In this document: positions 1 to 64,000 of the stretch, one piece after another | Layout of the letters: the number at the start of each line of letters is the position of its first letter | How positions within the stretch are numbered: the first letter of the stretch is position 1 | Origin: Thermoanaerobaculia bacterium | GTDB taxonomy: Bacteria; Acidobacteriota; Thermoanaerobaculia; Multivoradales; J023 | Assembly: GCA_028066595.1 (NCBI GenBank) | Contig: JALCBJ010000027.1 | Location: forward strand, 1-64,000 | Direction of reading: 5' to 3' | DNA: 64,000 bases | Program-made: the position numbers and the translations under genes | The notes under the pieces: generated by a model | What the model was told of the DNA's origin: nothing | Seen by the model: the letters and a program-made list of their open reading frames with translations, nothing else | Databases searched by the model: none

Positions 1-615
1 ACAATTCAGGGGAACGAAGGGGCCGGCCCGAACCTCGCTGCGGGCGTGGATCCCCTTGGCCACGAGCTCCTTGCCGGTTCCCGTCTCACCCAGAACGAGG
101 ACACTCGCCCGGTTCGGGGCCACGGTGTCGATCATCTCGCGCAGTGCTTCCATGCCGGACGAGCTGCCAAGGAGGTCGTCGAGTCCTCCGAGGCGCTGCA
201 CTTCATCCTCGAGGCGACGATTCTCCTGCCGTAGACGTCGGTGCTCGAGCGCCCGCTCCACGACCCACCGTAACTCGTCGATCTCGAACGGCTTGGCGAG
301 AAAGTCGGTCGCGCCCGCTCGTACCGCTTCGATGGCCGTACGTAACTGGGAATCCGCGGTGACCATGACCACCGGCGGTGATTGAGGCATCTCTGCGATG
401 CGATCCAGGGTCGTCCGGCCGTCCATGTCCGGCATCCGCAGATCGAGCAGCACGAGGTCGACCGCTCCTCTCTTTAGAGCCCCGAGGCATTCCACACCGG
501 TAGCGCATTCGACGAACGAGAATCGATCTCGACCTAGCGCACGGATGATGCCGCGGCGTGCTGAGGCTTCGTCGTCGCAGACCAGGATGCGGTGCGGTCG
601 TTGCCGTGGGTTCAT
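1..615 (-). CDS. NtrC-type sigma-54 response regulator (3' end cut by window edge)
   Basis: Cytoplasmic transcription activator of a two-component system. The 205 visible residues hold a complete receiver domain (about 8-125): acidic pair D14-D15, phosphoacceptor D58 in LLDLRMP, and K108 in the AKPF motif. A short linker leads to the start of a sigma-54 AAA+ domain, with Walker A GETGTGKE at 176-183. The rest of the ATPase and the DNA-binding domain lie beyond base 1. The ATG at 615 overlaps the stop of the upstream kinase gene as ATGA, so the two are translationally coupled and almost certainly partners. Activators of this class act only at sigma-54 promoters, and one such promoter lies about 2.3 kb away in front of pspA. 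That regulatory link is inference. The family call is very secure. Confidence 0.95.
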   Translation of the reverse strand, partial: MNPRQRPHRILVCDDEASARRGIIRALGRDRFSFVECATGVECLGALKRGAVDLVLLDLRMPDMDGRTTLDRIAEMPQSPPVVMVTADSQLRTAIEAVRAGATDFLAKPFEIDELRWVVERALEHRRLRQENRRLEDEVQRLGGLDDLLGSSSGMEALREMIDTVAPNRASVLVLGETGTGKELVAKGIHARSEVRAGPFVPLNC

Positions 616-2795
616 GGCCGATCTCCGTCAGGTGCTGAATCGTCGGCGGGGTCGAGTGCTTGGTGGTGAGGCGGGCCATCCACAGGAACCCTTACGCGGA
701 CCTCGACCTTCTCTTCGTCATGCTCCATCGACACTTCACCGCCGATCTCCTGGACCCGTCGGGCAACCAGCGGCAGACCCAGTCCGGTACCACCGTCCGT
801 GACAAACGGATCGAAAAGGTGCTGAGCGTCTCCGCAGACCGAGCCGTCGTTCGGATTGCAAACAGAGAACACGACGACTCCTGACTCCTCGGTTAGCCGC
901 ACCTCCACGAGCATCCCATTGGCAGAGTGTTTTACAGCGTTCAGCAAGAGATTGAATACGATGGTCTGCCACGATGCCGGGGATCCTGGGACAGAGCCGA
1001 CATCGGTCAGATCGACGGCCTCGAGTTGCACGCCGCTTTTTCGTGCTTCCGACTGAATGATGTAAAGAGCGCTCGCCACGAGACTCGTCAGCTCGGTCGT
1101 GTCGCCCTCGCGGAGCCGCGCCAAGCCCAGAATCTCCCGGGTAGTCTCATCCAAGCGATCGATCTGTTCGACGATCAGGCCCAGATCTACGATGCCGTCG
1201 AGGATGGTCTCCTCCGAATTGGGTGTGTCCATTGCCGTGCTCAGGTCTTCCCGTACGGCCTGGGCGAGCGCCTTCATGGCTGACAACGGATTCTTTATCT
1301 CGTGGGCCAGGGAGGCCGAGACCAGGCCCAGCATACCGAGGCGCTCCTGCTCGGCTAGCCGCCGCTCGACGGCAAGACGCACTGCCAGCCGTCTGTTCGA
1401 AGTGAATAGAGATGCCAACTGCCGCAAGAGGAGTTGCACGGTTTCCAACTCCCCGTCGGCGTATCCGCCGCCGGTGGAGCTGGCTGACAAACCGAGAAGT
1501 GCCTCGACCTCGCCATCGACTTTCAATGCGAAGACCGCGTGCAGGCCTCTGCGCGCGAGCACCCGGTGGATCTCTTTCGAGGGCGGTGCCAGGCGCAGGA
1601 CCCTGCCGAGGGCCTGCTTCGGAGGATTCGGTCGTCCGGATTCCTGTCGAAAATGACCCCACAGGACCTCGAGTCCATCGGCGGTCTCAGACTCGGATCG
1701 CGGGTCGGGCAAGAGCATCGTCGCACTTCCCAGCCACTCGCTGAGTTGCTCTGCCGTGGCATGGAGCATGTCCGACTCACTCATCTCGGAGCCCTCGAGA
1801 GTCGCCATGAATTGATCTAGTTCCTCGGGCGTGATGCTGCGACCTAGCAGCCCGCGAAGGCTCGGAGAGCGAGCCAGAGCCCATCGCATGGCGCGTGGCG
1901 AGCCGAGCCCGACGATCAGCGCCAGAGCAAACGCCCAGGCGACCAGTGGTCTCGTCTCCGTATATTCACCTCTCCCCAATGTCGGGCTGGCGAGAAATAC
2001 GACCAGCACGAGGAAAAGAACAGCAAGGAAATGCCGCAGGGCTCGGTTGCTCAGAGACAGGCGCAGCAGGTTGTATCTCTGGACATAGAACGCCACCAGG
2101 CCGCCGGGTAGCAGCCAGCCGGCCAGCAAGAGCGTGCGCACGAGCCGATCCAGCCCTGTGGCGTCCTGCCGCCATGGCTGAAGGGCTACGCTCGCGATGA
2201 GCAGGAGCAGCAGAGTGGCCAGCAACGCAGCTAAGGCGCGAAAAAAACTGGCCAGGCGCGGGCTCTCCATGCGTGGCAAGAACCGCAGGCATAGCCAGGT
2301 CGAAGGTAGCAGGGTAGAGATCCCGGCGATCGCCAAAAGTGGTTGAACTTGCCCCGCTGCGTCCGCTAGTGCCGGCTTTGCGTTGCGTGTGAAGTCGACG
2401 ACGACCGGAACGAAGATCGCAAGGCAGCCATAGCCCAGCCAGACGAAGATGCGGACGGTTCTACGCGGCTGGCCACCGATCTCGAGGGCCGCCAGCCGTT
2501 CGAGTGTGTGCAGCAGGAGGGGCAGCGTGAGGAGCCATGCCGTGCCACGTGCGAGGTCGATGCCGACGCCGAGCCACATCAGGGAGCCCGTGACCCATCC
2601 GAGCATCAGGAAAAGCAGCGAATCCAGCAGGGTGAGACCGTAGAAGGCTGTGAGCGCGAAGGCGCAAAGGCGAAGCGGTCGATTCTCCGGCAGCACGTCG
2701 GGCCGACGGATCAGCTCCCTGGTCAGGAAGCCGTAGATCAGAACTCCGGCTAGGAAAACCAGGAGTTCGACATAGAGCAGGTATTCGAGAATCAT
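612..2795 (-). CDS. Membrane-bound sensor histidine kinase with GAF-like domain
   Basis: Inner-membrane sensor kinase of about 727 residues. The N-terminal ~275 residues are a run of hydrophobic helices, probably eight or nine. A GAF-like region follows at about 325-440, then a dimerisation/phosphoacceptor helix with the H-box HEIKNPLSAMK (His near 498), an N-box NLLLNAVKH near 615 and a glycine box GGTGLGLPL near 668. The start chosen is the ATG at 2795, directly before the first membrane helix. A GTG at 2867 would add 24 residues, and neither start has a strong ribosome-binding site. The 3' end overlaps the response-regulator start by 4 nt. The layout resembles PrsK-type kinases, but I could not confirm that subfamily. 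The signal sensed is unknown. Confidence 0.92.
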   Translation of the reverse strand: MILEYLLYVELLVFLAGVLIYGFLTRELIRRPDVLPENRPLRLCAFALTAFYGLTLLDSLLFLMLGWVTGSLMWLGVGIDLARGTAWLLTLPLLLHTLERLAALEIGGQPRRTVRIFVWLGYGCLAIFVPVVVDFTRNAKPALADAAGQVQPLLAIAGISTLLPSTWLCLRFLPRMESPRLASFFRALAALLATLLLLLIASVALQPWRQDATGLDRLVRTLLLAGWLLPGGLVAFYVQRYNLLRLSLSNRALRHFLAVLFLVLVVFLASPTLGRGEYTETRPLVAWAFALALIVGLGSPRAMRWALARSPSLRGLLGRSITPEELDQFMATLEGSEMSESDMLHATAEQLSEWLGSATMLLPDPRSESETADGLEVLWGHFRQESGRPNPPKQALGRVLRLAPPSKEIHRVLARRGLHAVFALKVDGEVEALLGLSASSTGGGYADGELETVQLLLRQLASLFTSNRRLAVRLAVERRLAEQERLGMLGLVSASLAHEIKNPLSAMKALAQAVREDLSTAMDTPNSEETILDGIVDLGLIVEQIDRLDETTREILGLARLREGDTTELTSLVASALYIIQSEARKSGVQLEAVDLTDVGSVPGSPASWQTIVFNLLLNAVKHSANGMLVEVRLTEESGVVVFSVCNPNDGSVCGDAQHLFDPFVTDGGTGLGLPLVARRVQEIGGEVSMEHDEEKVEVRVRVPVDGPPHHQALDPADDSAPDGDRP

Positions 2796-2941
2796 CCGCG
2801 TTGGAGTATGGCGGATCGTAGTCAGGGGTGCAATCTCGAGGCTGCACCTGCCAACTCCGAGCTGCACTCTCGTGGCTGCAGGGGGTGTGCTTGTAATTTC
2901 ATAAGTCGTTGTATGTCAACACTTAATTTCTAATCGTGTGT

Positions 2942-2957
2942 TGGCACGAGGTTTGGA
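2942..2957 (+). promoter_or_regulatory. Sigma-54 (-24/-12) promoter of pspA
   Basis: TGGCACGAGGTTTGGA fits the sigma-54 consensus TGGCAC-N5-TTGC: the -24 element TGGCACG is perfect, spacing is correct (GG, ten bases, GG), and there is one mismatch at the -12 C. The start site would fall near 2968, leaving about 60 nt of leader before pspA. PspA genes are classically sigma-54 dependent, which supports the call. An inverted repeat CAACAC/GTGTTG (2917-2922 and 2938-2943) overlaps the -24 element and might be an extra control site. Confidence 0.75.
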
Positions 2958-3030
2958 ATGTCCGTCGGTGTCCGACTCGAAACAGGCCCGAGTGGCCGTA
3001 GTACCCATCGAACACTGAACGGAGACAGAA

Positions 3031-3801
3031 ATGAACCTGGCAGAACGATTTACTCTTCTCGTCAAGAGCAGCGCCACCCGCGTGATCGATCAAGTCGAAG
3101 ATCCCGAGGCCAGTCTCACCCAACTGGTCGCCGAAATGGGTGGGCAGCTACACACCGCAAAACGGGCCACCGCGCAGGCGATGGCGAATGAGCGTCGCCT
3201 TCGCAACCAGGTCGGTTTCCAGCGAGAGACCGCGGATCGGTGGGCAGAATCCGCCAAGGCCGCCGTACGTCGGGGAGACGAAGACGGGGCACGGGAGGCA
3301 CTGCGCCAAGCGGAGCAGGCCCGACGCTATGGCGACGAGCTGGCTCGTCAGCTCGCAGAGCAGGAGGAAGACACCGCTCGCATCCGCAATACCGTCAGCC
3401 GGCTCAAAAACCGCGTCGTGCGATCCAAGACCAGACTGCAGCTACTGCGCTCCCGCATCCGCCAAAGCGAGGCTCGCCGGGCCTGTGGCACCGTGCTTCG
3501 CGGCGTCGAAAGCGCGGACCTCTATGGGGAATTCGAACGTCTCGGAGAAAAGGTAGAGCTGGCAGCGGCCGACGAAGAAGCCTTCCTGGAGCTCGATGGC
3601 GAGCTGTCTGGCGATTCACTGAGATCCAGACTCGAGGACGCCGAGATCGACGATGCCGTCGAGGAACGTTTGGGAGCGTTGCGCCGCGAGCTGTCTGAGG
3701 ACGCCGAAAGCGAAGGCTCTCGAGATCTGGTCGAGGTCGAGATGACCACCGAAGTCACCGAGAGCTCGCAGCCGTCCGATGTCGACGAGACGTCGGCTTG
3801 A
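3031..3801 (+). CDS. pspA: Phage shock protein A (PspA/IM30 family)
   Basis: Peripheral inner-membrane protein of 256 residues that forms oligomeric scaffolds to protect stressed membranes. It is almost entirely charged heptad-like helix. The N-terminal amphipathic helix MNLAERFTLLVKSSATRVID is followed by PspA-typical segments: the EDPEASLTQLV stretch near residue 30, an alanine- and arginine-rich coiled coil, and an acidic C-terminal tail. The ATG has a Shine-Dalgarno GGAG at 3021-3024. The -24/-12 promoter upstream fits stress induction by a sigma-54 activator. The next gene starts about 40 nt downstream on the same strand and is probably co-transcribed. Length is slightly above the usual ~220-230 residues because of the acidic tail. 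Confidence 0.95.
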   Translation: MNLAERFTLLVKSSATRVIDQVEDPEASLTQLVAEMGGQLHTAKRATAQAMANERRLRNQVGFQRETADRWAESAKAAVRRGDEDGAREALRQAEQARRYGDELARQLAEQEEDTARIRNTVSRLKNRVVRSKTRLQLLRSRIRQSEARRACGTVLRGVESADLYGEFERLGEKVELAAADEEAFLELDGELSGDSLRSRLEDAEIDDAVEERLGALRRELSEDAESEGSRDLVEVEMTTEVTESSQPSDVDETSA

Positions 3802-3842
3802 TCCGTCGACCCACACCGTTTCACATTGTTTTGGAGCAGAAC

Positions 3843-4163
3843 ATGCAATCCGAGCAAACCAAGGTAGCGATCAAGGAAACCATCATGAACCCGAATCCCG
3901 ACCTGTACAAGGACTCCCCAGGCTGGCTGTTCTTCGTCAAGGCATCCTTCGTGCTTTCCGCCGTGGCCATGGCGATCGGTATCTGGTTGATACCGACCGA
4001 TCCCTGGGTCAAGGGTTACCTTTTCATGGGTGAGATCTTCCTCATCGGATCCACGATCAGCGTCTCGAAGACCCTTCGAGATCAGCACGAGCACGAGAAG
4101 CTGGTGAACAAGCTGCGTGTGGCTCGCACCGAGAAGATGCTTTCCCAGTATGACGACGTCTAG
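3843..4163 (+). CDS. Small YiaA/YiaB-type inner-membrane protein
   Basis: Predicted protein of about 106 residues. After a short hydrophilic start come two hydrophobic helices (GWLFFVKASFVLSAVAMAIG and KGYLFMGEIFLIGSTISVS), then the SKTLRDQHE segment and a charged tail. Two helices followed by a K-T-x-R-D motif is the signature of the YiaA/YiaB two-helix family, whose function is not established. The ATG at 3843 has GGAG at 3833-3836. A second ATG at 3885 has AAGGA at 3873-3877 and could be the true start, removing 14 residues. It lies 41 nt after pspA and probably shares its sigma-54 promoter, suggesting a role in envelope stress. Confidence 0.8.
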   Translation: MQSEQTKVAIKETIMNPNPDLYKDSPGWLFFVKASFVLSAVAMAIGIWLIPTDPWVKGYLFMGEIFLIGSTISVSKTLRDQHEHEKLVNKLRVARTEKMLSQYDDV

Positions 4164-4553
4164 GTCGATCTCGGATCGCGAGATTCAGCCTCTGTCGATC
4201 TTCATCGAGCTGCCCCTCGTCCATCCGCAAGCGATGGATGGGGGGGTATGCATTGAGCGGATAGGTGTAGTGCGGAGTGAGCAACCTCCTTTGGGGTCGG
4301 AGAGCACCCATCGCGCCGTTGGGAAGCCTCAGACCAGACCTCCGCCGCAACTGGCTGGGTTAATGATCTGTGCTGTCGGTTGATGTGGTCGTTTGTGACG
4401 ATCGAGACGAGCTATATCGCTGTTCCTGTTATCGTGGTCCAGCGTGTATGGTAAAGTCGGTGCGTTCCCCGTTTCCCACATTCAAGCACTGAAGGTTCCC
4501 TGCGGCGTTGGAAGACTCCAGTTCGACACCAAGCCTCTTGATCGGAGAGTCTG
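4164..4553. other. 390-bp non-coding region between the psp genes and the patatin gene
   Basis: I see no convincing gene here. It contains an interrupted palindrome CCATCC/GGATGG (4221-4226 and 4236-4241) and a shorter one TCTCG/CGAGA just after the upstream stop. Neither is followed by a T-run, so neither is a clear intrinsic terminator. The last part should carry the promoter of the patatin gene, but no well-spaced -35/-10 pair stands out. Confidence 0.5.
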
Positions 4554-6185
4554 TTGATCGGTGAGTGGTTGATTGTTGTCCTTCTGGCCACCTTGCCCGG
4601 GTCGGATGCTGCCTTCGTCGGTCCCGAGCTTCAGCAGCTGGCGTGGAGCGCGCAAGGTTCCCTTGGACCCGAACGTCTCCTCGCGAACAGTCGCGCGGCA
4701 GAGACGTTCTCCGGCGCTGCCGCCGGTGCAGGGTTCGATCTCGGTCTCTGGTTCGGGCACGCGCGCTCCTCGGACCTCTTGCTCCACTTGATCTTGGTGA
4801 CCTTGGGTGTGTCGGTCCTTGGCGTCGCCAAGATGGCGGCACCCGAGCCCAGGAAAGTACGGGCAGGGCGCCAGTACTCTCTCTGCCTATCGGGAGGAGG
4901 CTACCGGGCTGCCCTGTTCCACCTCGGAGCACTGCGGCGATTGCACGAGACCGGCATCTTGCCGCAGGTGGCGAAGATCTCGTCGGTATCCGGCGGCAGC
5001 CTGTTGATGGGTTTCCTGGCTACGCGGTCGTCTTCGGCGTTCAAGGAGCATGGCCTCGATCCGGACGATTTCGAGCGTGAGATCGCGCAGCCGTTCCGCG
5101 ATTTCGTGAAAGGGGACCGCAGGACCTGGCAGGCCCTGCAGAACTTGACAGTGAACCTCGTGCTCCGTGATCGCCGCCTGTCGACGTTCATCGCCGACCT
5201 GGAGCGATCCTTCGGCTCCAAGACTCTCGGCGAGCTTCCGAAGCAGCCAGAGATCGTGTTCTGCGCGACCGATCTGGGATTCGGTGTCAACTGGATCTTC
5301 CGCCGGAAGAAAGACGACGATGGCCGAAGGTTGAGTCGCAGCAACGACGGTTCGGGAAGCTATCGTGCGGGCTACGTAGATCTCGACAGCTGGTCGATTG
5401 CACGATGCGCAGCAATCTCGGCCTCCTTCCCTCCGATCTTCGGGCCCTACCGGCTCGGTGTTCCGGCGGACAAATTCATCCGCCGGCCGAAAGACGGGCG
5501 GGATCGCGACGACGCGATACGGGACAACCTTCATCTCTCCGACGGAGGCATCTACGACAATCTCGGTCTCGAGCCGATCTGGCCGCCGGTCGAAGGCAGC
5601 ACTCTCTTGATCTCGGACGCGGGTGCGCCATTCGAGTTCCGAGCCAGCAGCCGCCTGCCATGGAGGATGATCCACCGCTATCTTCAGGTCTCCCAGGTTC
5701 AAGCGCAGAAGCTCCGTCACCGCAGTGTGATCGAGAGAAAGGCGATGGCTGGGGAAGACTTCGAATATGCCGAGTGGAGAATCGGCGTTCGTCACCGCAA
5801 GAAGTTGGCGAACCCAGAGCCGGCGAGCTTTGGCTACCATGACGGAGTCGTCGGCCGGATCGAGAGGATTCGTACGGACCTGGATCACTTCAGCGAGGCC
5901 GAAGCGCAGATCCTCGAGAATCACGGCTATGCCTGCGCGGAGCGTTCGCTCGCGTACTACCTACCTTCACATCTCAGCGGCAGGCCGGAGCCTCGGCTTC
6001 CCCATGCCGAGCTGGACCCGAGCCGGGAAGGCTGCGAGCCGACCCATGTCGTGAAGGCGCTGTCGGGCAGTCACAAGCGTTTCTCCTTCAGCCGCTGGTT
6101 CGCCGCGGCGCGTCCGAGCCGCCCTTCGACGAGCGAAGGGCCGTCCGCGCCGGACACCGGCACGCGGGCGGAGGCGATCTCGTAG
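4554..6185 (+). CDS. Patatin-like phospholipase, membrane-anchored
   Basis: Serine acyl hydrolase of 543 residues, expected to cleave acyl chains from lipids. The oxyanion loop SGGGYRAALFHLGAL lies at 113-127. The nucleophile is Ser146 in SSVSGGS (a variant of G-x-S-x-G), and the partner aspartate is Asp330 in the SDGGIYDNLGLEP motif, so the Ser-Asp dyad is complete. A hydrophobic segment at about 74-92 and a weaker one at the N-terminus suggest membrane association, with the catalytic domain probably cytoplasmic. The start is a TTG with GGAG at 4544-4547, six bases upstream. The thioesterase gene starts 25 nt after the stop. A link to the lipopeptide operon is possible only by proximity. Confidence 0.9.
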   Translation: MIGEWLIVVLLATLPGSDAAFVGPELQQLAWSAQGSLGPERLLANSRAAETFSGAAAGAGFDLGLWFGHARSSDLLLHLILVTLGVSVLGVAKMAAPEPRKVRAGRQYSLCLSGGGYRAALFHLGALRRLHETGILPQVAKISSVSGGSLLMGFLATRSSSAFKEHGLDPDDFEREIAQPFRDFVKGDRRTWQALQNLTVNLVLRDRRLSTFIADLERSFGSKTLGELPKQPEIVFCATDLGFGVNWIFRRKKDDDGRRLSRSNDGSGSYRAGYVDLDSWSIARCAAISASFPPIFGPYRLGVPADKFIRRPKDGRDRDDAIRDNLHLSDGGIYDNLGLEPIWPPVEGSTLLISDAGAPFEFRASSRLPWRMIHRYLQVSQVQAQKLRHRSVIERKAMAGEDFEYAEWRIGVRHRKKLANPEPASFGYHDGVVGRIERIRTDLDHFSEAEAQILENHGYACAERSLAYYLPSHLSGRPEPRLPHAELDPSREGCEPTHVVKALSGSHKRFSFSRWFAAARPSRPSTSEGPSAPDTGTRAEAIS

Positions 6186-6210
6186 GATCCGGCGTGGGAA
6201 CGAAACCGCG

Positions 6211-6948
6211 ATGAGCCCTCGGCCTTGGCTCGCCCGTCCAGTATCGCTTCAGAACAGCAGGTCGCTGCTGTTCTGTATCCCGCATGCGGGCGCGGGTAGT
6301 GTCTTTTTCCGCGGCTGGCGAACCGTGTTGGCACCCGAGATCTCGGTTTGGCCGGTCCTTCTTCCTGGCCGGGAGTCGAAGATCGGAGAGCCCCCTGCAA
6401 CGAGGGTGGTCGAGCTCGTCGAGCCTCTCCTGCAGGCGATCCTGGGGGAAATCGACCGGCCCTATGCTCTTTTCGGGCACAGCATGGGTTCGGTGATTGC
6501 CTACGAGCTGGCGCGCAGTCTGACGGCGGCGGGGCACCCTCCCCAGCGCCTGTTCGTTTCCGGGCGGCCGGCTCCCCAGCTGGGTGCCAGCCTCCGCGGT
6601 ACGGCGGCATTGAGCGACGACGAGTTCGTCGATCTGTTGCACGGGCTGAACGGAACACCCCGGGAGGTACTCGACAATCCCGAGCTACTGGAGATCTTCC
6701 TTCCTACACTCCGGGCTGACTTCGAGCTCAACGAGAGCTTCGAGCCGGCCCCTGGGCCGCGCTTGGCGTGTGGGGTCTCGGCTTTCGTGGGCCTCGACGA
6801 TCCAGAGGTCAGCAGCGAGCATGTCGAGGCATGGCGTGAGGTGACGACGGGTCCGTTCGAGTTCCGGGCGTTTCCCGGCGATCACTTCTTCCATCAAGGG
6901 CCGCCGGGAGAGTTGGTGGAAGCGATTCGGCGTCCTCTTCGGTCCTGA
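6211..6948 (+). CDS. Type II (editing) thioesterase of the assembly line
   Basis: Stand-alone alpha/beta hydrolase of 245 residues, the normal size for GrsT/SrfA-D-type thioesterases that remove wrong or stalled acyl groups from carrier-protein arms. The opening CIPHAGAGS near 22-30 and the nucleophile elbow GHSMG (Ser91) are diagnostic. The acid is probably Asp196 or Asp197 in GLDDPEV, and the base is His225 in GDHFF. This gene is the first sign of the biosynthetic locus on the plus strand and should serve the large enzymes encoded opposite. Upstream of the ATG there is only a weak GGGA. A 129-bp gap follows before the precursor genes. Confidence 0.93.
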   Translation: MSPRPWLARPVSLQNSRSLLFCIPHAGAGSVFFRGWRTVLAPEISVWPVLLPGRESKIGEPPATRVVELVEPLLQAILGEIDRPYALFGHSMGSVIAYELARSLTAAGHPPQRLFVSGRPAPQLGASLRGTAALSDDEFVDLLHGLNGTPREVLDNPELLEIFLPTLRADFELNESFEPAPGPRLACGVSAFVGLDDPEVSSEHVEAWREVTTGPFEFRAFPGDHFFHQGPPGELVEAIRRPLRS

Positions 6949-6995
6949 GATGCACTGGGACAGGTGTCGTTCGAGAGAAAGCGAAAACGCTAATC

Positions 6996-7008
6996 TTGAT
7001 GGCATCAA
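6996..7008. promoter_or_regulatory. Perfect 13-bp dyad, candidate operator
   Basis: TTGATG-G-CATCAA is a perfect inverted repeat with a 1-base centre, in the 129-bp gap before the methylproline-type genes. A small hairpin AGCG-AAAA-CGCT lies just upstream (6980-6991). The dyad may bind a dimeric regulator; no regulator gene for this locus is in the window. Confidence 0.35.
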
Positions 7009-7077
7009 TTCCGATCCTGTGATAGGGTTCCTGTAGTTAAGCAACCAAAAGATTGAACTTTCTCGTGGTGGTGCATC

Positions 7078-7887
7078 ATGTCTATGGTCACTGCGGAAGC
7101 GCTTCCTTCGGCGACGGCTTTCCCTGCCTGGCTTGCCAGAGTCGCGGATCTGACCCGCGAATCCTGGGACAGGTTGATCGACAATCGGTTGAGGCTGATT
7201 CGAATACCGGGTTTCGCCTCCGACACCGAATGTGAGGCTCTGGTTCGGGAGGCGGAGCAGATCGGCTTCGAGCTGTACCGTGAGGTGAGCCCACCGATCG
7301 CGCGGATCGGCGTGACGCTCTTCGAGCACGACGGGATCGGCCATGAGGACTATTTCGTGTCGGCTCAGAAGGCTCGCGAGATCCAGCGCAGGATCTTCGC
7401 CCGATCGTTCGATCCGATCGAACGCCTCATCTCCATGATCCAGTCCAGAACCGGGTATCCGACGGGAGTCGCCTTGGATTCTCAGCACGGTCCGTATTTC
7501 GCTGGAACCGTCCGGCGGATCGAAAGCGGCACCCGCCTGCACATCGACTACGCTCCTGCGGAGCACCCGAGTTGGGAGGTCGCACAGGTGTGCGCGCAAC
7601 TGGCCTGGAACGTCTATCTCGAGCTACCTGAAAGCGGCGGAAACACCCATATCTACGAGCGCCAATGGGTGCCTGCGGACGATGGGCACAAGGAGACAGA
7701 TTCCTATGGCTACGATTCAGCGGTCGTGGCCGGCTCCGAGTGTGTGACCTTCAAGCCGACGCAGGGTGATCTCTATCTCTTCAATAGCAGGAACTACCAT
7801 CTCGTCGACGCAAGTGTCGGTCACCGTACGACGGTGAATTCGGCGGTAGGCCAGACCCGCGACAACAAGGTGGTGCTCTGGTCGTGA
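7078..7887 (+). CDS. 2-oxoglutarate/Fe(II)-dependent oxygenase, probable amino-acid hydroxylase
   Basis: Non-heme iron oxygenase of 269 residues. The iron ligands are readable: His155 and Asp157 in RLHIDYAP and the distal His241 in NYHLVDA. Arg250, nine residues later, is placed to bind 2-oxoglutarate. An HxD rather than HxG/A motif points to hydroxylation rather than halogenation. The overall look is closer to BesD-like enzymes that act on free amino acids than to the phytanoyl-CoA type. It starts a three-gene run with a zinc alcohol dehydrogenase and a ProC homologue, the same reaction order as leucine to 4-methylproline, where the first step is leucine 5-hydroxylation. That substrate is inferred from context only. 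It could instead hydroxylate another residue of the peptide. Confidence 0.85.
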   Translation: MSMVTAEALPSATAFPAWLARVADLTRESWDRLIDNRLRLIRIPGFASDTECEALVREAEQIGFELYREVSPPIARIGVTLFEHDGIGHEDYFVSAQKAREIQRRIFARSFDPIERLISMIQSRTGYPTGVALDSQHGPYFAGTVRRIESGTRLHIDYAPAEHPSWEVAQVCAQLAWNVYLELPESGGNTHIYERQWVPADDGHKETDSYGYDSAVVAGSECVTFKPTQGDLYLFNSRNYHLVDASVGHRTTVNSAVGQTRDNKVVLWS

Positions 7888-7951
7888 GCACGGGAGGGAG
7901 GCGGACCCGGCGATGTTCCGACTCCCCACTGTGGTAGGCGGCTGATCTCAG

Positions 7952-9073
7952 ATGGTCCGCGCGGCGGTGATGCCCGCACCCGGGGAACCGATCCAGGTTC
8001 GTGACTTCGAGACACCCGAGCTCGAACCCGGCGGCGCCCTACTCGAGACCTACTATTCCGAGGTCTGTGGCACAGACGTCCATCTGCACGAGGGCAGGTT
8101 GGCGGGTGTGCCGTACCCCATCGTGCCCGGGCATCTCTCGGTGGGAAGAATCGTCGAGTCCAACGGTCAGCTGACCGACGTCGAAGGCCGGACCATCGCG
8201 GTGGGTACAGACGTCACATTCCTGGACGTTCACGAGACCTGCAATCGTTGCTGGCATTGCCTGGTAGCCAAAGCCACGACGAGGTGCCCGTCCCGACGTG
8301 TCTACGGGGTGACCTACTCGGCCGAGGATGGGCTGCTCGGTGGCTGGGCCGAGCAGATCTACCTGAAGCCCGGCGTTCAGATCGTTCCCCTGCCCGAGGG
8401 AGTGACGCCGCGACTCGCCATCGCGGGAGGCTGCGCGCTTCCGACGGCGATGCATGCGATCGAACGAGCCGAGATCCGGTTGGGCGATTCGGTTTTGGTT
8501 CAAGGCGCTGGCCCCGTCGGGTTGACGGTGGCGGCGCTAGCTCTACTCTCCGGGGCCGGCAGAGTCTGGGTGATCGACCGGCACCAAAGCCGACTCGAGA
8601 CCGCGGAGACTCTCGGTATCGACGAGGCCATCGCGATCGACGACCACCAACCGGCGAACCATGTGGAGCGCTTGCTCGAGCTGAGCGCCGGACGCGGCGC
8701 GGACATCACGATCGAGGCCACGGGTTCGCCAGCCGCAATACCCGAAGGGATCGCCATGACCCGGGACGGTGGTCGGTACGCGATCGTCGGGCACTACACC
8801 GACGCCGGCGAGATCTCGCTCAACCCGCATCTGGACATCAACCGCAAGCATCTGGAGATACGGGGCGTCTGGGGATCGGAGCTGCGCCATCTGTACCGAG
8901 GTATCGGTGTCCTGGCTCGCCACGGTGCGACCTTGGGCGGCGTCGGAGGCTGGGAGCAGCTGATCTCGCGGACCTATAGCCTGTACCAGACGGAGCAGGC
9001 CCTGGACGACGTCCGCCATGGCCGCGTGGTCAAGGCGGTGATCGATCCGAAAATCAGGGATCCTTCCACGTGA
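7952..9073 (+). CDS. Zinc-dependent medium-chain alcohol dehydrogenase (NosE/GriF-like role)
   Basis: MDR-family dehydrogenase of 373 residues. The catalytic zinc site has Cys39 and His61. The structural zinc lobe has Cys97, Cys100, Cys103 and Cys112. The Rossmann dinucleotide motif is GAGPVG, followed by an acidic-then-arginine stretch VIDRHQSR that suggests NAD(H). The residue after the catalytic histidine is unusual: GHL instead of the near-universal GHE. Placed between the oxygenase and the ProC homologue, the likely job is oxidation of 5-hydroxyleucine to the semialdehyde, which cyclises spontaneously. Its stop overlaps the next start as GTGA, so the two genes are coupled. Confidence 0.88.
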   Translation: MVRAAVMPAPGEPIQVRDFETPELEPGGALLETYYSEVCGTDVHLHEGRLAGVPYPIVPGHLSVGRIVESNGQLTDVEGRTIAVGTDVTFLDVHETCNRCWHCLVAKATTRCPSRRVYGVTYSAEDGLLGGWAEQIYLKPGVQIVPLPEGVTPRLAIAGGCALPTAMHAIERAEIRLGDSVLVQGAGPVGLTVAALALLSGAGRVWVIDRHQSRLETAETLGIDEAIAIDDHQPANHVERLLELSAGRGADITIEATGSPAAIPEGIAMTRDGGRYAIVGHYTDAGEISLNPHLDINRKHLEIRGVWGSELRHLYRGIGVLARHGATLGGVGGWEQLISRTYSLYQTEQALDDVRHGRVVKAVIDPKIRDPST

Positions 9074-9888
9074 GACTCGGTTTCATTGGCGGTGGCCGCA
9101 TGTGCGAGGCGATACTTCGCGGCCTGCTCGACCGCGGAGTGGTTCGGGGCCGGGACGTGGTCGTGGCCGAGATCTCCTCCGAGCGGCGACAGGAGCTGGC
9201 GGAGACCTTCGGTGTAGCGACGACGATTCATGGTGTCGATGCCGTTGCCGAGGCGGAGGTCGTGATCCTGGCCGTCAAGCCACAGCACCTGTCGACCGTG
9301 CTCGAGGATCTGCGTCAGAAAACACCGTCGGACACCCTAGTGCTGAGCATCGTCGCCGGCGCGCGATTGTCCATACTCGTAGATGGCCTCGATCATCGAG
9401 TCGTGGTGCGCGCCATGCCTAATACCCCGGCTCAGGTGGGGAAGGCGACCACCGTGTGGACCGCCACGTCGGAAACCGATGACGAGCAGCGCGAGTTGGC
9501 GCGGACGATATTGGGCGGCGTCGGATTCGAGCTCGAAGTCGCGACGGAAGCGCTGGTCGAAGCGGCCACCGGGATCTCGGCCCCCGCACCTGCGTTCGTC
9601 TATCTGCTGGTCGAGGCGATGTCGGACGCCGCCGTCGCGCTCGGATTCAACGCCGAGCAAGCCCAACAACTGGTCCTCGAGAGCTTTCGTGGCAGCCTGG
9701 AGCTCCAGCGGGTGACCGGCGAGCATCCGGCGATCCTCCGTTCCCACGTCACCAGCCCGGGTGGGGCGACCGCCGCCGGCCTCTATGCCCTGGAGCGAGG
9801 GCGCGTGCGCACGGCGATCCACGACGCCGTTCGTGCAGTCTTCGACCGGGCGCAGATCCTCGGCGCATCGGTCGACGACAGACCATGA
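9070..9888 (+). CDS. proC: Pyrroline-5-carboxylate reductase homologue, probable methyl-pyrroline reductase (NosF/GriH-like)
   Basis: ProC-family imine reductase of 272 residues with a GTG start. The N-terminal nucleotide motif GFIGGGRM, the AVKPQ strand near 68, the MPNTPAQVG segment near 116 and VTSPGGAT near 227 are all family hallmarks. The conserved S-G-S-G-P-A-Y stretch of housekeeping ProC reads SAPAPAF here (170-176), which points to a paralogue with altered substrate fit. With the upstream oxygenase and dehydrogenase, the likely reaction is reduction of 3-methyl-pyrroline-5-carboxylate to 4-methylproline. The A domain encoded at 17047-21831 has a proline-type pocket that could use it. 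Ordinary proline synthesis is the alternative. The following 200 bp, convergent with the acyl-CoA dehydrogenase gene, shows no clear terminator. Confidence 0.9.
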   Translation: MRLGFIGGGRMCEAILRGLLDRGVVRGRDVVVAEISSERRQELAETFGVATTIHGVDAVAEAEVVILAVKPQHLSTVLEDLRQKTPSDTLVLSIVAGARLSILVDGLDHRVVVRAMPNTPAQVGKATTVWTATSETDDEQRELARTILGGVGFELEVATEALVEAATGISAPAPAFVYLLVEAMSDAAVALGFNAEQAQQLVLESFRGSLELQRVTGEHPAILRSHVTSPGGATAAGLYALERGRVRTAIHDAVRAVFDRAQILGASVDDRP

Positions 9889-10088
9889 GATCGCCTCGAA
9901 AGGGCTCCGCATCGGCCGTCACGCCGTTCTTCGCGCGGCCTTCGAAACTCGCCTGAGCAGTCTCCTGATCGCGGGACGCTCGGTTGACTGTGGGGGATAG
10001 ACGCCAGGTCAGTTCCTCGACTCAGACAGTCTCGGCCGTGCTCGCCTCGGCGTGACTCTCGCAACGGTGTATCTGGATGCGATCCAAC

Positions 10089-11261
10089 TTAGTAGCCGAG
10101 ATTTGCCGCCGCGAAATCACGCATCACTTCTTCCGCGCCGCCGCCGATGGCGTTGACTCGGACCTCGCGATAGATGCGTTCCACTCGCGTGCCGCGCACG
10201 TAACCGGCACCGCCGAAGATCTGGAGCGCCTCACGGGCGCAGCGCTCCATCGTCAGAGACGCTTGGTTCTTGAGCAGACAGATATCGGCTGTGGGTTGCT
10301 CGCCCCGGTCGGCCAGCCAGACCAACTGCTCGAGATATGCCTGGGTAGCGCGGATGGCCATGGCCATGTCGGTCAGCTTGTGGCGGATGACCTGTTTGGC
10401 GATGAGCGGCTCGCCGAAGACCTGCCGCTGGCGGGCGTAGGCCAGAGCATCTTCGTAGCAAACTCGCGACAGACTGTTGCAACTGGCGATCATGAACAAC
10501 CGTTCGAGGGCGAAGTTCTGCATCAGCAAGCCGAAGCCCTGATTCTCGGCGCCGATGAGATTCTCGAGCGGTACACGACAGTCGCTGAACTCGAGAACGG
10601 CGATGTCCGCGCAGGCCCAGCCCATCGTCTTCAACCGCCTTCGTTGGAACCCGGGGGCATCGCGTTCGATCAGCAGTAGCGAGAGCCCACCAGGACCGCT
10701 GCCGCCGGTGCGTACCGCGACCGTGAAATAGTCGGCGCGTGTGCCGGACGTGATGTAGGACTTGGCTCCGTTGACCACGTAGCATCGTCCTTCGCGCACC
10801 GCGGTAGAACGCAGGCCGGCCACATCGGATCCGCCGGAAGGCTCCGTGACCGCAAGTGCGCAGATCTTCTCGCCGGCGAGGACACCGGGCAGGACCCTGG
10901 CCTTGAGTGCTTCCGATCCGGCAGCGACGACGGGGGGCATCGCGACGCCGTGGTTCATCAACGCAGAGGTCAGTCCTCCGGCGCCGGCTCGGGACATTTC
11001 CTCGGCGGCGATGATGCGATGGAAGTGGTCCTTCTCGAGGCCGCCGTAGCGGGCGGGGAATCCGAGTCCGAGGATGCCCGCGACGGCGGCTTTCCTGTAG
11101 AGCTCCGTCGGGAACGATCCGGCCTCCTCCCAACCGTCGATATGAGGCTCGATCTCCTCTCGTACGAATCGCGATACTGCGTGCCGGAACTCGAGGTGCT
11201 CCGCGGAGTAGTAAGGGCTCTTTGGGTTCTGTGAGGTCGCTGCGTCCTGGATGCCGGACAT
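10089..11261 (-). CDS. Acyl-CoA dehydrogenase family flavoprotein, last gene of the operon
   Basis: FAD enzyme of 390 residues that would desaturate an acyl or aminoacyl thioester. The FAD signature AVTEPSGGSDVAG is at about 137-149 and the C-terminal signature QIFGGAGYVRGTRVERIY is present. The usual catalytic Glu in the C-terminal Y-E-G motif is replaced by glycine (AIGGGAEE). A Glu at 253 in FALERLFMI matches the alternative position used by isovaleryl-CoA dehydrogenases, so activity is plausible. The ATG lies 4 nt after the stop of the thioesterase-bearing NRPS gene, placing it in the same transcript. Candidate substrates are the FAAL-loaded acyl chain or a carrier-bound residue such as prolyl; the sequence does not decide. 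Confidence 0.9.
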   Translation of the reverse strand: MSGIQDAATSQNPKSPYYSAEHLEFRHAVSRFVREEIEPHIDGWEEAGSFPTELYRKAAVAGILGLGFPARYGGLEKDHFHRIIAAEEMSRAGAGGLTSALMNHGVAMPPVVAAGSEALKARVLPGVLAGEKICALAVTEPSGGSDVAGLRSTAVREGRCYVVNGAKSYITSGTRADYFTVAVRTGGSGPGGLSLLLIERDAPGFQRRRLKTMGWACADIAVLEFSDCRVPLENLIGAENQGFGLLMQNFALERLFMIASCNSLSRVCYEDALAYARQRQVFGEPLIAKQVIRHKLTDMAMAIRATQAYLEQLVWLADRGEQPTADICLLKNQASLTMERCAREALQIFGGAGYVRGTRVERIYREVRVNAIGGGAEEVMRDFAAANLGY

Positions 11262-11265
11262 CGGG

Positions 11266-14200
11266 TCAGGACGCTTCGCTGACTGCGGCGTCGAGATCGG
11301 CTTCTAGCGATGCGGCCAGCTGATCGACGTGGGGAACCTGCGTCATCGTCTGGTGATTACCACCGACGAAGCGAGTCACGAGGCCGCGGCACAGCTCGGC
11401 CCAACCGAGATCTTCGAGGTCGGTGATCGTCGTAGCGAAATCGCGCTCTTCCTCGGCGCGGTATAGATGGATCCGGCCGCCGTAAGAAGGAGGCCGGTAT
11501 CGCTCCACGGCGGCGAAGTTGTTTTTCGCAACGCGCAACATCCTCCGCGCCTTGTCGACGTCGAAGCTCGGCGGAATGACGTCTTTCTTCTTCGCTTCCT
11601 CGATCACATAGTGCAACCGTTCCTCTTCGCCGAGCTGGCGTAACTCCCTGGCCCCGACTTCGAGCACACCGCCGACCAGAGCGACCAGAACATCGGAGTC
11701 GTCTTGCCGGTGCGATGGTGAGTCGACGACCCACGGCGAATAGGAGTCGAGCATGCCGAGAAAGGAGATCTGTTCGCCGGCAGCCTCGAGCTTGCGCGCC
11801 ATCTCGAACGCGGCGACGCCGCCGAAGGACCAGCCGAGAAGCGCGTAGGGACCACGCGGTCGTCGGGCACGAATCGCCTCGATGTATAGATCGGCCATCG
11901 CCTCGAGGCTCTCTTGTGGCTCCTGGCCGTGCGCCAAGCCGCGAGCTTCGAGCGCGAAGATCGGACGATCCCCGTTCAGGTGCGAGGCCAGCTGCCAGTA
12001 GCAGACCACATTGCCACCGCCCGGGTGAACGCAGTACAGAGGTTCCGCCGTGCCGCGGCCGCGGATCGTGACCATCGGCGACCAGTGCCGGGTCCCACGC
12101 TTTGCTTGGATCAGCAGGGCCAGCTGCTCGATCGTCGTCGCTTGAAAGAGCTCCGTGAGTGGTAGATCCACTCCGAGGACTTCTTTGACAATGGCCATCA
12201 TTCGGACCGCGGCCAGCGACGTGCCACCGAGGTCGAAGAAGCTGTCGTGCACGCTGATCTGTGACCTCTCGAGGACCTCTTCCCAGATGCCCGCCAAGAT
12301 CACTTCGATATTCGACCGCGGTGGCACGGTGGTCGCCGCACGCTCGGACCAGTCTGGTGCTGGCAGGGCTTCTCGGTCGATCTTGCCGCTCGGGGTCTTG
12401 GGCAAGTGTTCGAGAGCTACGAAGGCGGCGGGGACCATGTACTGGGGAAGCCGTAGCGCGAGAGCCTCACGCAACGAAGCGGTGGCCACCTCCTTCCCCG
12501 GTTCGGGAACGAAATAGCCGACCAAGGCCGGCTCACCCGAGGGTAGATCGCGCGGAGCCACCACCGCCTGCACCACGCCGGATTGGTCGACCAGCGCCGT
12601 CTCGATCTCGGCGGGCTCGATGCGGTAACCGCGGATTTTCACCTGGTGGTCGATCCGACCGAGAAAATCGAGCTCGCCATCGGCACGCAGCCGCGCCAGA
12701 TCGCCGGTTCGGTAGAGTCTGCCACCGAGCTCCCCACTGTGCGGATCTGGAACGAACGCTTCCGCGGTCGTGGCCGGTCGGCCGACGTAGCCGCGAGCGA
12801 GGCAGATGCCGCCCACGTAGATCTCACCCGGCGCACCGGGGGCGACCAGCGAGGTTTGCGGATCGCACAGGTAGACGCGTACGTTCTCCATCGGCCGGCC
12901 GATCGACAAGCGCGCGTCGTGGTCTGGCTGGTAGGCGATCGTCGCACAGACCGTGGTCTCGGTGGGACCGTAGGCGTCGAGGAACATACGGTTTCGGCTC
13001 CACTCGGCCGCCAGCCGAGGCGCGCACACTTCACCCGCGACAATGAGAACCGCGAGATCGGGAACGTCAGCGGCGCGCAGCAACTCGAGGGACGAAGGCG
13101 GAATGGTCGCGTGAGTGATCCGTCGCTCCCGTAGCGTCGTGGTCAATTTCGCGCCGGGTAGCAATTGATCGCGAGATCCCAGGTGAAGCGCCGCGCCCAC
13201 GACCAGGGCCATCACGATCTCGGAAACGGCGGCGTCGAAGCTCATGGAAGCAAACTGTAGAACCCGGCTATCGGACTCGACCTGGAAGGCGCGGCTCTGC
13301 GCTTCGGCCAGGTTGACCAAACCCCCGTGGGTCAGCAGGGCGCCTTTGGGTCGGCCGGTAGTGCCGGACGTGTAGATGACGTAGGCCGCTTGGCCGTGTT
13401 TGAGCTCGCCCGGTGGCCTTCGTGGCCTGTGGCGCGCCACCAGGGCCCACTCTCGATCTAGGTCGAGGGTCTCGACGCCGGAGGAGGCGAAGGCCGGACT
13501 GGTGTGGCTATCTGTCAACACTAGGCGGAGGCCCGAGTCCGCGACCATGAAGGCGAGGCGGTGCCAGGGATACTCGGGGTCCAGCGGTAGAAACGCTCCA
13601 CCCGCCTTGAGCACTCCGAGGATGGCAAGCACGGCCGAGGTGGCACCGCGAGTCATCGAGATGCCGACCAGGCTCTCCGGCCCGACCCCGCGGCGGATCA
13701 GCTCATGCGCCAGCTGGTTGGCACGGCGATCGAGCTCGCTGTAGCTGATGAGCTCGTCCTCCGTGACGACCGCCGGAGCGTCGGGGCATTGTTCGACCCG
13801 GGCCTCGAAACGGGCCGGAAAGCTCTCCTGGGGAGGCTCGGTCACGCTGTCCGATGCCCAGCTCGACAGCCGCTGGCGCGCTCGCGCGCCAATCAGATCC
13901 AGGCGACGGAGCTCAGCGGTCGGCGCGGTCAGGCCGGCATTCAAGACCTCCTGCCAGCTGGCGACCAGGTCTCCGATGGTCGACTCGCGATAGAGGCCGC
14001 GGTCGAAGCGAGCTCGGCCATCGATGTGATCGGTTTCTTCCTCGAGGTCGATCTCGATCGCTGCGCCGACTTCGGGTAGCTCCGAGTGAAGGCCCTCGAG
14101 ACGCACGGTCAGCTCGAAGAACGGCCGATCTCCGAGCCGGGCTCCGAGGGCGTCCAGCACCTGCTCGTAGGGGATCAGCTGGTGAGAGTAGGCGTCGAGC

Positions 14201-14610
14201 AGCGTGGAGCGCATCGCGAGCAAGAGCTGTTGAAACGAGGCGTGCGGTTCGATGTTGGAGCAGATCGCCAGGGCGTTGACGTGGTCACCGACCAGGCGTG
14301 CGGGACTTCCGACGCATACCTGCGAAGTCCGCAGGTGAGGCTGCAAGCTGACGGATAGGGCGGTCATCAAGGTGGTGTAGCTCAGAAAGCTGCCGCCGTT
14401 GGTCAGCCTCTGTAGGCGTCGGTAGAGATCTCCATCGATTTGCCATCGCAGCTCCCCTCGGCGCTCGCCATGAGCTTCGGAGGGAGCGAAGTCACAGATC
14501 AGCGAAGATCGGGACTGACGGCCGGAAAGGCGCTCTCGCCAGTACTCGCGTTCTTGGTACAGACCACGGTCGAAGGTGGGTGGTCGCCGCGTGGCTCCTT
14601 GGCTGATCAT
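11266..14610 (-). CDS. Terminal NRPS module: half-C-A(Tyr)-T-TE
   Basis: Last assembly-line protein (1114 residues), adding the final residue and releasing the product. Residues 15-240 are only the C-terminal lobe of a condensation domain, with no HHxxxDG. The A domain (about 265-755) has YTSGTTGRPKG at 413-423, and its pocket residues read D-A-S-T-I-A-A-V-C-K, very close to the published tyrosine code. The carrier serine is Ser798 in LGGTSLAA. The thioesterase (about 855-1114) has GWSFGG with nucleophile Ser928 and a late histidine in GGNHQTM. The ATG at 14610 overlaps the radical SAM stop as ATGA; a longer open frame upstream is only an overlap artefact. The missing N-lobe suggests that the C domain ending the protein encoded at 17047-21831 makes this peptide bond. 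Release by hydrolysis or macrocyclisation cannot be told. Confidence 0.93.
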   Translation of the reverse strand: MISQGATRRPPTFDRGLYQEREYWRERLSGRQSRSSLICDFAPSEAHGERRGELRWQIDGDLYRRLQRLTNGGSFLSYTTLMTALSVSLQPHLRTSQVCVGSPARLVGDHVNALAICSNIEPHASFQQLLLAMRSTLLDAYSHQLIPYEQVLDALGARLGDRPFFELTVRLEGLHSELPEVGAAIEIDLEEETDHIDGRARFDRGLYRESTIGDLVASWQEVLNAGLTAPTAELRRLDLIGARARQRLSSWASDSVTEPPQESFPARFEARVEQCPDAPAVVTEDELISYSELDRRANQLAHELIRRGVGPESLVGISMTRGATSAVLAILGVLKAGGAFLPLDPEYPWHRLAFMVADSGLRLVLTDSHTSPAFASSGVETLDLDREWALVARHRPRRPPGELKHGQAAYVIYTSGTTGRPKGALLTHGGLVNLAEAQSRAFQVESDSRVLQFASMSFDAAVSEIVMALVVGAALHLGSRDQLLPGAKLTTTLRERRITHATIPPSSLELLRAADVPDLAVLIVAGEVCAPRLAAEWSRNRMFLDAYGPTETTVCATIAYQPDHDARLSIGRPMENVRVYLCDPQTSLVAPGAPGEIYVGGICLARGYVGRPATTAEAFVPDPHSGELGGRLYRTGDLARLRADGELDFLGRIDHQVKIRGYRIEPAEIETALVDQSGVVQAVVAPRDLPSGEPALVGYFVPEPGKEVATASLREALALRLPQYMVPAAFVALEHLPKTPSGKIDREALPAPDWSERAATTVPPRSNIEVILAGIWEEVLERSQISVHDSFFDLGGTSLAAVRMMAIVKEVLGVDLPLTELFQATTIEQLALLIQAKRGTRHWSPMVTIRGRGTAEPLYCVHPGGGNVVCYWQLASHLNGDRPIFALEARGLAHGQEPQESLEAMADLYIEAIRARRPRGPYALLGWSFGGVAAFEMARKLEAAGEQISFLGMLDSYSPWVVDSPSHRQDDSDVLVALVGGVLEVGARELRQLGEEERLHYVIEEAKKKDVIPPSFDVDKARRMLRVAKNNFAAVERYRPPSYGGRIHLYRAEEERDFATTITDLEDLGWAELCRGLVTRFVGGNHQTMTQVPHVDQLAASLEADLDAAVSEAS

Positions 14611-17027
14611 GGGTTGGAGGTACCCGTCGAGGCCAGGTCGAAGCTGAACGCCGCCTCGGCGTCGAGGGCGACCGCGGCCTCCACCGCGAGCTGTTGGTCG
14701 AGGCTCGCTCGCGACACCGGCTCGGTGCCGTCGGCCCAGTGGCTCAAAATTCGGCAGGTCTCCCGGCCGAGCTCGGTCATGTCGGCAAGATGTCGCTGCG
14801 CGGGATCGAAGCCGATCGTCAGCTCGGGTCGCTCGGTAGAGCCACCGATCGTCAACTCGATGCTGATCTGCCGGGCAATCCCGGGTGCGTCGTGGTCCAG
14901 ACGCTCGCGACTCGGTGACGACTCCCCGTCGCGATGGACGCAGACCATGGTGTCGAAACGCGGCGGGTCGTCGCCGCGCCACGCGAGCCAGGCTGGATCC
15001 TGCAGACAGGCGAGAGCAAAAGGTCGGTGCTCCTCGAAGGACGCCAGCTCCTCGTGCATCGAGTGGAGGACCCGATCCGGATCGAGCCGCGAGACCTCGA
15101 GCTGAAGTGGCGCCAGCTCGCCGACCTCGCCACTGGCAGAGATCGGTGACAGCAAGGTCAGCTCGGAGCGACCCTGCCACCGGGCCAAGGCGGCGGCGAA
15201 CGCGGCGACGATCACGTCCGGCTGTTTCCACCTCGTGTCGAGGTCACCAGCTGCCGGCCACTGGACTTGCTCACTCGACCAGCCCGGTTCACCGATGGCG
15301 TCGTTCCGGGTTGTGGTGTTCTTTGCCGGCCTGGAGCCGTACGTGGACCAAAATTCTCGGGCGGCGCTATAGCGACCTGGCCACCAGAGATCGGAAGTCG
15401 TGAGGCCCGGACGGTGCTCGTGGTCGGTGCCGAACTGCGAGCACCTCTCGAGATCGCCCAGCAGGGCAGGCCGTTCGGAATGGCGCCGGTGAAACAAGAG
15501 ATTCTCCCGCACCACGGTGTTGAACGAGGCGACGAAGTCCATCACTTGCTGCCAGCTCATTCCCTGCCGTTGCAAGTAGAAGGTGCTCCATTGCTCGAAG
15601 CCCCATTGTGGTAGCCAGCACGACCCCTCCACGGACAGGAAGAGGTCGTCGATCACCGCGCACGCCGTGGCGGCATCCATGGTCGCGTGGGACCAGTTGA
15701 AGGCCGAGCCCTCGATGTCGTAGCGCTCCCGCTGTTGCCAGATCGGCGTCATCGGATCGCAGTACCAAAGCTGCGCTCGAAAGAAGTCGGGCTGGCCGGT
15801 CTCGAGGAGGTCTCGGGTCTCCTCGACCGTTTCCATGGTCTCGCCGGGAAAGCCGATGATGAGGCTGGCGTAGGTCGAGATCCCGGCCTCCCTGAGCCGC
15901 GGAAGAGCCGCGAGATAGTGCTGGCGGCGTGCGGTTTTGTTCATCCGCTTCAGCATCGTGTCGCTACCGGACTCGATCCCGAGGAACACACCCTCGCAGC
16001 CGGCTTGGCCCATGAGATCGATGATCTCGGCACTACCGTGGTCACTTCGATAGAAGCTATTCCATCGAAAGCCGTAGTCGTTGCGGATCATCATCTCGAG
16101 GATGGCGCGAAAGCGTTTCGGCGGCACGTTGAAGGTGTCGTCGAGGAACGTGAGCGTGTTGACGGTTCCGAGATCTCGGATCGCGTCGAGCTCGCGTTCC
16201 ACCGCCTCGACCGACTCGAAGACATATTTCCCGGCCCGTTGCGGAAAGCCGCAGAATGAGCAGGAGAAGGGGCAGGACTTGGCAGTGCGCAACGAGATCA
16301 TCTGACCCACGTCGGCGGGCGGGAAGAGCGACAGGTCCGGCTGGTTGTCCTCCAGGGAATTGACCTCGGGCTCGCATCCGGTGCGCGTGAACCGACCATC
16401 GATTCGGTAGGCGATATTCGGTACGGAGGAGAGATCTTGGCCGCCGCGCAAGGCTTTCAACAGCCGCGCGAGGGTCGCCTCGCCTTCCTGATTGATCACG
16501 TAGTAGTCGCCGCCGAGGTAACCGAAAAGCCGGGCCAACGTCGCTTCGTCATTGGTTCCGGACTGGTTGGCGATGAAAGGGCCACCGATGATCACGGGCA
16601 CCGACGGGTCGTGCTGACGGACGAAGGAAACGATCTCCGAGATCGGTGCCGGGGAGACATAGAAGGTCGTGAGGATCGCCACCGTACGGACCGAGCCGGT
16701 CGCCAGCTTGTCGGCCAGGCGATCCTTTTCGAGCTGGAAGGCATTGACGTAGTCGAAGCTCAGACCCTGGCGAGACAAGTAGGTGCCGAGATAGGCGATT
16801 CCCGGTGACAGGAAGTCTGTATTGTGAAACTGCTTCTCTCCGGACGCCCGGTGGTAGTGACTGAGCGCGTCGAGCGCGCGCATCGGCCTGCCGTCGACCT
16901 CGACGAAGGCCAGGCGTAGATCCCGATAGGCTCCGGCATCCCCAGATCGGACCATCTCTACATAGCTTTGGAAGTCCGAGTCGTTGTGGCCGATCAGCAG
17001 GCAATCTACGTTCGTTGCTTCGCTCAC
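14607..17027 (-). CDS. B12-binding radical SAM (PhpK-like) fused to a C-terminal half-condensation domain
   Basis: Protein of 806 residues. Residues about 1-200 form a cobalamin-binding domain, with the opening VDCLLIGHNDSDFQSYVEM typical of PhpK-like enzymes from biosynthetic clusters. The radical SAM cluster motif is Cys252-x3-Cys256-x2-Cys259 (CPFSCSFCGF). This family methylates unactivated carbon or phosphorus centres, so a C-methylation of the peptide or a precursor is likely. About 250 further residues, beyond the usual ~550, match the C-terminal lobe of an NRPS condensation domain (pattern VIVAAFAAALARWQGRSELT and a late RFDTMVCVHR strand) without any active-site histidines. The GTG start at 17027 has an excellent AAGGAG. 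It sits between two NRPS genes, and the tail may dock it to the assembly line. The methylated position is unknown. Confidence 0.87.
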   Translation of the reverse strand: MSEATNVDCLLIGHNDSDFQSYVEMVRSGDAGAYRDLRLAFVEVDGRPMRALDALSHYHRASGEKQFHNTDFLSPGIAYLGTYLSRQGLSFDYVNAFQLEKDRLADKLATGSVRTVAILTTFYVSPAPISEIVSFVRQHDPSVPVIIGGPFIANQSGTNDEATLARLFGYLGGDYYVINQEGEATLARLLKALRGGQDLSSVPNIAYRIDGRFTRTGCEPEVNSLEDNQPDLSLFPPADVGQMISLRTAKSCPFSCSFCGFPQRAGKYVFESVEAVERELDAIRDLGTVNTLTFLDDTFNVPPKRFRAILEMMIRNDYGFRWNSFYRSDHGSAEIIDLMGQAGCEGVFLGIESGSDTMLKRMNKTARRQHYLAALPRLREAGISTYASLIIGFPGETMETVEETRDLLETGQPDFFRAQLWYCDPMTPIWQQRERYDIEGSAFNWSHATMDAATACAVIDDLFLSVEGSCWLPQWGFEQWSTFYLQRQGMSWQQVMDFVASFNTVVRENLLFHRRHSERPALLGDLERCSQFGTDHEHRPGLTTSDLWWPGRYSAAREFWSTYGSRPAKNTTTRNDAIGEPGWSSEQVQWPAAGDLDTRWKQPDVIVAAFAAALARWQGRSELTLLSPISASGEVGELAPLQLEVSRLDPDRVLHSMHEELASFEEHRPFALACLQDPAWLAWRGDDPPRFDTMVCVHRDGESSPSRERLDHDAPGIARQISIELTIGGSTERPELTIGFDPAQRHLADMTELGRETCRILSHWADGTEPVSRASLDQQLAVEAAVALDAEAAFSFDLASTGTSNP

Positions 17028-17035
17028 GGACTTTT

Positions 17036-17041
17036 CTCCTT
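17036..17041 (-). promoter_or_regulatory. Strong ribosome-binding site that fixes the radical SAM start
   Basis: AAGGAG on the minus strand lies 8 nt before the GTG at 17027. It supports that start over an upstream in-frame codon inside the preceding NRPS gene and is the best Shine-Dalgarno in the operon. Confidence 0.75.
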
Positions 17042-17046
17042 GCAGG

Positions 17047-20000
17047 TCAGAACCGGAATGCCTCGACCAAGTCGCCGGCCAGAGTCTCCGGAGGTGGCGC
17101 CGGAGCCTGGGGCAGACCGAAGTCGACATCGAGCAACCGTTGCTCCGGCCGGTCGGCGAGGACCTCCAGTAGCAGCAGGAAGCGGTCTCTCATCTCGATG
17201 ATCGTCGAGGGATCGAAGAGATCGCTGTCATAGGCCAGCGATCCCGCGATGCCTCGGTCGTGTTCTTCGAGTGCCATCAGCAGGTCGTAGCCGAGATGGC
17301 CGGCATAGGTCGAATATGGCTCGAGATCGAGATCGCCCAGACGCAACCGGGACCGGGTCTTGCTCTGCAGGGTCATTGCGACCTGTGCGATCGGATGGCG
17401 GTGCGGTTGGCGCTCGGGGAGGAGGTTGCCGACCACCAGATCGAACGGCAGATCCTGATGGGAATATGCCTCGATGGCAGTCTTTCGCGTCCTGCCGAGC
17501 AACTCGTCGAAGGACGGATCTCCAGTCAGATCCAGGCGCAGTGCCACCACGTTGGCGAAGGTGCCGATCAGAGGCTCGACCTGAGGGTGACTTCGATTGG
17601 CCACCGGGCACGCGATGATCTGATCTTCGTTGCCGGTGTAGCGGTAGAGAAGACAAGAGAATGCTGCCAGGAGAGCCATGTAGAGACTGGCACCGTGCTC
17701 CCGGGTACGCTCCTGGAGCCGGGTGGTCAGGTCGGTGTCGAGCTGCAGCTCGATGCAGTCGCTGCGCAGACTCGGCACGGTCGGACGAGGTCGATCCAGG
17801 GGCAGAGGCGCCAGCGGCGGAGCTCCGGTGAGTCGGTGGCACCAATACTCGAGCTGACCCTCGAGAACCCCGCCGACTTGTTGGCGCTGCCAGTGCGAGT
17901 AGTCGGCATATTGCACCTCCAGCTCGCTCAGGGGCGACGGCAGGGCGGTGACGAAGGCGCCATAGAGCGCGGAGAGCTCGGTGGTGATCACATCCACGGA
18001 CCAGCCGTCCGAGATGATGTGGTGCATCACCACGATCAGCACGTGATCGCGCGCCGAGCATCGGACCAGGCAGAGCCTCAGCAAGGGTCCCGTCGCGAGA
18101 TCGAAGGGCTTTCGGATCTCTTCGTCGATGAGCCGCTCGATCCAGCGTGTCTGGAGCCCAGCACCGGATGCCGACAGGTCGATGAGCCGAAGCGCGGGAC
18201 GGCTGGCGGTAGCGACGAGCTGTACCGGTGTCCCACGTTCATCGTGGAAGGTCGTGCGGAGCGACTCATGCCGGCGGACGATCTCCACCAGCGATTGGTG
18301 AAGCGACTCGAGGTGTAGCCTGCCGTGGAGCCGGAGAGCTGCGGGCATACTGTGGTTCGAGGTTCCGGCCGACATCCGTTCCAAAGTCCACATCCGCTCC
18401 TGGGCAAACGAGAGGCGCCGTCGGTCACCATCCGACGCCGTGGTGATCGGCGTCACAGCGGCTCTCTCGTTCTGTCGGAGCTGCCGGCTGAGGGCGGCGA
18501 TGGTCGGACATTCGAAGAGATCGCGCAGCGACACTTCGGCACCGGTTCGACCGCGGATCCTGCTCAGAAGCCGGGCGGCTAGCAGCGAATGACCGCCCAG
18601 GTCGAAGAAGTCGTCGTCGATGCCGAGCGTCGGCACATCGAGGATCTCGCGCCAGAGATCTACGAGGAGCGATTCCAGTGGATCTCGTGGCGCTCGGGAG
18701 CGATCCTGCGGACTCCGCGGGCCGGGATCCGGCAGCGCGCGACGGTTGATCTTGCCGCTCGGAGTCTTGGGAAACTCCTCGAGCAGGACGAAGGCTTTGG
18801 GCAGCATGTACTCCGGAAGCAGCCCACGCAGGTGACGAGCCAGCTCCTCCTCGTCCGGTCGCGAGCTCTTCGACACGACGTAGGCGACAAGGTACGGCCC
18901 GGTGGTCGAATCGCGCTTGGGCACCACTACCGCCTGCGTGATCCCCGGGAAGTCCATGAGAGTGGCCTCGATCTCCCCGGGCTCGACCCGGTAGCCACGG
19001 ATCTTGACCTGATGATCGATGCGACCGAGGAACTGGAGCGAACCGTCGTCCGACCTCCGGCACAGATCGCCGGAGCGGTAGAGCCGGTCGCCGGGGCGTG
19101 CGCCGAACGGATCCGGCAAGAAACGAGCCGCCGTCTGTGCCGGCCGGTGGACGTAGCCCCGACCCAGGATGTCGCCGCCGAGCACGAGCTCGCCGTCGAG
19201 GCCTGGGGACGACAATCTCAGAAAGCCACTGGTGACATGGGCGCGTGCGCCTTCGATCGGTCGGCCGATCGAGGGCAAGTGGGGCCAATCGGCGGGTTCT
19301 CCGCGTAGCGGATGGAACGTAGCGAGGTGCGTCTCGGAGGGGCCGTAGTGATTGTCCAGCGTCGTGACGTTTCGGCTCAGGACCGCTCGAATCGCCGGCG
19401 TCATCTGCAACTGTTCGCCGGCTGTGTAAAGGTGCCGAAGAGTCGGTGGCATCCCGATCGCGGCCGCTTCCTCTGCCAGCTGCTGGAGCGCCACGAACGG
19501 CAGAAACATGCGTTCCACCGCGGTCTCGTGCAGGAGTCTCAGCAGCTCGACCGGATCTCGCCGGATCTCGTCGGAGATCAGATGCAGCGCTCCGCCCTCG
19601 ACCCAGGTGGAGAAAGTCTCCTGCATGAAGACGTCGAAGCTCATCGGTGCGAACTGGAGCGTGCCGCGTGGTGGTGGATCGGTCTGCCCAGCCTGCCAAA
19701 AGGCGAGGTTGCGGAGCGTCCGATCGGGGATCGCGACGCCCTTCGGCTCACCGGTGGAGCCCGAGGTATAGACGATGTACGCGAGCTGGTCCGGAAGCGC
19801 CGGACGATGGTGGGTGGAGACCGCCGGACGCCCGGCGGCGTACGGCCGGCCTCGCTCGAGCCAGAGGAGCGCGGTCGCCGAGTCCTGCGCGGCTTCACAC
19901 TCGCGGCTGGCAAGAATCAACGTCAGACCGCAGTCGCGCTCGAGGAAAGCGCGCCGCTCGGCGGGGTAGGCAGGGTCGATGGGCACCAGCACGCCGCCGG

Positions 20001-21831
20001 CGAGGTGGATCGCGAGCACGGCGATCAGCGTTTCCGGAGCACGCACCGTGTAGACACCCACTGCCACCTCGGGCCCGACTCCGCGGTTCCGAAGCTCACG
20101 GGCCAGCGCCTGGGCCTCGACCACCATCGTACGGTAGGTGAGCGCACCTCCCCGCCATTCCAGTGCAACGGCATCCGGTTGTCGGCGGGCATGCTCGACG
20201 ATGCGATCGGCCACGGTCATTCGTCGTACGTCGCCGGCCGTCTCCGCGGCAGCTCGGGGACGGAGCTCCTGATTCCACACCGAAGCTTCGAGGCGGTGCT
20301 GCTGCTCTCCGACCAGCTCGAGATCGTCGATTCGCTGTTCGGGTTGCCGCGCGAGTGTCTCCACGACGTTCAGAAATCCGGCGGCCAGAGCTTCGATCGT
20401 GCTCGGCTCGAAGAGCCCGGCTTCGTATTCCAGATGTCCGCGGACACCTGCGGCGGTCTGTTCCAAGGACAGTGTGAGATCGAACTTCGCCTCACCGTTG
20501 ACGAGGGGCAAGGGCTCGAAGCTCAGCTCCGAGGTCGGCAATGCACGCTCGACCCCCAGGCGGTTCTGGAAGGCGAACATGACCTGGAAGAGTGGATTGC
20601 GGTCGAGGGAGCGCTCGGGTCGGACCGCTTCGATCACTCGTTCGAAGGGCACGTCTTGGTGATCTTGGGCCGCCACGACGGTCCGTCCGACGTGTCGCGT
20701 CAGACCGGCGAGAGTCGAGCCACCCTGAAGCTCCAAGCGGAGGGCGAGGGTGTTGGTGAAGAAACCGACGAGCGCCTCGGTTTCGCGGCGGTTGCGATTG
20801 GCGATCGGTGTGCCGATCACGAGGTCGTCCTGGCGGGACGACCGTGCGAGGAGCGCGACGAAGGCGGCGAGCAAGCCGCTGTACAGCGTCGTTCCCAAGG
20901 CGCGGCAGCGATCCTCGAGGTGCGTGACTTGCTGCGAATCGAGCTGGATCGAGCGATAGCCCGCGGCGGATCCCGCCTCGTGACGATGTTCGAGCCTCGG
21001 CAGATCCAGGGACTCGGGTGCGCCCTGCAGATGTTGACGCCAGAAGTCGAGCTGACGTTCGAAGCGCTTTGCTGTGCCGTCGCTTCGCTGCCAGCGGGCA
21101 AAGTCTGTGTACTGGATCGGTAGGGGTGGGGAGGCGGCCGGCCTACCTGTGGAGTAGGCGTCGAGCCCGTTCGTCATTTCGGTCTGCAACAAGCCGACGG
21201 ACCAGCCGTCGGCCACGATGTGGTGGAGGCAGAGGCCGAGGATCCGGTCGGTGGGGCCCAGGTCGATCAGGAACGATCGCAGCAATGGACCGTGCTCGAG
21301 GTCGAAGGCCCGCCGGGCGCCTTGGTCGAGAACCTGTTGGGCGACCTGCTCGCGCCGCTCGGCGGGGAGTCGGCTCAGGTCGATGCGCAGCATCGGCATC
21401 GACGCCGTGGCTCGCATCTGAGTCGGCGTCTCGTCGACTTCTCGGATCACAGTCCGCAGAACTTGGTGCCGCCGACGGATCTCTGCGAGCGACTGCTCGA
21501 GAGCCGAGGTGCCGAGCGGACCGCGAACACGATGCGCCGAGGGTACGTTGTAGACGGCACGGTCGCCGTCGAGACGACGGAGGAACCAGAGACGTTGCTG
21601 AGAGAACGAGAGCGGTGCCGGCGATCCATCCCTGCACGCGTGGATCGGCTCGTCGGAGGCTGACTTCGAGGCAAGTAGCTCGAGCATGGGAGCCTTGTGA
21701 CTCTTGAGCTCCGCCAGCAGATCGGCGGTCATCGCGCCCGGCGGGGCACTGAAACGGAGCGCTTCGCCGTCTGCCCAGAGGCGGACCTCTCTCGCGCGCA
21801 GGCGGCCGAGCAAGTCGCGGATCGCGCTCAC
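17047..21831 (-). CDS. NRPS: docking-C-A(Pro/methylproline)-T-C
   Basis: Protein of 1594 residues. Residues 1-55 are a TubC-type beta-hairpin docking domain. The first C domain (about 74-515) has an LCL-type opening LSFSQQRLWFL and HHIVADG at 203-209. The A domain (about 530-1035) has YTSGSTGEPKG, and its pocket reads D-V-Q-F-Y-A-H-L-A-K, which belongs to the proline group (DVQxxAHxx). The carrier serine in LGGHSLLAA is near 1081. A second LCL-type C domain (about 1137-1594, HHIISDG) ends the protein and should join the prolyl chain to the tyrosine on the last module. The pocket fits free proline or the 4-methylproline implied by the plus-strand genes. The GTG start overlaps the upstream stop (GTGA). 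The stop lies 19 nt before the radical SAM start. Confidence 0.93.
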   Translation of the reverse strand: MSAIRDLLGRLRAREVRLWADGEALRFSAPPGAMTADLLAELKSHKAPMLELLASKSASDEPIHACRDGSPAPLSFSQQRLWFLRRLDGDRAVYNVPSAHRVRGPLGTSALEQSLAEIRRRHQVLRTVIREVDETPTQMRATASMPMLRIDLSRLPAERREQVAQQVLDQGARRAFDLEHGPLLRSFLIDLGPTDRILGLCLHHIVADGWSVGLLQTEMTNGLDAYSTGRPAASPPLPIQYTDFARWQRSDGTAKRFERQLDFWRQHLQGAPESLDLPRLEHRHEAGSAAGYRSIQLDSQQVTHLEDRCRALGTTLYSGLLAAFVALLARSSRQDDLVIGTPIANRNRRETEALVGFFTNTLALRLELQGGSTLAGLTRHVGRTVVAAQDHQDVPFERVIEAVRPERSLDRNPLFQVMFAFQNRLGVERALPTSELSFEPLPLVNGEAKFDLTLSLEQTAAGVRGHLEYEAGLFEPSTIEALAAGFLNVVETLARQPEQRIDDLELVGEQQHRLEASVWNQELRPRAAAETAGDVRRMTVADRIVEHARRQPDAVALEWRGGALTYRTMVVEAQALARELRNRGVGPEVAVGVYTVRAPETLIAVLAIHLAGGVLVPIDPAYPAERRAFLERDCGLTLILASRECEAAQDSATALLWLERGRPYAAGRPAVSTHHRPALPDQLAYIVYTSGSTGEPKGVAIPDRTLRNLAFWQAGQTDPPPRGTLQFAPMSFDVFMQETFSTWVEGGALHLISDEIRRDPVELLRLLHETAVERMFLPFVALQQLAEEAAAIGMPPTLRHLYTAGEQLQMTPAIRAVLSRNVTTLDNHYGPSETHLATFHPLRGEPADWPHLPSIGRPIEGARAHVTSGFLRLSSPGLDGELVLGGDILGRGYVHRPAQTAARFLPDPFGARPGDRLYRSGDLCRRSDDGSLQFLGRIDHQVKIRGYRVEPGEIEATLMDFPGITQAVVVPKRDSTTGPYLVAYVVSKSSRPDEEELARHLRGLLPEYMLPKAFVLLEEFPKTPSGKINRRALPDPGPRSPQDRSRAPRDPLESLLVDLWREILDVPTLGIDDDFFDLGGHSLLAARLLSRIRGRTGAEVSLRDLFECPTIAALSRQLRQNERAAVTPITTASDGDRRRLSFAQERMWTLERMSAGTSNHSMPAALRLHGRLHLESLHQSLVEIVRRHESLRTTFHDERGTPVQLVATASRPALRLIDLSASGAGLQTRWIERLIDEEIRKPFDLATGPLLRLCLVRCSARDHVLIVVMHHIISDGWSVDVITTELSALYGAFVTALPSPLSELEVQYADYSHWQRQQVGGVLEGQLEYWCHRLTGAPPLAPLPLDRPRPTVPSLRSDCIELQLDTDLTTRLQERTREHGASLYMALLAAFSCLLYRYTGNEDQIIACPVANRSHPQVEPLIGTFANVVALRLDLTGDPSFDELLGRTRKTAIEAYSHQDLPFDLVVGNLLPERQPHRHPIAQVAMTLQSKTRSRLRLGDLDLEPYSTYAGHLGYDLLMALEEHDRGIAGSLAYDSDLFDPSTIIEMRDRFLLLLEVLADRPEQRLLDVDFGLPQAPAPPPETLAGDLVEAFRF

Positions 21832-24800
21832 AGCACTCCCTCTTCGAGAATCTCGTCACCGCTGGGCTGCGGCGGCTGGCTGGCGACGCTTTCGAGGTCG
21901 TCGATGACAGCACCCAGGCTTCGAACCGTCGGGTTCTCGACGATCAGTTGCATCGGAAGCAGCAGCGAGAACACGTCGCGCAGACGAGAGATCACCTGCG
22001 TGGCCATGAGTGAGTGGCCCCCGAGCTCGAAGAAATCGTCGCCGACATCGAGTTGGTCGATTCCGAGCACTTCTGTCCAGACCCGCGCCACTTTTCGTTC
22101 GGTGGCGCTGTTGGGCGGCCCTTCGACACGTCGGCGGGCTGGTTTCCCGGGCTCTGGCAAGGAGGCCAGGTCGATCTTGCCCCGAGAGTTCAGAGGGATG
22201 TCGTCGAGGTACACCAACCGTTCCGGCACCATGTGACTCGGCAGCACATCCGCCAGCTGGGTGCGCAGGTAGAGCTGATCGAGGCCGAATCCGCTGCCGG
22301 AGCTGGCGGTCTTCGGCTTGGCGCGCTCCGGGCTCCCGCTGTAGTAGGCCACGAGCTCCTGCTGACGCCGGTTCGTTGGCCGATAACCGATCTGCACGAG
22401 AATGTCCTCGACCCGCGCGGCGTCGATGTCGTCGTCGAGCTCGTCGACCGCTTCACTCCAGGTCTTGTGGCCCAGGCGCACATCCCAGGAGTAGGGCAGG
22501 GCATAGTTGTGAAAGCCCCTCTCCCGTTTGTGCACGCTGATCCCGACATCGTTGATCAGGCAGTTGGTCGAGCGGCCGGTATCCGATGGCCGGATCCACG
22601 GTGCATGCTCCGCTAGATACCGGATCATCTCGCCGAGCTCAGCCTCGCTGTAGCGGTAGAAGTCCACAAACCGGACCTCGTCGAAGATCGAGTCGTCGGC
22701 GAACAGATCTCCGGCGAGGTGCTCGGCGCAGGCGTCGGCTTCGCGGTGATAGGCCTTGCGCGCGTCGTGCACGGTTTGATCGATCTCGGCCGGCTCCCAG
22801 ACCCCCACTCGATGCAGCTCGGCGAGGCGAGTCTCGAAGATCTGACCGCGGGAGAGGCCGGTCACGATGTATCGAATGCCGCGTTCGCGCGCCAACCTCA
22901 TGCCGAGGGTGTAGATCGTCTTGAAGCAGCCGTTGCAGACGTTGCTGAAGCGCTGCAAACTGTCGCGGAAGATCTCGTCCATGTGTGGCGTCGTGGCCAC
23001 GTGATGCTCGACGCCCAGGTGGTCGGTGACGCGGCGGATATTGGCCAAAGTCTGCTCGGATAGGAATCCGTTGTCGAGGGTGAAGACCAGCACGTTGAGC
23101 CCGAGCTCCGCCACCAGCTGGTAGAGGGCGTAGGTGCTGTCCTTGCCACCGCTGTAGAGCATGATGCAGTCGTGGCGGGGCGCGGTCGCCCGCTGCTCGA
23201 AGAGTGCTTCCAGTTCTTCGAACGGGCGAAAGTACTCGGCGGCACGATGCCGATGGCGTTCGTACTCGTGACAGATCGTGCATACGCCATCGTCTTCGAA
23301 CGTCGCCATCGGATGCTCGGACGACAGGCCGCAGCGTGCACATCGGAGGACCTCGTCGTCCACCGCCGCGCCGCGGAGGGTCACCACGCATTGCTCGACG
23401 CCTTCGACCTCGCCGAGGGCCTGCTCGATCTCCGCCGGATCGACACGGAATCCCTGGATCTTCAGCTCTCGGTCGATCCTGCCTCGGAACTCGAGCTGGC
23501 CATCGGGCCGGAGGAGGGCGCGGTCACCCGAGAGATATCGTCGCTCTCCCGTCGCGAGGGGGTCGGGCAGGAAGCGCTCGGCGGTCAGACGCGGATGGCC
23601 GAGGTAGCCGCGAGCCACACCAGCACCGGCGATGAGCAGCTCCCCGGTGACGCCATCGGGCACGGGCTCGAGCCGCCCATCGACGACGCAGAGGGTCGTG
23701 TTGTCGATCGGTCCGCCGATGGCCACTGCGGCGCGCTGATCGGATTCGGAGTCGAAGCGGTGGAGGGCGCAACCTACGACGCATTCCGTTGGCCCGTACT
23801 CGTTGAAGATCGCGGCGCCCACCGGCAGAGCTGCAGTCACCTCGCGGGCTAGATCGGTCGGGAACTGCTCACCACCGACGATCAGGCGCGAGAGCCGGCG
23901 ACCGGGCGACGCTTGGGCGAGCAGGCGGAGATGGGACGGTGTGACCTTGAGCACGTCGACCCGATCGTCCTCCACGACGGTCAGAACCTCGAGGTCGGCG
24001 GATGTCGATCGCCGTTCGTAGACTTCGAGCGTCCCTCCGGTGATCAGCGGTAGGAAGAGAGATGTGACCGTGAGGTCGAAGGACAGCGACGAGCAGAGCG
24101 CGAAGCTGGTCTCGGCGTCGATCGAGTAGGCGGAGCGAGCCCAGAACAGGTAGTTCATCAGCCCGCCGTGGGTGACCATCACTCCCTTCGGACGACCGGT
24201 GGAACCGGAGGTGTAGAGCACGTAGGCGAGCTCGCCAGGCACGATGTTGCGCCGTGGGGTTGCCGGTCGTCGCCGTGAGTCAGGAATCGTCCGCGGATCG
24301 ATCTCGACCACATGGCCGTGCCACTCGAGGTCCGAGATTCGTGCGAGCTGATTTCGGGTCGTCACCACGGCTGACGCACCGCTTTCCGCGAGGAGCGTCG
24401 TGATCCGAGCGTCGGGGTCGCCGGGATCGATAGGCACGTAGGCGGCACCGGCCTCGAGTACGCCCAGTATGGCCACAACGGCGGAAACCGAGCGCGGCAG
24501 TAGCACCGCGACCACGTCGCAGCGGGCGACTCCGGCCTCCGCCAACTGATGGGACACGGCATCCGCCCACCTCGCTGTTTCCCGAAAGCTCAGCTGGTGG
24601 TCCCGACCTCGTAGCACGAGCCTGTCGGGATTCTCGACGGCCCGTTGCCGGAAGAGATCGACGACGGTTTCAGCAGCACGAGGCCGATGGGTAGCCTGCC
24701 GCTGCGCTTCCAGCCGGTGGCGCTCGGACGGGGAGAGAAGCGACAAGGTGCTCAGTGCCCGTTCGGGAGCGTCCGTAGCAGCGCGTAGCAGGATCTCCAG

Positions 24801-27800
24801 GTGACGACACAGCCGAGCGGCGGTGGCGGCGTCGAAGAGGTCGCGATTGAACAGCAGCTCACCCTCGAGCCCGTCATCGCGCTCCTGGAAATAGAGCTCC
24901 AGATCGAAGCGGACGGGAACTTCTGCGGCCGCCGCGACGGGCGTCAGACGGACCCTCTCCATTTCGACCTCGTCGAACGGCTGGTTGTGCAGCACCACGA
25001 TGGCCTGGACGAGAGGGAAATGGCTGGCGACGCGCGTCGGGGAGATCTCTTCGACGACACGTTCGAACGGCAGCTCTTGGTGGCTGTATGCGTCGACCGT
25101 CGTCGTGCGCACCCGCCGGACCAGAGCGGCAAAGTCTGGATTTCCGTGGAGGTCGATGCGCAGCGCCAACGTATTGACGAAGAAGCCGATCATCGCTTCG
25201 GTATCGCGATGGCCACGGTTGGCGATCAGCGAGCCCAGGACGATGTCTCGATCGCCGCTGTATCGGCCGAGGAGGGCTGCGAAACCGGCGACGAGGGTCA
25301 TGTAGAGACTCGCCTGATGGGCGCGTGCCACCCTGTGGAGGGCGGCGGTCAGCTCGGCATCCAGCCGGAAGCAGTGCCGGGCACCACGTGTGGATTGGAT
25401 CGCCGGCCGCGGCCGATCCAGTGGCAGTTGGGTCAGCTGCGGCGCGCCCTCAAGCTGACGACGCCAGTAGGCGAGGTGACTCTCGGCCTCGCCTCGTTCG
25501 AACCTTCGACGCTGCCAGGCCGCGTAGTCGACGTACTGCGCCGAAAGATCCGGCAGTGGCGATGGCTCGCCCCGTGCCATCGCCTCGTGAAGCGCCGCGA
25601 TCTCGCGGGTCAGGACCCCGGTCGACCAACCGTCCGAGGCGATGTGATGCATCACCAGGACGAGGAGATGATCGTTGGTGTCGAACCTGGCGAGAACGGT
25701 CCGTAGAAGCGGTCCACGCTCGAGATCGAACCCGTGAGCCGACGTGTCGGTGATCACGTCCTCGGCCGCCACCTCCCGGTCGGCTGCAGCCAGCGAGGAT
25801 AGATCGATCCGCGTCAGCGAGAAGGCCTGGTGGCGGAGGATCGTCTGGGCGGGGGCACCGTCGTGTATTGCGAAGGTCGTGCGCAGAGATTCGTGACGGC
25901 GGACGATTTCGGCAAGCGATTGCTCGAGCGCTTGCCACGAAACGCTGCCTTCGAGCCGCACCGCCAGGGTGACGTTGTAGGCCCGACCGGACCCTTGTAG
26001 CTGCTCCAAAGTCCACATCCGCTCCTGGGCGAAGGAAAGAGGCAGATGGTGAGAGCGCTCGGCGCGGGGCAAGTGGCCTTCCGCCACCGTCGCGGCCCGT
26101 TGATCGAGCACGTCAGCCAGAAGAGCGATCCTCGGATTCTCGAAGAGCTCGCGCAGCGGCAGCGACGCGTCGAGCTCGGAAGAGATTCGGGATACCAAGC
26201 GGGTCGCCAGCAGGGAGTGGCCGCCCAGATCGAAGAAATCGTCCTCGATGCTCACGGGTCGTCGCTGGAGCACGTCTTGCCAGATATCGACCAGATTGCG
26301 TTCCGTCTCCGTGCGCGGTGCGACGAAAGGGGCCGATCTCGCGGCGGAATCGGGCGCCGGCAAGGCATGCCGATCGATCTTTCCGCTCGCCATGGTCGGC
26401 AACTCGGACAAGGTCAGGAACTCCGACGGAACCATGTAGGCAGGTAGCTTTTGCCGGAGTCGGAGTCGAAGCTCCGAGAAATCCGGTGAGTCGGCGTTTG
26501 TCGGTACCAGGTAGGCCACTAGGCGGTCGCCGTCTCCGCGGGTGACGGCGGCCTGTGCGACGCTCGCATCGGCGAGCAACGCCGTCTCGATTTCGCCCGG
26601 CTCGACCCGGAAGCCCCGGACCTTGAGCTGCTCGTCCAGGCGTCCGGCGAAGACGATGCGACCGTCATCGAGGTGGCGTCCCAGATCGCCTGTGCGATAG
26701 AGACGCTGTCCAGGTTCGTCACCTAGCTCGTCGGGGACGAATCGGTCGGCGGTCAGCCCAGGGCGCCGGTGGTAGCCCCGGCCGACCGCGAGACCGCCGA
26801 TCCACATCTCTCCGGCCATTCCCGGCGCGACCGGTTCGCCGAGCTCGTCTACCAGGTAGATCCGGCAGCGGCGCAAAGGTTTCCCGATGGGTGGCTCGAA
26901 GGGTTGGCCGGGCCGGCACTCGTCACTCGATACACAGACCGTGGTCTCCGTCGGTCCATAGAAGTTGACCAGCCTCGTCTCTTCGGGCCAGCCCTCTGCC
27001 AGGTGGCTGGGACAGGCCTCGCCACCGGTGTGCACGGTATGCAGGGATCGCGGTAGTGGGCGCGGCAGGACCTCCAGGGCCGATGGCGTCAAGAAGAGCG
27101 AGGTGATCCTTCGCTCCCGCAGACTGGCAGCGAGCTCGGCTCCGGGACGTGCCGTCTCGTCGTCCACGAAGTGCAAGGTGGCTCCGGAAGCGAGCGTTCG
27201 AGCGACTTCCCACACGGACGCGTCGAAGCTGATCGACGCAAGCAGGAGAACTCGGTCGCCCGGGCGGAGGCCCGAGCTCTCGGCCGTATGGAGCGCGAGA
27301 TTGGCCAGTGGCTCGTGGGTCAACAGGGCGCCCTTCGGTCGTCCGGTCGAGCCCGATGTGTAGATCATGTACGCGAGATTGCCCGGGGCGAGCCGCACCC
27401 GCGGCGCGGTCTGCGGCCGTTTCATCCAATCGCGATCGGTGTCCAGAGTCAGGACCGGCATGTCGAGACCCGCGAGGCCTTCGACGGAAGTCTCCTCCGT
27501 GAGGATCAGGGCAACACCGGCATCCTTCGCCAGAGCGGTGAGGCGCTCCGCCGGCAGGCTCGGGTCGAGGGGGACGTAGCAGCCGCCGGCCTTCCATATC
27601 GCGCAGATGCCCAGCAGAAGACGCCGGCCTTTTTTCGTCGCCAAACCGACGCGATCTTCCCGGCCGATGCCGCGGTGGATGAGCTCCCGAGCGAGCTGGT
27701 TGGCGCGCCGATCGAGCGCGCCATAGGAGAGCGATCCTTCCACGTCGGTAACCGCGACCGCGTCGGGCCTCGTCGTCGCGTGATGCTGTAGCAGCTCCGA

Positions 27801-29189
27801 GAGGAGCGTAGGTTCGGGCTCCGGTGAGGCGTGGTCTGTCGGGCGATTCCACTCGACCACGACTCGCGACCTGTCCGCGGGTGTCAACCATGGGATTCGA
27901 TCCGGACTCGTCTCCGGCGAATCCAACAGGCCTCGAAGCAGCGTCCCGTAGGCGGTCGCCGCCTCTTGCATCAGGCCGTCGAGGTATCGGCTCCGATCGA
28001 AGCGCAGTGCCACGCGAGTCCGATCCGCCGGCTGGATGACCAGCTCCAGGTCGTAATGCGACCGTTCTGTCACCCGGACCGACTCCACCGCGACACCCGA
28101 GCCGGCGGCACCCGCGGCCCGGCGCAGGCCTTCGTCGATCGGGAATCCCTCGAACGCGAAGATCGGCTCGACGGGAGGATGCCCGCGCTGGATCTCGGCC
28201 AGGCCCAAGGTCTGGAACGGCTGACGGTCGACGGATTCGCGGTGCAGGCGCCGGATCAGGCTCTCCGTCGAGTCTGCGGGGCTCCAGCGGACGCGCCGCG
28301 GCAAGGTCGTGATGAACAACCCCACCATGTTGTCGATGCCCTGTAGCTCCGGAGGACGGCCCGAAGCGACCGAGCCGAAGACGACATCGCGCCGCCTCAA
28401 GGAGCGGCCGAGCAGGATCCCCCAGGCGGCCTCGAGACAGGTGCTGGGCGAGGTGCCGACCCGTGCAGCCAGCTCCTCGAGGCGCCGACCGTCCGCCGAG
28501 GAGAGCTCGAATCCGACCTCGCCGAGCTCGCCCGCTGCCTCCCGGCGCATAGGGCTGGGCAGCCTCGAGGACTCGGTGTATCCCGTCAAATAGTCGCGCC
28601 AATAGTCCCGCGCTGGCTGTTGCTCGCGATCCTCGAGCCATGAGATGAAGCGCGAGTATGGTTGTACGATCCCGAGATCCGCCGTCGTCCCCCGGCACTC
28701 GGCCTCGATCCATCGCATCATCTCCGAGAAAAGAAGGCCCGCGCTCCAGCCGTCGAGCAGGATGTGATGGAACGTGAACACCAAGCGCAACTGGTCGGCG
28801 GCATCAATTCCCAGATGCACCCGCCACGGTGGTTCTCTCGTGTCGAGTTCGAATCCACGGCTCTGGTCGTGGGCCAGCCAGTCAGCCCAGCCCGCGTCCG
28901 TATCCAGGGCTAGCCTCGGAAGCTCGGCGATGATCGGTGACGTTTCCCGCAGTACCGCCTGAAACGGACGGGTGAGTCGCTGAACGAAGACCGAACGCAG
29001 GATCTCGTGCCGCTTTGCCAGCGTGGACCACGCCCTGGCCATCGGTTCCGGTGTTTCGAGGCCGGAGAGGCGAGCCTCCACTTGGACGCAGTAGAGAGAA
29101 CGATCGTCGCTGAGGTTGGCCTGGAACAACAGGCCCTCCTGCATCGGCGACAGAGGGTAGAGATCCGCCAGGTTGGCGCGCGGAATCAT
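21828..29189 (-). CDS. NRPS: C-A-T-C-A(Asn, interrupted by PP-loop domain)-T
   Basis: Bimodular NRPS of 2453 residues. It opens with a COM-like MIPRANLADLYPLSPMQEG and a C domain of the DCL type (HHILLDG), fitting the epimerase at the end of the upstream protein. The first A domain (about 470-940) has pocket D-A-W-F-H-G-F-V-C, which I cannot assign. T1 serine is near 991. The second C (about 1045-1480) has HHIASDG. The second A domain (from about 1500) has pocket D-L-T-K-I-G-E-V-G, nearly identical to the published Asn code. Its C-terminal subdomain is split at about 1945-2277 by a zinc-ribbon/PP-loop ATP-pyrophosphatase, after which A9/A10 motifs (LPSHMVP, NSRGKID) resume. T2 serine is near 2394, and the tail ends in an acidic EILEEGVL. 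The ATG at 29189 overlaps the upstream stop. Confidence 0.95.
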   Translation of the reverse strand: MIPRANLADLYPLSPMQEGLLFQANLSDDRSLYCVQVEARLSGLETPEPMARAWSTLAKRHEILRSVFVQRLTRPFQAVLRETSPIIAELPRLALDTDAGWADWLAHDQSRGFELDTREPPWRVHLGIDAADQLRLVFTFHHILLDGWSAGLLFSEMMRWIEAECRGTTADLGIVQPYSRFISWLEDREQQPARDYWRDYLTGYTESSRLPSPMRREAAGELGEVGFELSSADGRRLEELAARVGTSPSTCLEAAWGILLGRSLRRRDVVFGSVASGRPPELQGIDNMVGLFITTLPRRVRWSPADSTESLIRRLHRESVDRQPFQTLGLAEIQRGHPPVEPIFAFEGFPIDEGLRRAAGAAGSGVAVESVRVTERSHYDLELVIQPADRTRVALRFDRSRYLDGLMQEAATAYGTLLRGLLDSPETSPDRIPWLTPADRSRVVVEWNRPTDHASPEPEPTLLSELLQHHATTRPDAVAVTDVEGSLSYGALDRRANQLARELIHRGIGREDRVGLATKKGRRLLLGICAIWKAGGCYVPLDPSLPAERLTALAKDAGVALILTEETSVEGLAGLDMPVLTLDTDRDWMKRPQTAPRVRLAPGNLAYMIYTSGSTGRPKGALLTHEPLANLALHTAESSGLRPGDRVLLLASISFDASVWEVARTLASGATLHFVDDETARPGAELAASLRERRITSLFLTPSALEVLPRPLPRSLHTVHTGGEACPSHLAEGWPEETRLVNFYGPTETTVCVSSDECRPGQPFEPPIGKPLRRCRIYLVDELGEPVAPGMAGEMWIGGLAVGRGYHRRPGLTADRFVPDELGDEPGQRLYRTGDLGRHLDDGRIVFAGRLDEQLKVRGFRVEPGEIETALLADASVAQAAVTRGDGDRLVAYLVPTNADSPDFSELRLRLRQKLPAYMVPSEFLTLSELPTMASGKIDRHALPAPDSAARSAPFVAPRTETERNLVDIWQDVLQRRPVSIEDDFFDLGGHSLLATRLVSRISSELDASLPLRELFENPRIALLADVLDQRAATVAEGHLPRAERSHHLPLSFAQERMWTLEQLQGSGRAYNVTLAVRLEGSVSWQALEQSLAEIVRRHESLRTTFAIHDGAPAQTILRHQAFSLTRIDLSSLAAADREVAAEDVITDTSAHGFDLERGPLLRTVLARFDTNDHLLVLVMHHIASDGWSTGVLTREIAALHEAMARGEPSPLPDLSAQYVDYAAWQRRRFERGEAESHLAYWRRQLEGAPQLTQLPLDRPRPAIQSTRGARHCFRLDAELTAALHRVARAHQASLYMTLVAGFAALLGRYSGDRDIVLGSLIANRGHRDTEAMIGFFVNTLALRIDLHGNPDFAALVRRVRTTTVDAYSHQELPFERVVEEISPTRVASHFPLVQAIVVLHNQPFDEVEMERVRLTPVAAAAEVPVRFDLELYFQERDDGLEGELLFNRDLFDAATAARLCRHLEILLRAATDAPERALSTLSLLSPSERHRLEAQRQATHRPRAAETVVDLFRQRAVENPDRLVLRGRDHQLSFRETARWADAVSHQLAEAGVARCDVVAVLLPRSVSAVVAILGVLEAGAAYVPIDPGDPDARITTLLAESGASAVVTTRNQLARISDLEWHGHVVEIDPRTIPDSRRRPATPRRNIVPGELAYVLYTSGSTGRPKGVMVTHGGLMNYLFWARSAYSIDAETSFALCSSLSFDLTVTSLFLPLITGGTLEVYERRSTSADLEVLTVVEDDRVDVLKVTPSHLRLLAQASPGRRLSRLIVGGEQFPTDLAREVTAALPVGAAIFNEYGPTECVVGCALHRFDSESDQRAAVAIGGPIDNTTLCVVDGRLEPVPDGVTGELLIAGAGVARGYLGHPRLTAERFLPDPLATGERRYLSGDRALLRPDGQLEFRGRIDRELKIQGFRVDPAEIEQALGEVEGVEQCVVTLRGAAVDDEVLRCARCGLSSEHPMATFEDDGVCTICHEYERHRHRAAEYFRPFEELEALFEQRATAPRHDCIMLYSGGKDSTYALYQLVAELGLNVLVFTLDNGFLSEQTLANIRRVTDHLGVEHHVATTPHMDEIFRDSLQRFSNVCNGCFKTIYTLGMRLARERGIRYIVTGLSRGQIFETRLAELHRVGVWEPAEIDQTVHDARKAYHREADACAEHLAGDLFADDSIFDEVRFVDFYRYSEAELGEMIRYLAEHAPWIRPSDTGRSTNCLINDVGISVHKRERGFHNYALPYSWDVRLGHKTWSEAVDELDDDIDAARVEDILVQIGYRPTNRRQQELVAYYSGSPERAKPKTASSGSGFGLDQLYLRTQLADVLPSHMVPERLVYLDDIPLNSRGKIDLASLPEPGKPARRRVEGPPNSATERKVARVWTEVLGIDQLDVGDDFFELGGHSLMATQVISRLRDVFSLLLPMQLIVENPTVRSLGAVIDDLESVASQPPQPSGDEILEEGVL
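22350..23345 (-). other. N-type PP-loop ATP-pyrophosphatase domain embedded in the Asn adenylation domain
   Basis: About 330 residues (1945-2277 of the NRPS encoded at 21828-29189) lie between A8 (KIQGFRVDPAEIE) and the strand before A9. They carry a four-cysteine zinc ribbon (Cys1950, 1953, 1970, 1973), the PP-loop SGGKDS at 2013-2018 and a further CxxC pair (Cys2085, 2088 in NVCNGCF). The arrangement matches N-acetyl sugar amidotransferases of the WbpG type. Enzymes of this fold adenylate a carbonyl oxygen and replace it with nitrogen or sulfur. In an Asn/Asp-selecting domain it could amidate Asp, make a thioamide, or dehydrate an amide to a nitrile. Which of these occurs is inference. The frame is open throughout and both flanks are intact, so it is not a broken gene. 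Confidence 0.85.
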
Positions 29190-32100
29190 GAAGTGATGCC
29201 CTCGAGCTCTTCCAGGCTGATCCCTGAGTACGTCAGATCGGCGGGCGTCACTTCGGGGTGCAAACGGCCACTGCAATGATCGATGACTTCGCCGATCGAA
29301 TCGCGCAGCGCGACGAGCAGCGCCTCCGTGCGGTGGCGGGAGAATCGGTGGCGGCTGTAGCCGATCTCCAGGAAGAGCCGTCCGCGGAGCACCGCGGCTC
29401 CGATATCCAGCTCGGTGGGCCGGGGGCTGTTGCCGTCGACGGAATCGCCGACGGGCTCCGACACCATGATCAGATCGCCGACGGTCATGGAAGCGTCGAA
29501 ATCGCCCAGATAGTTGAAGCTGGTGAGCGGTGCTGCGGGCTGGCTGCTTTCAGCGTTCAACAAGCCGTAGCCGAGACCGCGGTCGGGCACCGAGCGCAGT
29601 GCCTCCTTGATCGACTTGATCTGAAAGCCGAGGTCCTGGCCGGCGGGCAGCTCGAGTTGAAAAGGAAACCTCGTGGTGAACCAGCCGACGGTGCGCTCGA
29701 CCGGCAGGCCACTCGGCTGCTCGCCGAGGTCCTCACGTCCGTGTCGTTCGAGCACGATGACGCTGGACTTGGCGTCGGCCCAGATCTCCAGCGCGCGCGC
29801 CAGAGCTGTGAGAAGCAGATCCTCGGCGGTGGTCGAGTACGCGGCATTCGCCTTGACTCGCAGCAGATCGGTGCGCTCCTTCGATAGCTCGGTGCTGATC
29901 TGCTCCAGATCACGATAGCGGTTCGAGCCCTGCGGGTCGTCAGGACTGATGGCGACCGAATGTCCCTCGACCGCTTCCCAGTACTCCGCCTGCCGGCGGA
30001 TCGATGGGGAAGATGCGAGCTCGCCGAGCCTGGCTGCCCAGCTGCCGTAGGTTGCCGTCGACGGCGGCAAGGCGATCGGCCTCCCGTCCACTGCCTGCCG
30101 ATAGGCGGCGACGAAGTCATCCAGCAGGATGCGCCACGACGTACCGTCGATCACCAGGTGGTGGCCGACGAACAGGAGCCGATCACCGCGCGGATGGCGG
30201 AAGAGCGCAGCCTTGAACAACGGACCTTCCTCGAGGCGCAAGCTACCTTGGGTGCGGTGGGCGTGGCGTTCGAGCGCCCGCAGGGGATCTTGGTCCGGCT
30301 CGAGCTCCACCTCCTCGACGACGCACTCGAGCTCGACTTCCACCCGGCCGATCCAGCCGTCTCGAGTCTTGTGGAAGGTCGTCCGAAGAGCCGGATGTCG
30401 GGCGAACAGTCCGTTGATCGCCAGCTGGCAGGCGTTGGCCTCGAAGCCCACGCGATGTACAAAGAGCAAGGCTTGGTTGAAATGCTGTGGGCAGTGCTCG
30501 AAGTGGCGGAAGAACCAGCGCTGGATGGGTGCCAGGGGCTGCGGACCCTCGAGCGGCACGTCGGTGCGCTGCCGCGCCAGCCTCTTCAGTCGCGGTGTGA
30601 GCTCGGCAACGGTGGGATGAAGGAATAGATCCTGGACCCCGAGGCCGAGGTCGTGCTCGAGCAGACGCGACACCACCTGGATCGCCTTGATCGAGTCTCC
30701 ACCGAGGGCAAAGTAGTTGTCGTGGATCCCGACACGATCTCTACCGAGAACCGCGCCCCAAGCTTCGGCCACGGTTTGCTCGACAGCATTCCGCGGCGCC
30801 GCGAATTCGCTGCCGAGATCCAGATCCTCGACCTCGAGGGCTGCGAGGGCGCGCCTGTCGACCTTGCCGGACGAAGTCAGAGCGAGGGCCTGATGGCGAA
30901 GGAACCTGGAGGGAACCATGTACTCGGGAAGACACTCCAGCAAGCTGCCGCGCAGCAGCTCGACACTCAGCGAGCGATCGCCAGCGAAGTGCGCGATCAG
31001 CGAGCCTCCACCATCTCCTTCGGGATCGAACCGCACCGCCGCCTGTCGTACACCTTCGATCTCGAGGAGCGCGGCCTCGATCTCGCCAGGCTCGATGCGA
31101 AAGCCCCGGACCTTGATCTGATCGTCGATGCGGCCGCAGTAGATGAGATCTCCGTCGGTGAGCTTGGCGCGGTCACCGGAGTGGTAGAGGCGTTCGGAGT
31201 CGGCGAACGGATGAGGGCCGAATCGCTGAGCGGTGAGGCCAGGCTGACCGGTGTAACCGCGGGCGACGCCGGCCCCGGCGACGCAGATCTCCGCCGGTGT
31301 CCCTTGCGGCACGAGCTCGCCTCGGCGATCGAGTAGCAGGGTCGCCAGGGTCGGGATCGGCCGTCCGACGTTGGATAGATTGGCCGCGATCTCAGCGCCG
31401 CCGATTTCTTTGAACGTGACATGCACGGTCGTCTCCGTGATGCCATACATGTTGATCAGACGTGTGGACGGATAGCGCCGGGCAAACGACGCGAGGATCA
31501 CCGGCTTGAGCGCTTCTCCTCCGAAGATGAGGTATCGAAGCTCCAGCAGAGAGGGCAGGGTGTGCTCGCGGTCCGCCAGACCCGTGAACGCCGACGGTGT
31601 CTGGTTCAAGATCGTGACGCGTTCGAAGGTCAAGACGGCGAGGAGGGAATCGACGTCCCGAACGATCGGTCGTGGCACGATGACCAGTCGCGCTCCCGTG
31701 AGCAATGCGCCGTAGATCTCCCAGACCGAGAAGTCGAAGCTCGGCGAATGCACCAGCGCCCATCGGTCGTGCGTCGTGAAGTCGAAGAGGGGGCGATCGG
31801 TGGTGAGCAGACGAAGCACGTGTCGGTGCTCGACGACGACACCCTTGGGTCGGCCGGTGGAACCGGATGTGAAGATTACGTAGGCGGCCTGTCCCGGTGC
31901 CGGTCCGCTCCTGAGGTTGCCCGTGTTGGCGTCGGATGACTGGGTCGAGTGTGCTCCGAGCGTCATCGTTTTGACCGCCAACCCGTCCAAAACCGCCTTC
32001 ACGCCGGGCTCGATGAGCACGATCCCGGCGCCCGAGGCCTCGATCAGATACTCGACCCGTTCCTGCGGATACTCGGGATCGATGGGTACGTAGCAGCCGC

Positions 32101-35100
32101 CCGCTTTCAACACGGCCAGCATTGCAATGACGAGATCCGGCCCGCGATCTAGCAGCAGTGCCACGGCGTCCTCCGGCGTGAGACCGCGGGCTCGGAGACG
32201 GCGGGCCAACCGGTTGGCGCTGCGGTTGAGTTCGCCGTAGCTGAGGGCGGTGGCGCCGAAGGCGACGGCTATGGCATCGGGTCGCTCGGCTGCCCGGCGC
32301 TCGAACATCGTGCAGAGGGTCTCGTCGCGCGGGTAGCCGACCGCAACGGATTCCTCCGCCGCACGGAGCTGGGCCCGGGCCTCGTCCGCGTCGAGTCGAC
32401 AGAGCTCTGCGATCGACCGATCGGGTTCCTGGGCTAAGCGGGCGGCGAGATCGCCGAAGCTGCGGGCCAGTACCTCCACGGAGGCGGAGTCGAAGTGGTC
32501 TCGGTTGTAGACCAGCTCGCATTCGAGTCCGCCGGCCGACGGACGGCAGAGCAGCAGGAGATCGTACTTCCCCTGGCCCACAGCGCACTCGAGACGCTCG
32601 ATGTGCAGACCGTTGCCGTCGGTGGGCTCCGGTAGATCGTGCTCGTAGAGGAAGAGCACGTCGAAAAGCGCCGTTCGGCTCATGTCCTTTTCGGGATTCA
32701 GATGGGCGACGAGCCGGTCGAACGGCATATCTCGGTGCGCCACGGCCTCGCGTACCGTGTCATCGATGTGGGCGATCCACTGGCGTCCGGTAGAGGTGGG
32801 TAGCATCTCGTTGCGGAGTACCAGCAGATTGGCCAAGGGACCGACCAGGGACTCCGTCTCCGGGCGATCCCGCGTATCGACGCACGTGCCGACAACGATC
32901 TCGTCCTGGCCGGCTGACCGGTGGAGGACCAGCTCGAAGACGGCCAGCAACGAGCCGGGTCGCCCCGCACCGAGGTCGTCGAGTCCTCGTACCACGTCAC
33001 CTTCGAGCTGGAACGTGAGGCGACCTACGTCGAAGGTGTGGATCGCCTGACGCGGCCGGTCCGTCGGCAGGTCGAGTACCGCCACGCCGTCCCCGAGACG
33101 GCGCTGCCAGTAGGGCAGGAGGAGACGGTCGGTCTCGGGCAGAGAGTCGAGCCGGCTGCCCGCGAGATCGGTGAACGTGGGAGTGAACGTCTCGCCCTTT
33201 GGAAAACTGTCTGTTCGGTAGAGGCGGTCGATCTCGGACGCCAGGATCTGCAATGACGGGCGGTCCGCGACGATGTGATGAATCGTCAGCACCAGCAGGT
33301 GATCGTCCTCGCCAAGGCGCAGGAGCACACGCCGCCAGAGAGCTTCGCTCTCCATGTCGATCGGCTGCGTCACCTCCTCGAGCGCTAGCTCCACCAGATC
33401 GTTCCTCGAATGGAGGTGCGTTCCTCGAGATCGAGGATTCTGCGCGGTCGGTGGCGCTCTATCAACGACGACGAGTGGCTTCGAGCTCGGCGGCTCGACG
33501 CGTTGTCGCACCTGACCATCGCGGCTCTCGATCCGCAGTCGCAGTGCCGGATGGCGCTCCTCGAGTGAATGGAGCACGCGGCCCAGGCGATCGATGTCGA
33601 GACGACCGCGCAAATGCAGAATCAGCGGCAGATTGTGGTAGGTCGGGCTGTGTGGGTAGACGTTGCCGCGCTCGAACCGCTCGATGAACCAGAGCCGTTC
33701 CTGATGGTTAGACAAGCGTGCCTGCAGCGCGTCGGCGCGAGGTGTCGGGGAGACCCAGGTTTCGCGTAGACGGTCGAGTGCTTCGCGCTCCCGTCGCGAC
33801 AGGGACGGCAGCGCACCGAGGCGGGTCTCCGGTGCTGCGAGCAGGAGTTCGCCGAGCTCGGCCGCGTATTCGGCGAGATGGACGATCCGATCCCGGTCGA
33901 ACACGGCTCCGTCGTAGCTGAAGGCAAGCTCGACTTCGGTGCCCAGGGTCACGAAGAGATTCAGGGGATAGCCGCTCTCGTCGACCGCTGTCACTCGTTC
34001 GAGCTCGAATCCGACCGTGCTGTTCGCAAGCCGCTCCTCGACATCGAAGGGATAGTTGACGACGTCGAGTAGATGATCGAACAACGGCTCCGATCGACCG
34101 CTGACGGTCTGGATCCTCGGCAGAGACACGTGACTGTGCGCCTGCCGCTCCAACGCCCGCTCTTGGGCGTCGGCGAGGAACTGCAGAAACGTCTGCTGGA
34201 GCTGAAAACGCTGCCGCACCGGGATCGTGTTGATGAAAACGCCGACGATCCCCTGCGCGCCGTCGATCGGAACGTCGCGGCCCGATTCGATGGATCCGAA
34301 CACCACGTCGTCAGAGCCTGTGATCTTGGCCAGAACGAGGCCCCAGAGTGCGTGGACGAAGGTGCTCGGAGTGATGCGGTGGTTCGCGGCGAGGCGATTC
34401 AGCGCGTCGGCCGAACCCCTTGGAAGCGACACCCGCAGCTCTTCGATGGTCGACGAGCTGCGCGGATCGTCTATCGCCTGGGCAGTGAGGTGACCGCCGT
34501 CCCCGAGGCCTCGGAGCTCGTGACGCCACCACAGGATCGACCCTTCGTCGTCCTTCGTTCGCAGCCAGCGGACGTATTCGCGATGCTGGCGGGCAGGCGC
34601 CAGTGTGAGGGGTTCTCCTGCCGCCTGGCTGCGGTAGATCTCGAGCAACTCGCCGAGCAGAATCGCTTTGGACCAGCCGTCGAACGCGATGTGGTGGAAG
34701 GTCCAGACGGTTTCGAAACGATCCTCGGCGAGACGCAAGATGTTCACACGGCACAGGACATCTCGTTTCAGATCGAAGGGTTCGTGCCGTAGCGCTTGCC
34801 GGCGCGCGGTGACGGAGCGTTCCAGCTCGACCTCGCCGTTCGTTCCGGCGAAGGTGGAGAGATCTTCGATCTCCAGCTCCAGGGGCCGGTCGCGAAGCAC
34901 CAGCTGCAGCGGATGGGGTGCGCCTTCCCACACGAAGCTGGTTCGAAGCGACTCATGGCGGCGTACGAGCTCGTTCCAGGCAGCGCCATAGGCGTCGAGA
35001 TCGAGGCGCCCGCAGGTCCGAAAGGCGATCTGATCCTGGTAGACCGCCCGATCGCTGGCCTGGTCGCCAGCGTAGAGACATTCGAACAACATGCCCTCCT

Positions 35101-35152
35101 GGACCGGCGTCAGGCGGAGGATGTTGGCGACGTTCTCTTTGTGAAGGGGCAT
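29186..35152 (-). CDS. NRPS: C-C*-A(Thr)-T-E
   Basis: Protein of 1988 residues. The COM-like start MPLHKENVANILRLTPVQEG leads into a DCL-type C domain (about 8-440, HHIAFDG), as expected after the epimerase upstream. A second condensation-like domain follows directly (about 470-900). Its motif reads HHIVADRPS (from residue 625), with the conserved glycine replaced by arginine. The A domain (about 930-1430) has FTSGSTGRPKG, and its pocket D-F-W-N-I-G-M-V-H-K is exactly the published threonine code. The carrier motif is LGGDSIKAIQ near 1484. The epimerase (about 1530-1985) shows LAPIQRWFF, HHLVIDG, LERHGRE and RTVGWFT, so D-Thr (or D-allo-Thr) is likely. The start lies 10 nt after the upstream stop, and the stop overlaps the next start. 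The role of C* is open: dehydration of Thr, ester formation or a structural relic. Confidence 0.95.
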   Translation of the reverse strand: MPLHKENVANILRLTPVQEGMLFECLYAGDQASDRAVYQDQIAFRTCGRLDLDAYGAAWNELVRRHESLRTSFVWEGAPHPLQLVLRDRPLELEIEDLSTFAGTNGEVELERSVTARRQALRHEPFDLKRDVLCRVNILRLAEDRFETVWTFHHIAFDGWSKAILLGELLEIYRSQAAGEPLTLAPARQHREYVRWLRTKDDEGSILWWRHELRGLGDGGHLTAQAIDDPRSSSTIEELRVSLPRGSADALNRLAANHRITPSTFVHALWGLVLAKITGSDDVVFGSIESGRDVPIDGAQGIVGVFINTIPVRQRFQLQQTFLQFLADAQERALERQAHSHVSLPRIQTVSGRSEPLFDHLLDVVNYPFDVEERLANSTVGFELERVTAVDESGYPLNLFVTLGTEVELAFSYDGAVFDRDRIVHLAEYAAELGELLLAAPETRLGALPSLSRREREALDRLRETWVSPTPRADALQARLSNHQERLWFIERFERGNVYPHSPTYHNLPLILHLRGRLDIDRLGRVLHSLEERHPALRLRIESRDGQVRQRVEPPSSKPLVVVDRAPPTAQNPRSRGTHLHSRNDLVELALEEVTQPIDMESEALWRRVLLRLGEDDHLLVLTIHHIVADRPSLQILASEIDRLYRTDSFPKGETFTPTFTDLAGSRLDSLPETDRLLLPYWQRRLGDGVAVLDLPTDRPRQAIHTFDVGRLTFQLEGDVVRGLDDLGAGRPGSLLAVFELVLHRSAGQDEIVVGTCVDTRDRPETESLVGPLANLLVLRNEMLPTSTGRQWIAHIDDTVREAVAHRDMPFDRLVAHLNPEKDMSRTALFDVLFLYEHDLPEPTDGNGLHIERLECAVGQGKYDLLLLCRPSAGGLECELVYNRDHFDSASVEVLARSFGDLAARLAQEPDRSIAELCRLDADEARAQLRAAEESVAVGYPRDETLCTMFERRAAERPDAIAVAFGATALSYGELNRSANRLARRLRARGLTPEDAVALLLDRGPDLVIAMLAVLKAGGCYVPIDPEYPQERVEYLIEASGAGIVLIEPGVKAVLDGLAVKTMTLGAHSTQSSDANTGNLRSGPAPGQAAYVIFTSGSTGRPKGVVVEHRHVLRLLTTDRPLFDFTTHDRWALVHSPSFDFSVWEIYGALLTGARLVIVPRPIVRDVDSLLAVLTFERVTILNQTPSAFTGLADREHTLPSLLELRYLIFGGEALKPVILASFARRYPSTRLINMYGITETTVHVTFKEIGGAEIAANLSNVGRPIPTLATLLLDRRGELVPQGTPAEICVAGAGVARGYTGQPGLTAQRFGPHPFADSERLYHSGDRAKLTDGDLIYCGRIDDQIKVRGFRIEPGEIEAALLEIEGVRQAAVRFDPEGDGGGSLIAHFAGDRSLSVELLRGSLLECLPEYMVPSRFLRHQALALTSSGKVDRRALAALEVEDLDLGSEFAAPRNAVEQTVAEAWGAVLGRDRVGIHDNYFALGGDSIKAIQVVSRLLEHDLGLGVQDLFLHPTVAELTPRLKRLARQRTDVPLEGPQPLAPIQRWFFRHFEHCPQHFNQALLFVHRVGFEANACQLAINGLFARHPALRTTFHKTRDGWIGRVEVELECVVEEVELEPDQDPLRALERHAHRTQGSLRLEEGPLFKAALFRHPRGDRLLFVGHHLVIDGTSWRILLDDFVAAYRQAVDGRPIALPPSTATYGSWAARLGELASSPSIRRQAEYWEAVEGHSVAISPDDPQGSNRYRDLEQISTELSKERTDLLRVKANAAYSTTAEDLLLTALARALEIWADAKSSVIVLERHGREDLGEQPSGLPVERTVGWFTTRFPFQLELPAGQDLGFQIKSIKEALRSVPDRGLGYGLLNAESSQPAAPLTSFNYLGDFDASMTVGDLIMVSEPVGDSVDGNSPRPTELDIGAAVLRGRLFLEIGYSRHRFSRHRTEALLVALRDSIGEVIDHCSGRLHPEVTPADLTYSGISLEELEGITS

Positions 35153-35162
35153 GGAGATCGTC

Positions 35163-38100
35163 TCAGAGACTGTCGAGGAAGGCGTCGAGCTGCTGGATGT
35201 CGAAGCCGTCGTAGTCGATATCGGAAGGCGTCAGCACGGGGTGATCGAGCTCTTCGGTGTGGGCGATCACCGCCTCGAGCTCGGCTTCGAGCGCGGTTGC
35301 CAGACTCTCGACGCTGCCGTTGCGAAACCGCTGGGAGCCGTAGCCGATCTCGACGGTCAGGCACCGGTCGAGAATCATGGCGACCACCTCCAGTTCCGCG
35401 AGGAGGTGAGCGTCGGCTGCGACATGGGGTCCGACTCGCTCGGAGGCGAGCGAAAACGTGGTGGTGGCCAGGTCGCGGTCCAGCTGACCCAGGTAGTTGA
35501 ACGTGACCTCCGGCAGATCGGGTTCGGACGAGGTCTCGGCACCGGGCGGGTAGCGCAGGAGCCCGTACCCGAGGCCGCCGGCCGGAATCGCCCGCAGCGT
35601 CTCCTTGACGAGCTTGATCTGACCCCTGAGGCCCGCAGATGCTTCGAGCTCGAGCAGCACCGGGTAGAAACAGGTGAACCACCCGACCGTGCGGCTGAGG
35701 TCGATGCCCTCGCTCGAATGCCGGCCGTGGCTCTCGAGTGCCACCGCGACCCGCGACCCACCGCGCCAGCCGACCAAGGCGCGGCCGAGGGCGGTCAGCA
35801 GGAGGTCGTCGATCTCGGTACCGTAGGCGCGGTGGCAGGGGCCCAACAGCGCCTCGGTCGAGCGACGGCTGAGCTCGAACCGGATGCTTTCCCGGTCGCC
35901 GAAACGAGGAGGTGGCGAGGCCTCGACGACCGGCAAAAAGCCGTCGTCCTGCGTCGTATCGGCCCATTGCGACTCCGGCTCCGTGGCTGCCAGCTCCATC
36001 AGGTGGCTCGACCACGTCGAATATGAAGTGGCTTCTACGGTGAGTTGGTCGACCGTCCCGCCTCGGAGTAGGAGATCGAGCTCCTCGAGCACGATGCGCC
36101 ATGAGACCGCATCGATCACCAGATGATGGGCGGCCAGCAGCAGGCGATCCCCATCGGGTAACCGGTACAGCGCCGCCGCGAACAGCGGTCCGTGCTCGAG
36201 ATCGAAGCTCGCCTGGAGCGAGGTCGAGTGCCGGTAGAGCTCTTCCTCCGGTTCCGCGGAGTGCGCGAGGTCGACGACTTGGAACGCGACACCATCCTCG
36301 ACATCGGCGTAGCGTTGCCACCAGCGGCCGCCTTCCTGCGTGAAGCGGAGGCGGAATGCAGGATGCCTTCGCACGATCTCGGTCAGGCCGGCTTCCAGGG
36401 TGTCGTCCGCTCGTTGGTCGAGCGCCAGCAAAAGAGCCTGGTTGTAGTGGCTCAGCCGGCCGCTGAATCGGTCGAAGAACCAGCGTTGGATGGGAATCAG
36501 GGGGAAGCGCCCGGAGGGAAGATCGTCCGCGACAAGTGGCGCCAGGGGCGCGAGGCGCGGTGCCAGCTCCTCGATGGTGGGATGGAGAAAGAGGTCACGT
36601 ACTTCGAGGGAAAAGCCCTCACCGCGCATCCTGCCCGCGATCTGCAGTGCTTTGATCGAATCGCCTCCGAGCTCGAAGAACGATCTGCGGATGTCGACGG
36701 CCCCGAGGCCGAGAACCGACTGCCAGGCCGCTGCCAGCCGATGCTCGAGCTCGGTTCGCGGTGGTAGGGCCGGCTCTCCGACCTCACTTTGTAAGCGGTG
36801 GGGTTGGGGAAGCGCTCCGCGGTCGAGCTTGCCGCTCGGAGTCCGTGGGATGTCGGGTAGCTCGATGAACAGAGAGGGGATCATGTAGCTGGGCAACCTG
36901 CGCTCGCAGTGGCGTCGAAGCTCCGCCCGTGACGCCGACCCGTCAGACGTCGCTCCGCCTTGCTTTTTGCTCCACACGATGTAGGCCACCAGCTCGTTTT
37001 CCGTGCTCGGGTGGACCACGACGGCGACCGCAGCGATCCAGCGATGGCCACGGATCACCGCTTCGACTTCGCCGAGCTCGATCCGATACCCGCGGACCTT
37101 GACCTGATCATCGTCTCGCCCGAGGAATTCGACGTCTCCTCCGGGCGCTGAGCGGCCTCGATCGCCGGTGCGATACAACCTCTCGCCGTGATGGAACGGA
37201 CTCGGCACAAATGACGCCGCCGTGTGCGCCGGCCGGCCGAGATAACCGAGCCCGAGACCTCTGCCGCCGAGAAAGATCTCCCCGGGGATACCCGTGGGAA
37301 GCGGCTCGCCGGTAGGGTCGAGCAGATAGACCTCATGACCGGGCAACGGCCGGCCGATCAGCGCCACCGCATCACATGGGAGGGCATCGAAATCGATGTC
37401 TGCGACGGTGGCGTCGACGCAGCATTCGGTAGGCCCGTAGAGATTACTCAAGCGCAGGTGCGGCCCCCGGACAGCTGCGACGCGGCGGAGAGCTTCCACA
37501 GGCAAAGGCTCGCCGCCGATCAGCAGTTGCTCCAGACTGGAATCGAAGAGCTCCTCTTGGCCTGCCTCCAACATCATGGCGAGCAGTGTCGGGGTGCCGT
37601 CCGAGATCTGGATGCGTCGATCGAGTAGAAAACGGGCGAAGCGCTGGCCGTCTCGCTTCTGATCGGCGTCGAGCAGATGGAGTGCATGCCCACCCAGAAG
37701 GCTGGCGAAGATCTGCTGCACCGAAGCATCGAACACCGGCGATGCCACCAGTGCTACGCGGCGGGCGGCGCTCGGATCGCAAGCGCCGTAGACCTCGGTG
37801 AGCAGGCCGTTCACGAGGCCGACCACCGAGTCGCGCGTGATCGCGACGCCCTTGGGGCGCCCGGTCGAGCCCGAGGTGTAGATCATGTAGGCCGGCGCAC
37901 CCGCGGGAACAGGTGTGGGCGTCGCCGAGACGCGACCCGCGGGGTTCTCGACCTGGAGATCCGAGCCGTCGACGAAGAGCGGTTCCTCCACGAGACTGCC
38001 GACGGTGTCGGCCAACTCACGTCGGGTCACCAGCGCCATGGCGCGCGAGTCGGCCAACATCTCGTCCAGTCGCTCGATCGGATGGGTCGGGTCGAGGGGC

Positions 38101-39929
38101 AAGTACGCTGCGCCTGCCCGTAGTACCCCGAGCATCGCGGCGATCAGATCGACGGAAGAAGGTAGCGCCAGCGCAACGATCGCGCCACGTTGGACGCCGC
38201 GAGCGCGAAGTCGTCGGCAGATCGTGGCGCTGCGGGTGCGCAGAGACCGGTAGCTGACGTGGGAGCGTCCATGCACCACGGCGATAGCGTCCGGGCGGTC
38301 GGTGGCGACCCGATCGAAGAGTCCCTCGAGGCCATCGTCCTGAGTCCTTCGCGGCGCCAAGCCGCGGGTCGCGCGCAGGAGCCGTTCGCGCTCCTCCACA
38401 TCGAGCATGGCAAGCTGTGAGAGACGACAGCCGGCGTCGCATACGGCAGCCTCGAGCAGACGTTCGTAGTGCTTGGCCATGGCCTCGATCCGCCATCGAT
38501 CGAATCGATCCGTACGGAATTCGAGTTCGGCTTCGATCCCGCCATCCGACTCTTCCATCAGCAGACTGACGTCGTACTTTGCCGTCCGCCGGTCGGTGGG
38601 GAGATACTCCAGGCGAAGCTCGCCCAAGTCCGCGGTGGCCCTGGGCATGTTTTGCAGTACGAATGCGACCTGAAAGATCGGGGAATGCGCAAGGGACCGG
38701 TCTGGGTGGACGGCCTCGACCACTTTCTCGAACGGCACGTCCTCGTTGGCGTAGGCATCGAGGGCGGTCCGCCGGACCCGCGCGACGAGTTGCTCGAAGC
38801 TCGGATCCCTCGCCAGGTCGAAGCGCATGGGGAGGCTGTCCACGAAACAGCCGATCATCGACTCGAGCTCGAGGCGGGATCGGTTGGACGACGGCACTCC
38901 GACGACGATGTCGGTCTGCCCCGAATAGCGCTGGAGCAACAAGGCATAGACAGCGATCAGTCCCATGAACAGCGTCGCGCCCTGGTCTTGCAGCTGCGTC
39001 TTGAATCGGCCGACCAGATCTTCGGAGAGGCGGAAGCGCACGACATCGCCCGCCGTGGAGGGCACTGCAGGTCGCGGGCGGTCCGCCGGCAGATCGAGGA
39101 GATCCGGTGCGTCGACGAGCGTCCGTCGCCAGAACTCCAGTTGCTCATCGATCCGTTGCTCGGTGGCGACCTCGCGTTGCCAGCAGGCGTAGTCGGCGTA
39201 CTGCAGGCTCACCGGTGCCAGGGGTGACGGGTTACCGGATCGCCAGGCCTCGTAGAGTGCCGCTACCTCACGGACCACGAGACCGTTGGACCAGCCGTCG
39301 GCGACGATGTGGTGGAAGTTGGTCAGCAGGCGATGGCGGGCGTCAGATTCGCGTAGCACCGTTGCCCGGAGCAGGGGTCCTGCCACGAGGTCGAACGTGC
39401 ACTGAGCATGCTGGCGAGCCAGCCGGTCGGCGGTGGCCGAGCGAAGGTCTGACGGAAGACCGGCGAGATCGACCAGAGGCATGACCACGTTGGAATGGGG
39501 TGCGATCCGCTGGCTAGCCACTCCGGTGCCGGGCTCTATGGTCGTGCGTAGAGATTCGTGACGGCGTACCACCGCATCGAACGCCTGGGCGAGCGCCGGC
39601 GTGCTCAGGCAGCCCTCCAGGAGGTGTGTCGCGGGAACGTTGTAGGTCGGATCCGGTCCGTCCAGCTGATCCAGGAACCAGAATCGCTGCTGGGGAAACG
39701 ACAGCGGCGCCGGTCGATCGCGTCTGCGCGGGAGCAGCTGTGGGTCCTGTTCGGCCCGCTCGACGCGGGTGAGAAACGCGATGATCTCCGGCTTGCGCTG
39801 CTTGAGCTCGGCGAGGAGCTCCGAGTTCAGCGCTCCGCGGGGTGCTCGATAGCGAAGCTGGCCGTCTTCCAGCCAGAGCCGGACGTCCAGGCGCTTGAGG
39901 CGCGCGAAAAGAGAATCGATGCGGGTCAA
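35163..39929 (-). CDS. NRPS: docking-C-A(Gln)-T-E
   Basis: Single module of 1588 residues. A TubC-type docking domain (1-55, beginning TRIDSLFARLKRLDVRLW) precedes an LCL-type C domain with HHIVADG near 204. The A domain (about 530-1040) has pocket D-A-Q-D-L-G-L-V-D, one change from a published glutamine code. The T serine in LGGDSIKA is near 1088. The epimerase (about 1140-1585) has LIPIQRWFF, HHLVIDAVSWRI and RTVGWFT, giving D-Gln. The best start is a TTG at 39929 that overlaps the PKS stop as TTGA. It places the docking domain at the N-terminus and has AAGAGGG six bases upstream; further upstream the frame is a low-complexity arginine-rich artefact. The C-terminal tail QLDAFLDSL should pair with the COM-like start of the next protein. 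Confidence 0.94.
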   Translation of the reverse strand: MTRIDSLFARLKRLDVRLWLEDGQLRYRAPRGALNSELLAELKQRKPEIIAFLTRVERAEQDPQLLPRRRDRPAPLSFPQQRFWFLDQLDGPDPTYNVPATHLLEGCLSTPALAQAFDAVVRRHESLRTTIEPGTGVASQRIAPHSNVVMPLVDLAGLPSDLRSATADRLARQHAQCTFDLVAGPLLRATVLRESDARHRLLTNFHHIVADGWSNGLVVREVAALYEAWRSGNPSPLAPVSLQYADYACWQREVATEQRIDEQLEFWRRTLVDAPDLLDLPADRPRPAVPSTAGDVVRFRLSEDLVGRFKTQLQDQGATLFMGLIAVYALLLQRYSGQTDIVVGVPSSNRSRLELESMIGCFVDSLPMRFDLARDPSFEQLVARVRRTALDAYANEDVPFEKVVEAVHPDRSLAHSPIFQVAFVLQNMPRATADLGELRLEYLPTDRRTAKYDVSLLMEESDGGIEAELEFRTDRFDRWRIEAMAKHYERLLEAAVCDAGCRLSQLAMLDVEERERLLRATRGLAPRRTQDDGLEGLFDRVATDRPDAIAVVHGRSHVSYRSLRTRSATICRRLRARGVQRGAIVALALPSSVDLIAAMLGVLRAGAAYLPLDPTHPIERLDEMLADSRAMALVTRRELADTVGSLVEEPLFVDGSDLQVENPAGRVSATPTPVPAGAPAYMIYTSGSTGRPKGVAITRDSVVGLVNGLLTEVYGACDPSAARRVALVASPVFDASVQQIFASLLGGHALHLLDADQKRDGQRFARFLLDRRIQISDGTPTLLAMMLEAGQEELFDSSLEQLLIGGEPLPVEALRRVAAVRGPHLRLSNLYGPTECCVDATVADIDFDALPCDAVALIGRPLPGHEVYLLDPTGEPLPTGIPGEIFLGGRGLGLGYLGRPAHTAASFVPSPFHHGERLYRTGDRGRSAPGGDVEFLGRDDDQVKVRGYRIELGEVEAVIRGHRWIAAVAVVVHPSTENELVAYIVWSKKQGGATSDGSASRAELRRHCERRLPSYMIPSLFIELPDIPRTPSGKLDRGALPQPHRLQSEVGEPALPPRTELEHRLAAAWQSVLGLGAVDIRRSFFELGGDSIKALQIAGRMRGEGFSLEVRDLFLHPTIEELAPRLAPLAPLVADDLPSGRFPLIPIQRWFFDRFSGRLSHYNQALLLALDQRADDTLEAGLTEIVRRHPAFRLRFTQEGGRWWQRYADVEDGVAFQVVDLAHSAEPEEELYRHSTSLQASFDLEHGPLFAAALYRLPDGDRLLLAAHHLVIDAVSWRIVLEELDLLLRGGTVDQLTVEATSYSTWSSHLMELAATEPESQWADTTQDDGFLPVVEASPPPRFGDRESIRFELSRRSTEALLGPCHRAYGTEIDDLLLTALGRALVGWRGGSRVAVALESHGRHSSEGIDLSRTVGWFTCFYPVLLELEASAGLRGQIKLVKETLRAIPAGGLGYGLLRYPPGAETSSEPDLPEVTFNYLGQLDRDLATTTFSLASERVGPHVAADAHLLAELEVVAMILDRCLTVEIGYGSQRFRNGSVESLATALEAELEAVIAHTEELDHPVLTPSDIDYDGFDIQQLDAFLDSL

Positions 39930-42900
39930 ATCGAGCCCTCTTCGAGCAAGAGCGGATCGCTGGTCTGCGACGTCCTCGCGCCCTCCGCAGCCCAGCGGAG
40001 GGTCTCGACGTGATCGGCGAGAGCGGCGACCGTGGGCTGCTCGTACAGGACCCGCGGGGTCAGGTCGATCTGGAGGTTGTCGCGGAGCCGCGAGGTGATC
40101 TTGAGGGCGAGGAGCGAGTCGCCTCCCAGCTCGGAGAAGTCGTCTTCGAGGCCGACGTTCTCGATGCCTAGTACCTCGCACCAGATCGCTGCGACGGTCC
40201 TTTGCATGTCGCTTTCCGGTGGACGAAATGGCGTCGCCAGCTCGGGGCGAGAGCTCGACGGTCTCGTCGTCGCCTTTTCGATCAGCGACTCGAGGTCATG
40301 TGCGCGTGCCAGCTCGCGCCATGCTTCGAAGTCCACCGTCGACACCACGACCTGCGGTACCGTCGCGCCGGCGACGACGCGGGCGAAGACCTCTCGTCCT
40401 TCTGCGCGGGTCATGCCACCGATGAGTGTCGAGTCCTTCACCTCTCGGTGCCGAGCCTCGAAGGCCTTCGCCATGCCGACTCTTTGCCAGCGGTCCCAAT
40501 TGACGGCCAGCGTTCGCGGCCCCGGACTACGGGCCGCCCAGAGGGCGTAGGCGTCGACGAAGGCATTCGAGGCGGCGTACTCGACATCGCCGACCCCGCC
40601 GAGAATCGAGGTGATCGAAGACGAGTGCAGCACGAAATCGATCTCCCGATCACGGAACAAGCGGTCGATCGCGAGAGTCCCGTACAGCTTGGCGGTGAAC
40701 TCGTCTGCAAGTGCCTCCGGTGAACGAAGTGTGATCGGACCTCGCCGCTCGATCGCCGCGGCCTGGATCACACCGTGAATCGGACCGAAACGCTTTTCCG
40801 CGGCGGAAACCACCTCACGCATGCCGTCTTCGTCGCTGACGTCGACGGCCATGGTCAGAACCTCGGCGCCCAGGCGTTCCAGCTCCAAGACATGTTCGAT
40901 GCGGTGAGCCGTTCGCGGGTCCACTTCGAAAGTGGAATCTGGGCTTGCGGTGGCGATTCCAGGGTTCTGCGCCACGATCAGAGCGCAGTCGGCGTTTGCG
41001 CGGGCTACCGGATCGCGAGGAAAGGCCAGGGCCGTCTCGAAACCACAGGATGCGAGCACGTCGACCCAGGCGTCGGCACCGAGCAGCGGAGAGTCGCTGC
41101 GCAAGTCACGGTCCTCGTAGATCCACCAACCTTCGGCCAGGCCGTAGACCATGTTCGACCAGGGCCGGGAGCGGACGGTTTCCAGAAGTGCGAGGAGCCC
41201 GCCGGGCCGCAGCAGACCACGCAGCCGTCGCAGGGTATCCGTCACGTGCGGCGTGGCGTGCACGACGTCGAGCTCCAGAATCATGTCGAACGACTCGAGC
41301 TCGATGCCCTGGCTTTCAGGATCGCGCGACACATCGAAGACGTGGAAACTCAGGCCGTCGTGGGCCGGATCCAGGGTGTGGCGGGCCTCTTCGACGAAGG
41401 CCTTGCCGATGTCGGTGAAGAAGTATTCGACGTCGGCTCCCTCCAGCGCTGGCAGGACCGAACGGGTCAGTGCGCCGGTGCCAGCGCCGACCTCCAGGAT
41501 CCTCAGTTTCCGGCCTGGGTGAGCGGCGAGGACCCGAGCCACCAAGTCGTGAACCGCCGTCTGATAGAGCCGATAGGGGACGTGCTCCACGGTCTCCTCG
41601 GCCACCGACTTGATCAGCGCCGCGCTGCCCTGTGGATAGAGGACCTCCAGTGCCTCGATCTCTCCGGCGAGCACCGCTGGATACTGGTCGGAGCAACGCA
41701 TCAGGAACTCGATCAGCGGACGGAATCCGGGATGGTCTTCGCAGATCCGTCGGGCGAGTTCATGTGGAGGTGTCGGTTCCGACGAACTCTGAAGATTCAG
41801 GCAGTCGCCCTCGACTCGGGCAAGCCCGCCCTGTTCGAGCAAGGACACGAGGTAGGCGAAGAACCTGTCGTACTTGGGAAGGACCCCGAGGCGTCGCTTG
41901 ACAGCGTCTAGGTCGTACGTTGTGTCGGCGCCAGGATCACCGCAGCCACTTGCGACGTAGTGCAGAGCGATGTTGGCGCAAAGCTCGGTGAGACGTTCGG
42001 GAAGATTCGGGTAGTCGTCGACCGCCCGGATCGCCATCTCACGTTCGAGCGTCCGGATGCGTCGGTGGACGAAGTCGGCGTCGGTTGTGAGATCGAGTCG
42101 AAGGGCAGGCCGCCCATCGACGATCCCCTGCCAGTCCTCTCGTGCCGGCAAAGGAGTCCTGGCGGTCAGGACGAGCTTCGCGTCAACAGTGGTGGCGAGA
42201 TGGCGGGCGATCTCGAGACCGATGCCGCCCAGGCCACCGGTGATCAGATACACGCCGCGGTTGCGGAGGCCGGACACGTGGTACGGGTCGCTCGCCCCAT
42301 CGCTGTCTGCGGCGCCGAGCGGCATCGGCTCGTAGTGAAGACTCCAGCGATGTCCGTGGCGCAGAGCCAGGATTGCCGGCTCACCCGCTTCGACCTCGGA
42401 CGTCAGCTCGGCGACCAGGTTCGCCACATCGTGGTCTGTCCAGCTGCCGTGACCCGATGGCTCGAGGTCGATGGACCGGCAGGCCACCTCCGGATGCTCC
42501 TGTGGAATCACCCGTACCGGCCCGAGCAGGGTGGCTTTTTCCGGTTCCAGCATCTCGGTACCGGTCACGTCCTGCAGACCGGTGGAGATCACGTCGAGCC
42601 GTACGGGGAGTCTTTCGGCTCGACCTGCGAGGGCGCGGGTGATCGCGAGGAGGTCGAAGAAGCCTTCGTCTTGCGCGGCGGCAACCCGTGCGGAGGTGGG
42701 CTCGGGTGCGGCTGGGATGGAAGCCGACGAGAGATGAACGATCACGGTGGGTGTCTCGCCAGCCGCTTCGAGCGCCTCCAGCAAGCCTTCCGCCGTTGTC
42801 GGAGCCACGTCGTGCCCGGCTATCTGCAGCTCCTCAGCCAGTAGCTGACCAAGGTTCGACGGCCCGCCCATTACCGCTGCCGATTCGACCAGCAAGAAGC

Positions 42901-45676
42901 GGCTGCGTCGTCGAGAGGGTACGGCGGGAGCCATGCGCTTCCAGGACGGCATCCAATACCAATCGCTGACGTCGTCCCGTTTGGCGAGTGCGTCAGCCTC
43001 AGGAGTGGAGGGCAGACGCGAAGCGATCGACTCGTTTACATCGCGGGGCGCGTTGATCCAATAACGCCTGCGTTCGAAGGGGTAGGTGGGCAGGGCGACC
43101 TTGTGTCGTCGTTCTCCCGCGGAGAACTGTGACCAGTCGACGTCGACCCCGGAGAGCCAGAGCTGGCCGAGCCCGCGAAGCATCTGCTCGGTCTCGTCCT
43201 TGCCTTCGAGCATCGACGGCAGCACGAGGCGGCCGGCGGTGCATCCTGTGTGGCGCCGCGCCAAGCCGCAGAGCACCCGGCCCGGCCCCACTTCGAGGAG
43301 CACTCGATCCGGCGCTTCGAGCAACCGCTCCAGGGCACCGGAGAACTGTACGGGTTGGCGCACCTGGAGGCCCCACGACGCAGGGTCGGTGGCCTCGTCC
43401 GACTGCATCCAGCCACCGGTCACGTTCGAGAGCAACGGGATCTTCGGCGGGCGTAGGTCGACTCCCGCCAGATGCCGCACCAGCTCGTCCGCCACCTCGT
43501 CCATCGTCCGCGAATGGAAGGGACGATTCGTCAGCAGCCGGACGCTCGCAACGTCGTCGGCGGTCAGCTCGGCGGCGAAGCGCTCGAGCGCTTCGACCCC
43601 TCCCGCGACCACGGTCGATTCCGGTCCGTTCACCGCTGCGAGGTCCAGATCCTCCGGTAGTCGATCCGTCAACTGCTGCTCACCGAGGGACACCGCCAGC
43701 ATTCCGCCGGCCGGCGAGTCGTGCATCAGCCGGCCACGGAGGGCCACCAGCGCCAGGGCGTCGGAGAGGCTCATGACCTCGGCGACGCAGGCCGCCACCA
43801 GCTCGCCGAGGCTATGGCCGGCGAGCGCAGAGGGCAGGATTCCCCACGACCTCCAGAGCTGCGCCAACGAGTACTCGACGCTGAACAGGAGCGGCTGCAC
43901 GTACGACGTGTGAACGAGCCACGTGGCCGGCCAGTCTGGGTTCGAATACCCGTCCGCCAGCTCCCGGCCGAGCTCGCCGAGCTCGTCGAAGCAGCGATCC
44001 ATGCACTTCCGGAATACCGGTTCGTCGCGGTAGAGACCTCGGCCCATGCCGGCGAACTGGGCTCCTTGGCCGGAGAACAGCATGGCCACCTCGGGCATGC
44101 CGCCTTGGGCCACGCCCGTGAAGACGTCGGCCGCATCGACATCTCCGAGGCTAGTGACCGCCTGGGAGACGTCGCGACACAGCACCACCCTTCGGTGCGC
44201 GAAGGTCTGCCGGCCGATCTGGAGAGTGTGGGCGACATCGGCGAGCGGTGTCTGTGGATGGCCCGCGAGGTGATCTCGCAGCCGGTCGGTCGCCGACTCC
44301 AGCGCCGAACCGGTCTTGGCCGACAAGGTCAGGATCTGAACCGGCCTCGACGTTCCCGAAGCTGGGCGGGACGGGGCTTCACCGAGCACGACGTGGGCGT
44401 TGGTGCCGCCGAGGCCGAAGGAGCTGACGCCGGCGCGGCGCGGACCTTCGCTGTGCCAGGGCCGCAGCTCGGCATTGACGAAGAACGGACTGGTTGCGAA
44501 GTCGATCTCGGGATTGGGCTCGCGATAGTGCAAGCTGGCGGGGATCTCGCCCGCCTCGAGACTCAGGACCGTCTTGATCAGGCCGGCGATGCCGGCCGCG
44601 GTGTCGAGGTGTCCGAGGTTGCTCTTGACCGAGCCGAGGGCGCAGAAGCCGGTACGCTTCGTGCCGAGGCGAAAGGCGCGGGTGAGCGCGGCGACCTCGA
44701 TCGGATCGCCCAGGGGCGTACCCGTGCCGTGGGCCTCGACATAGGTGATGTCGTCCGGTTCGACACCGGCCATGGCCTGGGCTTCGGCGATGACCCGGGC
44801 CTGGCCTGCGATTCCGGGGGCGGCGAAGCCCACCTTGTCGGAACCATCGTTGTTGACGGCCGAGCCCAGGATCACAGCACGCACCGGATCACCGTCCTCG
44901 AGGGCATCCTCCAGACGCTTGAGCACCACCACACCGACGCCACTGCCACCCACCGTGCCGCTCGCCGATGCGTCGAACGGACGGCAATGACCGTCCTCCG
45001 AAAGGATGCCTCCCGCTTGGTGGAGATAGCCTTCGGTCTGTGGGCAGCGCACCGTCACGCCGCCGGCCAGCGCCATGTCGCATTGGTAGGTGATCAACGC
45101 ATGGCAAGCCATGTGGACCACCACCAGCGAGGTCGAGCATGCCGTCGACACGGCGACGCTGGGACCCTGCAGACCGAGCTGATAGGAGACGCGTGTCGGC
45201 AAGAAGTCCTTGTCGTTGCCGATCAAGATCAGGTACTCGTCCTCGGCCTCGTCGAGGCCACCGCCCCGCAGAAGGTTGCGCAGCAGGTAGGTGTTGAGTC
45301 CGGATCCGGCGTAGACCCCGCAACGTTCAGGACAGCTCGATGGTGAGTAGCCGCTGTCTTCTAGCGCCGCCCAGGCACTCTCGAGGAAGAAACGTTGTTG
45401 CGGGTCCGTGCACTCGGCCTCGCGCGGGGTGTAGCCGAAGAACGCGGCGTCGAAGAGCTCGATATCGTCGAGGGTGGCACGCGCTGGAACGAATCCGGGG
45501 CGCCCGGCCAGGCTCTGATTCGCCTCGCTCCGGGCGAGCTCGGCCTCGGTGAAGAACGTCACCGATTCGTGGCCCGCCCGCAGGTTGCGCCATAGCTCGG
45601 GGATGTTGCGAGCGCCGGGGAAACGTCCGGCCATACCGATGATCGCGACCGCCTCGACCGCGCTACTACTGCTCAC
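39926..45676 (-). CDS. Type I PKS: KS-AT-KR (split by embedded C-methyltransferase)-ACP
   Basis: PKS module of 1916 residues that extends the chain by one methylated, reduced C2 unit. The KS (about 8-430) has VSTACSTSL and the HGTGT motif. The AT has GHSLGE (near 616) and RPFHS, which fits malonyl rather than methylmalonyl (which shows YASH). The KR starts with GVYLITGGLGGIG near 1141 but is interrupted after TARTPLPAREDW by a methyltransferase (SAM motif EVGAGTG near 1396). It resumes with ELERLGAEVLTMAVDVS and keeps its catalytic Ser and Tyr (LHSSSIT, VEYAASNAF). The carrier serine is near 1856. The GTG start overlaps the previous gene by 11 nt, and the tail LLLEEGSI is an acidic docking motif. 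Expected product: alpha-methyl-beta-hydroxy extension of the preceding aminoacyl unit. Confidence 0.94.
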   Translation of the reverse strand: MSSSSAVEAVAIIGMAGRFPGARNIPELWRNLRAGHESVTFFTEAELARSEANQSLAGRPGFVPARATLDDIELFDAAFFGYTPREAECTDPQQRFFLESAWAALEDSGYSPSSCPERCGVYAGSGLNTYLLRNLLRGGGLDEAEDEYLILIGNDKDFLPTRVSYQLGLQGPSVAVSTACSTSLVVVHMACHALITYQCDMALAGGVTVRCPQTEGYLHQAGGILSEDGHCRPFDASASGTVGGSGVGVVVLKRLEDALEDGDPVRAVILGSAVNNDGSDKVGFAAPGIAGQARVIAEAQAMAGVEPDDITYVEAHGTGTPLGDPIEVAALTRAFRLGTKRTGFCALGSVKSNLGHLDTAAGIAGLIKTVLSLEAGEIPASLHYREPNPEIDFATSPFFVNAELRPWHSEGPRRAGVSSFGLGGTNAHVVLGEAPSRPASGTSRPVQILTLSAKTGSALESATDRLRDHLAGHPQTPLADVAHTLQIGRQTFAHRRVVLCRDVSQAVTSLGDVDAADVFTGVAQGGMPEVAMLFSGQGAQFAGMGRGLYRDEPVFRKCMDRCFDELGELGRELADGYSNPDWPATWLVHTSYVQPLLFSVEYSLAQLWRSWGILPSALAGHSLGELVAACVAEVMSLSDALALVALRGRLMHDSPAGGMLAVSLGEQQLTDRLPEDLDLAAVNGPESTVVAGGVEALERFAAELTADDVASVRLLTNRPFHSRTMDEVADELVRHLAGVDLRPPKIPLLSNVTGGWMQSDEATDPASWGLQVRQPVQFSGALERLLEAPDRVLLEVGPGRVLCGLARRHTGCTAGRLVLPSMLEGKDETEQMLRGLGQLWLSGVDVDWSQFSAGERRHKVALPTYPFERRRYWINAPRDVNESIASRLPSTPEADALAKRDDVSDWYWMPSWKRMAPAVPSRRRSRFLLVESAAVMGGPSNLGQLLAEELQIAGHDVAPTTAEGLLEALEAAGETPTVIVHLSSASIPAAPEPTSARVAAAQDEGFFDLLAITRALAGRAERLPVRLDVISTGLQDVTGTEMLEPEKATLLGPVRVIPQEHPEVACRSIDLEPSGHGSWTDHDVANLVAELTSEVEAGEPAILALRHGHRWSLHYEPMPLGAADSDGASDPYHVSGLRNRGVYLITGGLGGIGLEIARHLATTVDAKLVLTARTPLPAREDWQGIVDGRPALRLDLTTDADFVHRRIRTLEREMAIRAVDDYPNLPERLTELCANIALHYVASGCGDPGADTTYDLDAVKRRLGVLPKYDRFFAYLVSLLEQGGLARVEGDCLNLQSSSEPTPPHELARRICEDHPGFRPLIEFLMRCSDQYPAVLAGEIEALEVLYPQGSAALIKSVAEETVEHVPYRLYQTAVHDLVARVLAAHPGRKLRILEVGAGTGALTRSVLPALEGADVEYFFTDIGKAFVEEARHTLDPAHDGLSFHVFDVSRDPESQGIELESFDMILELDVVHATPHVTDTLRRLRGLLRPGGLLALLETVRSRPWSNMVYGLAEGWWIYEDRDLRSDSPLLGADAWVDVLASCGFETALAFPRDPVARANADCALIVAQNPGIATASPDSTFEVDPRTAHRIEHVLELERLGAEVLTMAVDVSDEDGMREVVSAAEKRFGPIHGVIQAAAIERRGPITLRSPEALADEFTAKLYGTLAIDRLFRDREIDFVLHSSSITSILGGVGDVEYAASNAFVDAYALWAARSPGPRTLAVNWDRWQRVGMAKAFEARHREVKDSTLIGGMTRAEGREVFARVVAGATVPQVVVSTVDFEAWRELARAHDLESLIEKATTRPSSSRPELATPFRPPESDMQRTVAAIWCEVLGIENVGLEDDFSELGGDSLLALKITSRLRDNLQIDLTPRVLYEQPTVAALADHVETLRWAAEGARTSQTSDPLLLEEGSI
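39936..39942 (-). promoter_or_regulatory. Ribosome-binding site supporting a TTG start
   Basis: AAGAGGG on the minus strand lies 6 nt before the TTG at 39929. It decides the start of the Gln/epimerase NRPS gene, whose docking domain would otherwise be buried behind about 84 low-complexity residues. Confidence 0.55.
40910..42120 (-). other. C-methyltransferase domain inserted inside the KR catalytic subdomain
   Basis: About 400 residues separate the two halves of the KR. The insert has a helical lead segment, the SAM-binding EVGAGTGALT and the later FDMILELDVVHATP and LLRPGGLLALLE strands of SAM methyltransferases. In the sister PKS gene (49205-53737) the same KR is continuous, which defines the insertion point precisely after the ARTPLP strand. 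It should methylate the alpha carbon before ketoreduction. Confidence 0.85.
43065..44811. repeat. 1.75-kb nearly identical KS-AT repeat, copy 1
   Basis: Direct repeat of 51114-52860 at a constant offset of 8049 bp. By eye I found one mismatch (C at 43118, T at 51167). It covers the C-terminal half of the KS, the linker and the whole AT up to the YPFERRRYW motif. Flanking KS DNA is clearly less similar, so this looks like recent gene conversion or duplication rather than purifying selection alone. Confidence 0.9.
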
Positions 45677-48600
45677 GTCGAGCCCCCCGTCTCAGGTTCT
45701 CGAACCGTCGGCGCTGGTTGGCGAGTGCCTGTTTCTGTCGCTCGGAATGCGTCGCGACGCTGGCCAAGGGATCGACTGCCGACGACGGTCCGTGATCGAG
45801 GAAACTCGCCAGGGCCGAGATCGTCGGGTGCCGGAAGATGTCCACGACTTTGAGCTGCGGATAGTGGGCGATCAACGACTCGTGCACGTTCAAGGCGAGC
45901 ATGGAATGCCCGCCGAGATCGAAGAAGTTGTCTTCCACGCCCACCGCGTCGACCGCGAGCACCTCGCACCAGAGGCGAGCGATTTGCCGCTCGACATCGG
46001 TCCTCGGCCGCCTGCCATGGCCAGCCCCGCGGGTCGCGAAGGGAGTGTCGAGTCGCTCGAGGGCCGAGCGGTCGACCTTGCCGTTGGAGTTCAGTGGCAA
46101 TCGTTCCAGGACCCGGTAGCTCGACGGCACCATATGAGAGGGCAGTTGCTCCCGAAGGTGCTGGCGTAGCGCCTCGAGATTGAGGTCTCGGCCCCGATCG
46201 CTGGCGAGGAAAGCCACGATGTGCGGACCGGCCGTCTCGTCTCGACGCAGAACCGCGGCGGCATCCCGGACCTGCGGGTGGAGACGTAAATGGGCGTCGA
46301 TGTCGCCCAGCTCGATCCGGTAGCCGCGCAGCTTGATCTGATGATCTCGCCGACCGTGGCATTCCAGCTCGCCCGAGTGGCTGAAGCGTGCGAGGTCGCC
46401 GGTGCGGTAGAGACGGTCGCCCCAGGTTCCTCCGAGGGCGTCGGGAATGTACTTCTCCGCGGTCAGCGCAGGCCGTCGGTGATAGCCACGGGTCAGGCCC
46501 ACGCCCGACAAATGGATCTCTCCGAGAGTGCCATGGGGTACCGGCAGTGCGCGGTCATCGAGGACATAGGCCTGGGTATTGGCGAGCGGCCTACCGATCG
46601 GCACAGCACGGGTCGCGTCGCGGTCTGACTCAGCGGTCGCCGGTTCTCTGGAAGTCGGCGCCCCGGTAGTCGGCAGACCGGAAGTCGGCAGACCGGAAGT
46701 CGGCAGACCGGAAGTCGGCAGACCGGATTCGGATGCGACCGGACCGACGATCGACCAGACCGTGGCTTCCGTGGGGCCATAGAAGTTCCAAGTCGTCGGA
46801 TCGATCGACTGAAGGCGGTGAGCCAGGGCCGGTGGCAAGGCTTCTCCTCCGCAGACGATCGTCCGGACCGACAGGTCGGTCTCTCCGTCTTCCAGGCGCG
46901 GTCGCAACATTCCTAGCGCAGACGGCGTCAGGCTGAGGATCGTCACCGCTCTTTCTCGCAGCAAGCACGCCAGATCGTCTGCAGAGCGCACCGTCGCTGC
47001 CGGCACGAGAACGACGCGGGCGCCGGTGAGTAGCGGCACGAAGAGCTCCCAGACCGAGAGGTCGAAGGAGAACGCATGGCAGACCGTCCAGACGTCCTCG
47101 GCGTCGGTCGGCAGGAGGCGGCTGCCCGCACGGGCGAGGTTGACGACTCCGCGATGCTCGACCATCACGCCCTTCGGTTGGCCGGTCGATCCCGAGGTGT
47201 AGATCATGTAGGCGAGCTGGCGGGGATTCGGCTGCAGATCGAGATCGGCCTTCGAGAGATCTGCGAGTTGCTCCCAGTCAGTCAGCAGGTTCAGGCTGCG
47301 CTCGACCTGCAAACCAGGGTTCTCGCCGTGGGTCAGCAGCAGCGCCGCGCCCGAGTCCGCGAGCATCTGCTGCAGCCTGGACAGGGGCTGTGTGGGATCG
47401 AGCGGGAGGTAGGCGCCACCGGCCTTGAGAATGCCCAGCATGCCGATCACGACGGCTGCCGTTCGCTCGACGGTGATCGCCACAGACGTCTCCCGACGAA
47501 CGCCCCACAGGCGCAGGTGCCGGGCCAGCTGATTGGCGCGGGCGTTGAGCTCGCCATAGGACAAACAGTGATCCCCGTCGACTATGGCCGACCGATCGGG
47601 TGTGGCTGCGGCCTGACGCTCGAAGGCTCGGTTCAGTGAGCTTTCGGAGCCGAGATCTTGCCCGGTCTGGTTGAGCTCGTCGACCAGAAGCTGGAATTGA
47701 GTCGCCGGCAGAGCGGCGATATCTTCGATCGACTGACCGGGGTCGGCGTGCACGCGCTCGAGAGCCGTTCGGTAGTGCCGCGCCAGGCGTTCGACGGCCA
47801 CCCCGTGGAAGAGTTGTGTCGCGTATTCGAAGTAGACGACGAGGCTGCCATCCTCCGCCTCCCAGACGTGGACTTCGAGATCGACCCCGACCGAGCCACG
47901 TTCCAGCCCGACGGGCTCGACGTCGAGCCCGTCGAGCCGCGGCGACCATGCGCGTCGGCCTTCCGGGCCGCCTTGCAGGTTGAACACCACCTGCACCAGG
48001 GGTCCACGGCTGAGGTCGCGTGGCGGGCGGACCGCCTCGACGATCTTCCCGAACGGCATACTCTCGTGACGGTGAGCCGCGAGAAGCGAAGCTTTGACCT
48101 GGCGAGCCGCCTCGGGGAAGCTCGGATTGCCGGTCCACGCGACACGTACCGGCAGAGTGTCGGCGAAGAAACCGATCAGGCGCTCTGCATCGACACTTCC
48201 GCGGTGAGCGGAGGGAGTGCCCACGACGAGGTCCCGACGACCCGCGTGTCTGGAGATGACAGCCCCGAAGGCCGTCAGCAGAGTCATGAACAGTGAAGTT
48301 CGTGTCTGCCGGGCGGCCTGTCGTAGGCCGGCGACGACGTCGCTCTCCACGGTGAACGAGACCGTGGACCCGTCGTAGCTCTGCACCGCTGGTCGTGAAC
48401 GATCGCTCGCCAGGTCGAGCACCGGTGCTGCACCCATCAGATAGCTGGACCAGAACTCCCGATATCGCTCCAAGTTCGCGCCCCGAAGCGCCCGTCGTTC
48501 GCGGACGGCGAGCTGCCCGTAGGTCGTCCTCAGATTCTGGAGGTCGGAAGGCCGGCCCGAGGAGAAACAGCCATAAAGATGCGAAAGCTCGTCCATGAAC

Positions 48601-49208
48601 AGGGCGTTGGACCAGCCGTCGGTGACGATGTGGTGGAGCCGGATCACGAGTAGCCAGTGCTCCGCGGCGAGGCGCGCCAGCACCACCTCGAAGGGCCGTC
48701 CGGACGACAGATCGATCCGCCGCCTGGCGCGTCGCTCGGCCCAACGCCGCAACCAGGATTCGCGCCTGTCGGCGGGGAGGCCCGTGAGATCGAGCAGCAC
48801 CATCCCATTCCGGGGCACGGGTCCGGGAACCTGGATCGGCTCAGTGCCGTCGAGGCGGAACGCGGAACGAAGGATCTCGTGACGCCGCAGGATTTCGCGG
48901 AAGGTGTCTTCGAACGCTTGGATCCGGAGCCTGCCGCGCAGCCGCTGAGCGGTCATCATCGTGTAGGCCGCCCCCGCACCGTCCAGTTGATCCAGGATCC
49001 ACAGCCGTTCCTGGGCGAACGACAGCGGGTAGGTCTCCTGCCGTGTGCTCAGCTCCTCGATGAGCTCCGGTTTTCTCGACTCGAGCTCGCGCATCAAGAT
49101 CGGATCGAGTGCATCTCTGGGCGCGTCGATTCGCAGCCGGTCGCCATCGAGCGTCAGCTGGACGTCGAGGCACTCCAGACGTTCGAGCAACTCACCAGTC
49201 CGGTTCAC
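45666..49208 (-). CDS. NRPS: docking-C-A-T (specificity unassigned)
   Basis: Single elongation module of 1180 residues between two PKS modules. A TubC-type docking domain (1-55) is followed by an LCL-type C domain with LSFAQERLWIL and HHIVTDG near 190. The A domain (about 515-1060) has YTSGSTGQPKG, and its pocket reads D-L-W-S-V-G-F-V-W, which matches no code I know. An in-frame minisatellite adds about 25 Gly/Pro/Thr/Ser-rich residues between the A5 and A6 regions. The T serine in LGGHSMLAL is near 1098. The GTG start overlaps the upstream stop (GTGA). The basic tail RRFENLRRGARREQ may contact the following PKS. An earlier in-frame start would add a low-complexity arginine-rich stretch that overlaps the upstream gene. 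Confidence 0.93.
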   Translation of the reverse strand: MNRTGELLERLECLDVQLTLDGDRLRIDAPRDALDPILMRELESRKPELIEELSTRQETYPLSFAQERLWILDQLDGAGAAYTMMTAQRLRGRLRIQAFEDTFREILRRHEILRSAFRLDGTEPIQVPGPVPRNGMVLLDLTGLPADRRESWLRRWAERRARRRIDLSSGRPFEVVLARLAAEHWLLVIRLHHIVTDGWSNALFMDELSHLYGCFSSGRPSDLQNLRTTYGQLAVRERRALRGANLERYREFWSSYLMGAAPVLDLASDRSRPAVQSYDGSTVSFTVESDVVAGLRQAARQTRTSLFMTLLTAFGAVISRHAGRRDLVVGTPSAHRGSVDAERLIGFFADTLPVRVAWTGNPSFPEAARQVKASLLAAHRHESMPFGKIVEAVRPPRDLSRGPLVQVVFNLQGGPEGRRAWSPRLDGLDVEPVGLERGSVGVDLEVHVWEAEDGSLVVYFEYATQLFHGVAVERLARHYRTALERVHADPGQSIEDIAALPATQFQLLVDELNQTGQDLGSESSLNRAFERQAAATPDRSAIVDGDHCLSYGELNARANQLARHLRLWGVRRETSVAITVERTAAVVIGMLGILKAGGAYLPLDPTQPLSRLQQMLADSGAALLLTHGENPGLQVERSLNLLTDWEQLADLSKADLDLQPNPRQLAYMIYTSGSTGQPKGVMVEHRGVVNLARAGSRLLPTDAEDVWTVCHAFSFDLSVWELFVPLLTGARVVLVPAATVRSADDLACLLRERAVTILSLTPSALGMLRPRLEDGETDLSVRTIVCGGEALPPALAHRLQSIDPTTWNFYGPTEATVWSIVGPVASESGLPTSGLPTSGLPTSGLPTTGAPTSREPATAESDRDATRAVPIGRPLANTQAYVLDDRALPVPHGTLGEIHLSGVGLTRGYHRRPALTAEKYIPDALGGTWGDRLYRTGDLARFSHSGELECHGRRDHQIKLRGYRIELGDIDAHLRLHPQVRDAAAVLRRDETAGPHIVAFLASDRGRDLNLEALRQHLREQLPSHMVPSSYRVLERLPLNSNGKVDRSALERLDTPFATRGAGHGRRPRTDVERQIARLWCEVLAVDAVGVEDNFFDLGGHSMLALNVHESLIAHYPQLKVVDIFRHPTISALASFLDHGPSSAVDPLASVATHSERQKQALANQRRRFENLRRGARREQ
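46651..46725. repeat. Five-copy 15-bp minisatellite inside an A domain
   Basis: Five tandem 15-bp units: the inner three (46681-46725) are identical, GAAGTCGGCAGACCG, and the outer two differ by one and a few bases. It is in frame and encodes a repeated five-residue unit (G-L-P-T-S) on the minus strand, in a loop of the A domain between the YGPTE motif and the next strand. It has probably expanded by replication slippage. Confidence 0.9.
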
Positions 49209-52200
49209 AGCTCGACCTCCACCCGATCCTCGGGCGGTCGAGATACGTTGGCGTCCGTCGACGAACGTTCCTCGATCAGCTCGCGGACGCCTACGACGGT
49301 CGGCAGCTCGAACAGTGTCTGGAGGTCGAGCTGGACGTCGAGCTCGTCGTGAATGCGCGCCACCAGCTGAGTCGCTTGCAGCGAATCGCCGCCGAGCTCG
49401 AAGAAGTCGTCCTCGATGCCGACGCGGGCGATGCCGAGTACCGACTGCCAAAGAGTGACGAGGACTTCATCGGTCGCGCAGGTCGGAGCCACGTAGGGAT
49501 TGCTCAACAGCTCCTCGCGGCCGTGTAGGGCCGGACCTGCCTCTGTGTCGTCACCTTTGGAATCCGGTTCGGAGACCCCATGGGGAAGCTTGCCAGAGAT
49601 CACAGACTGAGAGTCCTCGGATCGGACTGGCCCTCGGGCCGAGACGATCCAGCGTCCCGATGCAGATCCGGTGAGGAGCCGGAAGCAAACGTCGAGGCCT
49701 CGTTCGGTGCCGAGGGCAGGCGAAGACTCTGCGCGACCTACGACCTCTGTGTTCTGCCAGGCATCCCAATCGACGGCGATCCAGCGGTCAGAGCCATTCC
49801 TGGCGTGTTGCTCGGCGAGATGATCCAGGAAGAGATTGGCAGCCGCGTAGGCACCGTAGCCGAGACCGCCAAGAGTCGTCGACAACGACGAGTGCAGGAA
49901 CAAGAAGTCGAGGGGCTCGTCGCGTAGAAGCTCGTCGAGCACGAGCAAGCCTTCCACTTTGGGTCGAAGGTGGCGGCGCGCCCCGTCCCGATCCGTCGCG
50001 GCCAACAGCGAGAAGCTGTCCCAACTGGTGGTCCCGGCTCCATGGAAGACGCCGTGGATTTCTCCGAATCGGTTCTTGGCGTCGGTCAGAGCTCGAGCCA
50101 TGGCCTCACGAGCGGAAACGTCGGCGGCCAAGACCAGCACTTCTCCGCCCGCGGCTTCGATGTCGAGCAGCCGCGTCACCACCCGAGCCTCGGTTGAGGT
50201 GTCCGATGACTCACGCTGGAGGTCCGGCCATCGATCGCGTGTCGGCAGCGGGGTCCTGGCAGTCAAGACCAGTTTCGCCTGGACGTTTTCGGCGAGTCGC
50301 CGGGCGATCCCCAGGCCGATCTCGCCGAGGCCGCCGGTGATCAGATACACGCCACGATCGCGGAGGCCGGTTCGAACGGACTCAGGCTCGGGAAGAAGGG
50401 TCGGTTCGTAGTGGGGACCCCAGCGGTGGCGCCCGCGCAGCGCGAGAACCGGCGACGTGTCCGGTCCGATCTCGGCCGTCAGCTCAGCGACCAGAGTTGC
50501 TACGTCACGATCCGACCAGCCGTCGGGACCTGGAGCAGGAATGTCGATCGAGCGACAGGTCACGTCTGGGTGTTCTTGCGGGATCACCCGGACCGGGCCG
50601 AGCAGGGGTGCTTTTTCCGGCGTCAGCGGCTCGTTGCCGGTCACGTCCTGTAGCCCGGTGGACACCATATCGATCCGTACCGGAGTTGTACCAGGCCGAC
50701 CAGCGAGGGCCCGGGTGATGTCGAGCAGGCTGAAGAGCCCATCTTCCAGCGCGGCCTCCACTCGGCTCGCGGTCAGCTCGTGTTCTGGCCCGGCGGTGAC
50801 CGAAAGCAGGTGCACAATCACGACCGGCCGTTCGCGACTCGCTTCGAGCTCCGTGGCCAGGTTCTCGGCAAGGATCTCTTTGACGTCATGGCCCGCTGCA
50901 CGCAGATCGTCGGTCACCCATTCGCCCAACCCTAGGTCGTCGTGTAGCACCAGGAAGCAGGTTCGACGTGTGCTGGGCGAGGCTGTCGGTAGGCGCTTCC
51001 ACGATGGCGTCGCTACCCAGAGTTCCTCGCTCGACTCCGGTTCGGCGACCTCTGGAGCTAGCTGAGTCGGTGGCGGCGGCTCGTGCGATGGGTCGGGGCG
51101 ATCGATCCAGTAGCGCCTGCGTTCGAAGGGGTAGGTGGGCAGGGCGACCTTGTGTCGTCGTTCTCCTGCGGAGAACTGTGACCAGTCGACGTCGACCCCG
51201 GAGAGCCAGAGCTGGCCGAGCCCGCGAAGCATCTGCTCGGTCTCGTCCTTGCCTTCGAGCATCGACGGCAGCACGAGGCGGCCGGCGGTGCATCCTGTGT
51301 GGCGCCGCGCCAAGCCGCAGAGCACCCGGCCCGGCCCCACTTCGAGGAGCACTCGATCCGGCGCTTCGAGCAACCGCTCCAGGGCACCGGAGAACTGTAC
51401 GGGTTGGCGCACCTGGAGGCCCCACGACGCAGGGTCGGTGGCCTCGTCCGACTGCATCCAGCCACCGGTCACGTTCGAGAGCAACGGGATCTTCGGCGGG
51501 CGTAGGTCGACTCCCGCCAGATGCCGCACCAGCTCGTCCGCCACCTCGTCCATCGTCCGCGAATGGAAGGGACGATTCGTCAGCAGCCGGACGCTCGCAA
51601 CGTCGTCGGCGGTCAGCTCGGCGGCGAAGCGCTCGAGCGCTTCGACCCCTCCCGCGACCACGGTCGATTCCGGTCCGTTCACCGCTGCGAGGTCCAGATC
51701 CTCCGGTAGTCGATCCGTCAACTGCTGCTCACCGAGGGACACCGCCAGCATTCCGCCGGCCGGCGAGTCGTGCATCAGCCGGCCACGGAGGGCCACCAGC
51801 GCCAGGGCGTCGGAGAGGCTCATGACCTCGGCGACGCAGGCCGCCACCAGCTCGCCGAGGCTATGGCCGGCGAGCGCAGAGGGCAGGATTCCCCACGACC
51901 TCCAGAGCTGCGCCAACGAGTACTCGACGCTGAACAGGAGCGGCTGCACGTACGACGTGTGAACGAGCCACGTGGCCGGCCAGTCTGGGTTCGAATACCC
52001 GTCCGCCAGCTCCCGGCCGAGCTCGCCGAGCTCGTCGAAGCAGCGATCCATGCACTTCCGGAATACCGGTTCGTCGCGGTAGAGACCTCGGCCCATGCCG
52101 GCGAACTGGGCTCCTTGGCCGGAGAACAGCATGGCCACCTCGGGCATGCCGCCTTGGGCCACGCCCGTGAAGACGTCGGCCGCATCGACATCTCCGAGGC

Positions 52201-53737
52201 TAGTGACCGCCTGGGAGACGTCGCGACACAGCACCACCCTTCGGTGCGCGAAGGTCTGCCGGCCGATCTGGAGAGTGTGGGCGACATCGGCGAGCGGTGT
52301 CTGTGGATGGCCCGCGAGGTGATCTCGCAGCCGGTCGGTCGCCGACTCCAGCGCCGAACCGGTCTTGGCCGACAAGGTCAGGATCTGAACCGGCCTCGAC
52401 GTTCCCGAAGCTGGGCGGGACGGGGCTTCACCGAGCACGACGTGGGCGTTGGTGCCGCCGAGGCCGAAGGAGCTGACGCCGGCGCGGCGCGGACCTTCGC
52501 TGTGCCAGGGCCGCAGCTCGGCATTGACGAAGAACGGACTGGTTGCGAAGTCGATCTCGGGATTGGGCTCGCGATAGTGCAAGCTGGCGGGGATCTCGCC
52601 CGCCTCGAGACTCAGGACCGTCTTGATCAGGCCGGCGATGCCGGCCGCGGTGTCGAGGTGTCCGAGGTTGCTCTTGACCGAGCCGAGGGCGCAGAAGCCG
52701 GTACGCTTCGTGCCGAGGCGAAAGGCGCGGGTGAGCGCGGCGACCTCGATCGGATCGCCCAGGGGCGTACCCGTGCCGTGGGCCTCGACATAGGTGATGT
52801 CGTCCGGTTCGACACCGGCCATGGCCTGGGCTTCGGCGATGACCCGGGCCTGGCCTGCGACTCCCGGGGCGGTGAAGCCCACCTTGTCGGAGCCATCGTT
52901 GTTGACGGCCGAGCCCAGGATTACGGCACGCACCGGATCACCGTCGTCGAGGGCATCCTCGAGACGCTTGAGCACCACCACGCCGACCCCACTGCCACCC
53001 ACCGTGCCACTCGCCGAGGCGTCGAATGGACGACAGTGACCGTCCTCCGACAGGATCATGCCTTCGGTGTGGAGGTAGCCTCCGGGGCCGACGTCGCGGA
53101 TTGCTACGCCGCCAGCCAGGGCAAGATCGCATTCACCGTTGAGCAATGCCTGGGTGGCGACGTGGACCGCCACCAGCGAGGTCGAGCATCCGGTTTGGAG
53201 GGTGATCGCCGGCCCCGTCAGGTTCAGCCGATGGGCGACGCGGTTGGCGAGAAAGTCCTTGTCGTTGCCTAACAGAGCCTGATACGCAAGGGCGATCTGG
53301 TCGTCGCCGACACCGTGCAGGACCCGCTGCAGATAGTCGCTGTGACCCATCCCTGCGAACACGCCGACGCTTGAGTCGCCCTCCGCTTCGACGTGTTTCT
53401 GTGCGTTGCCAGGCGCCATGCCTGCGTTCTCGAGCGCTTGCCAGCAGCACTCGAGGAACACTCTGTGCTGCGGGTCCATTCGGCGGGCTTCACTGGCCGT
53501 GAGCTCGAAGAACTTGGCGGCGAAGTGTTCTGCGCGTTCCAGGCTTCCGGCAGCTGGCACGAAGCTCGGGTGGTCGATCAAGCTCGACGCGCAGCCTGCC
53601 TCGAGTAGCTCGTCACGGGAGTAGAAACGGATCGACTCCTTGCCGTGACGGAGGTTTTCCCAAAGCTCGGCGGGAGACGAGGCGCCGGGAGCTCGGCACC
53701 ACATTCCGATGATGGCAACACCCTGGGTTTCAGACAT
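49205..53737 (-). CDS. Type I PKS: KS-AT-KR-ACP
   Basis: PKS module of 1510 residues that adds a C2 unit and reduces its ketone. The KS (about 5-425) has the active-site stretch LQTGCSTSL and HGTGT. The AT has GHSLGE and RPFHS, a malonyl-type signature, and is virtually identical to that of the other PKS gene (39926-45676). The KR has GVYLITGGLGEIG near 1129 and intact catalytic residues (FLHSSLST, GYGAYAAANLF). The ACP/PCP serine in LGGDSLQAT is near 1446. No DH or ER is present, so a beta-hydroxy (statine-like) unit is expected after the Gln module. The ATG at 53737 has GGAG at 53745-53748. A start at 53860 would add 41 residues with no domain match. The end DRVEVEL is an acidic docking tail. 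Its 187-nt separation from the upstream gene is the longest gap in the operon. Confidence 0.94.
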   Translation of the reverse strand: MSETQGVAIIGMWCRAPGASSPAELWENLRHGKESIRFYSRDELLEAGCASSLIDHPSFVPAAGSLERAEHFAAKFFELTASEARRMDPQHRVFLECCWQALENAGMAPGNAQKHVEAEGDSSVGVFAGMGHSDYLQRVLHGVGDDQIALAYQALLGNDKDFLANRVAHRLNLTGPAITLQTGCSTSLVAVHVATQALLNGECDLALAGGVAIRDVGPGGYLHTEGMILSEDGHCRPFDASASGTVGGSGVGVVVLKRLEDALDDGDPVRAVILGSAVNNDGSDKVGFTAPGVAGQARVIAEAQAMAGVEPDDITYVEAHGTGTPLGDPIEVAALTRAFRLGTKRTGFCALGSVKSNLGHLDTAAGIAGLIKTVLSLEAGEIPASLHYREPNPEIDFATSPFFVNAELRPWHSEGPRRAGVSSFGLGGTNAHVVLGEAPSRPASGTSRPVQILTLSAKTGSALESATDRLRDHLAGHPQTPLADVAHTLQIGRQTFAHRRVVLCRDVSQAVTSLGDVDAADVFTGVAQGGMPEVAMLFSGQGAQFAGMGRGLYRDEPVFRKCMDRCFDELGELGRELADGYSNPDWPATWLVHTSYVQPLLFSVEYSLAQLWRSWGILPSALAGHSLGELVAACVAEVMSLSDALALVALRGRLMHDSPAGGMLAVSLGEQQLTDRLPEDLDLAAVNGPESTVVAGGVEALERFAAELTADDVASVRLLTNRPFHSRTMDEVADELVRHLAGVDLRPPKIPLLSNVTGGWMQSDEATDPASWGLQVRQPVQFSGALERLLEAPDRVLLEVGPGRVLCGLARRHTGCTAGRLVLPSMLEGKDETEQMLRGLGQLWLSGVDVDWSQFSAGERRHKVALPTYPFERRRYWIDRPDPSHEPPPPTQLAPEVAEPESSEELWVATPSWKRLPTASPSTRRTCFLVLHDDLGLGEWVTDDLRAAGHDVKEILAENLATELEASRERPVVIVHLLSVTAGPEHELTASRVEAALEDGLFSLLDITRALAGRPGTTPVRIDMVSTGLQDVTGNEPLTPEKAPLLGPVRVIPQEHPDVTCRSIDIPAPGPDGWSDRDVATLVAELTAEIGPDTSPVLALRGRHRWGPHYEPTLLPEPESVRTGLRDRGVYLITGGLGEIGLGIARRLAENVQAKLVLTARTPLPTRDRWPDLQRESSDTSTEARVVTRLLDIEAAGGEVLVLAADVSAREAMARALTDAKNRFGEIHGVFHGAGTTSWDSFSLLAATDRDGARRHLRPKVEGLLVLDELLRDEPLDFLFLHSSLSTTLGGLGYGAYAAANLFLDHLAEQHARNGSDRWIAVDWDAWQNTEVVGRAESSPALGTERGLDVCFRLLTGSASGRWIVSARGPVRSEDSQSVISGKLPHGVSEPDSKGDDTEAGPALHGREELLSNPYVAPTCATDEVLVTLWQSVLGIARVGIEDDFFELGGDSLQATQLVARIHDELDVQLDLQTLFELPTVVGVRELIEERSSTDANVSRPPEDRVEVEL
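51114..52860. repeat. 1.75-kb nearly identical KS-AT repeat, copy 2
   Basis: Partner of 43065-44811, same orientation. Identity starts within the post-AT motif and ends in the middle of the KS, near the codons for AGQARVIAEAQ. Beyond the KS boundary the two genes remain alike in protein but differ at many synonymous and some non-synonymous sites. Confidence 0.9.
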
Positions 53738-53924
53738 CTGAGTGCTCCGGGTACGACGGCGGAACGAGGAGGACGGTGGAGGGTCCTGGTAGTCCGAGGT
53801 TTGGATGTCCGCGATGACGCCTTGACGTGGGCGGTTCGCCTCGCCGAATTCCTCGTCCACCCGGCGACGCGGAGGAATCGGGGAACAGTGACGGCACGGC
53901 CGAGCCTTCGGGAATCATGCGAGG

Positions 53925-56900
53925 TCAAGCTTCCTGGTATTGCGCGTGGATGCCACTGGCATCTTCGGCGGTCTCGGATTTCGCGGGGTAGGATCCGCTC
54001 GCGTCGCGGCTCTGGCCCAGCGCCCTGCGCGCCTGCCGGCGTCGCAAAGCCGCGTCGGGCCTGTGGCCCCGTTGCCGCTGCCGGCTCGCCGTGCGATCGG
54101 CGAGCCCATCTTCCTGGGCTCCGTGGTCTAGGAAGTCCGCCAAGGAATGAATGGTCGGATACTGGAACAGCGTCACCACGGACACCTCGACGCCGAGCTC
54201 ACGGCGCAGGCGCTCGTGGACCCGCAACATCGACAGGGAGTGGCCTCCGAGCTCGAAGAAGCTGTCGTGGACGCCGGCTTTGTCGTGACCGAGCACGTCG
54301 TTCCAGATCGCTGCGATCGATCGCTCGGTGGGCGAGCCGGGCTCGACGACAGGAATGTCCAGATCACGCTCGGCAGCGGTCACGGAAGGCAGCGCCCGTC
54401 GGTCGAGCTTGCCACTCGGCGTGCGAGGAAGGGCGTCCAGCTCGATCACGGCACTGGGAATCATGTAGCCCGGCAGACGGTCTCGCAGACTCGCGGCAAT
54501 GTCGCCGTAGCGGATCGACCGACCCTCGGTCGATGTGGCGTACGCGATCAGGCTCGCCGACCCAGAGGCATCTCGACGAATGGCCGCTGCAGCTTCGCCG
54601 ATCGCCGCCAGGCTCCGAAGCTGCGCTTCGACTTCGCCGAGCTCGATCCGGTGACCTCGAAGCTTCACTTGACGATCCCTACGGCCAGAGAACACGAGCG
54701 CGCCATCGTCCCGCCGACGAGCGAGGTCGCCGGTCCGATAGAGACGCTGGCCTTTCTCCGTCGCGTAGGGATCTGGCAGGAAACGGCCCGCGGTTTCGGC
54801 GGCATTCCGCACGTATCCGCGTCCGATGCCGGCACCGGCCAGATGGAGCTCGCCATCTACTCCTGTCGGGACGGGAGACAGTCGGTCGTCGAGGACGTAT
54901 GCCCGCACGTTGTCGATCGGGAGGCCGATCGGTACGTCGAGTGCTGCGTCCGAGGTGGTCGCCACCCAAGTCGTCGAATCGACGGTCGCTTCGGTGGGCC
55001 CGTATAGATTGACGATGTCGAGCTGATCGCCCACGAGTCGACGGACTCGAGCAGGTAGATCCGCTGCCAACGCCTCTCCACCAACAAAGAGTCGCCGCAG
55101 GCCGGCGAAGGACTCGGCGCAGCGCGGATTCTCTACCAGGATCTCCAGCAGTGTCGGTACCACCTGCAGGATCGAGATCCGTTCTTCCCGGATCACGGCG
55201 AGTAGTCGATCGGGATCGTTCAGGGCGTCCGTTGGTGGCATGACCAACGTCGCACCCGCGAGCCACGGAGCCCAGTACTCCCAGATCGAAGCGTCGAAGC
55301 CGACCGGCGTCTTCTGAAGCACACGATCGCCGGGGCCCAAGGGGAACCGCCGTGCCATCCAGCGCATGTGATTGACGATCGTGCGATGGGGGATCGACAC
55401 ACCTTTTGGGGAGCCGGTGGAGCCGGAGGTGTAGATGACGTAGGCCGGATTCTCTGGCAAGGCCATCGGACCACTACGCACCGCGGCAGGTCCGCGAGTC
55501 AGCTGCGCGATCGAGAGTCGAGTGGTCGAAGAAGGTAGGGATTCCAGGAGCTCGCAGCGAGTCAGGATCGCCGGGGATCCGGAGTTGGCCACCATGGCCT
55601 CGACCCGGGACGCCGGGAGGTCGGTGGCCACCGGAAGGTACGCTGCGCCCGCCTTGAGAACGCCGAGGATGCCGATACCCTGATCGAGGGTATGACCGGC
55701 AGCGACCGCCACCAGGGCCTCGGCACCGATTCCACGCTCGGATAGAGAGTTGGCCAGCGCCTCGGCCCTGCGGTCGAGCTCGCGAAAGGTCAGCGATCCG
55801 TCGACGGTCGCCATGGCGATGGAGTCGGGAGTCTCCGCAACCTGGCGCTCGAAGGTTCTGTGAAGCAGCGCATCCGGCTCCTCGGAGACGACCTTGGGGC
55901 CTTGATGGTCGAGGATCAACCGCTGCAATTGGTGCGGTTCCAGGATCTCGAGCTGGGAAAGGCGCAGGTCCGGCTCGGCGCCCGCGTGACGGGCGAGACG
56001 GGCGAAATGGTCGATCAAGCGAACGACGGTCGCTTCTTCGAGCACATCGGCGTTGTACTTCGCCGAGCCGATCAGGCCGTCACCGGCCTCGACCATTTCG
56101 AAGGAAAGGTCCAGCTGTCCTTCCTGCTGTGCCAATGGATATGGGGTCAGCTCGTGTCCACCCCAAGACACGCGGGTGGCGGCTCCACCGGAGAGCAATT
56201 GCAGAGCCTCCCCCGAGTCCGCCTTGCCCTGATAGACGAAGTCGACCTGGAAGAGCGGCAGCCGGCTTGCGTCGCGATCCGGTTGCAGCTTCTCGACCAA
56301 CAGCGGAAATGGCATGTCTTGATGGTCGAGATCTGAGAGCAGATCTCGGCGCATCCGGTGGAGGAACTTGCGGAACGAAGGATCGCCCTCGGCATCGCAG
56401 CGGACCACCACGGCGTTGACGAAGTGACCCACGAGCTGTTCCAACTCGCGGTCGGTTCGGCCTGCGGCAGGTGTTCCGATCGGCAGATCGTCGAGCCCGG
56501 TCACACGGTGGAGCAGGGTGGCGTAGAGCGAAAGCAGTACGGCGAAGAGCGTGGTGCCTTCGACTTGCGCCAGGGTCTGCAGCTTGGCGGCGATCTCCGG
56601 CTCGATCGCCAGCGGAAGGGATCGTCCGCGATAGGTCTGGATGCTCGGGCGTGGTCGTTCCGAACGAATCTCGAGGACCGGTAAGGTGCCGTCGAGGCGG
56701 TTCCGCCAGTAGTCGAGGAGGCTCTGACCTGCGTCTCCCGAGAGCAGCTTCGTTTGCCAGTCGACATAGTCGGCGTAGTCGATCGGTAGCGGCGCGAGCT
56801 CCGCCGGGTCGCCGCCACAGGCCTCTGCATAAAGAACGCCGAGGTCCGCGACCAAGAGTCCGAGAGATAGGCCGTCGCAAGCGATGTGGTGAACCACGAG

Positions 56901-59900
56901 CAGTATCACCGTATCGCCCGTCGCGCGCTCGAACAGGTGGACTCGTAGGACCGGACCTCGGCGAAGGTCGAAAGGCCGGAGGTAGGTCTGCTCGACCTCG
57001 CTCCGCAGACGTTCGGACGACCAAGAGCCGGCGTCCGTGATCTCGAGCTCGAAGGCTTCGGCGCCGCCTTGTCGCTGTCGGGGCTGACCGTCGTGGGTTT
57101 CGATACGCAGGCCGAGAATCGGGTGACGCTCGAGCAACCGACGCAGTGCGGAGGCCATGGGTTCCGTCTGGATGCGAGCCCGGATCCGCGCCGAGAACGA
57201 CACGTGGTAGGCGGCGCTTTCCGGTGCCATCTCGTAGAGGAGCCATTGTGCTCGCTGCCCATGGGACAGCGGGAACGACGCCTTCGGGTCACGTTCTGAC
57301 GACGTCAAACGAGGCCCCCGAGATTCGTCACGGCGTAGCTCGGGCAGGCGCCTGGCGAGCTCCCTCAACGACGGTCCGCGGATCAGCAGGAGGGTCGGCA
57401 AGGCGACGCCGCAGGCGCTCTCGAGTCGATGGCGCAACTCGAGGGCCATCAGCGAGTCGAGACCCATCGCCGTCAAGGGTGCTTCGGGATCCAGGTCCGC
57501 CTCCGCGGCTCCGAGCACTCGCGCAGTCTCGCCGGTGAGCCACCGTAGGAGATCTTCCGGTGAGTCGAGCCATTTGGAGGCCGTATCGACGGCATGGCCG
57601 TTCTCGGCGTCGATCGGTCCCACGAGACGTTCCAAGATCGCCTGGCCGGCGGCCGACGGATACCGTTTCGCCCACTGGTGCCAGTCGGCGTCGAGGACGA
57701 CGACGTGTCCGGATTCGGACCACAGCCGATCGGCGAGCTCGAGGCCCTGTTCGATTTCTAGGGAGCCACTCGCGAACTCGAAGGATCCACCTCCTGATAC
57801 AACACGAGCTTCGGCGGCCAAACCGACCTCGTTCCAAGCTCCCCAGGCGAGACTGAGCGCGTGCGTACCACGCGCGCTACGCGCGTGGGCCAGGGCGTCC
57901 AAAACTGCGTTGGCTGCGGCGTACGAGGAAAGACCGGGGGAGCTCAAGGTCGCCGAAGCCGAGGAAAACAAAACGAAGAAATCGAGCTCGGGGAAGAGCT
58001 GATCGAACGCCAAGGCCCCCGTGACCTTGCCGCCCTGCACCTCGCGCCGAGCCTCACGGTTCAGCTCACCGACGAGGCCGTGTCGGATCGCTCCGGCGGC
58101 GTGAATCACGCCTCGGATCTCCGGCCAGCCCTCGTCGCGGAACTCTCGATACCAGCTCCCGATGGCTCCCTCGTCTGCCACGTCCACCTGGGCGAGATGA
58201 ACCGAGGTTCCCAGGGACTCGAGCTCCAGCACTCGGCGGGCGCGTCGGCCCGCTGGGGTCATCGGATCGAGGTCCCGCCAGTTCCGCCGATGAGGCAGAC
58301 CTGACCGCCCCATCAGGACAAGACGTCTCGCACCCCGCGCGACCAGCCAACGGGCGAATGTCAGGCCGAGGCCACCGAGACCGCCGGTGATCACGTAGGT
58401 GGCGTCTGCACGCAATGCTGGCCGGTGGCCAGCCTTCGGCTCGGAGCCGCGGGTCAGCCGCGGCACCATGAGCTCGCTTCCGCGAACCGCGATCTGGTCT
58501 TCTCCCTGGAAATCCTCCAGAGCCGTCGCCAGGGCCTCGGCGACATCTGCGGAAGCGTCGGAGGGTTCGAGGTCGACGAGGCCGCCCCATAGGCGAGGCT
58601 GCTCGAGAGACAGACTACGTCCCATACCCCAAAGCGCGGTGCCCGTCAGTCCCACGAGGTCGACGGAGCCCTTGGTGTGCCCGGACGACGCCGTAGATTC
58701 GGGTTCTGTGACGCACGCGCCTCGGGTGACGATCCACAGCCGTGCGTCTCCGCGCTCGCCGATCGCGGCAGCCAGGTCGGAGGTTTGCGCCAAGAGTCGG
58801 TCGATCCTCCGTGCGGCATGAGCACCGGGGCTGGCGTCGTCCTCGGAGGTTTCGATCGCATCGCCGTCGGCCTCGGCTATCTCGATGGACCGCAGGTCGA
58901 CGACGCCGAATTCGCCCCGCATGTCCTTCAAGGCGTGACGAATGGATCGAGACGGGTCGATCTTTGCGATCTGCACCTCGGAGCCGCGCTGGACCAGTGC
59001 CGTGGCCAAAGCCTCGCAGGTCACGCCGTCATGCCCCACGAGCAGCCAAGACGAGGGAACTGGCGGATGGTCCTTCGGGTCGTCTCGCGGTACCTCGAGG
59101 GGCTCGACGGCCTGCCAGCGAAGTCGCAGGAGAGCTTCGGACGACGCGGTTGGTCGCCGGCCGCTGGCGATGAACTCGAGGCGCAGTCCGCGGACTCTGG
59201 CGAGAAGTGAGCCGTCAGAGCTACGGATGTGCAGGTCGCCACACACTCTTCTACCGCCAGACTCGATCTGACTCACGATGGCATGACTGAACAGCGGGCC
59301 GGAGCCCACGAGCGAATGCAGCTCGAGGGATCCAGCGTCGAGACCTACGAAAGCTCCAGCGGTCCGATCTTGGACGCAGGCCGCCAGGACCTGCCCGCAA
59401 GCGTCGACGAGGGCGGGATGTGCCAGGTAGCCCTCGACTTCCAATCCTTCCGGTATCTCCACGAGTCCGAGCGCTTCATCGGCGCCGCACCAAACACGAC
59501 GAAGGCCCTGGAAGGCCGGTCCCCATTCGTTGCCGCGTTCGGTCCACTGCTCGTAGAAATCGCTGCCCGGGATGGCCTCACCGCAGCGGGAACGGACGGC
59601 GTCGAGATCCTCGAGCTCCGGTGTCTGCTCGATGCCGCGGACGCGGAACTCCGCATGGCGACTCCAGGGAGTCTGGGCGCCGGTCGGCCTCGGGGCCGCG
59701 GATTCGGATCGGCTGTACACCGTGATCCGACCCGCTGGCTGACCACCCTGCTGGGGCGCTGTGGCCTCGTAGCGGGTTTGGACCTGCCGCCGTTCCGAAG
59801 GTGTCAGGACCATCGCGCGATCGAATTTCGCGCTATGAAGCTCGACGCCGATCGGGCCCGCCAGGGAGCGGAAGGCCGTCATGGCGAGCTCGCAGAATCC

Positions 59901-62900
59901 TGCCGCGGGAAAGATCACCGTTCCCTCGACTTTGTGGTCCGCGAGGAAGCCCGGGCGATCTGCCGTGAGCACTGACGTCCAGACGGTGACGTCGGGGTGG
60001 TCGTGGTCGGCGACGGGTGTGGGTGCCCCGAGCAGAGGATGGGAGCTCGTCGGAACATCCGCGATCGTTTCCGAGGACGGCGTCCCGGTGCGCCGCGACC
60101 CATCGCTCGACGTCTCGAACCAGTGGCGGGAACGCCGAAATGGATAGGTGGGCAACGAGACGCGTCGACATTCTCGACCCTCTTCGACGGCCTCCCACCG
60201 GATTGCGCTACCCTCGACGAACAAGGCCGCCAACGTGTCGCAGAGACGATCCCATGGCGCAGCGCGATCATCCAGACTGGTGTGCCAACGGGCCTTAGCT
60301 CGCTGCTCGGCGTTCAAGCAAGCACGTCCTTGGGAAGTCAGCGAATTCTGGGGCCCTATCTCCAAGAAACTGTGCGAGCCGCCGGCGACCAGCTGCCCGA
60401 CTGCGCCGGCGAAGTCCACCGGCCTCCGGATCTGCTCGATCCAGTACTGCGGGTCGTCGGGAGCCAGATCCACTTCGGTGGTCCCGCGGTGAAGGGTCGA
60501 GACGAAGTCCAATTTCGCCGGCGAGAGACTCGCTCCATCTAGCAGACGGCGAAACGGGGTCGTCATCGGCTCCGTCATCGGAGAGTGAAACGCGCGGTCG
60601 ACCTCCAGACGGCGACTGACGATGCCTTCGGCGTCGAGGTGGGTGCAGATCGCGTCGACGCCTTCGGAGGAACCGGAGATAGCGGTGCGCTTTGGACCGT
60701 TGATTGCGGCGAGCCAGACTCTGTCGTCACCGGCCGATCGCAAGATCCGCCCGACATGCTCGGCGTCCGCCGCGATTACCGCCATCGCACCGGGCGGCAG
60801 CTCGTCCATCAGACGTGCGCGGCCGGCAACCAGGCGAGCGGCGTTCTCGAGGTCGAGAATGCCAGCGACACAAGCCGCGGCGTACTCGCCCAAGGAGTGA
60901 CCGCAGACAGCCTGGGGCTCGAGTCCCCAATGCATCCACATCTCGGCGAGCGCATATTGAAGAGCGAACAGCGCCGGCTGTGCGACCGCTGTCGGCGTAG
61001 GTATCGTCTCGTCGCTCCTGGAGGAGAGGAGAAAGTCGCGGACTCGTGGCTCGAAGAGCTCCGTCACACGATCGAGCGACCGACGAAAGGCGGGATGATC
61101 GCGATACAGGCGTTCCGCTCGTCCTGCCAGCCGCCCTCCCTGACCCGAAAACAAGAAGGCGAGCCGCGGCGGTCGACGCGACCTGGCTTCCAAGACCCCA
61201 GGTGCTCGACCTTCCCGGGCGTATCGAGCGAGCACCGAGCGCGCGCCATCGCGGCCGGAGAACTGCACGGCGGCGCGAGATTCGAAGCGCGAACGACCGG
61301 TATTGGACGTGAACACGACGTCCGCCAGTGGCTGATCCGGATGGTCACCGAGGTGCCGGCCGAGCCGATCGGCAAGCTGCCGCAGATCCGGCGCTCTCTT
61401 GGCCGACAGGAAGAGCAGGTGACGACCGAGGTCCGACACCTCGGCACCTCGCGCGCTCTCCTCGGGCCCAGCGTGATCGGGTGCTTGCTCCAGAACGACG
61501 TGAGCGTTCGTGCCCACGAAACCGAAGGAGCTCAAGGCAGCCCGGCGGAGGCGGCCTCTCGGCCAAGCAGAGCTGGCATCCGGGATCGAGATCGGAGCCC
61601 CGATCTCTCCGATCAGGGGGTTCAACCGATTCAGATGGAGATGAGCTGGTATCCGGCGGCCGACGATGGCGAGCGTTGCTTTGATCAGACCAGCGATGCC
61701 AGCGGCAGCCTCGAGATGGCCGATGTTGGTCTTGACCGATCCGAGCTTCAACGGATGTTCTGGATCGCGGCCTTCGCCGTATACCCGATGGAGGGCCCGC
61801 ACTTCGATCGGATCGCCGAGGCTCGTGCCGGTGCCGTGCGCCTCCAGGAGATCGATGTCGCCAGCGTCGAGGCCAGCACCGGTCAGGGCCTCTCGAAGCA
61901 CGGATTCCTGTGCCTTGACGCTCGGAGCTGTGAGGCCGTTGCTGCGGCCGTCTTGATTGATGGCGGAACCGCGAATGACCGCCAGGACGCGGTCTCCGTC
62001 CTCCACGGCGTCATCCAGTGGCTTGAGCACGACGGCGCCACACCCTTCGCCTCGCACGTAGCCGTCGGCCCCCTCGTCGAACGTCTTACACCGGCCGTCG
62101 CCGGCGAGCATTCCAGCGCGTGCGAAGTGAATCGACAGCTCGGGAGTCAAGATCACGTTGACGCCCCCGGCGATCGCCAGCCCGCACTCTCCGGCGAGCA
62201 AACTTCGGCAAGCGAGATGGACTGCCACCAGAGATGACGAGCATGCGGTATCGACAGCCAGCGCCGGGCCCTCGAGGCCGAGGGTGTACGCGAAGCGCCC
62301 GGCCGCCGCGCTGGATGCCGCACCGATTCCGAAGTGCCCGTCCACCTCTCGACCGGTGGTGAGGCGCTGGAGTCCGTAGTCGGCCGAGCTGATACCGACG
62401 AAGACGCCGGTGCTCGACCCTCGCAGTCGATCAGCGGCAATGCCCGCGTCCTCGAGCGCCTCCCAGCCGACCTCCAGCATCAGCCGCTGCTGTGGGTCCA
62501 TGGCGGCTGCTTCCCGGGGCGCGATGCCGAAGAACGCTGGATCGAACCGATCGATTTCGTCGAGAAGTCCACATGCCCGGATCTGCTCGATCTCCTCGGG
62601 AGTGACGTCCGGATGATCGCGTTCCAAGTCTGGCCAGCGGGCGGTCACCACATCGCCTATGGCGCAGCGACCCTCGGCCAACAAACGGTCGTATTCGTCG
62701 ATCGATGGCGCACCCGGGAACCTGCAGCTCATCCCGACGATGGCTATAGATCGTTCGCCAGCAGGCGATTTTCTTAGCCGTTGACGAGGCTGTTCGTCTC
62801 CGCAAAGGCGAGCGACGATAGCTTCGAGGGAAGGATGTTCGTAGACCAGGGTCGGCTCGACCTCGCGACCCAGCCAGGACTCCAGCTCTCCAGTCAATCC

Positions 62901-64000
62901 GATCGCCTGTCGCGACACCAAGCCGTAGCTGGCAAGAGGTTCCCGGGTGTCGATGTCGGATGGCGGAATTCCGACCATGGCCCCGATTCGTCGAAGCAGC
63001 CAGTCGCGTACATGGATCCGCTCCCGTGGGGAGGCAGCCGCCGCGGGAATGGGAGCAGCTTCACGTTCGAGGTTCCACCGTGCAATCTCGGAAAGAGCGT
63101 CGGAGCGAAGCAGCTCCACGACCTGGCGACGGCGGATCTTGCCGCTCGTGGTGACCGGCAGGCTGCCGCGGCGGACGAGGACGAGCGTGTCGATTGCCAG
63201 ATCGTGTTCCTGGGCTACCGCTCGATTCGCCTTCTCGAATAAGGATCGGTCATCAGTATCGGCGCGGAAAGACTTGGGCATTTCCTGAACGGCGACGATG
63301 CGTTCGCGGGTTCCGTCGTCGAGAGACACGACCGCGCAATGACCAGGTGCAAATCGGATGTCCGCTTCCTTGATCGTCAGCTCGAGATCTTGGGGATAGC
63401 GATTCGCGCCGTTGACGATGATCACGTCCTTGGCCCGTCCGGTGACGAAGAGGTCGCCGTCGGTACCGAGGAAACCCAGATCACCGGTGCGCAGGAACGT
63501 TGTCGGATGGTCTTCCAGTCGCGCGCCGAACGTTTCGATCGACGCGTCGGGCAGCCCTCGATAGCCCAGCGCCACGCTCGGGCCGGAAACCCAGATCTCA
63601 CCGACCGTGTTCGGGGGACACTCCAACGAGCTTTCGGGATCGACGATCGCCACCGTGGTTTCTCTGGGGGTGCGACCAGAGCTCACGAGCTCCAGACCCG
63701 CATCGGATCCGGTTGCTGCGTCTACGCGTCCGGCGGCGAGGGCATCACGGTCCACCGTTCGCAGGACCGGATCCGTCCCTGGGGGCTTCATCGTCGTCAT
63801 CAAGGTCGATTCGGCCATGCCGAATGCCGGCTGAAACGAGGAGGCTCGAAAGCCTCGGGCAGCGAACGTCTCGGTGAAACGCCGAAGCGTCCGAGCGCGG
63901 ACCGGCTCCGCGCCGTTGACCGCGCTGCGCCAGGTGCTGAGATCCATGTCCTCGGCGATACCGTCCACCGCGGCTTTGGCGACACATTGGTCGTAGGCGA
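53925..64000 (-). CDS. Hybrid starter megasynthase: FAAL-ACP-KS-AT-DH-KR-ACP-C-A(Gln)-T (5' end outside window)
   Basis: At least 3358 residues are visible; the frame is open to base 64000, so the start lies outside. It begins in a fatty acyl-AMP ligase (to about 63110) with [19 protein letters not shown] and [15 protein letters not shown]. The adjoining ACP (about 62830-63030) has GLVSRQA. The KS (about 61480-62760) has DTACSSSL. The AT has GHSLGEY and RAFHS, malonyl type. The DH (about 59170-60060) has [10 protein letters not shown] and DACGQ. The KR is at about 57640-59160 with [13 protein letters not shown] and SSYAAAN. The second ACP has GLDSLMA. No ER is seen, so an enoyl chain results. 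The C domain has HHIACDG, and the A pocket D-A-W-Q-F-G-L-V-D-K matches a published glutamine code. The last T motif is LGGHSLSM. This protein starts the lipopeptide with a fatty acid. Confidence 0.95.

Follow-up and report, generated by a model that had tools for sequence, protein, structure and literature searches.

A predicted LdoA/NosE/NosF-type 4-methylproline cassette facing a PKS/NRPS operon in a Thermoanaerobaculia bacterium

Organization of the cassette and the facing operon

The window, which is the whole 64,000-nucleotide stretch of Thermoanaerobaculia DNA analysed here (contig JALCBJ010000027.1, positions 1 to 64,000), carries three consecutive genes on the plus strand between positions 7078 and 9888. 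They encode a predicted LdoA-type Fe(II)/2OG oxygenase (7078..7887, 269 aa; PF22814/WelO5 type, 50 bits), a NosE-type zinc alcohol dehydrogenase (7952..9073, 373 aa; PF08240/PF00107), and a NosF-type pyrroline-5-carboxylate reductase homologue (9070..9888, 272 aa), which scored 248 bits against the ProC model TIGR00112 (cut-off 196.75 bits). The dehydrogenase and ProC open reading frames overlap by 4 bp. The first-pass annotation had described an oxygenase, a zinc dehydrogenase and a divergent ProC homologue lying in reaction order, and open reading frames of the matching families were found at exactly these positions and in that order. A type II thioesterase gene (6211..6948, plus strand; PF00975, 163 bits) lies directly 5' of the cassette. 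The gri sub-operon likewise includes a type II thioesterase, GriG (PMC5676206).

The cassette is faced by a minus-strand PKS/NRPS operon that spans from the right end of the window to an acyl-CoA dehydrogenase gene, its last gene (10089..11261; PF00441/02770/02771). Homologues of this acyl-CoA dehydrogenase with 39% identity were observed in two myxobacterial cassette regions (L114 18230-19351; L120 888-2009). The first PKS/NRPS gene (53925-64000, minus strand) extends beyond the right end of the window. Two AMP-binding stretches were noted for it (53925-64000, minus strand; L113 2-823, minus strand), which suggest a fatty-acid-loading start. An NRPS module at 29186-35152 has an A-domain code resembling DFWNIGMVHK and is presumably threonine-like by its motifs. 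Closer to the cassette, all on the minus strand, are the genes for an NRPS protein composed of docking, C, A, PCP and C domains (17047..21831), which is the predicted 4-methylproline module, for a PhpK-family radical SAM protein of the B12 type (14607..17129; PhpK P-methyltransferase model TIGR04479, 699 bits, cut-off 600), and for a terminal NRPS protein with the domains C (partial), A, PCP and TE (11266..14610). The code of the terminal A domain is DASTIAAVCK, which we take to be Tyr-like. At the start of the terminal protein there is just the C-terminal portion of a condensation domain (profile positions 193-455), even though a nearly complete one closes the NRPS protein before it.

Features of the oxygenase

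In the alignment, the iron triad (H155/D157/H241) and the 2OG-binding R250 of the oxygenase were intact and invariant across its relatives. The AlphaFold model (mean pLDDT 90) had WelO5 as its best structural match (Z 25.6 over 246 residues, 22% identity), and identity to the WelO5 halogenase family was 21-22%. In WelO5 the iron-binding Asp is replaced by Gly, which makes that enzyme a halogenase. A WelO5-type halogenase was ruled out for the window protein, in which D157 is present and invariant. Because the H155-x-D157 motif is retained, the oxygenase was taken to be a hydroxylase; its ligand set is as expected for this activity, and it is predicted to be a leucine 5-hydroxylase.

A GriE-type oxygenase was also rejected. 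The true GriE orthologue of the Streptomyces sp. NBC_01369 plasmid (L137) scored 345 bits to GriE (5NCH), whereas the window oxygenase found WelO5 and no GriE among solved structures at E values up to 10. A profile built from 25 oxygenase sequences, searched against solved structures, had the same outcome and did not recover GriE at E values up to 0.1.

Oxygenases that adjoin a NosE-type dehydrogenase, including that of the window, were united in one clade of the oxygenase tree (95/99), which also holds a Chromobacterium protein encoded without a neighbouring dehydrogenase or ProC. LdoA, characterised in N. punctiforme, is presumably represented in this tree by the oxygenase adjacent to nosE, an assignment by gene position (PMC7551626). 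The Nostocales loci encode, downstream of nosF, another oxygenase of the WelO5 type (L012 13097-13900, L013 15071-15877, L016 11054-11794, L017 11108-11848 and L036 10886-11626), which falls in a different clade of its own.

Phylogeny of the dehydrogenase and the ProC homologue

The dehydrogenase is 60-61% identical to the Nostocales NosE proteins and 60-63% identical to its myxobacterial homologues, compared with 36% identity to the GriE-linked dehydrogenase. It fell within a NosE clade (100/99) that includes one solo homologue; the cassette members alone formed a group with support of 87/80, so that separation of the cassette dehydrogenases from the solo protein has moderate support. The solo NosE-like dehydrogenase (L112 1854-3050, 54% identity) belongs to another genome of the window's order, and its gene has no oxygenase or ProC gene nearby. 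GriF was represented in this tree by the GriE-linked homologue from the Streptomyces plasmid (L137), not by GriF of griselimycin itself, and this homologue was placed outside the NosE clade among camphor-type dehydrogenases. On that plasmid (L137 1076-9046), the gene for the GriE orthologue overlaps the zinc dehydrogenase gene, and both lie downstream of genes for a stand-alone A domain, a carrier protein and two acyl-CoA dehydrogenases. The product of this locus is perhaps a methylproline-derived pyrrole.

In the ProC tree, the window protein (9070-9888), NosF, the myxobacterial homologues and the ProC of a Pseudomonas plasmid formed one clade (100/99), within which the plasmid protein has a long branch and an unsure exact placement. 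None of the 31 housekeeping ProC proteins in the tree fell within this clade, and the housekeeping ProC of the window's own genome was among those outside. That protein is encoded by a second ProC gene (C164:9332-10114; 277 bits against TIGR00112) and was placed with proteins of its own order, away from cyanobacteria. The phylogenetic checks suggested with the first-pass annotation thus placed the dehydrogenase with NosE and the ProC homologue with NosF, and because of these placements and the second ProC copy the call of a 4-methylproline pathway stands. Its attribution to both known forms of the path fared differently: the NosE/NosF part was borne out by the clades of all three proteins, and the GriE/GriF/GriH part was not, given that GriE was not matched and the GriF-type dehydrogenase lay outside.

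Distribution of the three-gene order

Relatives were collected with a GTDB genome scan using the oxygenase alignment, followed by tblastn with the proteins of the window. Five Nostocales loci, in Rhizonema, Komarekiella, Nostoc (two) and Brasilonema, have the oxygenase-dehydrogenase-ProC order beside NRPS genes, with identities to the window of 38-40% for the oxygenase, 60-61% for the dehydrogenase and 44-45% for ProC. The measured Nostocales open reading frames were 1107 bp for the dehydrogenase and 795 bp, with the stop codon, for the oxygenase. In Nostoc edaphicum, a 1107-bp nosE homologue and a 798-bp ORF upstream of it have been assigned to 4-methylproline biosynthesis (PMC7551626). We regard the cassettes of the five loci as the ldoA-nosE-nosF / ncpCDE genes.

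Four complete cassettes beside NRPS genes (L108-L111) were found among the 195 Myxococcota genomes searched, a set from which the window genome is absent; identities to the window were 50-52%, 60-62% and 50-53% for the oxygenase, dehydrogenase and ProC, respectively. DVQ-type modules lay beside the cassette in all four of these loci and in the two Nostocales loci that were read. A full cassette in the same order was also found on Pseudomonas aeruginosa plasmid pPH2PALO502 (CP075790.1; 47% oxygenase, 56% dehydrogenase and 37% ProC identity). The stretch of this plasmid that was read carries no NRPS gene, and the cassette (L005 19009-24834) is flanked by genes for an EamA-type transporter, a PhyH-family oxygenase and an FtrA-type regulator. 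The plasmid cassette possibly directs the synthesis and export of free 4-methylproline or a derivative. Recurrence of the three-gene order in Nostocales, in Myxococcota and on a P. aeruginosa plasmid indicated that the arrangement is not due to chance.

Among 396 sampled genomes of the window's own phylum, the oxygenase was found only in that of the window, which leaves no close relative for comparison. A 16S rRNA gene was looked for in the window's assembly and none was present. The 293 genomes of Marinobacter's order yielded no relative beyond the starting genome, and the 86 pattern matches in viral contigs included no relatives.

Two partial arrangements were also observed. In Chromobacterium alticapitis (L011 10001-15670), an oxygenase relative with 47% identity is encoded beside a PF10014 2OG dioxygenase and an L-amino-acid ligase, together with a second ATP-grasp-like protein, an FAD/NAD(P) protein and a transporter. 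Neither the dehydrogenase nor ProC was found at this locus, which looks like a hydroxylated-dipeptide locus. In Corallococcus sicarius (L010 9815-12857), an oxygenase (51%) and a NosE-type dehydrogenase (63%) occur without ProC, for which the product of a convergent gene, bearing a C-terminal domain of the reductive-aminase type (PF21761), could stand in.

The predicted 4-methylproline module and the radical SAM gene

The A-domain motifs of the NRPS protein encoded at 17047-21831, FDVFMQE..RMFLPF..LYTAGE..NHYGPSETHLAT, were read as DVQFYAHLAK. No other A domain read in the window has a DVQ code, and the gene for this one lies about 7 kb from the cassette. The modular A domains for proline and 4-methylproline have the consensus VQ(Y/F)IAHVV (PMC3874040), from which the FYAHLA code of the window departs at three positions; the DVQ A domains of cassette clusters elsewhere read, for example, DVQFIAQVAK. 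In the A-domain tree the window domain grouped (99/97) with DVQ domains from the cassette clusters of Nostocales and myxobacteria. The proline-type pocket (DVQ..AH) recognized in the first-pass annotation was upheld by both the code and the tree.

The PhpK-family radical SAM gene (14607-17129) sits between the predicted 4-methylproline module and the terminal module. Its stop codon overlaps the start ATG of the terminal NRPS gene at 14610 in an ATGA-type junction. The C-terminal region of the radical SAM protein, of about 300 residues, is without a Pfam match. No PEP mutase scored over the cut-off in the window's genome, which makes P-methylation by this protein unlikely; for the same reason, the atom that it would methylate is probably carbon. 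C-methylation is known for related class B enzymes (PMC7277169). The radical SAM gene may be a more unusual feature of the locus than the cassette itself.

Proposed pathway and alternative explanations

The gene content and order, the active-site residues, the trees, the second ProC copy and the recurrence of the cassette beside DVQ modules were all observed directly. From these we infer each catalytic step of the window proteins, the stereochemistry and the loading of the product. In the proposed pathway, the oxygenase (7078-7887) would hydroxylate free L-leucine at C5, and the zinc dehydrogenase (7952-9073) would convert the resulting 5-hydroxyleucine to 4-methylglutamate-5-semialdehyde. Spontaneous cyclisation of the semialdehyde would give methyl-pyrroline-5-carboxylate, which the ProC paralogue (9070-9888) would reduce to 4-methylproline, with (2S,4S) as its most likely configuration. 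This residue is predicted to be loaded by the one A domain of DVQ type in the facing line (17047-21831); the last module (11266-14610) would then add an aromatic residue and the TE would release the product. The reactions of LdoA, NosE and NosF have been described previously (PMC5676206, PMC10817943, PMC7551626). We are confident that 7078-9888 is an LdoA/NosE/NosF-type 4-methylproline cassette that feeds the facing PKS/NRPS line.

An improbable alternative is that the oxygenase acts on isoleucine, at its terminal carbon, or on a homologated amino acid, and that the product is 3-methylproline or another 4-alkylproline. The oxygenase does score with the family model of HilA, an isoleucine dioxygenase, at 34.5 bits, far under the cut-off of 500. 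In the analogous mycoplanecin pathway the enzymes take homo-amino acids (PMC10817943), and an identity of only about 40% to the Nostocales oxygenase leaves room for a shift of substrate. All three window proteins nevertheless fall within the clades of the Nostocales genes that convert leucine to 4-methylproline, which argues for leucine as the substrate.

We consider it quite improbable that 4-methylproline is made at this locus but used elsewhere or exported, with the facing A domain loading plain proline. The NRPS-free plasmid cassette with its EamA exporter is a precedent for such use, and A-domain codes are unable to separate proline from 4-methylproline (PMC5676206). The consistent pairing of cassettes with DVQ modules in the Nostocales loci read and in the Myxococcota, and the presence of exactly one such module in the window, so near the cassette, argue instead that 4-methylproline is incorporated by the facing line. 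Although 9070-9888 passes the TIGR00112 model, housekeeping proline biosynthesis beside unrelated oxidoreductases that are adjacent by chance was already refuted by the NosF-clade placement and the better-scoring second ProC copy, and with the three-gene order recurring in distant phyla this explanation has a negligible probability.

With its cassette, the window provides a further case of a known pathway, well supported and from an unexpected bacterial group. The 4-methylproline route has been described in the literature from cyanobacteria, actinomycetes and fungi; the window adds a cyanobacterial-type cassette from a rare bacterium of a different phylum, and related cassettes are present in myxobacteria and on a Pseudomonas plasmid. 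4-Methylproline stabilises bioactive peptides such as the griselimycins, spumigins and nostocyclopeptides, and its genes serve as bait in the search for peptides of this kind. The locus yields a concrete prediction, namely a (2S,4S)-4-methylproline residue before the terminal aromatic residue of the PKS/NRPS product; the position of this residue before a Tyr-like one would follow from gene order and collinearity and from the code of the terminal A domain. A more speculative combined reading, which we regard as doubtful, is that a mobile, self-contained cassette shared by several phyla either feeds NRPSs or, on the plasmid, serves to make and export free 4-methylproline or a hydroxylated derivative, and that the product of the window is in addition C-methylated by the PhpK-family radical SAM protein.

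Comparison with known systems

The window oxygenase shares its fold and sequence family with WelO5 (PF22814) but keeps the Asp that is Gly in WelO5. The P. aeruginosa plasmid cassette has the same gene order as the window but, unlike it, is NRPS-free on the stretch read.

The griselimycin genes griE-griF-griG-griH and the mycoplanecin genes mypE/mypF share with the window the logic of 5-hydroxylation, dehydrogenation and imine reduction, and a type II thioesterase in the sub-operon is common to gri and the window. The enzymes differ, however: GriE is an oxygenase of the PhyH family and GriH a reductase of the F420 type, whereas the window encodes an oxygenase with the WelO5 fold and, as its reductase, a true homologue of ProC, and the dehydrogenase linked to the GriE orthologue on the Streptomyces plasmid lies outside the clade of the window's dehydrogenase. 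The gri and myp product is a (2S,4R)-4-alkylproline. LdoA forms (2S,4S)-5-hydroxyleucine and GriE the (2S,4R) isomer (PMC5676206). Since the cassette is of nos type and not of gri type, the product is predicted by analogy to be probably (2S,4S)-4-methylproline rather than the (2S,4R) isomer.

The closest counterparts are the ldoA-nosE-nosF / ncpCDE genes of nostopeptolide and nostocyclopeptide, which encode the same families in the same order and adjoin an NRPS that contains a DVQ A domain; each of the three window proteins shares a clade with its Nostocales counterpart, and the product of those genes is (2S,4S)-4-methylproline, as in the spumigins. The window differs from these loci in that its proteins are 38-61% identical to theirs, its cassette is preceded by a type II thioesterase gene and lacks the adjacent second oxygenase (OXY2), and its assembly line is a different PKS/NRPS that includes a PhpK-family radical SAM gene. 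The host also differs; it is not myxobacterial, and its housekeeping ProC is placed apart from those of cyanobacteria.

Follow-up and report, generated by a model that had tools for sequence, protein, structure and literature searches.

A PP-loop ATP pyrophosphatase domain embedded in the asparagine A domain of a predicted lipopeptide assembly line from a Thermoanaerobaculia bacterium

The Asn-coded A domain of the PKS/NRPS assembly line described here is interrupted by a PP-loop ATP pyrophosphatase domain. We see about an even chance that this embedded domain is an enzyme that uses ATP, and perhaps a [4Fe-4S] cluster, to rewrite the amide of Asn on the carrier, and that it marks an apparently undescribed class of A domains, spread over hundreds of species in about 15 phyla. 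The rest of the assembly line belongs to an already known type of system.

Results

The analysed stretch of DNA (the window) comprises the first 64000 bases of a 77115 bp contig (C191) in an Acidobacteriota host genome of 7.5 Mb, 228 contigs and 95% completeness. All of the biosynthetic genes in 10089-64000 form a single operon on the minus strand, and several of the adjoining synthetase genes overlap by a few bases. The earlier note advised looking for the 5' end past base 64000, and beyond that point the contig does hold the start of the FAAL gene (gene 1), at 64823; therefore the operon runs from 64823 to 10089 and holds eleven genes in about 54.7 kb (Table 1).

Table 1. Coordinates of the features. 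A-domain pockets were read by alignment of a GrsA fragment and numbered as in GrsA, the last letters of some codes being set by eye.
Feature	Position	Strand	Domains and remarks
Gene 1	53925..64000, on to 64823	-	FAAL-ACP-KS-AT-DH-KR-ACP-C-A-T (Pfam, motifs); pocket DAWQFGLVDK, Gln
Gene 1, KS	~61632-62753	-	
Gene 1, AT	60309-61157	-	
Gene 1, DH	59169-60041	-	
Gene 1, KR	57828-58403	-	
Gene 1, C	55917-57275	-	
Gene 1, A	54408-55853	-	
Gene 2	49205..53737	-	KS-AT-KR-T; beta-hydroxy C2 unit, statine-like after Gln
Gene 2, KS-AT	51094-53269	-	
Gene 3	45666..49208	-	TubC docking-C-A-T; pocket DLWSVGFVWK, unassigned (residue X)
Gene 4	39926..45676	-	KS-AT-cMT-KR-T; methyl, hydroxy C2 unit
Gene 4, KS-AT	43044-45220	-	
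Gene 5	35163..39935 (start approximate)	-	TubC docking-C-A-T-E; pocket DAQDLGLVDK, Gln
Gene 5, E	35220-36509	-	
Gene 6	29186..35152	-	C-C-A-T-E; pocket DFWNIGMVHK, Thr
Gene 6, first C	33776-35125	-	
Gene 6, second C	32372-33718	-	HHIVADR
Gene 6, E	29243-30544	-	
Gene 7	21828..29189	-	C-A-T-C-A(interrupted)-T; pockets DAWFHGFVCK, Leu-like, and DLTKIGEVGK, Asn
Gene 7, interrupted Asn A	22152..24668	-	A8 before insert, A9/A10 after
Gene 7, inserted PP-loop ATP pyrophosphatase domain	22335..23357	-	CxxC..CxxC zinc-type, SGGKDS, C141xxC144, C266
Gene 8	17047..21831	-	TubC docking-C-A-T-C; pocket DVQFYAHLAK, Pro-like
Gene 8, terminal C	17125-18414	-	complete
Gene 9	14607..17027	-	PhpK-family B12 radical SAM methyltransferase; GTG start, Shine-Dalgarno AAGGAG
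Gene 9, TIGR04479 match	15510-17006	-	
Gene 9, C-lobe-like tail	14721-15221	-	best aligned part
Gene 10	11266..14610	-	C-domain C-terminal lobe-A-T-TE; pocket DASTIAAVCK, Tyr
Gene 10, C-terminal lobe of C	13867-14556	-	
Gene 11	10089..11261	-	acyl-CoA/ACP dehydrogenase
Type II thioesterase	6211..6948	+	methylproline sub-operon; gene content as in griE-H
Fe(II)/2OG hydroxylase	7078..7887	+	proposed L-leucine 5-hydroxylase; HID...H triad
Zn alcohol dehydrogenase	7952..9073	+	NosE/GriF-like role
ProC-like pyrroline reductase	9070..9888	+	NosF role; second copy in genome

Pfam and motif reading recovered every domain that the earlier note had listed, in the order in which it listed them and on the minus strand. 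Its order of units, the FAAL loading (FAAL-ACP of gene 1), the two statine-like extensions (genes 2 and 4) and the two D residues (E domains of genes 5 and 6, motifs intact) are likewise borne out at the level of sequence. The motifs of all three KS, three AT and three KR domains, of the DH, the cMT, both E domains and the TE are intact. With its FAAL-ACP start, KS-AT and C-A-T modules and TE end, the locus has the domain order and motifs of a complete FAAL-initiated PKS/NRPS lipopeptide line with TE release, for which the residues can be predicted as follows: acyl + enoyl C2-Gln-(β-OH C2)-X-(α-Me, β-OH C2)-D-Gln-D-Thr-Leu-like-modified Asn-(4-methyl)Pro-Tyr-TE.

To this reading we add the two tandem C domains of gene 6, the second of which has HHIVADR in place of HHxxxDG, while its nearest solved relatives are ordinary C domains (teixobactin Txo2/Txo1). 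The KS-AT segments of genes 2 and 4 share 96% DNA identity over 2.18 kb, which suggests recent gene conversion or module duplication; an assembly artefact was rejected because the two copies differ at 77 positions plus gaps. Past the FAAL gene the same contig carries an ABC transporter (about 65277-67142), a TauD-type dioxygenase (69674-70771; L001:5674-6771) and a carbamoyltransferase (70812-72629; L001:6812-8629). These are possible tailoring genes outside the window: should the dioxygenase and the carbamoyltransferase belong to it, the cluster may yield a hydroxylated and carbamoylated product.

Four genes adjoin the operon on the plus strand; they encode a type II thioesterase, an Fe(II)/2OG enzyme whose metal triad reads HxD...H, a Zn alcohol dehydrogenase and the second ProC of the genome. 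The griE-H sub-operon converts leucine to 4-methylproline, and its griselimycin pathway, like nostopeptolide NosE-NosF, shares with our locus a 2OG hydroxylase, a Zn alcohol dehydrogenase and a pyrroline reductase (PMC5676206); a type II thioesterase is found here too, whereas the reductase is ProC-like and not GriH-like. A halogenase reading of the WelO5-like match of the 2OG enzyme was rejected because its iron triad is HID...H. A candidate Leu 5-hydroxylase, a NosE-type dehydrogenase and a pyrroline reductase are thus accompanied by a Pro-like pocket in gene 8, and therefore 4-methylproline is the likely residue there, predicted to be made from leucine by the enzymes at 7078-9888. The methylproline that had been called possible is now well supported by this dedicated sub-operon.

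The insert lies between conserved motifs of one and the same A domain: A8 (GRIDRELKIQGFRVDPAEIE) precedes it and A9/A10 (LPSHMVP...NSRGKID) follows it. The host A domain is otherwise complete and its pocket is readable as that for Asn. In an AlphaFold2 model of the A domain with the insert, the latter occupies a turn of the sheet of the C-terminal subdomain and the flanking strands are kept. The site between A8 and A9 is the classic one for interrupted A domains. The earlier note was right that a PP-loop domain is present, but it placed the domain beside the Asn A domain and not inside it, and it missed that the insert belongs to a widespread Asn-specific family.

The interrupted A domains of KtzH, TioS/TioN and McyA are likewise complete except that a catalytic domain separates A8 from A9; the described inserts are methyltransferases, oxidases and ketoreductases, and those in the studied cases act on the carrier-bound residue (PMC11355689). 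The same would be expected of the insert in gene 7, which is, however, none of these kinds: it has a PP-loop ATP pyrophosphatase fold and is nearly confined to Asn-coded domains. An interrupted A domain is not defined by the kind of insert that it carries, and so this difference makes the gene 7 domain a variant and does not exclude it from membership. No PP-loop insert in an A domain was found in the open-access literature searched, a weak absence since subscription papers lay outside the search. The PP-loop-interrupted Asn domain is therefore apparently an undescribed variant of interrupted A domains.

Among 396 genomes of the phylum, eight close copies of the insert were found in seven genomes, all of them in Asn-coded A domains, and a scan of 84,980 species genomes gave 307 relatives (stretches in GTDB genomes). 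E. coli genomes gave no match at DNA level. The best 80 of the 307, which were read at locus level, come, judged by their titles, from about 15 phyla, among them Cyanobacteria, Bacteroidota, Actinomycetota, Pseudomonadota, Chloroflexota, Verrucomicrobiota, Gemmatimonadota and Planctomycetota. In these 80, simple patterns for A8 before the insert matched 71 of the 76 readable copies and those for A9 matched 52 of 76. The host pocket is exactly DLTK(I/V/M)GEV(G/A) in 68 of the 74 readable host A domains from the same 80, as against a single Asn code among the 77 other A domains of these loci. In many of the loci the module comes after a stand-alone AMP ligase and an acyl-CoA dehydrogenase, and some also have a HupE/UreJ-like protein and a carrier protein.

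About half of the 77 non-host A domains (loci L034-L113) are a recurring partner with the pocket DS(A/V)xxAEVW, which suggests a conserved acyl-modified Asn-residue product across phyla. A further PP-loop Asn NRPS is encoded in the genome of the window itself, where it shares a small cluster (L028, G000:C52:1-19900) with an AMP ligase, an acyl-CoA dehydrogenase, a HupE/UreJ-like protein, a sulfotransferase and a C-A-T partner. Relatives also occur outside A domains. On a plasmid of Streptomyces sp. NBC_01216 (L124:14932-17112) the relative is N-terminal and followed by a condensation-like domain, beside asnB and about 10 kb from a tyrosine 2,3-aminomutase gene. In Streptomyces sp. NBC_00470 (L129:2704-3852) a distant stand-alone relative that keeps the CxxC...C triad adjoins ACP and ketosynthase genes. 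Two more stand-alone PP-loop relatives (L030:2347-3468 and L031:5151-6230; about 360 aa, 35-37% identity) have the same triad, the one in L031 next to an asparagine-synthetase-like ORF beginning MCGIAGMF; these two may reflect the ancestral function.

The insert was modelled by AlphaFold2 with a pLDDT of 90 and a pTM of 0.89. Among solved structures the N-acetyl-sugar amidotransferase (NASAT) 8wex matches its fold best (Z 20.8 over 308 residues, 18% identity). The tRNA thiolases NcsA and TtuA and also LarE come next, all at Z of about 12, and ArtA (9lei) is among the matches at Z 11.3. Sequence profiles place 8wex and the [4Fe-4S] enzyme MmLarE among the top PDB matches, and a weak Pfam QueC match is limited to the PP-loop region. 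The PP-loop SGGKDS and the zinc-type CxxC...CxxC, the latter common to NASAT, are invariant in 41 sequences, and so are three extra cysteines, C141xxC144 and C266; tens of further positions are invariant across about 15 phyla. C141 and C144 align with [4Fe-4S] MmLarE in a profile alignment, by which the triad may bind a [4Fe-4S] cluster. Neither the HisH/HisF2-linked NASAT of Massilia nor a homologue next to AsnB in Azospirillum has any of the three extra cysteines.

Thus the insert resembles NASAT (WbpG/WbuX, PDB 8wex; PMC10607449) in its whole-domain fold, zinc tetracysteine motif and SGGxDS PP-loop. It differs in residing within an NRPS, whereas NASAT is a stand-alone sugar enzyme with HisH/HisF2 partners, and in having the triad that the compared HisH/HisF2-linked member lacks; the ammonia-supplying partners present at the Massilia NASAT were not seen among the annotated genes around the insert. 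With the [4Fe-4S] sulfurtransferases NcsA, TtuA and MmLarE it has in common the PP-loop core and a CxxC after the PP-loop, MmLarE being one of the best PDB sequence matches. It differs from them in that Z is only about 12, that their substrates are tRNA or the nicotinate cofactor, and that the cluster in the insert is a putative one.

At the start of gene 10, which holds the Tyr module, the C domain is reduced to its C-terminal half. In the window, and also in a second genome (G025), the protein before the radical SAM enzyme closes with a complete C domain and the protein after it opens with a half-C domain, so that the arrangement C-A-T-C / PhpK-type radical SAM / C-lobe-A-T recurs. A gene break as the cause of the half-C domain is less likely, because G025 shares the arrangement and because the start of gene 10 overlaps the stop codon of the radical SAM gene. 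The tail of gene 9 gave no Pfam match; in weak profile similarity it resembles the half-C of gene 10 (68%, E 5e-5, against 0.3% for an A-domain control), and it is this one comparison that backs the C-lobe assignment.

Discussion

Since the host A domain selects Asn and since, in those interrupted A domains that have been studied, the insert works on the residue bound to the carrier, the probable target of the embedded domain is an amide of carrier-bound Asn. PP-loop enzymes of the families that it resembles adenylylate a carbonyl oxygen, which is then replaced. NcsA, TtuA and LarE place sulfur on their substrates. NASAT places nitrogen on an amide (PMC10607449), and the nitrile makers QueC, ArtA and PesC turn an amide into a nitrile through adenylylation, QueC-like and AsnB-like nitrile synthetases both being dehydrating enzymes for amides (PMC13060819). 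We propose that Asn would be loaded by the interrupted A domain and bound to the carrier before editing, and that the insert would adenylylate an amide oxygen of the Asn unit, either of the side-chain carboxamide or of the peptide amide at the Asn nitrogen. The adenylylated oxygen would then be replaced, with sulfur as the likeliest donor atom, delivered via a [4Fe-4S] cluster on the CxxC...C triad, to give a thioamide. We favour a thioamide, though not with high confidence, and then an amidine or a nitrile.

The cysteine triad points to sulfur and the fold points to nitrogen. It counts against our proposal that the closest full-length fold is that of an amidotransferase, which would make an amidine, and not that of a thiolase, and that among the genes of the operon none for a cysteine desulfurase, a sulfur carrier or an amidotransferase subunit was found. 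One rival is a NASAT-like amidine synthase, which would put nitrogen, drawn from ammonia or from within the molecule, in place of the amide oxygen, possibly forming a cyclic amidine: the fold match to NASAT is much the best and runs over the full length including the zinc motif, and 8wex is a sequence match as well. However, a true NASAT adjoins the ammonia suppliers hisH/hisF2, which the operon does not contain, and the triad that is invariant in the insert is missing from the NASAT compared, so that we regard this outcome as possible but doubtful. A nitrile synthetase would adenylylate the Asn carboxamide and eliminate AMP to yield beta-cyanoalanine, as known for QueC, ArtA and PesC (PMC13060819); the loaded residue already has a primary amide, and ArtA and QueC both appear among the matches. 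We consider this rather unlikely, for the fold is closer to NASAT, the similarity to QueC is confined to the PP-loop region and the triad is left unexplained. Finally, the insert could be a structural or degenerate passenger without catalysis, leaving an ordinary Asn in the product. Uninterrupted Asn-coded A domains do exist, for example in locus L116, so the insert is dispensable for Asn activation; yet the invariance of SGGKDS, both cysteine sets and tens of other positions across about 15 phyla leaves a passenger only a very slim chance.

The B12 radical SAM gene claimed by the earlier note is present as gene 9. It scores 699 in TIGR04479 (cut-off 600), the family of the PhpK P-methyltransferase of phosphinothricin tripeptides, and it has the NRPS context of PhpK too, as would suit a true P-methyltransferase and a peptide with a phosphinate residue. 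This we find barely credible. No phosphonate pathway was detected here: no PEP mutase exceeded the cut-off in the 95% complete genome (best TIGR02320 score 31 against 320), and no phosphonate genes were found among the cluster genes examined. Six related genomes hold seven homologues, mostly next to NRPS genes, which reach 563-623 in the same family, so that the PhpK family name probably overreaches. Gene 9 also differs from PhpK in its C-lobe-like tail and in adjoining a half-C module. The lack of a PEP mutase above the cut-off makes P-methylation unlikely and, together with the NRPS-side homologues, leads us to expect C-methylation by gene 9 instead. The enzyme comes directly after the Pro-like module and might be thought to methylate the Pro-like residue, which would then not be made from leucine. 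That is very unlikely, given the dedicated griE-H-like sub-operon and given that in other genomes the neighbours of the radical SAM gene flank Gln, Asp, Asn or Gly-like modules. With C-methylation as the expected reaction, the enzyme may act close to the MePro/Tyr junction on a residue bound to a carrier, and the half-C domains might perhaps position it; such a docking role is a guess.

In our best explanation, a complete assembly line, methylproline made from leucine, ATP-dependent editing of the Asn amide and radical SAM C-methylation would act together. We put it at roughly even chances as a whole, and the tandem C domains of gene 6 and the half-C domains, which depart from strict co-linearity, count against it, as do the two unassigned pockets, those for X and for the Leu-like residue.

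From the assembly line in the window an entire lipopeptide can be predicted, which would combine two statine-like units, a methylproline and an orphan radical SAM methylation. If the insert edits Asn on line, it is a genetic handle, present in hundreds of genomes, on a residue that current A-domain predictors read as plain Asn. ATP-driven amide rewriting would then be a new chemistry among the few domain types known to be spliced into A domains.

Follow-up and report, generated by a model that had tools for sequence, protein, structure and literature searches.

The window analysed here, a 64,000-nucleotide stretch of a Thermoanaerobaculia contig, carries on its reverse strand a gene for a PhpK-family cobalamin radical SAM enzyme with NRPS genes on either side (Table 1). 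The gene starts with a GTG codon, with an aaggag sequence 5' of it, and its stop codon overlaps the ATG of the following half-C-A-T-TE gene (ATGA). A sequence-only reading of this locus had proposed a B12 radical SAM enzyme fused to half of an NRPS condensation (C) domain, and the open reading frame, its frame and the 806-residue product were recovered as described there, with profile and hhalign comparisons supporting the fusion.

Table 1. Features of the radical SAM locus in the window
Feature	Position	Strand	Remarks
Radical SAM gene	14607..17027	-	PhpK-family cobalamin radical SAM enzyme with C-lobe-like tail; 806 aa
Radical SAM core, complete	15510..17006	-	Residues 8-506
CPFSCSFC, radical SAM CxxxCxxC cluster motif	16251..16274	-	Residues 252-259
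C-terminal lobe (C-lobe) of NRPS condensation domain	14730..15368	-	Residues 554-766; lacks the N-lobe; shortened floor-loop segment
C-terminal helix and FSFDL-type peptide	14610..14711	-	Residues 773-806; like ends of NRPS subunits preceding half-C subunits
Next gene, half-C (C-lobe only)-A-T-TE	11266..14610	-	1114 aa
Half-C at start of next protein	13873..14559	-	Without N-lobe and much of floor-loop and latch segments
Upstream NRPS subunit, TubC_N-C-A-T-C	17047..21831	-	Last C with HHIISDG; C-terminus VEAFRF
Complete terminal C domain of upstream subunit	17125..18414	-	Can supply the next module's condensation

The enzyme core and its NRPS neighbours

The enzyme core matches the TIGR04479 model over positions 2-504 of 504 with 699.1 bits (cut-off 600), and the three cysteines of its CPFSCSFC motif are invariant in 12 of 12 aligned family members. 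The protein also presents an N-terminal cobalamin-binding region, for which the PF02310 match falls below its cut-off. Coding bias runs on from the core through the tail (GC3 of 0.81 and 0.80, respectively), and the 267-codon open frame has a chance probability of about 0.002 at the local G+C.

The A domain of the half-C-A-T-TE subunit has the code DASTIAAVC, which we take to be Tyr/Phe-like. The A-domain codes found 3' of the radical SAM gene differ between loci, and hence no common substrate can be deduced. The beta-hairpin docking domain PF18563 is present in 17047-21831, 35163-40181 and 45666-49451, and absent from 11266-14610.

Condensation-lobe signature of the tail

Searches against Pfam, NCBIfam and PDB sequences, at E-values up to 1 or 10, did not identify a C domain in the tail, and the one known-family candidate, a Pfam match to Caudal_act (E 0.09-0.2, below cut-off), was discarded as due to chance. 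Against a profile of 11 C domains from the window, the tail obtained 9.1 bits and outscored 1000 of 1000 shuffles, and a profile restricted to the C-lobes of 29 C domains gave it 13.5 bits, versus 6.9 for the best shuffle. Its assignment as an N-lobe was ruled out by its absence from the matches to the N-lobe profile. With hhalign, the single tail sequence aligned with 29 other C-lobes over 207 columns at a probability of 84% (E 7.7e-6, score 42.1); none of 200 shuffles reached this score (maximum 19.9), and the reversed tail and two pieces of the core scored 13.9, 13.0 and 11.2. On this sequence evidence, the tail is C-lobe-like beyond chance.

The structure prediction suggested in the sequence-only reading points the same way. 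With C-lobe rows supplied to guide it, AlphaFold modelled the tail at a pLDDT of 81.5 and a pTM of 0.78. The model matched the C-lobes of solved C domains, for example that of 2jgp (residues 254-522) with a Z of 19.1 and, over 222 residues, an rmsd of 3.5, and also the P450-recruiting X-domains 4tx2 and 4tx3 with a Z of 17.7-17.8. When such rows were left out, the tail was not modelled (pLDDT 22-47), and the guided model therefore does not count as evidence separate from the claim of homology. The lobe, originally placed after about residue 550, is thus upheld by profile, hhalign and guided-model comparisons, with its extent corrected to residues ~554-766 and some 40 more residues after it. 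It had also been described as lacking its catalytic histidines; the HHxxxDG motif is indeed absent from the tail, and more precisely this reflects the lack of the entire N-lobe that carries it rather than the decay of a C domain. Having no such site, the tail lobe should not catalyse condensation.

A special kinship of the tail to degenerate full-length C domains near the comparison loci labelled G438 and G450, outlined by a tree fork (83/54, with long branches), was considered and rejected, as profile ranking does not support it (the pair ranks 402 of 406). The pair formed by the two half-Cs is also low in this ranking (403 of 406), and no specific kinship between tail and half-C is therefore claimed. 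The best pair profiles include a window C domain (47691-48479), too weak a signal to name the source of the tail.

The floor-loop segment spans 12 residues in the tail and 12 and 16 in two half-Cs, whereas 25 comparison C domains have 20-28. This shortening, common to the tail and to the half-C opening the next gene, is as expected for lobes without an N-lobe partner. The latch segment, by contrast, has 26 residues in the tail, inside the normal range of 23-42 and unlike the 14 and 16 residues of the half-Cs, which counts against the recruitment reading proposed below.

End peptide and distribution of the fusion

An F-x-F motif was identified at three of 11 C-terminated protein ends (ERFSFEL in G454, VEAFRF in the window and EGFDFD in G438), which are exactly those preceding a half-C gene, directly or with a radical SAM gene in between, and was absent from the eight other C-terminated ends compared; the comparison was made post hoc, with the sequences already seen, and rests on three ends versus eight. 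These orphan C-lobe junctions with F-x-F ends come from three genomes of one bacterial class. The tail of the radical SAM protein carries the motif as well (AAFSFDL), 10 residues before the protein end, and none of the 12 other family members compared presents it.

Among the 13 TIGR04479 family members with a readable C-terminus, the tail was found in this one. The 12 others, 11 of them intact (529-558 aa) and one a fragment, have no C-lobe tail. Nine other family members adjoin NRPS genes without carrying a tail, indicating that it is not required for NRPS association, and in G438 a tail-less radical SAM gene occupies a half-C junction of this type. The sequence-only reading had asked for a search for homologues with the same fusion, and family searches yielded no second one; they covered, with genomes overlapping between searches, a phylum sample of 396 genomes, 148 genomes of the class, 38 and 193 from two other classes and 396 from the phylum to which a Thermomonosporaceae genome belongs. 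Two weak matches (E 5e-4 and 7e-4) to the tail itself, from 396 genomes, were dismissed on inspection by eye as lying in unrelated frames. A scan of genome contigs, dominated by other radical SAM proteins, returned one family member (L023), plasmid records contained no core match at E 1e-40, and the literature searches made among open-licence papers listed no B12 radical SAM-condensation fusion.

Proposed recruitment to the assembly line and comparison with known systems

With the family of the core, the homology to C-lobes, the loop loss in common with half-Cs, the likeness of the end peptides and the coupling of the genes established computationally, we propose, at a probability of about one half, that a PhpK-family methylase took up the end of an NRPS subunit and is thereby recruited to the half-C-A-T-TE subunit. 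The radical SAM gene would have acquired one condensation lobe together with a docking-type peptide of the kind ending such subunits, and the tail would most likely act as a handle keeping the enzyme on the adjacent subunit, whose orphan C-lobe would be the likeliest receptor. The enzyme could then methylate a residue on the T domain of this subunit or the finished chain before release; we infer C-methylation as the reaction and a carrier-bound substrate. Recruitment had already been suggested for the tail, and gains two supports here: a floor-loop loss like that of half-Cs and an end peptide like that of subunits preceding them. A need of the tail for NRPS work, by contrast, is unsupported, given the tail-less members beside NRPS genes.

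The tail could instead be an evolutionary relic, captured by read-through after insertion of the radical SAM gene at the end of an NRPS gene, or recombination with that end, and merely tolerated since. The fusion is a singleton, unfused relatives occupy similar NRPS junctions, and the tail is very divergent, with a mean identity of 13.9% to 25 other C-lobes and the longest branch in the tree (3.2). Nevertheless, the fold signature, the frame and the codon bias have been kept through this long divergence, the docking-type end has been retained and the floor-loop loss is common to the tail and the half-C subunits, making a relic rather unlikely. It is improbable that the tail takes the place of an N-lobe and pairs with the downstream half-C in a pseudo-condensation domain without catalytic activity, encoded in two halves by coupled genes and holding subunits and enzyme together: the partners are adjacent, translationally coupled and each equivalent to one lobe of a two-lobe fold, but both are C-lobes with no N-lobe present, a pair resembling a C domain is disfavoured by their shortened floor-loop segments, and the half-C subunits of G438 and G454 have no partner lobe fused nearby.

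Finally, the naming of the family for PhpK, a P-methyltransferase, and the methylation of SAM by Orf29, a different class B enzyme placed in its own clade in the consulted portion of PMC7277169, would fit an enzyme that supplies a methylated amino acid as a free building block prior to loading, or that, like other B12 radical SAM enzymes, has a phosphinate or SAM as its methylation substrate, with a tail irrelevant to substrate delivery; this is very doubtful, as it leaves the NRPS-derived tail unexplained, no PEP mutase exceeds the cut-off in the organism's own genome (95% complete; best 31 bits, cut-off 319.55), and no ACC-synthase-type PLP enzyme (Orf30/Swb6/GnmY type) was detected among the nearby cluster ORFs scanned with Pfam, a set including not every short ORF. 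The phosphinate substrate of PhpK is unlikely here. Sub-cut-off PEP mutase matches are present in control genomes also.

Beyond recruitment of the methylase through its tail, a new docking class may tentatively be outlined, in which an orphan C-lobe at a subunit start would be the receptor for the F-x-F peptide ending the upstream C-terminated subunit, and the B12 radical SAM methylase would have taken over this same end, C-lobe included, for recruitment in trans. Engineering of assembly lines could gain another docking pair from such junctions and ends. In our judgement, little is known of the way in which trans-acting radical SAM methylases reach carrier-bound NRPS substrates, and one bearing a fused piece of the assembly line offers a directly testable handle.

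The protein resembles the PhpK family in its whole core, its cluster motif and its N-terminal cobalamin-binding region, and differs from the 12 compared members in its C-lobe tail. To our knowledge, CysS (cystobactamid) lies outside this family. Like the enzyme described here, CysS is a B12 radical SAM methylase in an NRPS setting, where it methylates a pantetheinylated substrate; unlike the tail, the C-terminal domain of CysS contributes to the substrate channel, and the available part of the source (PMC12846815) gives no description of it as a C-lobe. The Orf29/Swb7 SAM C-methylase system has an adjacent PLP-dependent ACC synthase, absent here from the scanned cluster ORFs. Docking peptides or hairpin docking domains are described on oxidases, MT domains and halogenases in sections of PMC9113145, and the end peptide of the tail may be a counterpart of the short C-terminal peptide that, in these SLiM and beta-hairpin pairs, ends a megasynthase subunit or tailoring enzyme; unlike in such pairs, the downstream subunit opens with an orphan C-lobe and no PF18563.

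The X-domain of glycopeptide NRPSs (4tx2, 4tx3) is likewise C-domain-derived and constitutes a non-condensing recruitment platform for a tailoring enzyme. It is, however, a complete two-lobe domain within the NRPS, with an HRxxxDD motif in its N-lobe (PMC11546977, in part), whereas the window presents a single lobe on the tailoring enzyme itself. Passages of the same paper report that a C-terminal C subdomain on its own makes contact with an A domain and influences it when co-expressed (PMC11546977); unlike that experimental construct, the lobe described here is a natural fusion to another enzyme.

Identity of the C-terminal tail

The radical SAM gene has a GTG start with an aaggag 5' of it, and its stop codon shares an ATGA with the start codon of the following gene. 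Residues 8-506 of its product match TIGR04479, the model for cobalamin-dependent radical SAM methyltransferases of the PhpK family, at 699 bits (cut-off, 600) over positions 2-504 of 504, and CPFSCSFC is present at residues 252-259. The enzyme core is hence complete, and the remaining ~300 residues are extra. Third-position GC in the frame of this C-terminal tail (0.80) compares with 0.81 in the core, and the probability of 267 consecutive stop-free codons is ~0.002 at this G+C, indicating that the tail is coding sequence that continues the reading frame of the core.

Searches with the tail against Pfam, NCBIfam and PDB sequences did not return any significant match. The sequence-only reading had claimed a likeness to the C-lobe of an NRPS condensation (C) domain after residue ~550, and profile comparisons bore this out. 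A profile of the cluster C domains scored the tail at 9.1 bits (best of 1000 shuffles, 4.1). With 29 C domains from the cluster and related loci split into N- and C-lobes, the C-lobe profile gave 13.5 bits (best shuffle, 6.9), and the N-lobe profile did not list the tail. Comparison of the lone tail with the 29 C-lobes, the tail excluded, using hhalign aligned residues 554-766 over 207 columns (E 7.7e-6, probability 84%), colinear across the entire lobe; none of 200 shuffles reached this score, and the reversed tail and two core pieces fell far below it. Structure prediction upheld the claim in part: AlphaFold2 left the tail unmodelled (pLDDT 22-47) with family members as sole rows, whereas a run with 29 C-lobe rows yielded a C-lobe fold (pLDDT 81.5, pTM 0.78). 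The latter model matches many solved C, E, Cy and X domains (Foldseek, VIA-align), best of all the C-terminal half of 2jgp (residues 254-522, Z 19.1). Because it leans on the supplied rows, the model supports the fold and is no independent proof of it.

Distribution of the fusion in the PhpK family

Family searches sampled, in partly overlapping genome sets, the phylum (396 genomes), the class (148), two other classes (38 and 193) and another phylum (396), and were joined by one scan of contigs. The C-terminus was readable in 13 members, window enzyme included (two fragments, L016 and L017, stand outside this comparison), and only the window enzyme carries the tail (1/13), so that no second case of the fusion was found among these homologues. 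A fourteenth member, in genome G438, is interrupted by both a frameshift and a stop codon, shows no tail in its other frames, and represents either an assembly error or a decayed gene.

The nearest relatives of the window enzyme (L012 and L132), which form a clade with it (support 100/100), are encoded in a non-NRPS operon that also specifies a SelO-like protein. An operon of this type, with a stand-alone PhpK-family enzyme following the SelO-like protein, recurs in L018 and in L132/L133 (genomes G330 and G1009); in G330, HAD, O-methyltransferase and another B12 radical SAM gene come after it. NRPS genes adjoin the radical SAM gene in 10 of the 14 loci inspected (the window, L020, L124, L125, L126, L128, L129, L130, L023 and L127, the last on the evidence of a C domain at G456:C117), and no NRPS gene was seen within the available stretch of L018, L019, L022 (a short one) and L133. 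With the tail present in the window only, association with NRPS is thus common in the family and works without it.

Half-C subunits and the proteins preceding them

Coordinates of cluster genes in the window and of features in related loci
Location	Coordinates	Strand	Feature
Window	7078-9888	+	Consecutive genes for a 2OG-oxygenase/WelO5-like protein, a Zn-alcohol dehydrogenase and a P5C reductase; resembles a cassette for 4-methylproline from leucine
Window	11266-14610	-	Downstream subunit, half-C-A-T-TE
Window	14607-17027	-	Radical SAM enzyme with tail, 806 residues
Window	17047-21831		Upstream subunit, TubC_N-C-A-T-C; last C has HHIISDG
Window	21828-29276	-	PP-loop/QueC-like insert in second A domain, residues ~2037-2109 (PF06508, E 8e-5)
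Window	29186-35152	-	Starts with two tandem C domains; second has HHIVADR in place of HHxxxDG
L018	1663-8860		SelO-like protein, then stand-alone PhpK-family enzyme
L124	3756-4991		Degenerate full-length C domain (LSPLQRRLW type without HHxxxDG) near family gene
L129 (G438)	3370-4686		As for L124
L129 (G438)	~9400-9510		Frameshift and stop in radical SAM gene at half-C junction
L166 (G454)	9829-9836		Half-C subunit directly after subunit ending FSFEL; orphan C-lobe junction without radical SAM gene

Condensation for the last module can come from the complete C domain that ends the upstream subunit, and the half-C (a C-lobe without its N-lobe) is therefore not needed for this step. Among 96 full-length C-lobes in the examined loci, some from loci repeating the same place, those lacking an N-lobe occur in three distinct places, the window, G438 and G454, with one further case cut by a locus edge. 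In G438 a family gene likewise sits between a C-terminated upstream subunit and the half-C subunit, and it falls in another clade (L122) than the window enzyme. In G454, which has no radical SAM gene there, the half-C gene begins one base after the stop of the C-terminated subunit. The window and G438 half-Cs cluster together (93/92). Half-C profile searches of 147 and 272 genomes returned the queries on top and then ordinary C domains at ~100-130 bits, the G454 half-C among them; checking for N-lobes revealed no further half-C in the 60 loci returned.

An excerpt of PMC11546977 describes the floor loop and the latch as C domain elements reaching from C-lobe to N-lobe. Segment lengths were counted between fixed alignment columns, to which these names are assigned in our own reading. 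The floor-loop segment comprises 12 residues in the tail, 12 in the window half-C and 16 in that of G438, against 20-28 across a set of 25 C domains and 21 in each of two degenerate C domains. For the latch segment, the half-Cs present 14 and 16 residues and the 25 C domains 23-42; the tail, with 26, is of normal length.

The C-terminated proteins preceding half-C genes end in VEAFRF (window), EGFDFD (G438) and ERFSFEL (G454), and the radical SAM protein in AVEAAVALDAEAAFSFDLASTGTSNP. F-x-F lies within the last 20 residues of 3 of 11 C-terminated ends, exactly the three preceding half-C genes, in a post hoc and small comparison where two of the eight ends without it are near-identical. The last 40 residues of all 12 other family members lack F-x-F.

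Putative role of the tail

The simplest account is that the methylase gained the C-terminal portion of an NRPS subunit, namely its last C-lobe and end peptide. Given that the tail ends in the kind of peptide that precedes half-C subunits, and that the next gene encodes an overlap-coupled half-C subunit, the tail most likely would recruit the enzyme to this half-C-A-T-TE subunit, with the downstream half-C as the likeliest receptor. The recruited enzyme would act either on the residue that the downstream T domain carries or, ahead of the TE, on the completed chain. The fusion is known from one example, and its interpretation draws on sequences and models; that the tail is instead an evolutionary relic is a less likely alternative.

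Under recruitment, the downstream A domain bears on the target: its code, DASTIAAVC, is one we take to denote Tyr/Phe, and an aromatic residue would thus be the likeliest substrate. The reaction would be a C-methylation, judging from the family. P-methylation by the window enzyme is unlikely, since no PEP mutase in the genome reached its cut-off.

Elsewhere in the class, C domains at G238:C18, G440:C18 and G380:C31 each lie within one open frame, 17277-18228 aa in length, as parts of extremely large NRPS genes. In the cluster, the second A domain of 21828-29276 has what we take to be an Asn-like code, DLTKVGEVG. Its insert resembles the AMDH domain of CysH, which is inserted in an Asn A domain and makes beta-cyanoalanine or isoasparagine. 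As precedents for the proposed recruitment, excerpts of published work describe CysS acting on a pantetheinylated substrate (PMC12846815), docking elements on tailoring enzymes (PMC9113145) and the recruitment of P450s by X-domains (PMC11546977).

Follow-up and report, generated by a model that had tools for sequence, protein, structure and literature searches.

Adenylation (A) domains of nonribosomal peptide synthetases (NRPSs) may be interrupted by a second domain, and the inserts catalogued in reviews of such enzymes are methyltransferases, monooxygenases, oxidases and reductases, with no PP-loop domain among them (PMC11355689, PMC8949500). Where the insert is a methyltransferase, it acts on the carrier-bound residue (PMC11355689). 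Chemistry by PP-loop enzymes on carrier-bound substrates is known separately: CtaC (residues D77/S78, C154, C157 and C284), described in 2019 as the first nonribosomal thioamide synthetase, thioamidates backbone amides of a peptide held on a carrier protein (PMC6772006). Among other PP-loop enzymes, LarE from Thermotoga (LarE-Tm) has a Cys triad, C92/C95/C172, that binds a [4Fe-4S] cluster, is required for sulfur transfer and has a sulfide-carrier role (PMC9283937), and enzymes of the ArtA/NitB type dehydrate amides to nitriles (PMC13060819). Here, we describe a PP-loop domain within an A domain with an Asn-type pocket. It resembles the known interrupted A domains (KtzH and TioS with a methyltransferase, others with Ox or KR) in that a domain, probably catalytic, occupies the A8–A9 loop of a seemingly active A domain and would act on the loaded residue (PMC11355689, PMC8949500).

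The window, a 64,000-nt stretch of a Thermoanaerobaculia bacterium contig (JALCBJ010000027.1), carries the host gene on its minus strand, in an ORF (21828–29276) with the domain order C-A-PCP-C-A(insert)-PCP. With the TTG start picked by the ORF finder this ORF encodes 2482 aa, and the ATG at 29189, which overlaps the stop of the upstream gene by 4 bases, is probably the natural start (NRPS gene 21828–29189, 2453 aa). The N-terminal part of the interrupted A domain, through A8, spans 23424–24749 (minus strand, as are all features of this gene), and its C-terminal end past the insert, with the strand LVAYY, A9 and A10 (SRGKID), spans 22164–22380. The PCP that follows (21831–22160), whose LGGHS motif contains the phosphopantetheine-site Ser, is the expected carrier of the modified Asn. 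A8 (RIDRELKIQGFRVDPAEIE, aa 1933–1951) lies N-terminal to the insert and both A9 (VPERLVY, aa 2350) and A10 (SRGKI, aa 2364) lie C-terminal to it, leaving the A core motifs intact, as is typical of an interrupted A domain. A model of the whole A-PCP unit (mean pLDDT 85, pTM 0.68) likewise puts the insert between two strands of the C-terminal subdomain, aa 1960–1968 and 2307–2314. The pocket reads D-L-T-K-I-G-E-V-G(-K), which differs from the textbook Asn code, DLTKLGEVGK, by a single conservative substitution; the Asp code, DLTKVGHIGK, has His where the Asn code has Glu. Judged by its code, the interrupted domain selects Asn, not Asp, as the free amino acid. The preliminary description of this DNA had placed a PP-loop domain between A8 and A9 of an A domain with an Asn pocket and had suggested predicting the structure of the full A domain; motif positions, code and model all agree with that placement.

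The insert itself (C1979–Y2298, ~320 residues, 22383–23342) combines a zinc-ribbon-like CxxC..CxxC, an SGGKDS motif and a further CxxC..C. Its two CxxC knuckles, C1979/C1982 and C1999/C2002 (23262–23342), form a predicted zinc ribbon, a feature in common with the sugar amidotransferase family WbuX. The PP-loop SGGKDS (aa 2042–2047, 23136–23153) is followed by CNGC, with C2114/C2117 (22926–22937) as the first two of three predicted [4Fe-4S] ligands, and by C2239 within DTGRSTNC (22560–22562) as the third. Counted from the PP-loop, the CxxC pairs fall at about –63, –43 and +71/72, and the last Cys at +196/197. The NRPS ORF runs without interruption across the entire insert; in an alignment of 59 homologous inserts (54–62% identity; the Streptomyces locus L099 is left out) all seven Cys and SGGKDS are invariant, and AlphaFold2 folds the insert alone with confidence (pLDDT 94.1, pTM 0.92). 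On these three grounds the insert is a genuine domain and chance is excluded, and the strict conservation of its PP-loop and of every Cys argues that it is probably catalytic. The initial reading had noted all three CxxC pairs and the SGGKDS but overlooked the seventh invariant Cys, C2239; its worry that the PP-loop might be unable to fold is allayed by the confident model.

How widespread is this arrangement? A single scan across 84,980 species genomes returned 304 candidate loci; the proposal to search for other A domains with the same insert has borne fruit. By record titles they span about 16 phyla, among them Acidobacteriota, Cyanobacteriota, Pseudomonadota, Bacteroidota, Verrucomicrobiota, Chloroflexota, Gemmatimonadota, Actinomycetota, Planctomycetota and Myxococcota; a second copy, 59% identical, lies on another contig of the window's own genome. 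In the 80 loci that were retrieved, a strict regular expression found the A core and A8 upstream of the insert in 64, and at least one of the two motifs was present in 11 more; the remaining loci end at a contig edge (four) or are broken by a run of N (one). Wherever the contig permits the test, apart from the detached variant L099, the insert sits in an A domain. Two further apparent exceptions were rejected, L024 as a frameshift and L046 as an N-masked scaffold. The catalytic Lys of A10 is invariant in 39 aligned hosts, and the A code directly upstream of the insert is of the Asn type in each of the 67 loci where it can be read. Among the other A domains of the data set this code occurs in 2 of 82, namely the window's own and one in a frameshifted host, which leaves none with it among the ~80 remaining A domains of these loci. 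A tree built from inserts, free-standing kin and WbuX places the inserts in one clade (support 98/99). The domain is, in sum, real, conserved and widespread.

The true variant, on a plasmid of Streptomyces sp. NBC_01216 (L099:10062-14112), carries its PP-loop domain outside any A domain, as a fusion with a condensation-like domain; next to it lie asnB and an entire A-PCP protein with a pocket that seems not to be of the Asn type, and the PP-loop protein is possibly a trans-acting version. Free-standing relatives of ~360 aa with a CxxC...C at +84 and +204 (L134:6151-7230 and L133:2347-3468) are sister to the insert clade; the former adjoins an asparagine-synthase-like gene in an apparent surface-polysaccharide locus.

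With respect to ancestry, WbuX is the family nearest to the insert by HMM, profile and fold. It is the best NCBIfam match (1.1e-31 for the window insert, 1e-38 for a Microvirga member), even though the three members scored, at 111–134 bits, do not reach the curated cut-off of 203 bits; hhalign aligns the insert with bona fide WbuX at 99.8% over 281 columns, and among solved structures the closest is a Legionella N-acetyl sugar amidotransferase (8wex, Z 20.5 over 293 residues), with TtuA, NcsA and [4Fe-4S] LarE next at Z about 12. Given this agreement of HMM, profile and predicted fold, the insert is best read as a branch of the WbuX superfamily, a distant full-length relative, in keeping with the WbpG- or QueC-like kind of enzyme first suggested and with the HMM comparison to sugar amidotransferases proposed as a check. 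The Pfam label 'QueC' (E 8e-5, whole protein) is misleading, since that match covers the ATP-binding half only (72 of 210 positions).

What sets the insert apart from WbuX is the CxxC...C triad. C2114, C2117 and C2239 are invariant in 59 of 59 inserts, all of which combine SGGxDS, CxxC and a distant third Cys, the pattern of Fe-S PP-loop sulfur transferases. All ten WbuX sequences above the curated cut-off have the N-terminal CxxC pairs and none has a CxxC past the PP-loop; conversely, all twelve LarE sequences have a CxxC at +70 and a Cys at +150 and lack the N-terminal pairs. In HHalign the insert's CNGC falls on the cluster CxxC of LarE, in an alignment that does not reach the third Cys, and it does so again against the sequence of the LarE structure 8cnz. 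Counted from its published residue positions, CtaC has its own three Cys at roughly +81/+84/+211 from the PP-loop start, near those of the insert. We thus predict C2114/C2117/C2239 to be a three-Cys [4Fe-4S] motif as in CtaC, TtuA and LarE, and it is chiefly because such a triad occurs in sulfur-inserting enzymes and is absent from WbuX that we favour sulfur over nitrogen as the atom transferred.

What, then, might the insert do? We give about an even chance to thioamidation of the Asn side-chain amide on the assembly line. In this scheme, the A domain would pick and adenylate Asn and load it onto the PCP that comes next. From its place in the A8–A9 loop, where other A domains have a methyltransferase, the PP-loop domain would bind the Asn side chain and adenylylate its carboxamide oxygen with ATP; a sulfide bound to the free iron of a [4Fe-4S] cluster, with C2114, C2117 and C2239 as its ligands, would then take the place of the activated oxygen, yielding thioasparaginyl-S-PCP, a side-chain thioamide. 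The cluster type, sulfur as the nucleophile, the side-chain target and the timing on the PCP are all points that we infer. The side-chain amide is suggested as target by the strict coupling to the Asn code together with kinship to the amide-activating WbuX, whose relatives act on an amide oxygen. Moreover, the hosts in Rhizobiales and in some Gemmatimonadota are ~1000-aa A(PP)-PCP proteins that begin with the A domain and have no C domain; as they need no upstream backbone amide, the target would be the Asn residue itself. Timing on the PCP is assumed by analogy with methyltransferase-interrupted A domains. That the insert edits the side chain of a carrier-bound residue, as first proposed, is therefore probably right, and of the products then named, the triad favours thio-Asn. 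Against thioamidation weighs the fact that the insert is closer in fold and sequence to nitrogen-transferring WbuX (Z 20.5) than to the sulfur transferases (about 12). The neighbours of the insert loci include no recurrent gene dedicated to sulfur supply; the closthioamide cluster likewise lacks one (PMC6772006).

It is this closeness to WbuX that speaks for an amidine instead: as in WbuX/WbpG/PseA, ATP-activated side-chain amide would react with ammonia, giving 3-amidinoalanine on the PCP. HMM (1e-31 to 1e-38), profile and fold all point that way, and asnB-like genes near some insert copies are possible ammonia sources. Yet the triad, invariant in the inserts, is missing from WbuX, and HisH/HisF, the WbuX partners, are absent from the recurrent annotated neighbour families of the insert loci; the one pair seen, in Roseovarius, belongs to a separate WbuX gene and locus. 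We consider amidine synthesis unlikely. Quite doubtful, too, is a mixed set of other outcomes—a thiocarboxylate, a thio-Asn that goes on to cyclise, some other chemistry, or no turnover at all, with the domain in a regulatory or carrier role. The acyl-CoA dehydrogenases, thioesterases and methyltransferases of the clusters could process a product further, but the full conservation of PP-loop and Cys favours catalysis.

Dehydration of the activated side-chain amide, the reaction that ArtA/NitB carry out on other amides, would give beta-cyanoalanine; this nitrile was also among the products first named and is retained here as an improbable rival. ArtA has the PP-loop fold, with a middling structural match to the insert (Z 11.1), and is reported to turn an amide into a nitrile (PMC13060819), a reaction that would need no nitrogen donor; its sequence match is confined to residues 48–93 around the PP-loop (E 0.21), and the invariant Fe-S-type triad would be left unexplained. 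The C(x)8CxxCxxC motif of QueC (PMC13329287) is likewise absent from the insert. We regard as very improbable that the insert follows CtaC to the letter and converts the peptide carbonyl upstream of Asn: the amides that CtaC modifies do lie in the backbone of a peptide on a PCP (PMC6772006), and most hosts, the window's included, have an upstream C domain, but hosts of the type II clusters described below begin with an A domain, and the strict Asn-code coupling favours the side chain. Finally, amidation of Asp to Asn on the line, the first option of the preliminary description, is hardly credible even though PP-loop enzymes, AsnB and GMP synthetase among them, amidate carboxylates or equivalent groups, because by the codes given above a pocket Glu in place of His means that free Asn is taken directly, asnB near some copies would provide Asn anyway, and the triad would be left unexplained.

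Returning to thioamidation of Asn, the loci that would perform it fall into recurring contexts. In the commoner, type I, the PP-loop Asn module is accompanied by a second module whose code, DSALIAEVW, we take to resemble the His code, and by several separate proteins: an A domain that stands alone and has a Pro-like pocket, a free carrier protein, a dehydrogenase close to PigA/prolyl-PCP dehydrogenase, a PPTase and an ornithine-cyclodeaminase-like protein. From this set we infer that the product starts with a pyrrole-2-carboxyl unit and continues with modified Asn. A HupE/UreJ-like membrane protein (PF13795), present in 29 of 45 long-flank clusters (e.g. L016, L020, L036, L043 and L098), hints at a link to metal. 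It is conceivable, albeit rather doubtful, that the type I product is a metal-binding peptide of pyrrole and thioasparagine that is taken up with its metal, a nonribosomal counterpart, across many phyla, of the copper-binding methanobactins. The second copy of the window's genome (L103, G000:C52) lies within a canonical type I cluster, unlike the window's own, larger one. In L016:13053-20966 and L022:11505-17212, the second A domain, with the code DSALIAEVW, is split over two genes at A8–A9, with a methyltransferase gene between the halves, in effect an interrupted domain in separate pieces.

In type II clusters (Rhizobiales, some Gemmatimonadota), the A(PP)-PCP gene is accompanied by a PPTase-like gene and by genes for a thioesterase and an acyl-CoA dehydrogenase. 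Those of Bradyrhizobium, Microvirga and Mesorhizobium (L041, L053, L059, L064 and L079) are compact, consisting of A(PP)-PCP, a thioesterase that has a TubC docking domain, and acyl-CoA dehydrogenases that are 85–96% identical to one another. Acyl-CoA dehydrogenases recur beside insert-bearing modules, and that of the window (10089–11261, minus strand) is ~37% identical to those beside inserts elsewhere. As a fixed Asn-serving partner, this family was rejected: its tree splits a PigA-like (prolyl-PCP) set of type I (n = 33) from distant others in type II and in the window.

The window's cluster is a larger NRPS-PKS with the PP-loop Asn module inside. Consecutive genes for a WelO5-like Fe/2OG oxygenase, a zinc alcohol dehydrogenase and a P5C-reductase-like protein (7078–9888, plus strand) are the set expected for 4-methylproline from leucine, which fits the Pro-like A code DVQFYAHL in 17047–21831, the module after the PP-loop one. 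Among the NRPS genes, a cobalamin-binding radical SAM protein (14607–17129, minus strand), whose ORF overlaps that at 11266–15231, is probably a C-methyltransferase.

If thioamidation holds true, NRPS lines would own a portable in-line module that swaps side-chain oxygen for sulfur (or nitrogen), is bound to a single amino acid and serves lineages as far apart as Cyanobacteria and Rhizobiales. This would constitute a new class of A-domain insert, an engineerable domain, and the source of side-chain thioamides, a product family that predictions from the code would list as plain Asn. With ~300 loci, the spread of nonribosomal thioamide chemistry becomes testable by intact-protein mass shift.

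How does the insert compare with what has been described? In open-licence papers, whose silence is weak evidence of absence, we found no description of a PP-loop, amidotransferase or thioamide domain in an A domain, in agreement with the earlier remark that no characterised PP-loop insertion was known. A 2026 survey of the QueC family does report, in cluster 5 subcluster 1, 'massive multi-domain proteins' of 900–2603 aa, mainly from Flavobacteria, that group with WbpG (PMC13329287); they are neither called NRPSs there nor assigned a function, and they may be the same family as the inserts or another. WbuX/WbpG/PseA (TIGR03573; 8wex) share with the insert full-length homology, zinc-ribbon-like CxxC pairs, SGGxDS and overall fold, but lack the CxxC...C triad, are free-standing, and act on sugars with HisH/HisF as partners. 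[4Fe-4S] LarE (8cnz/8cp4; TIGR00268) shares the CxxC past the PP-loop, aligned with CNGC, and a third Cys, but has no zinc ribbon, places that Cys at +150 instead of +197 and uses a nicotinate-derived carboxylate; the insert scores 32.7 bits, below the family cut-off of 150. The tRNA thiolases TtuA/NcsA share the PP-loop fold (Z about 12) and Fe-S sulfur transfer, but differ in substrate and show weak sequence similarity (E 0.07). CtaC, the Fe-S thioamide synthetase of closthioamide, has, by its published residue positions, the PP-loop and the CxxC with distant Cys in the same order and at similar spacing, as well as a thiotemplated substrate, but is free-standing and acts in trans on a poly-beta-alanine backbone. 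Interrupted A domains and thiotemplated PP-loop chemistry are thus each known, and their combination appears to be new.
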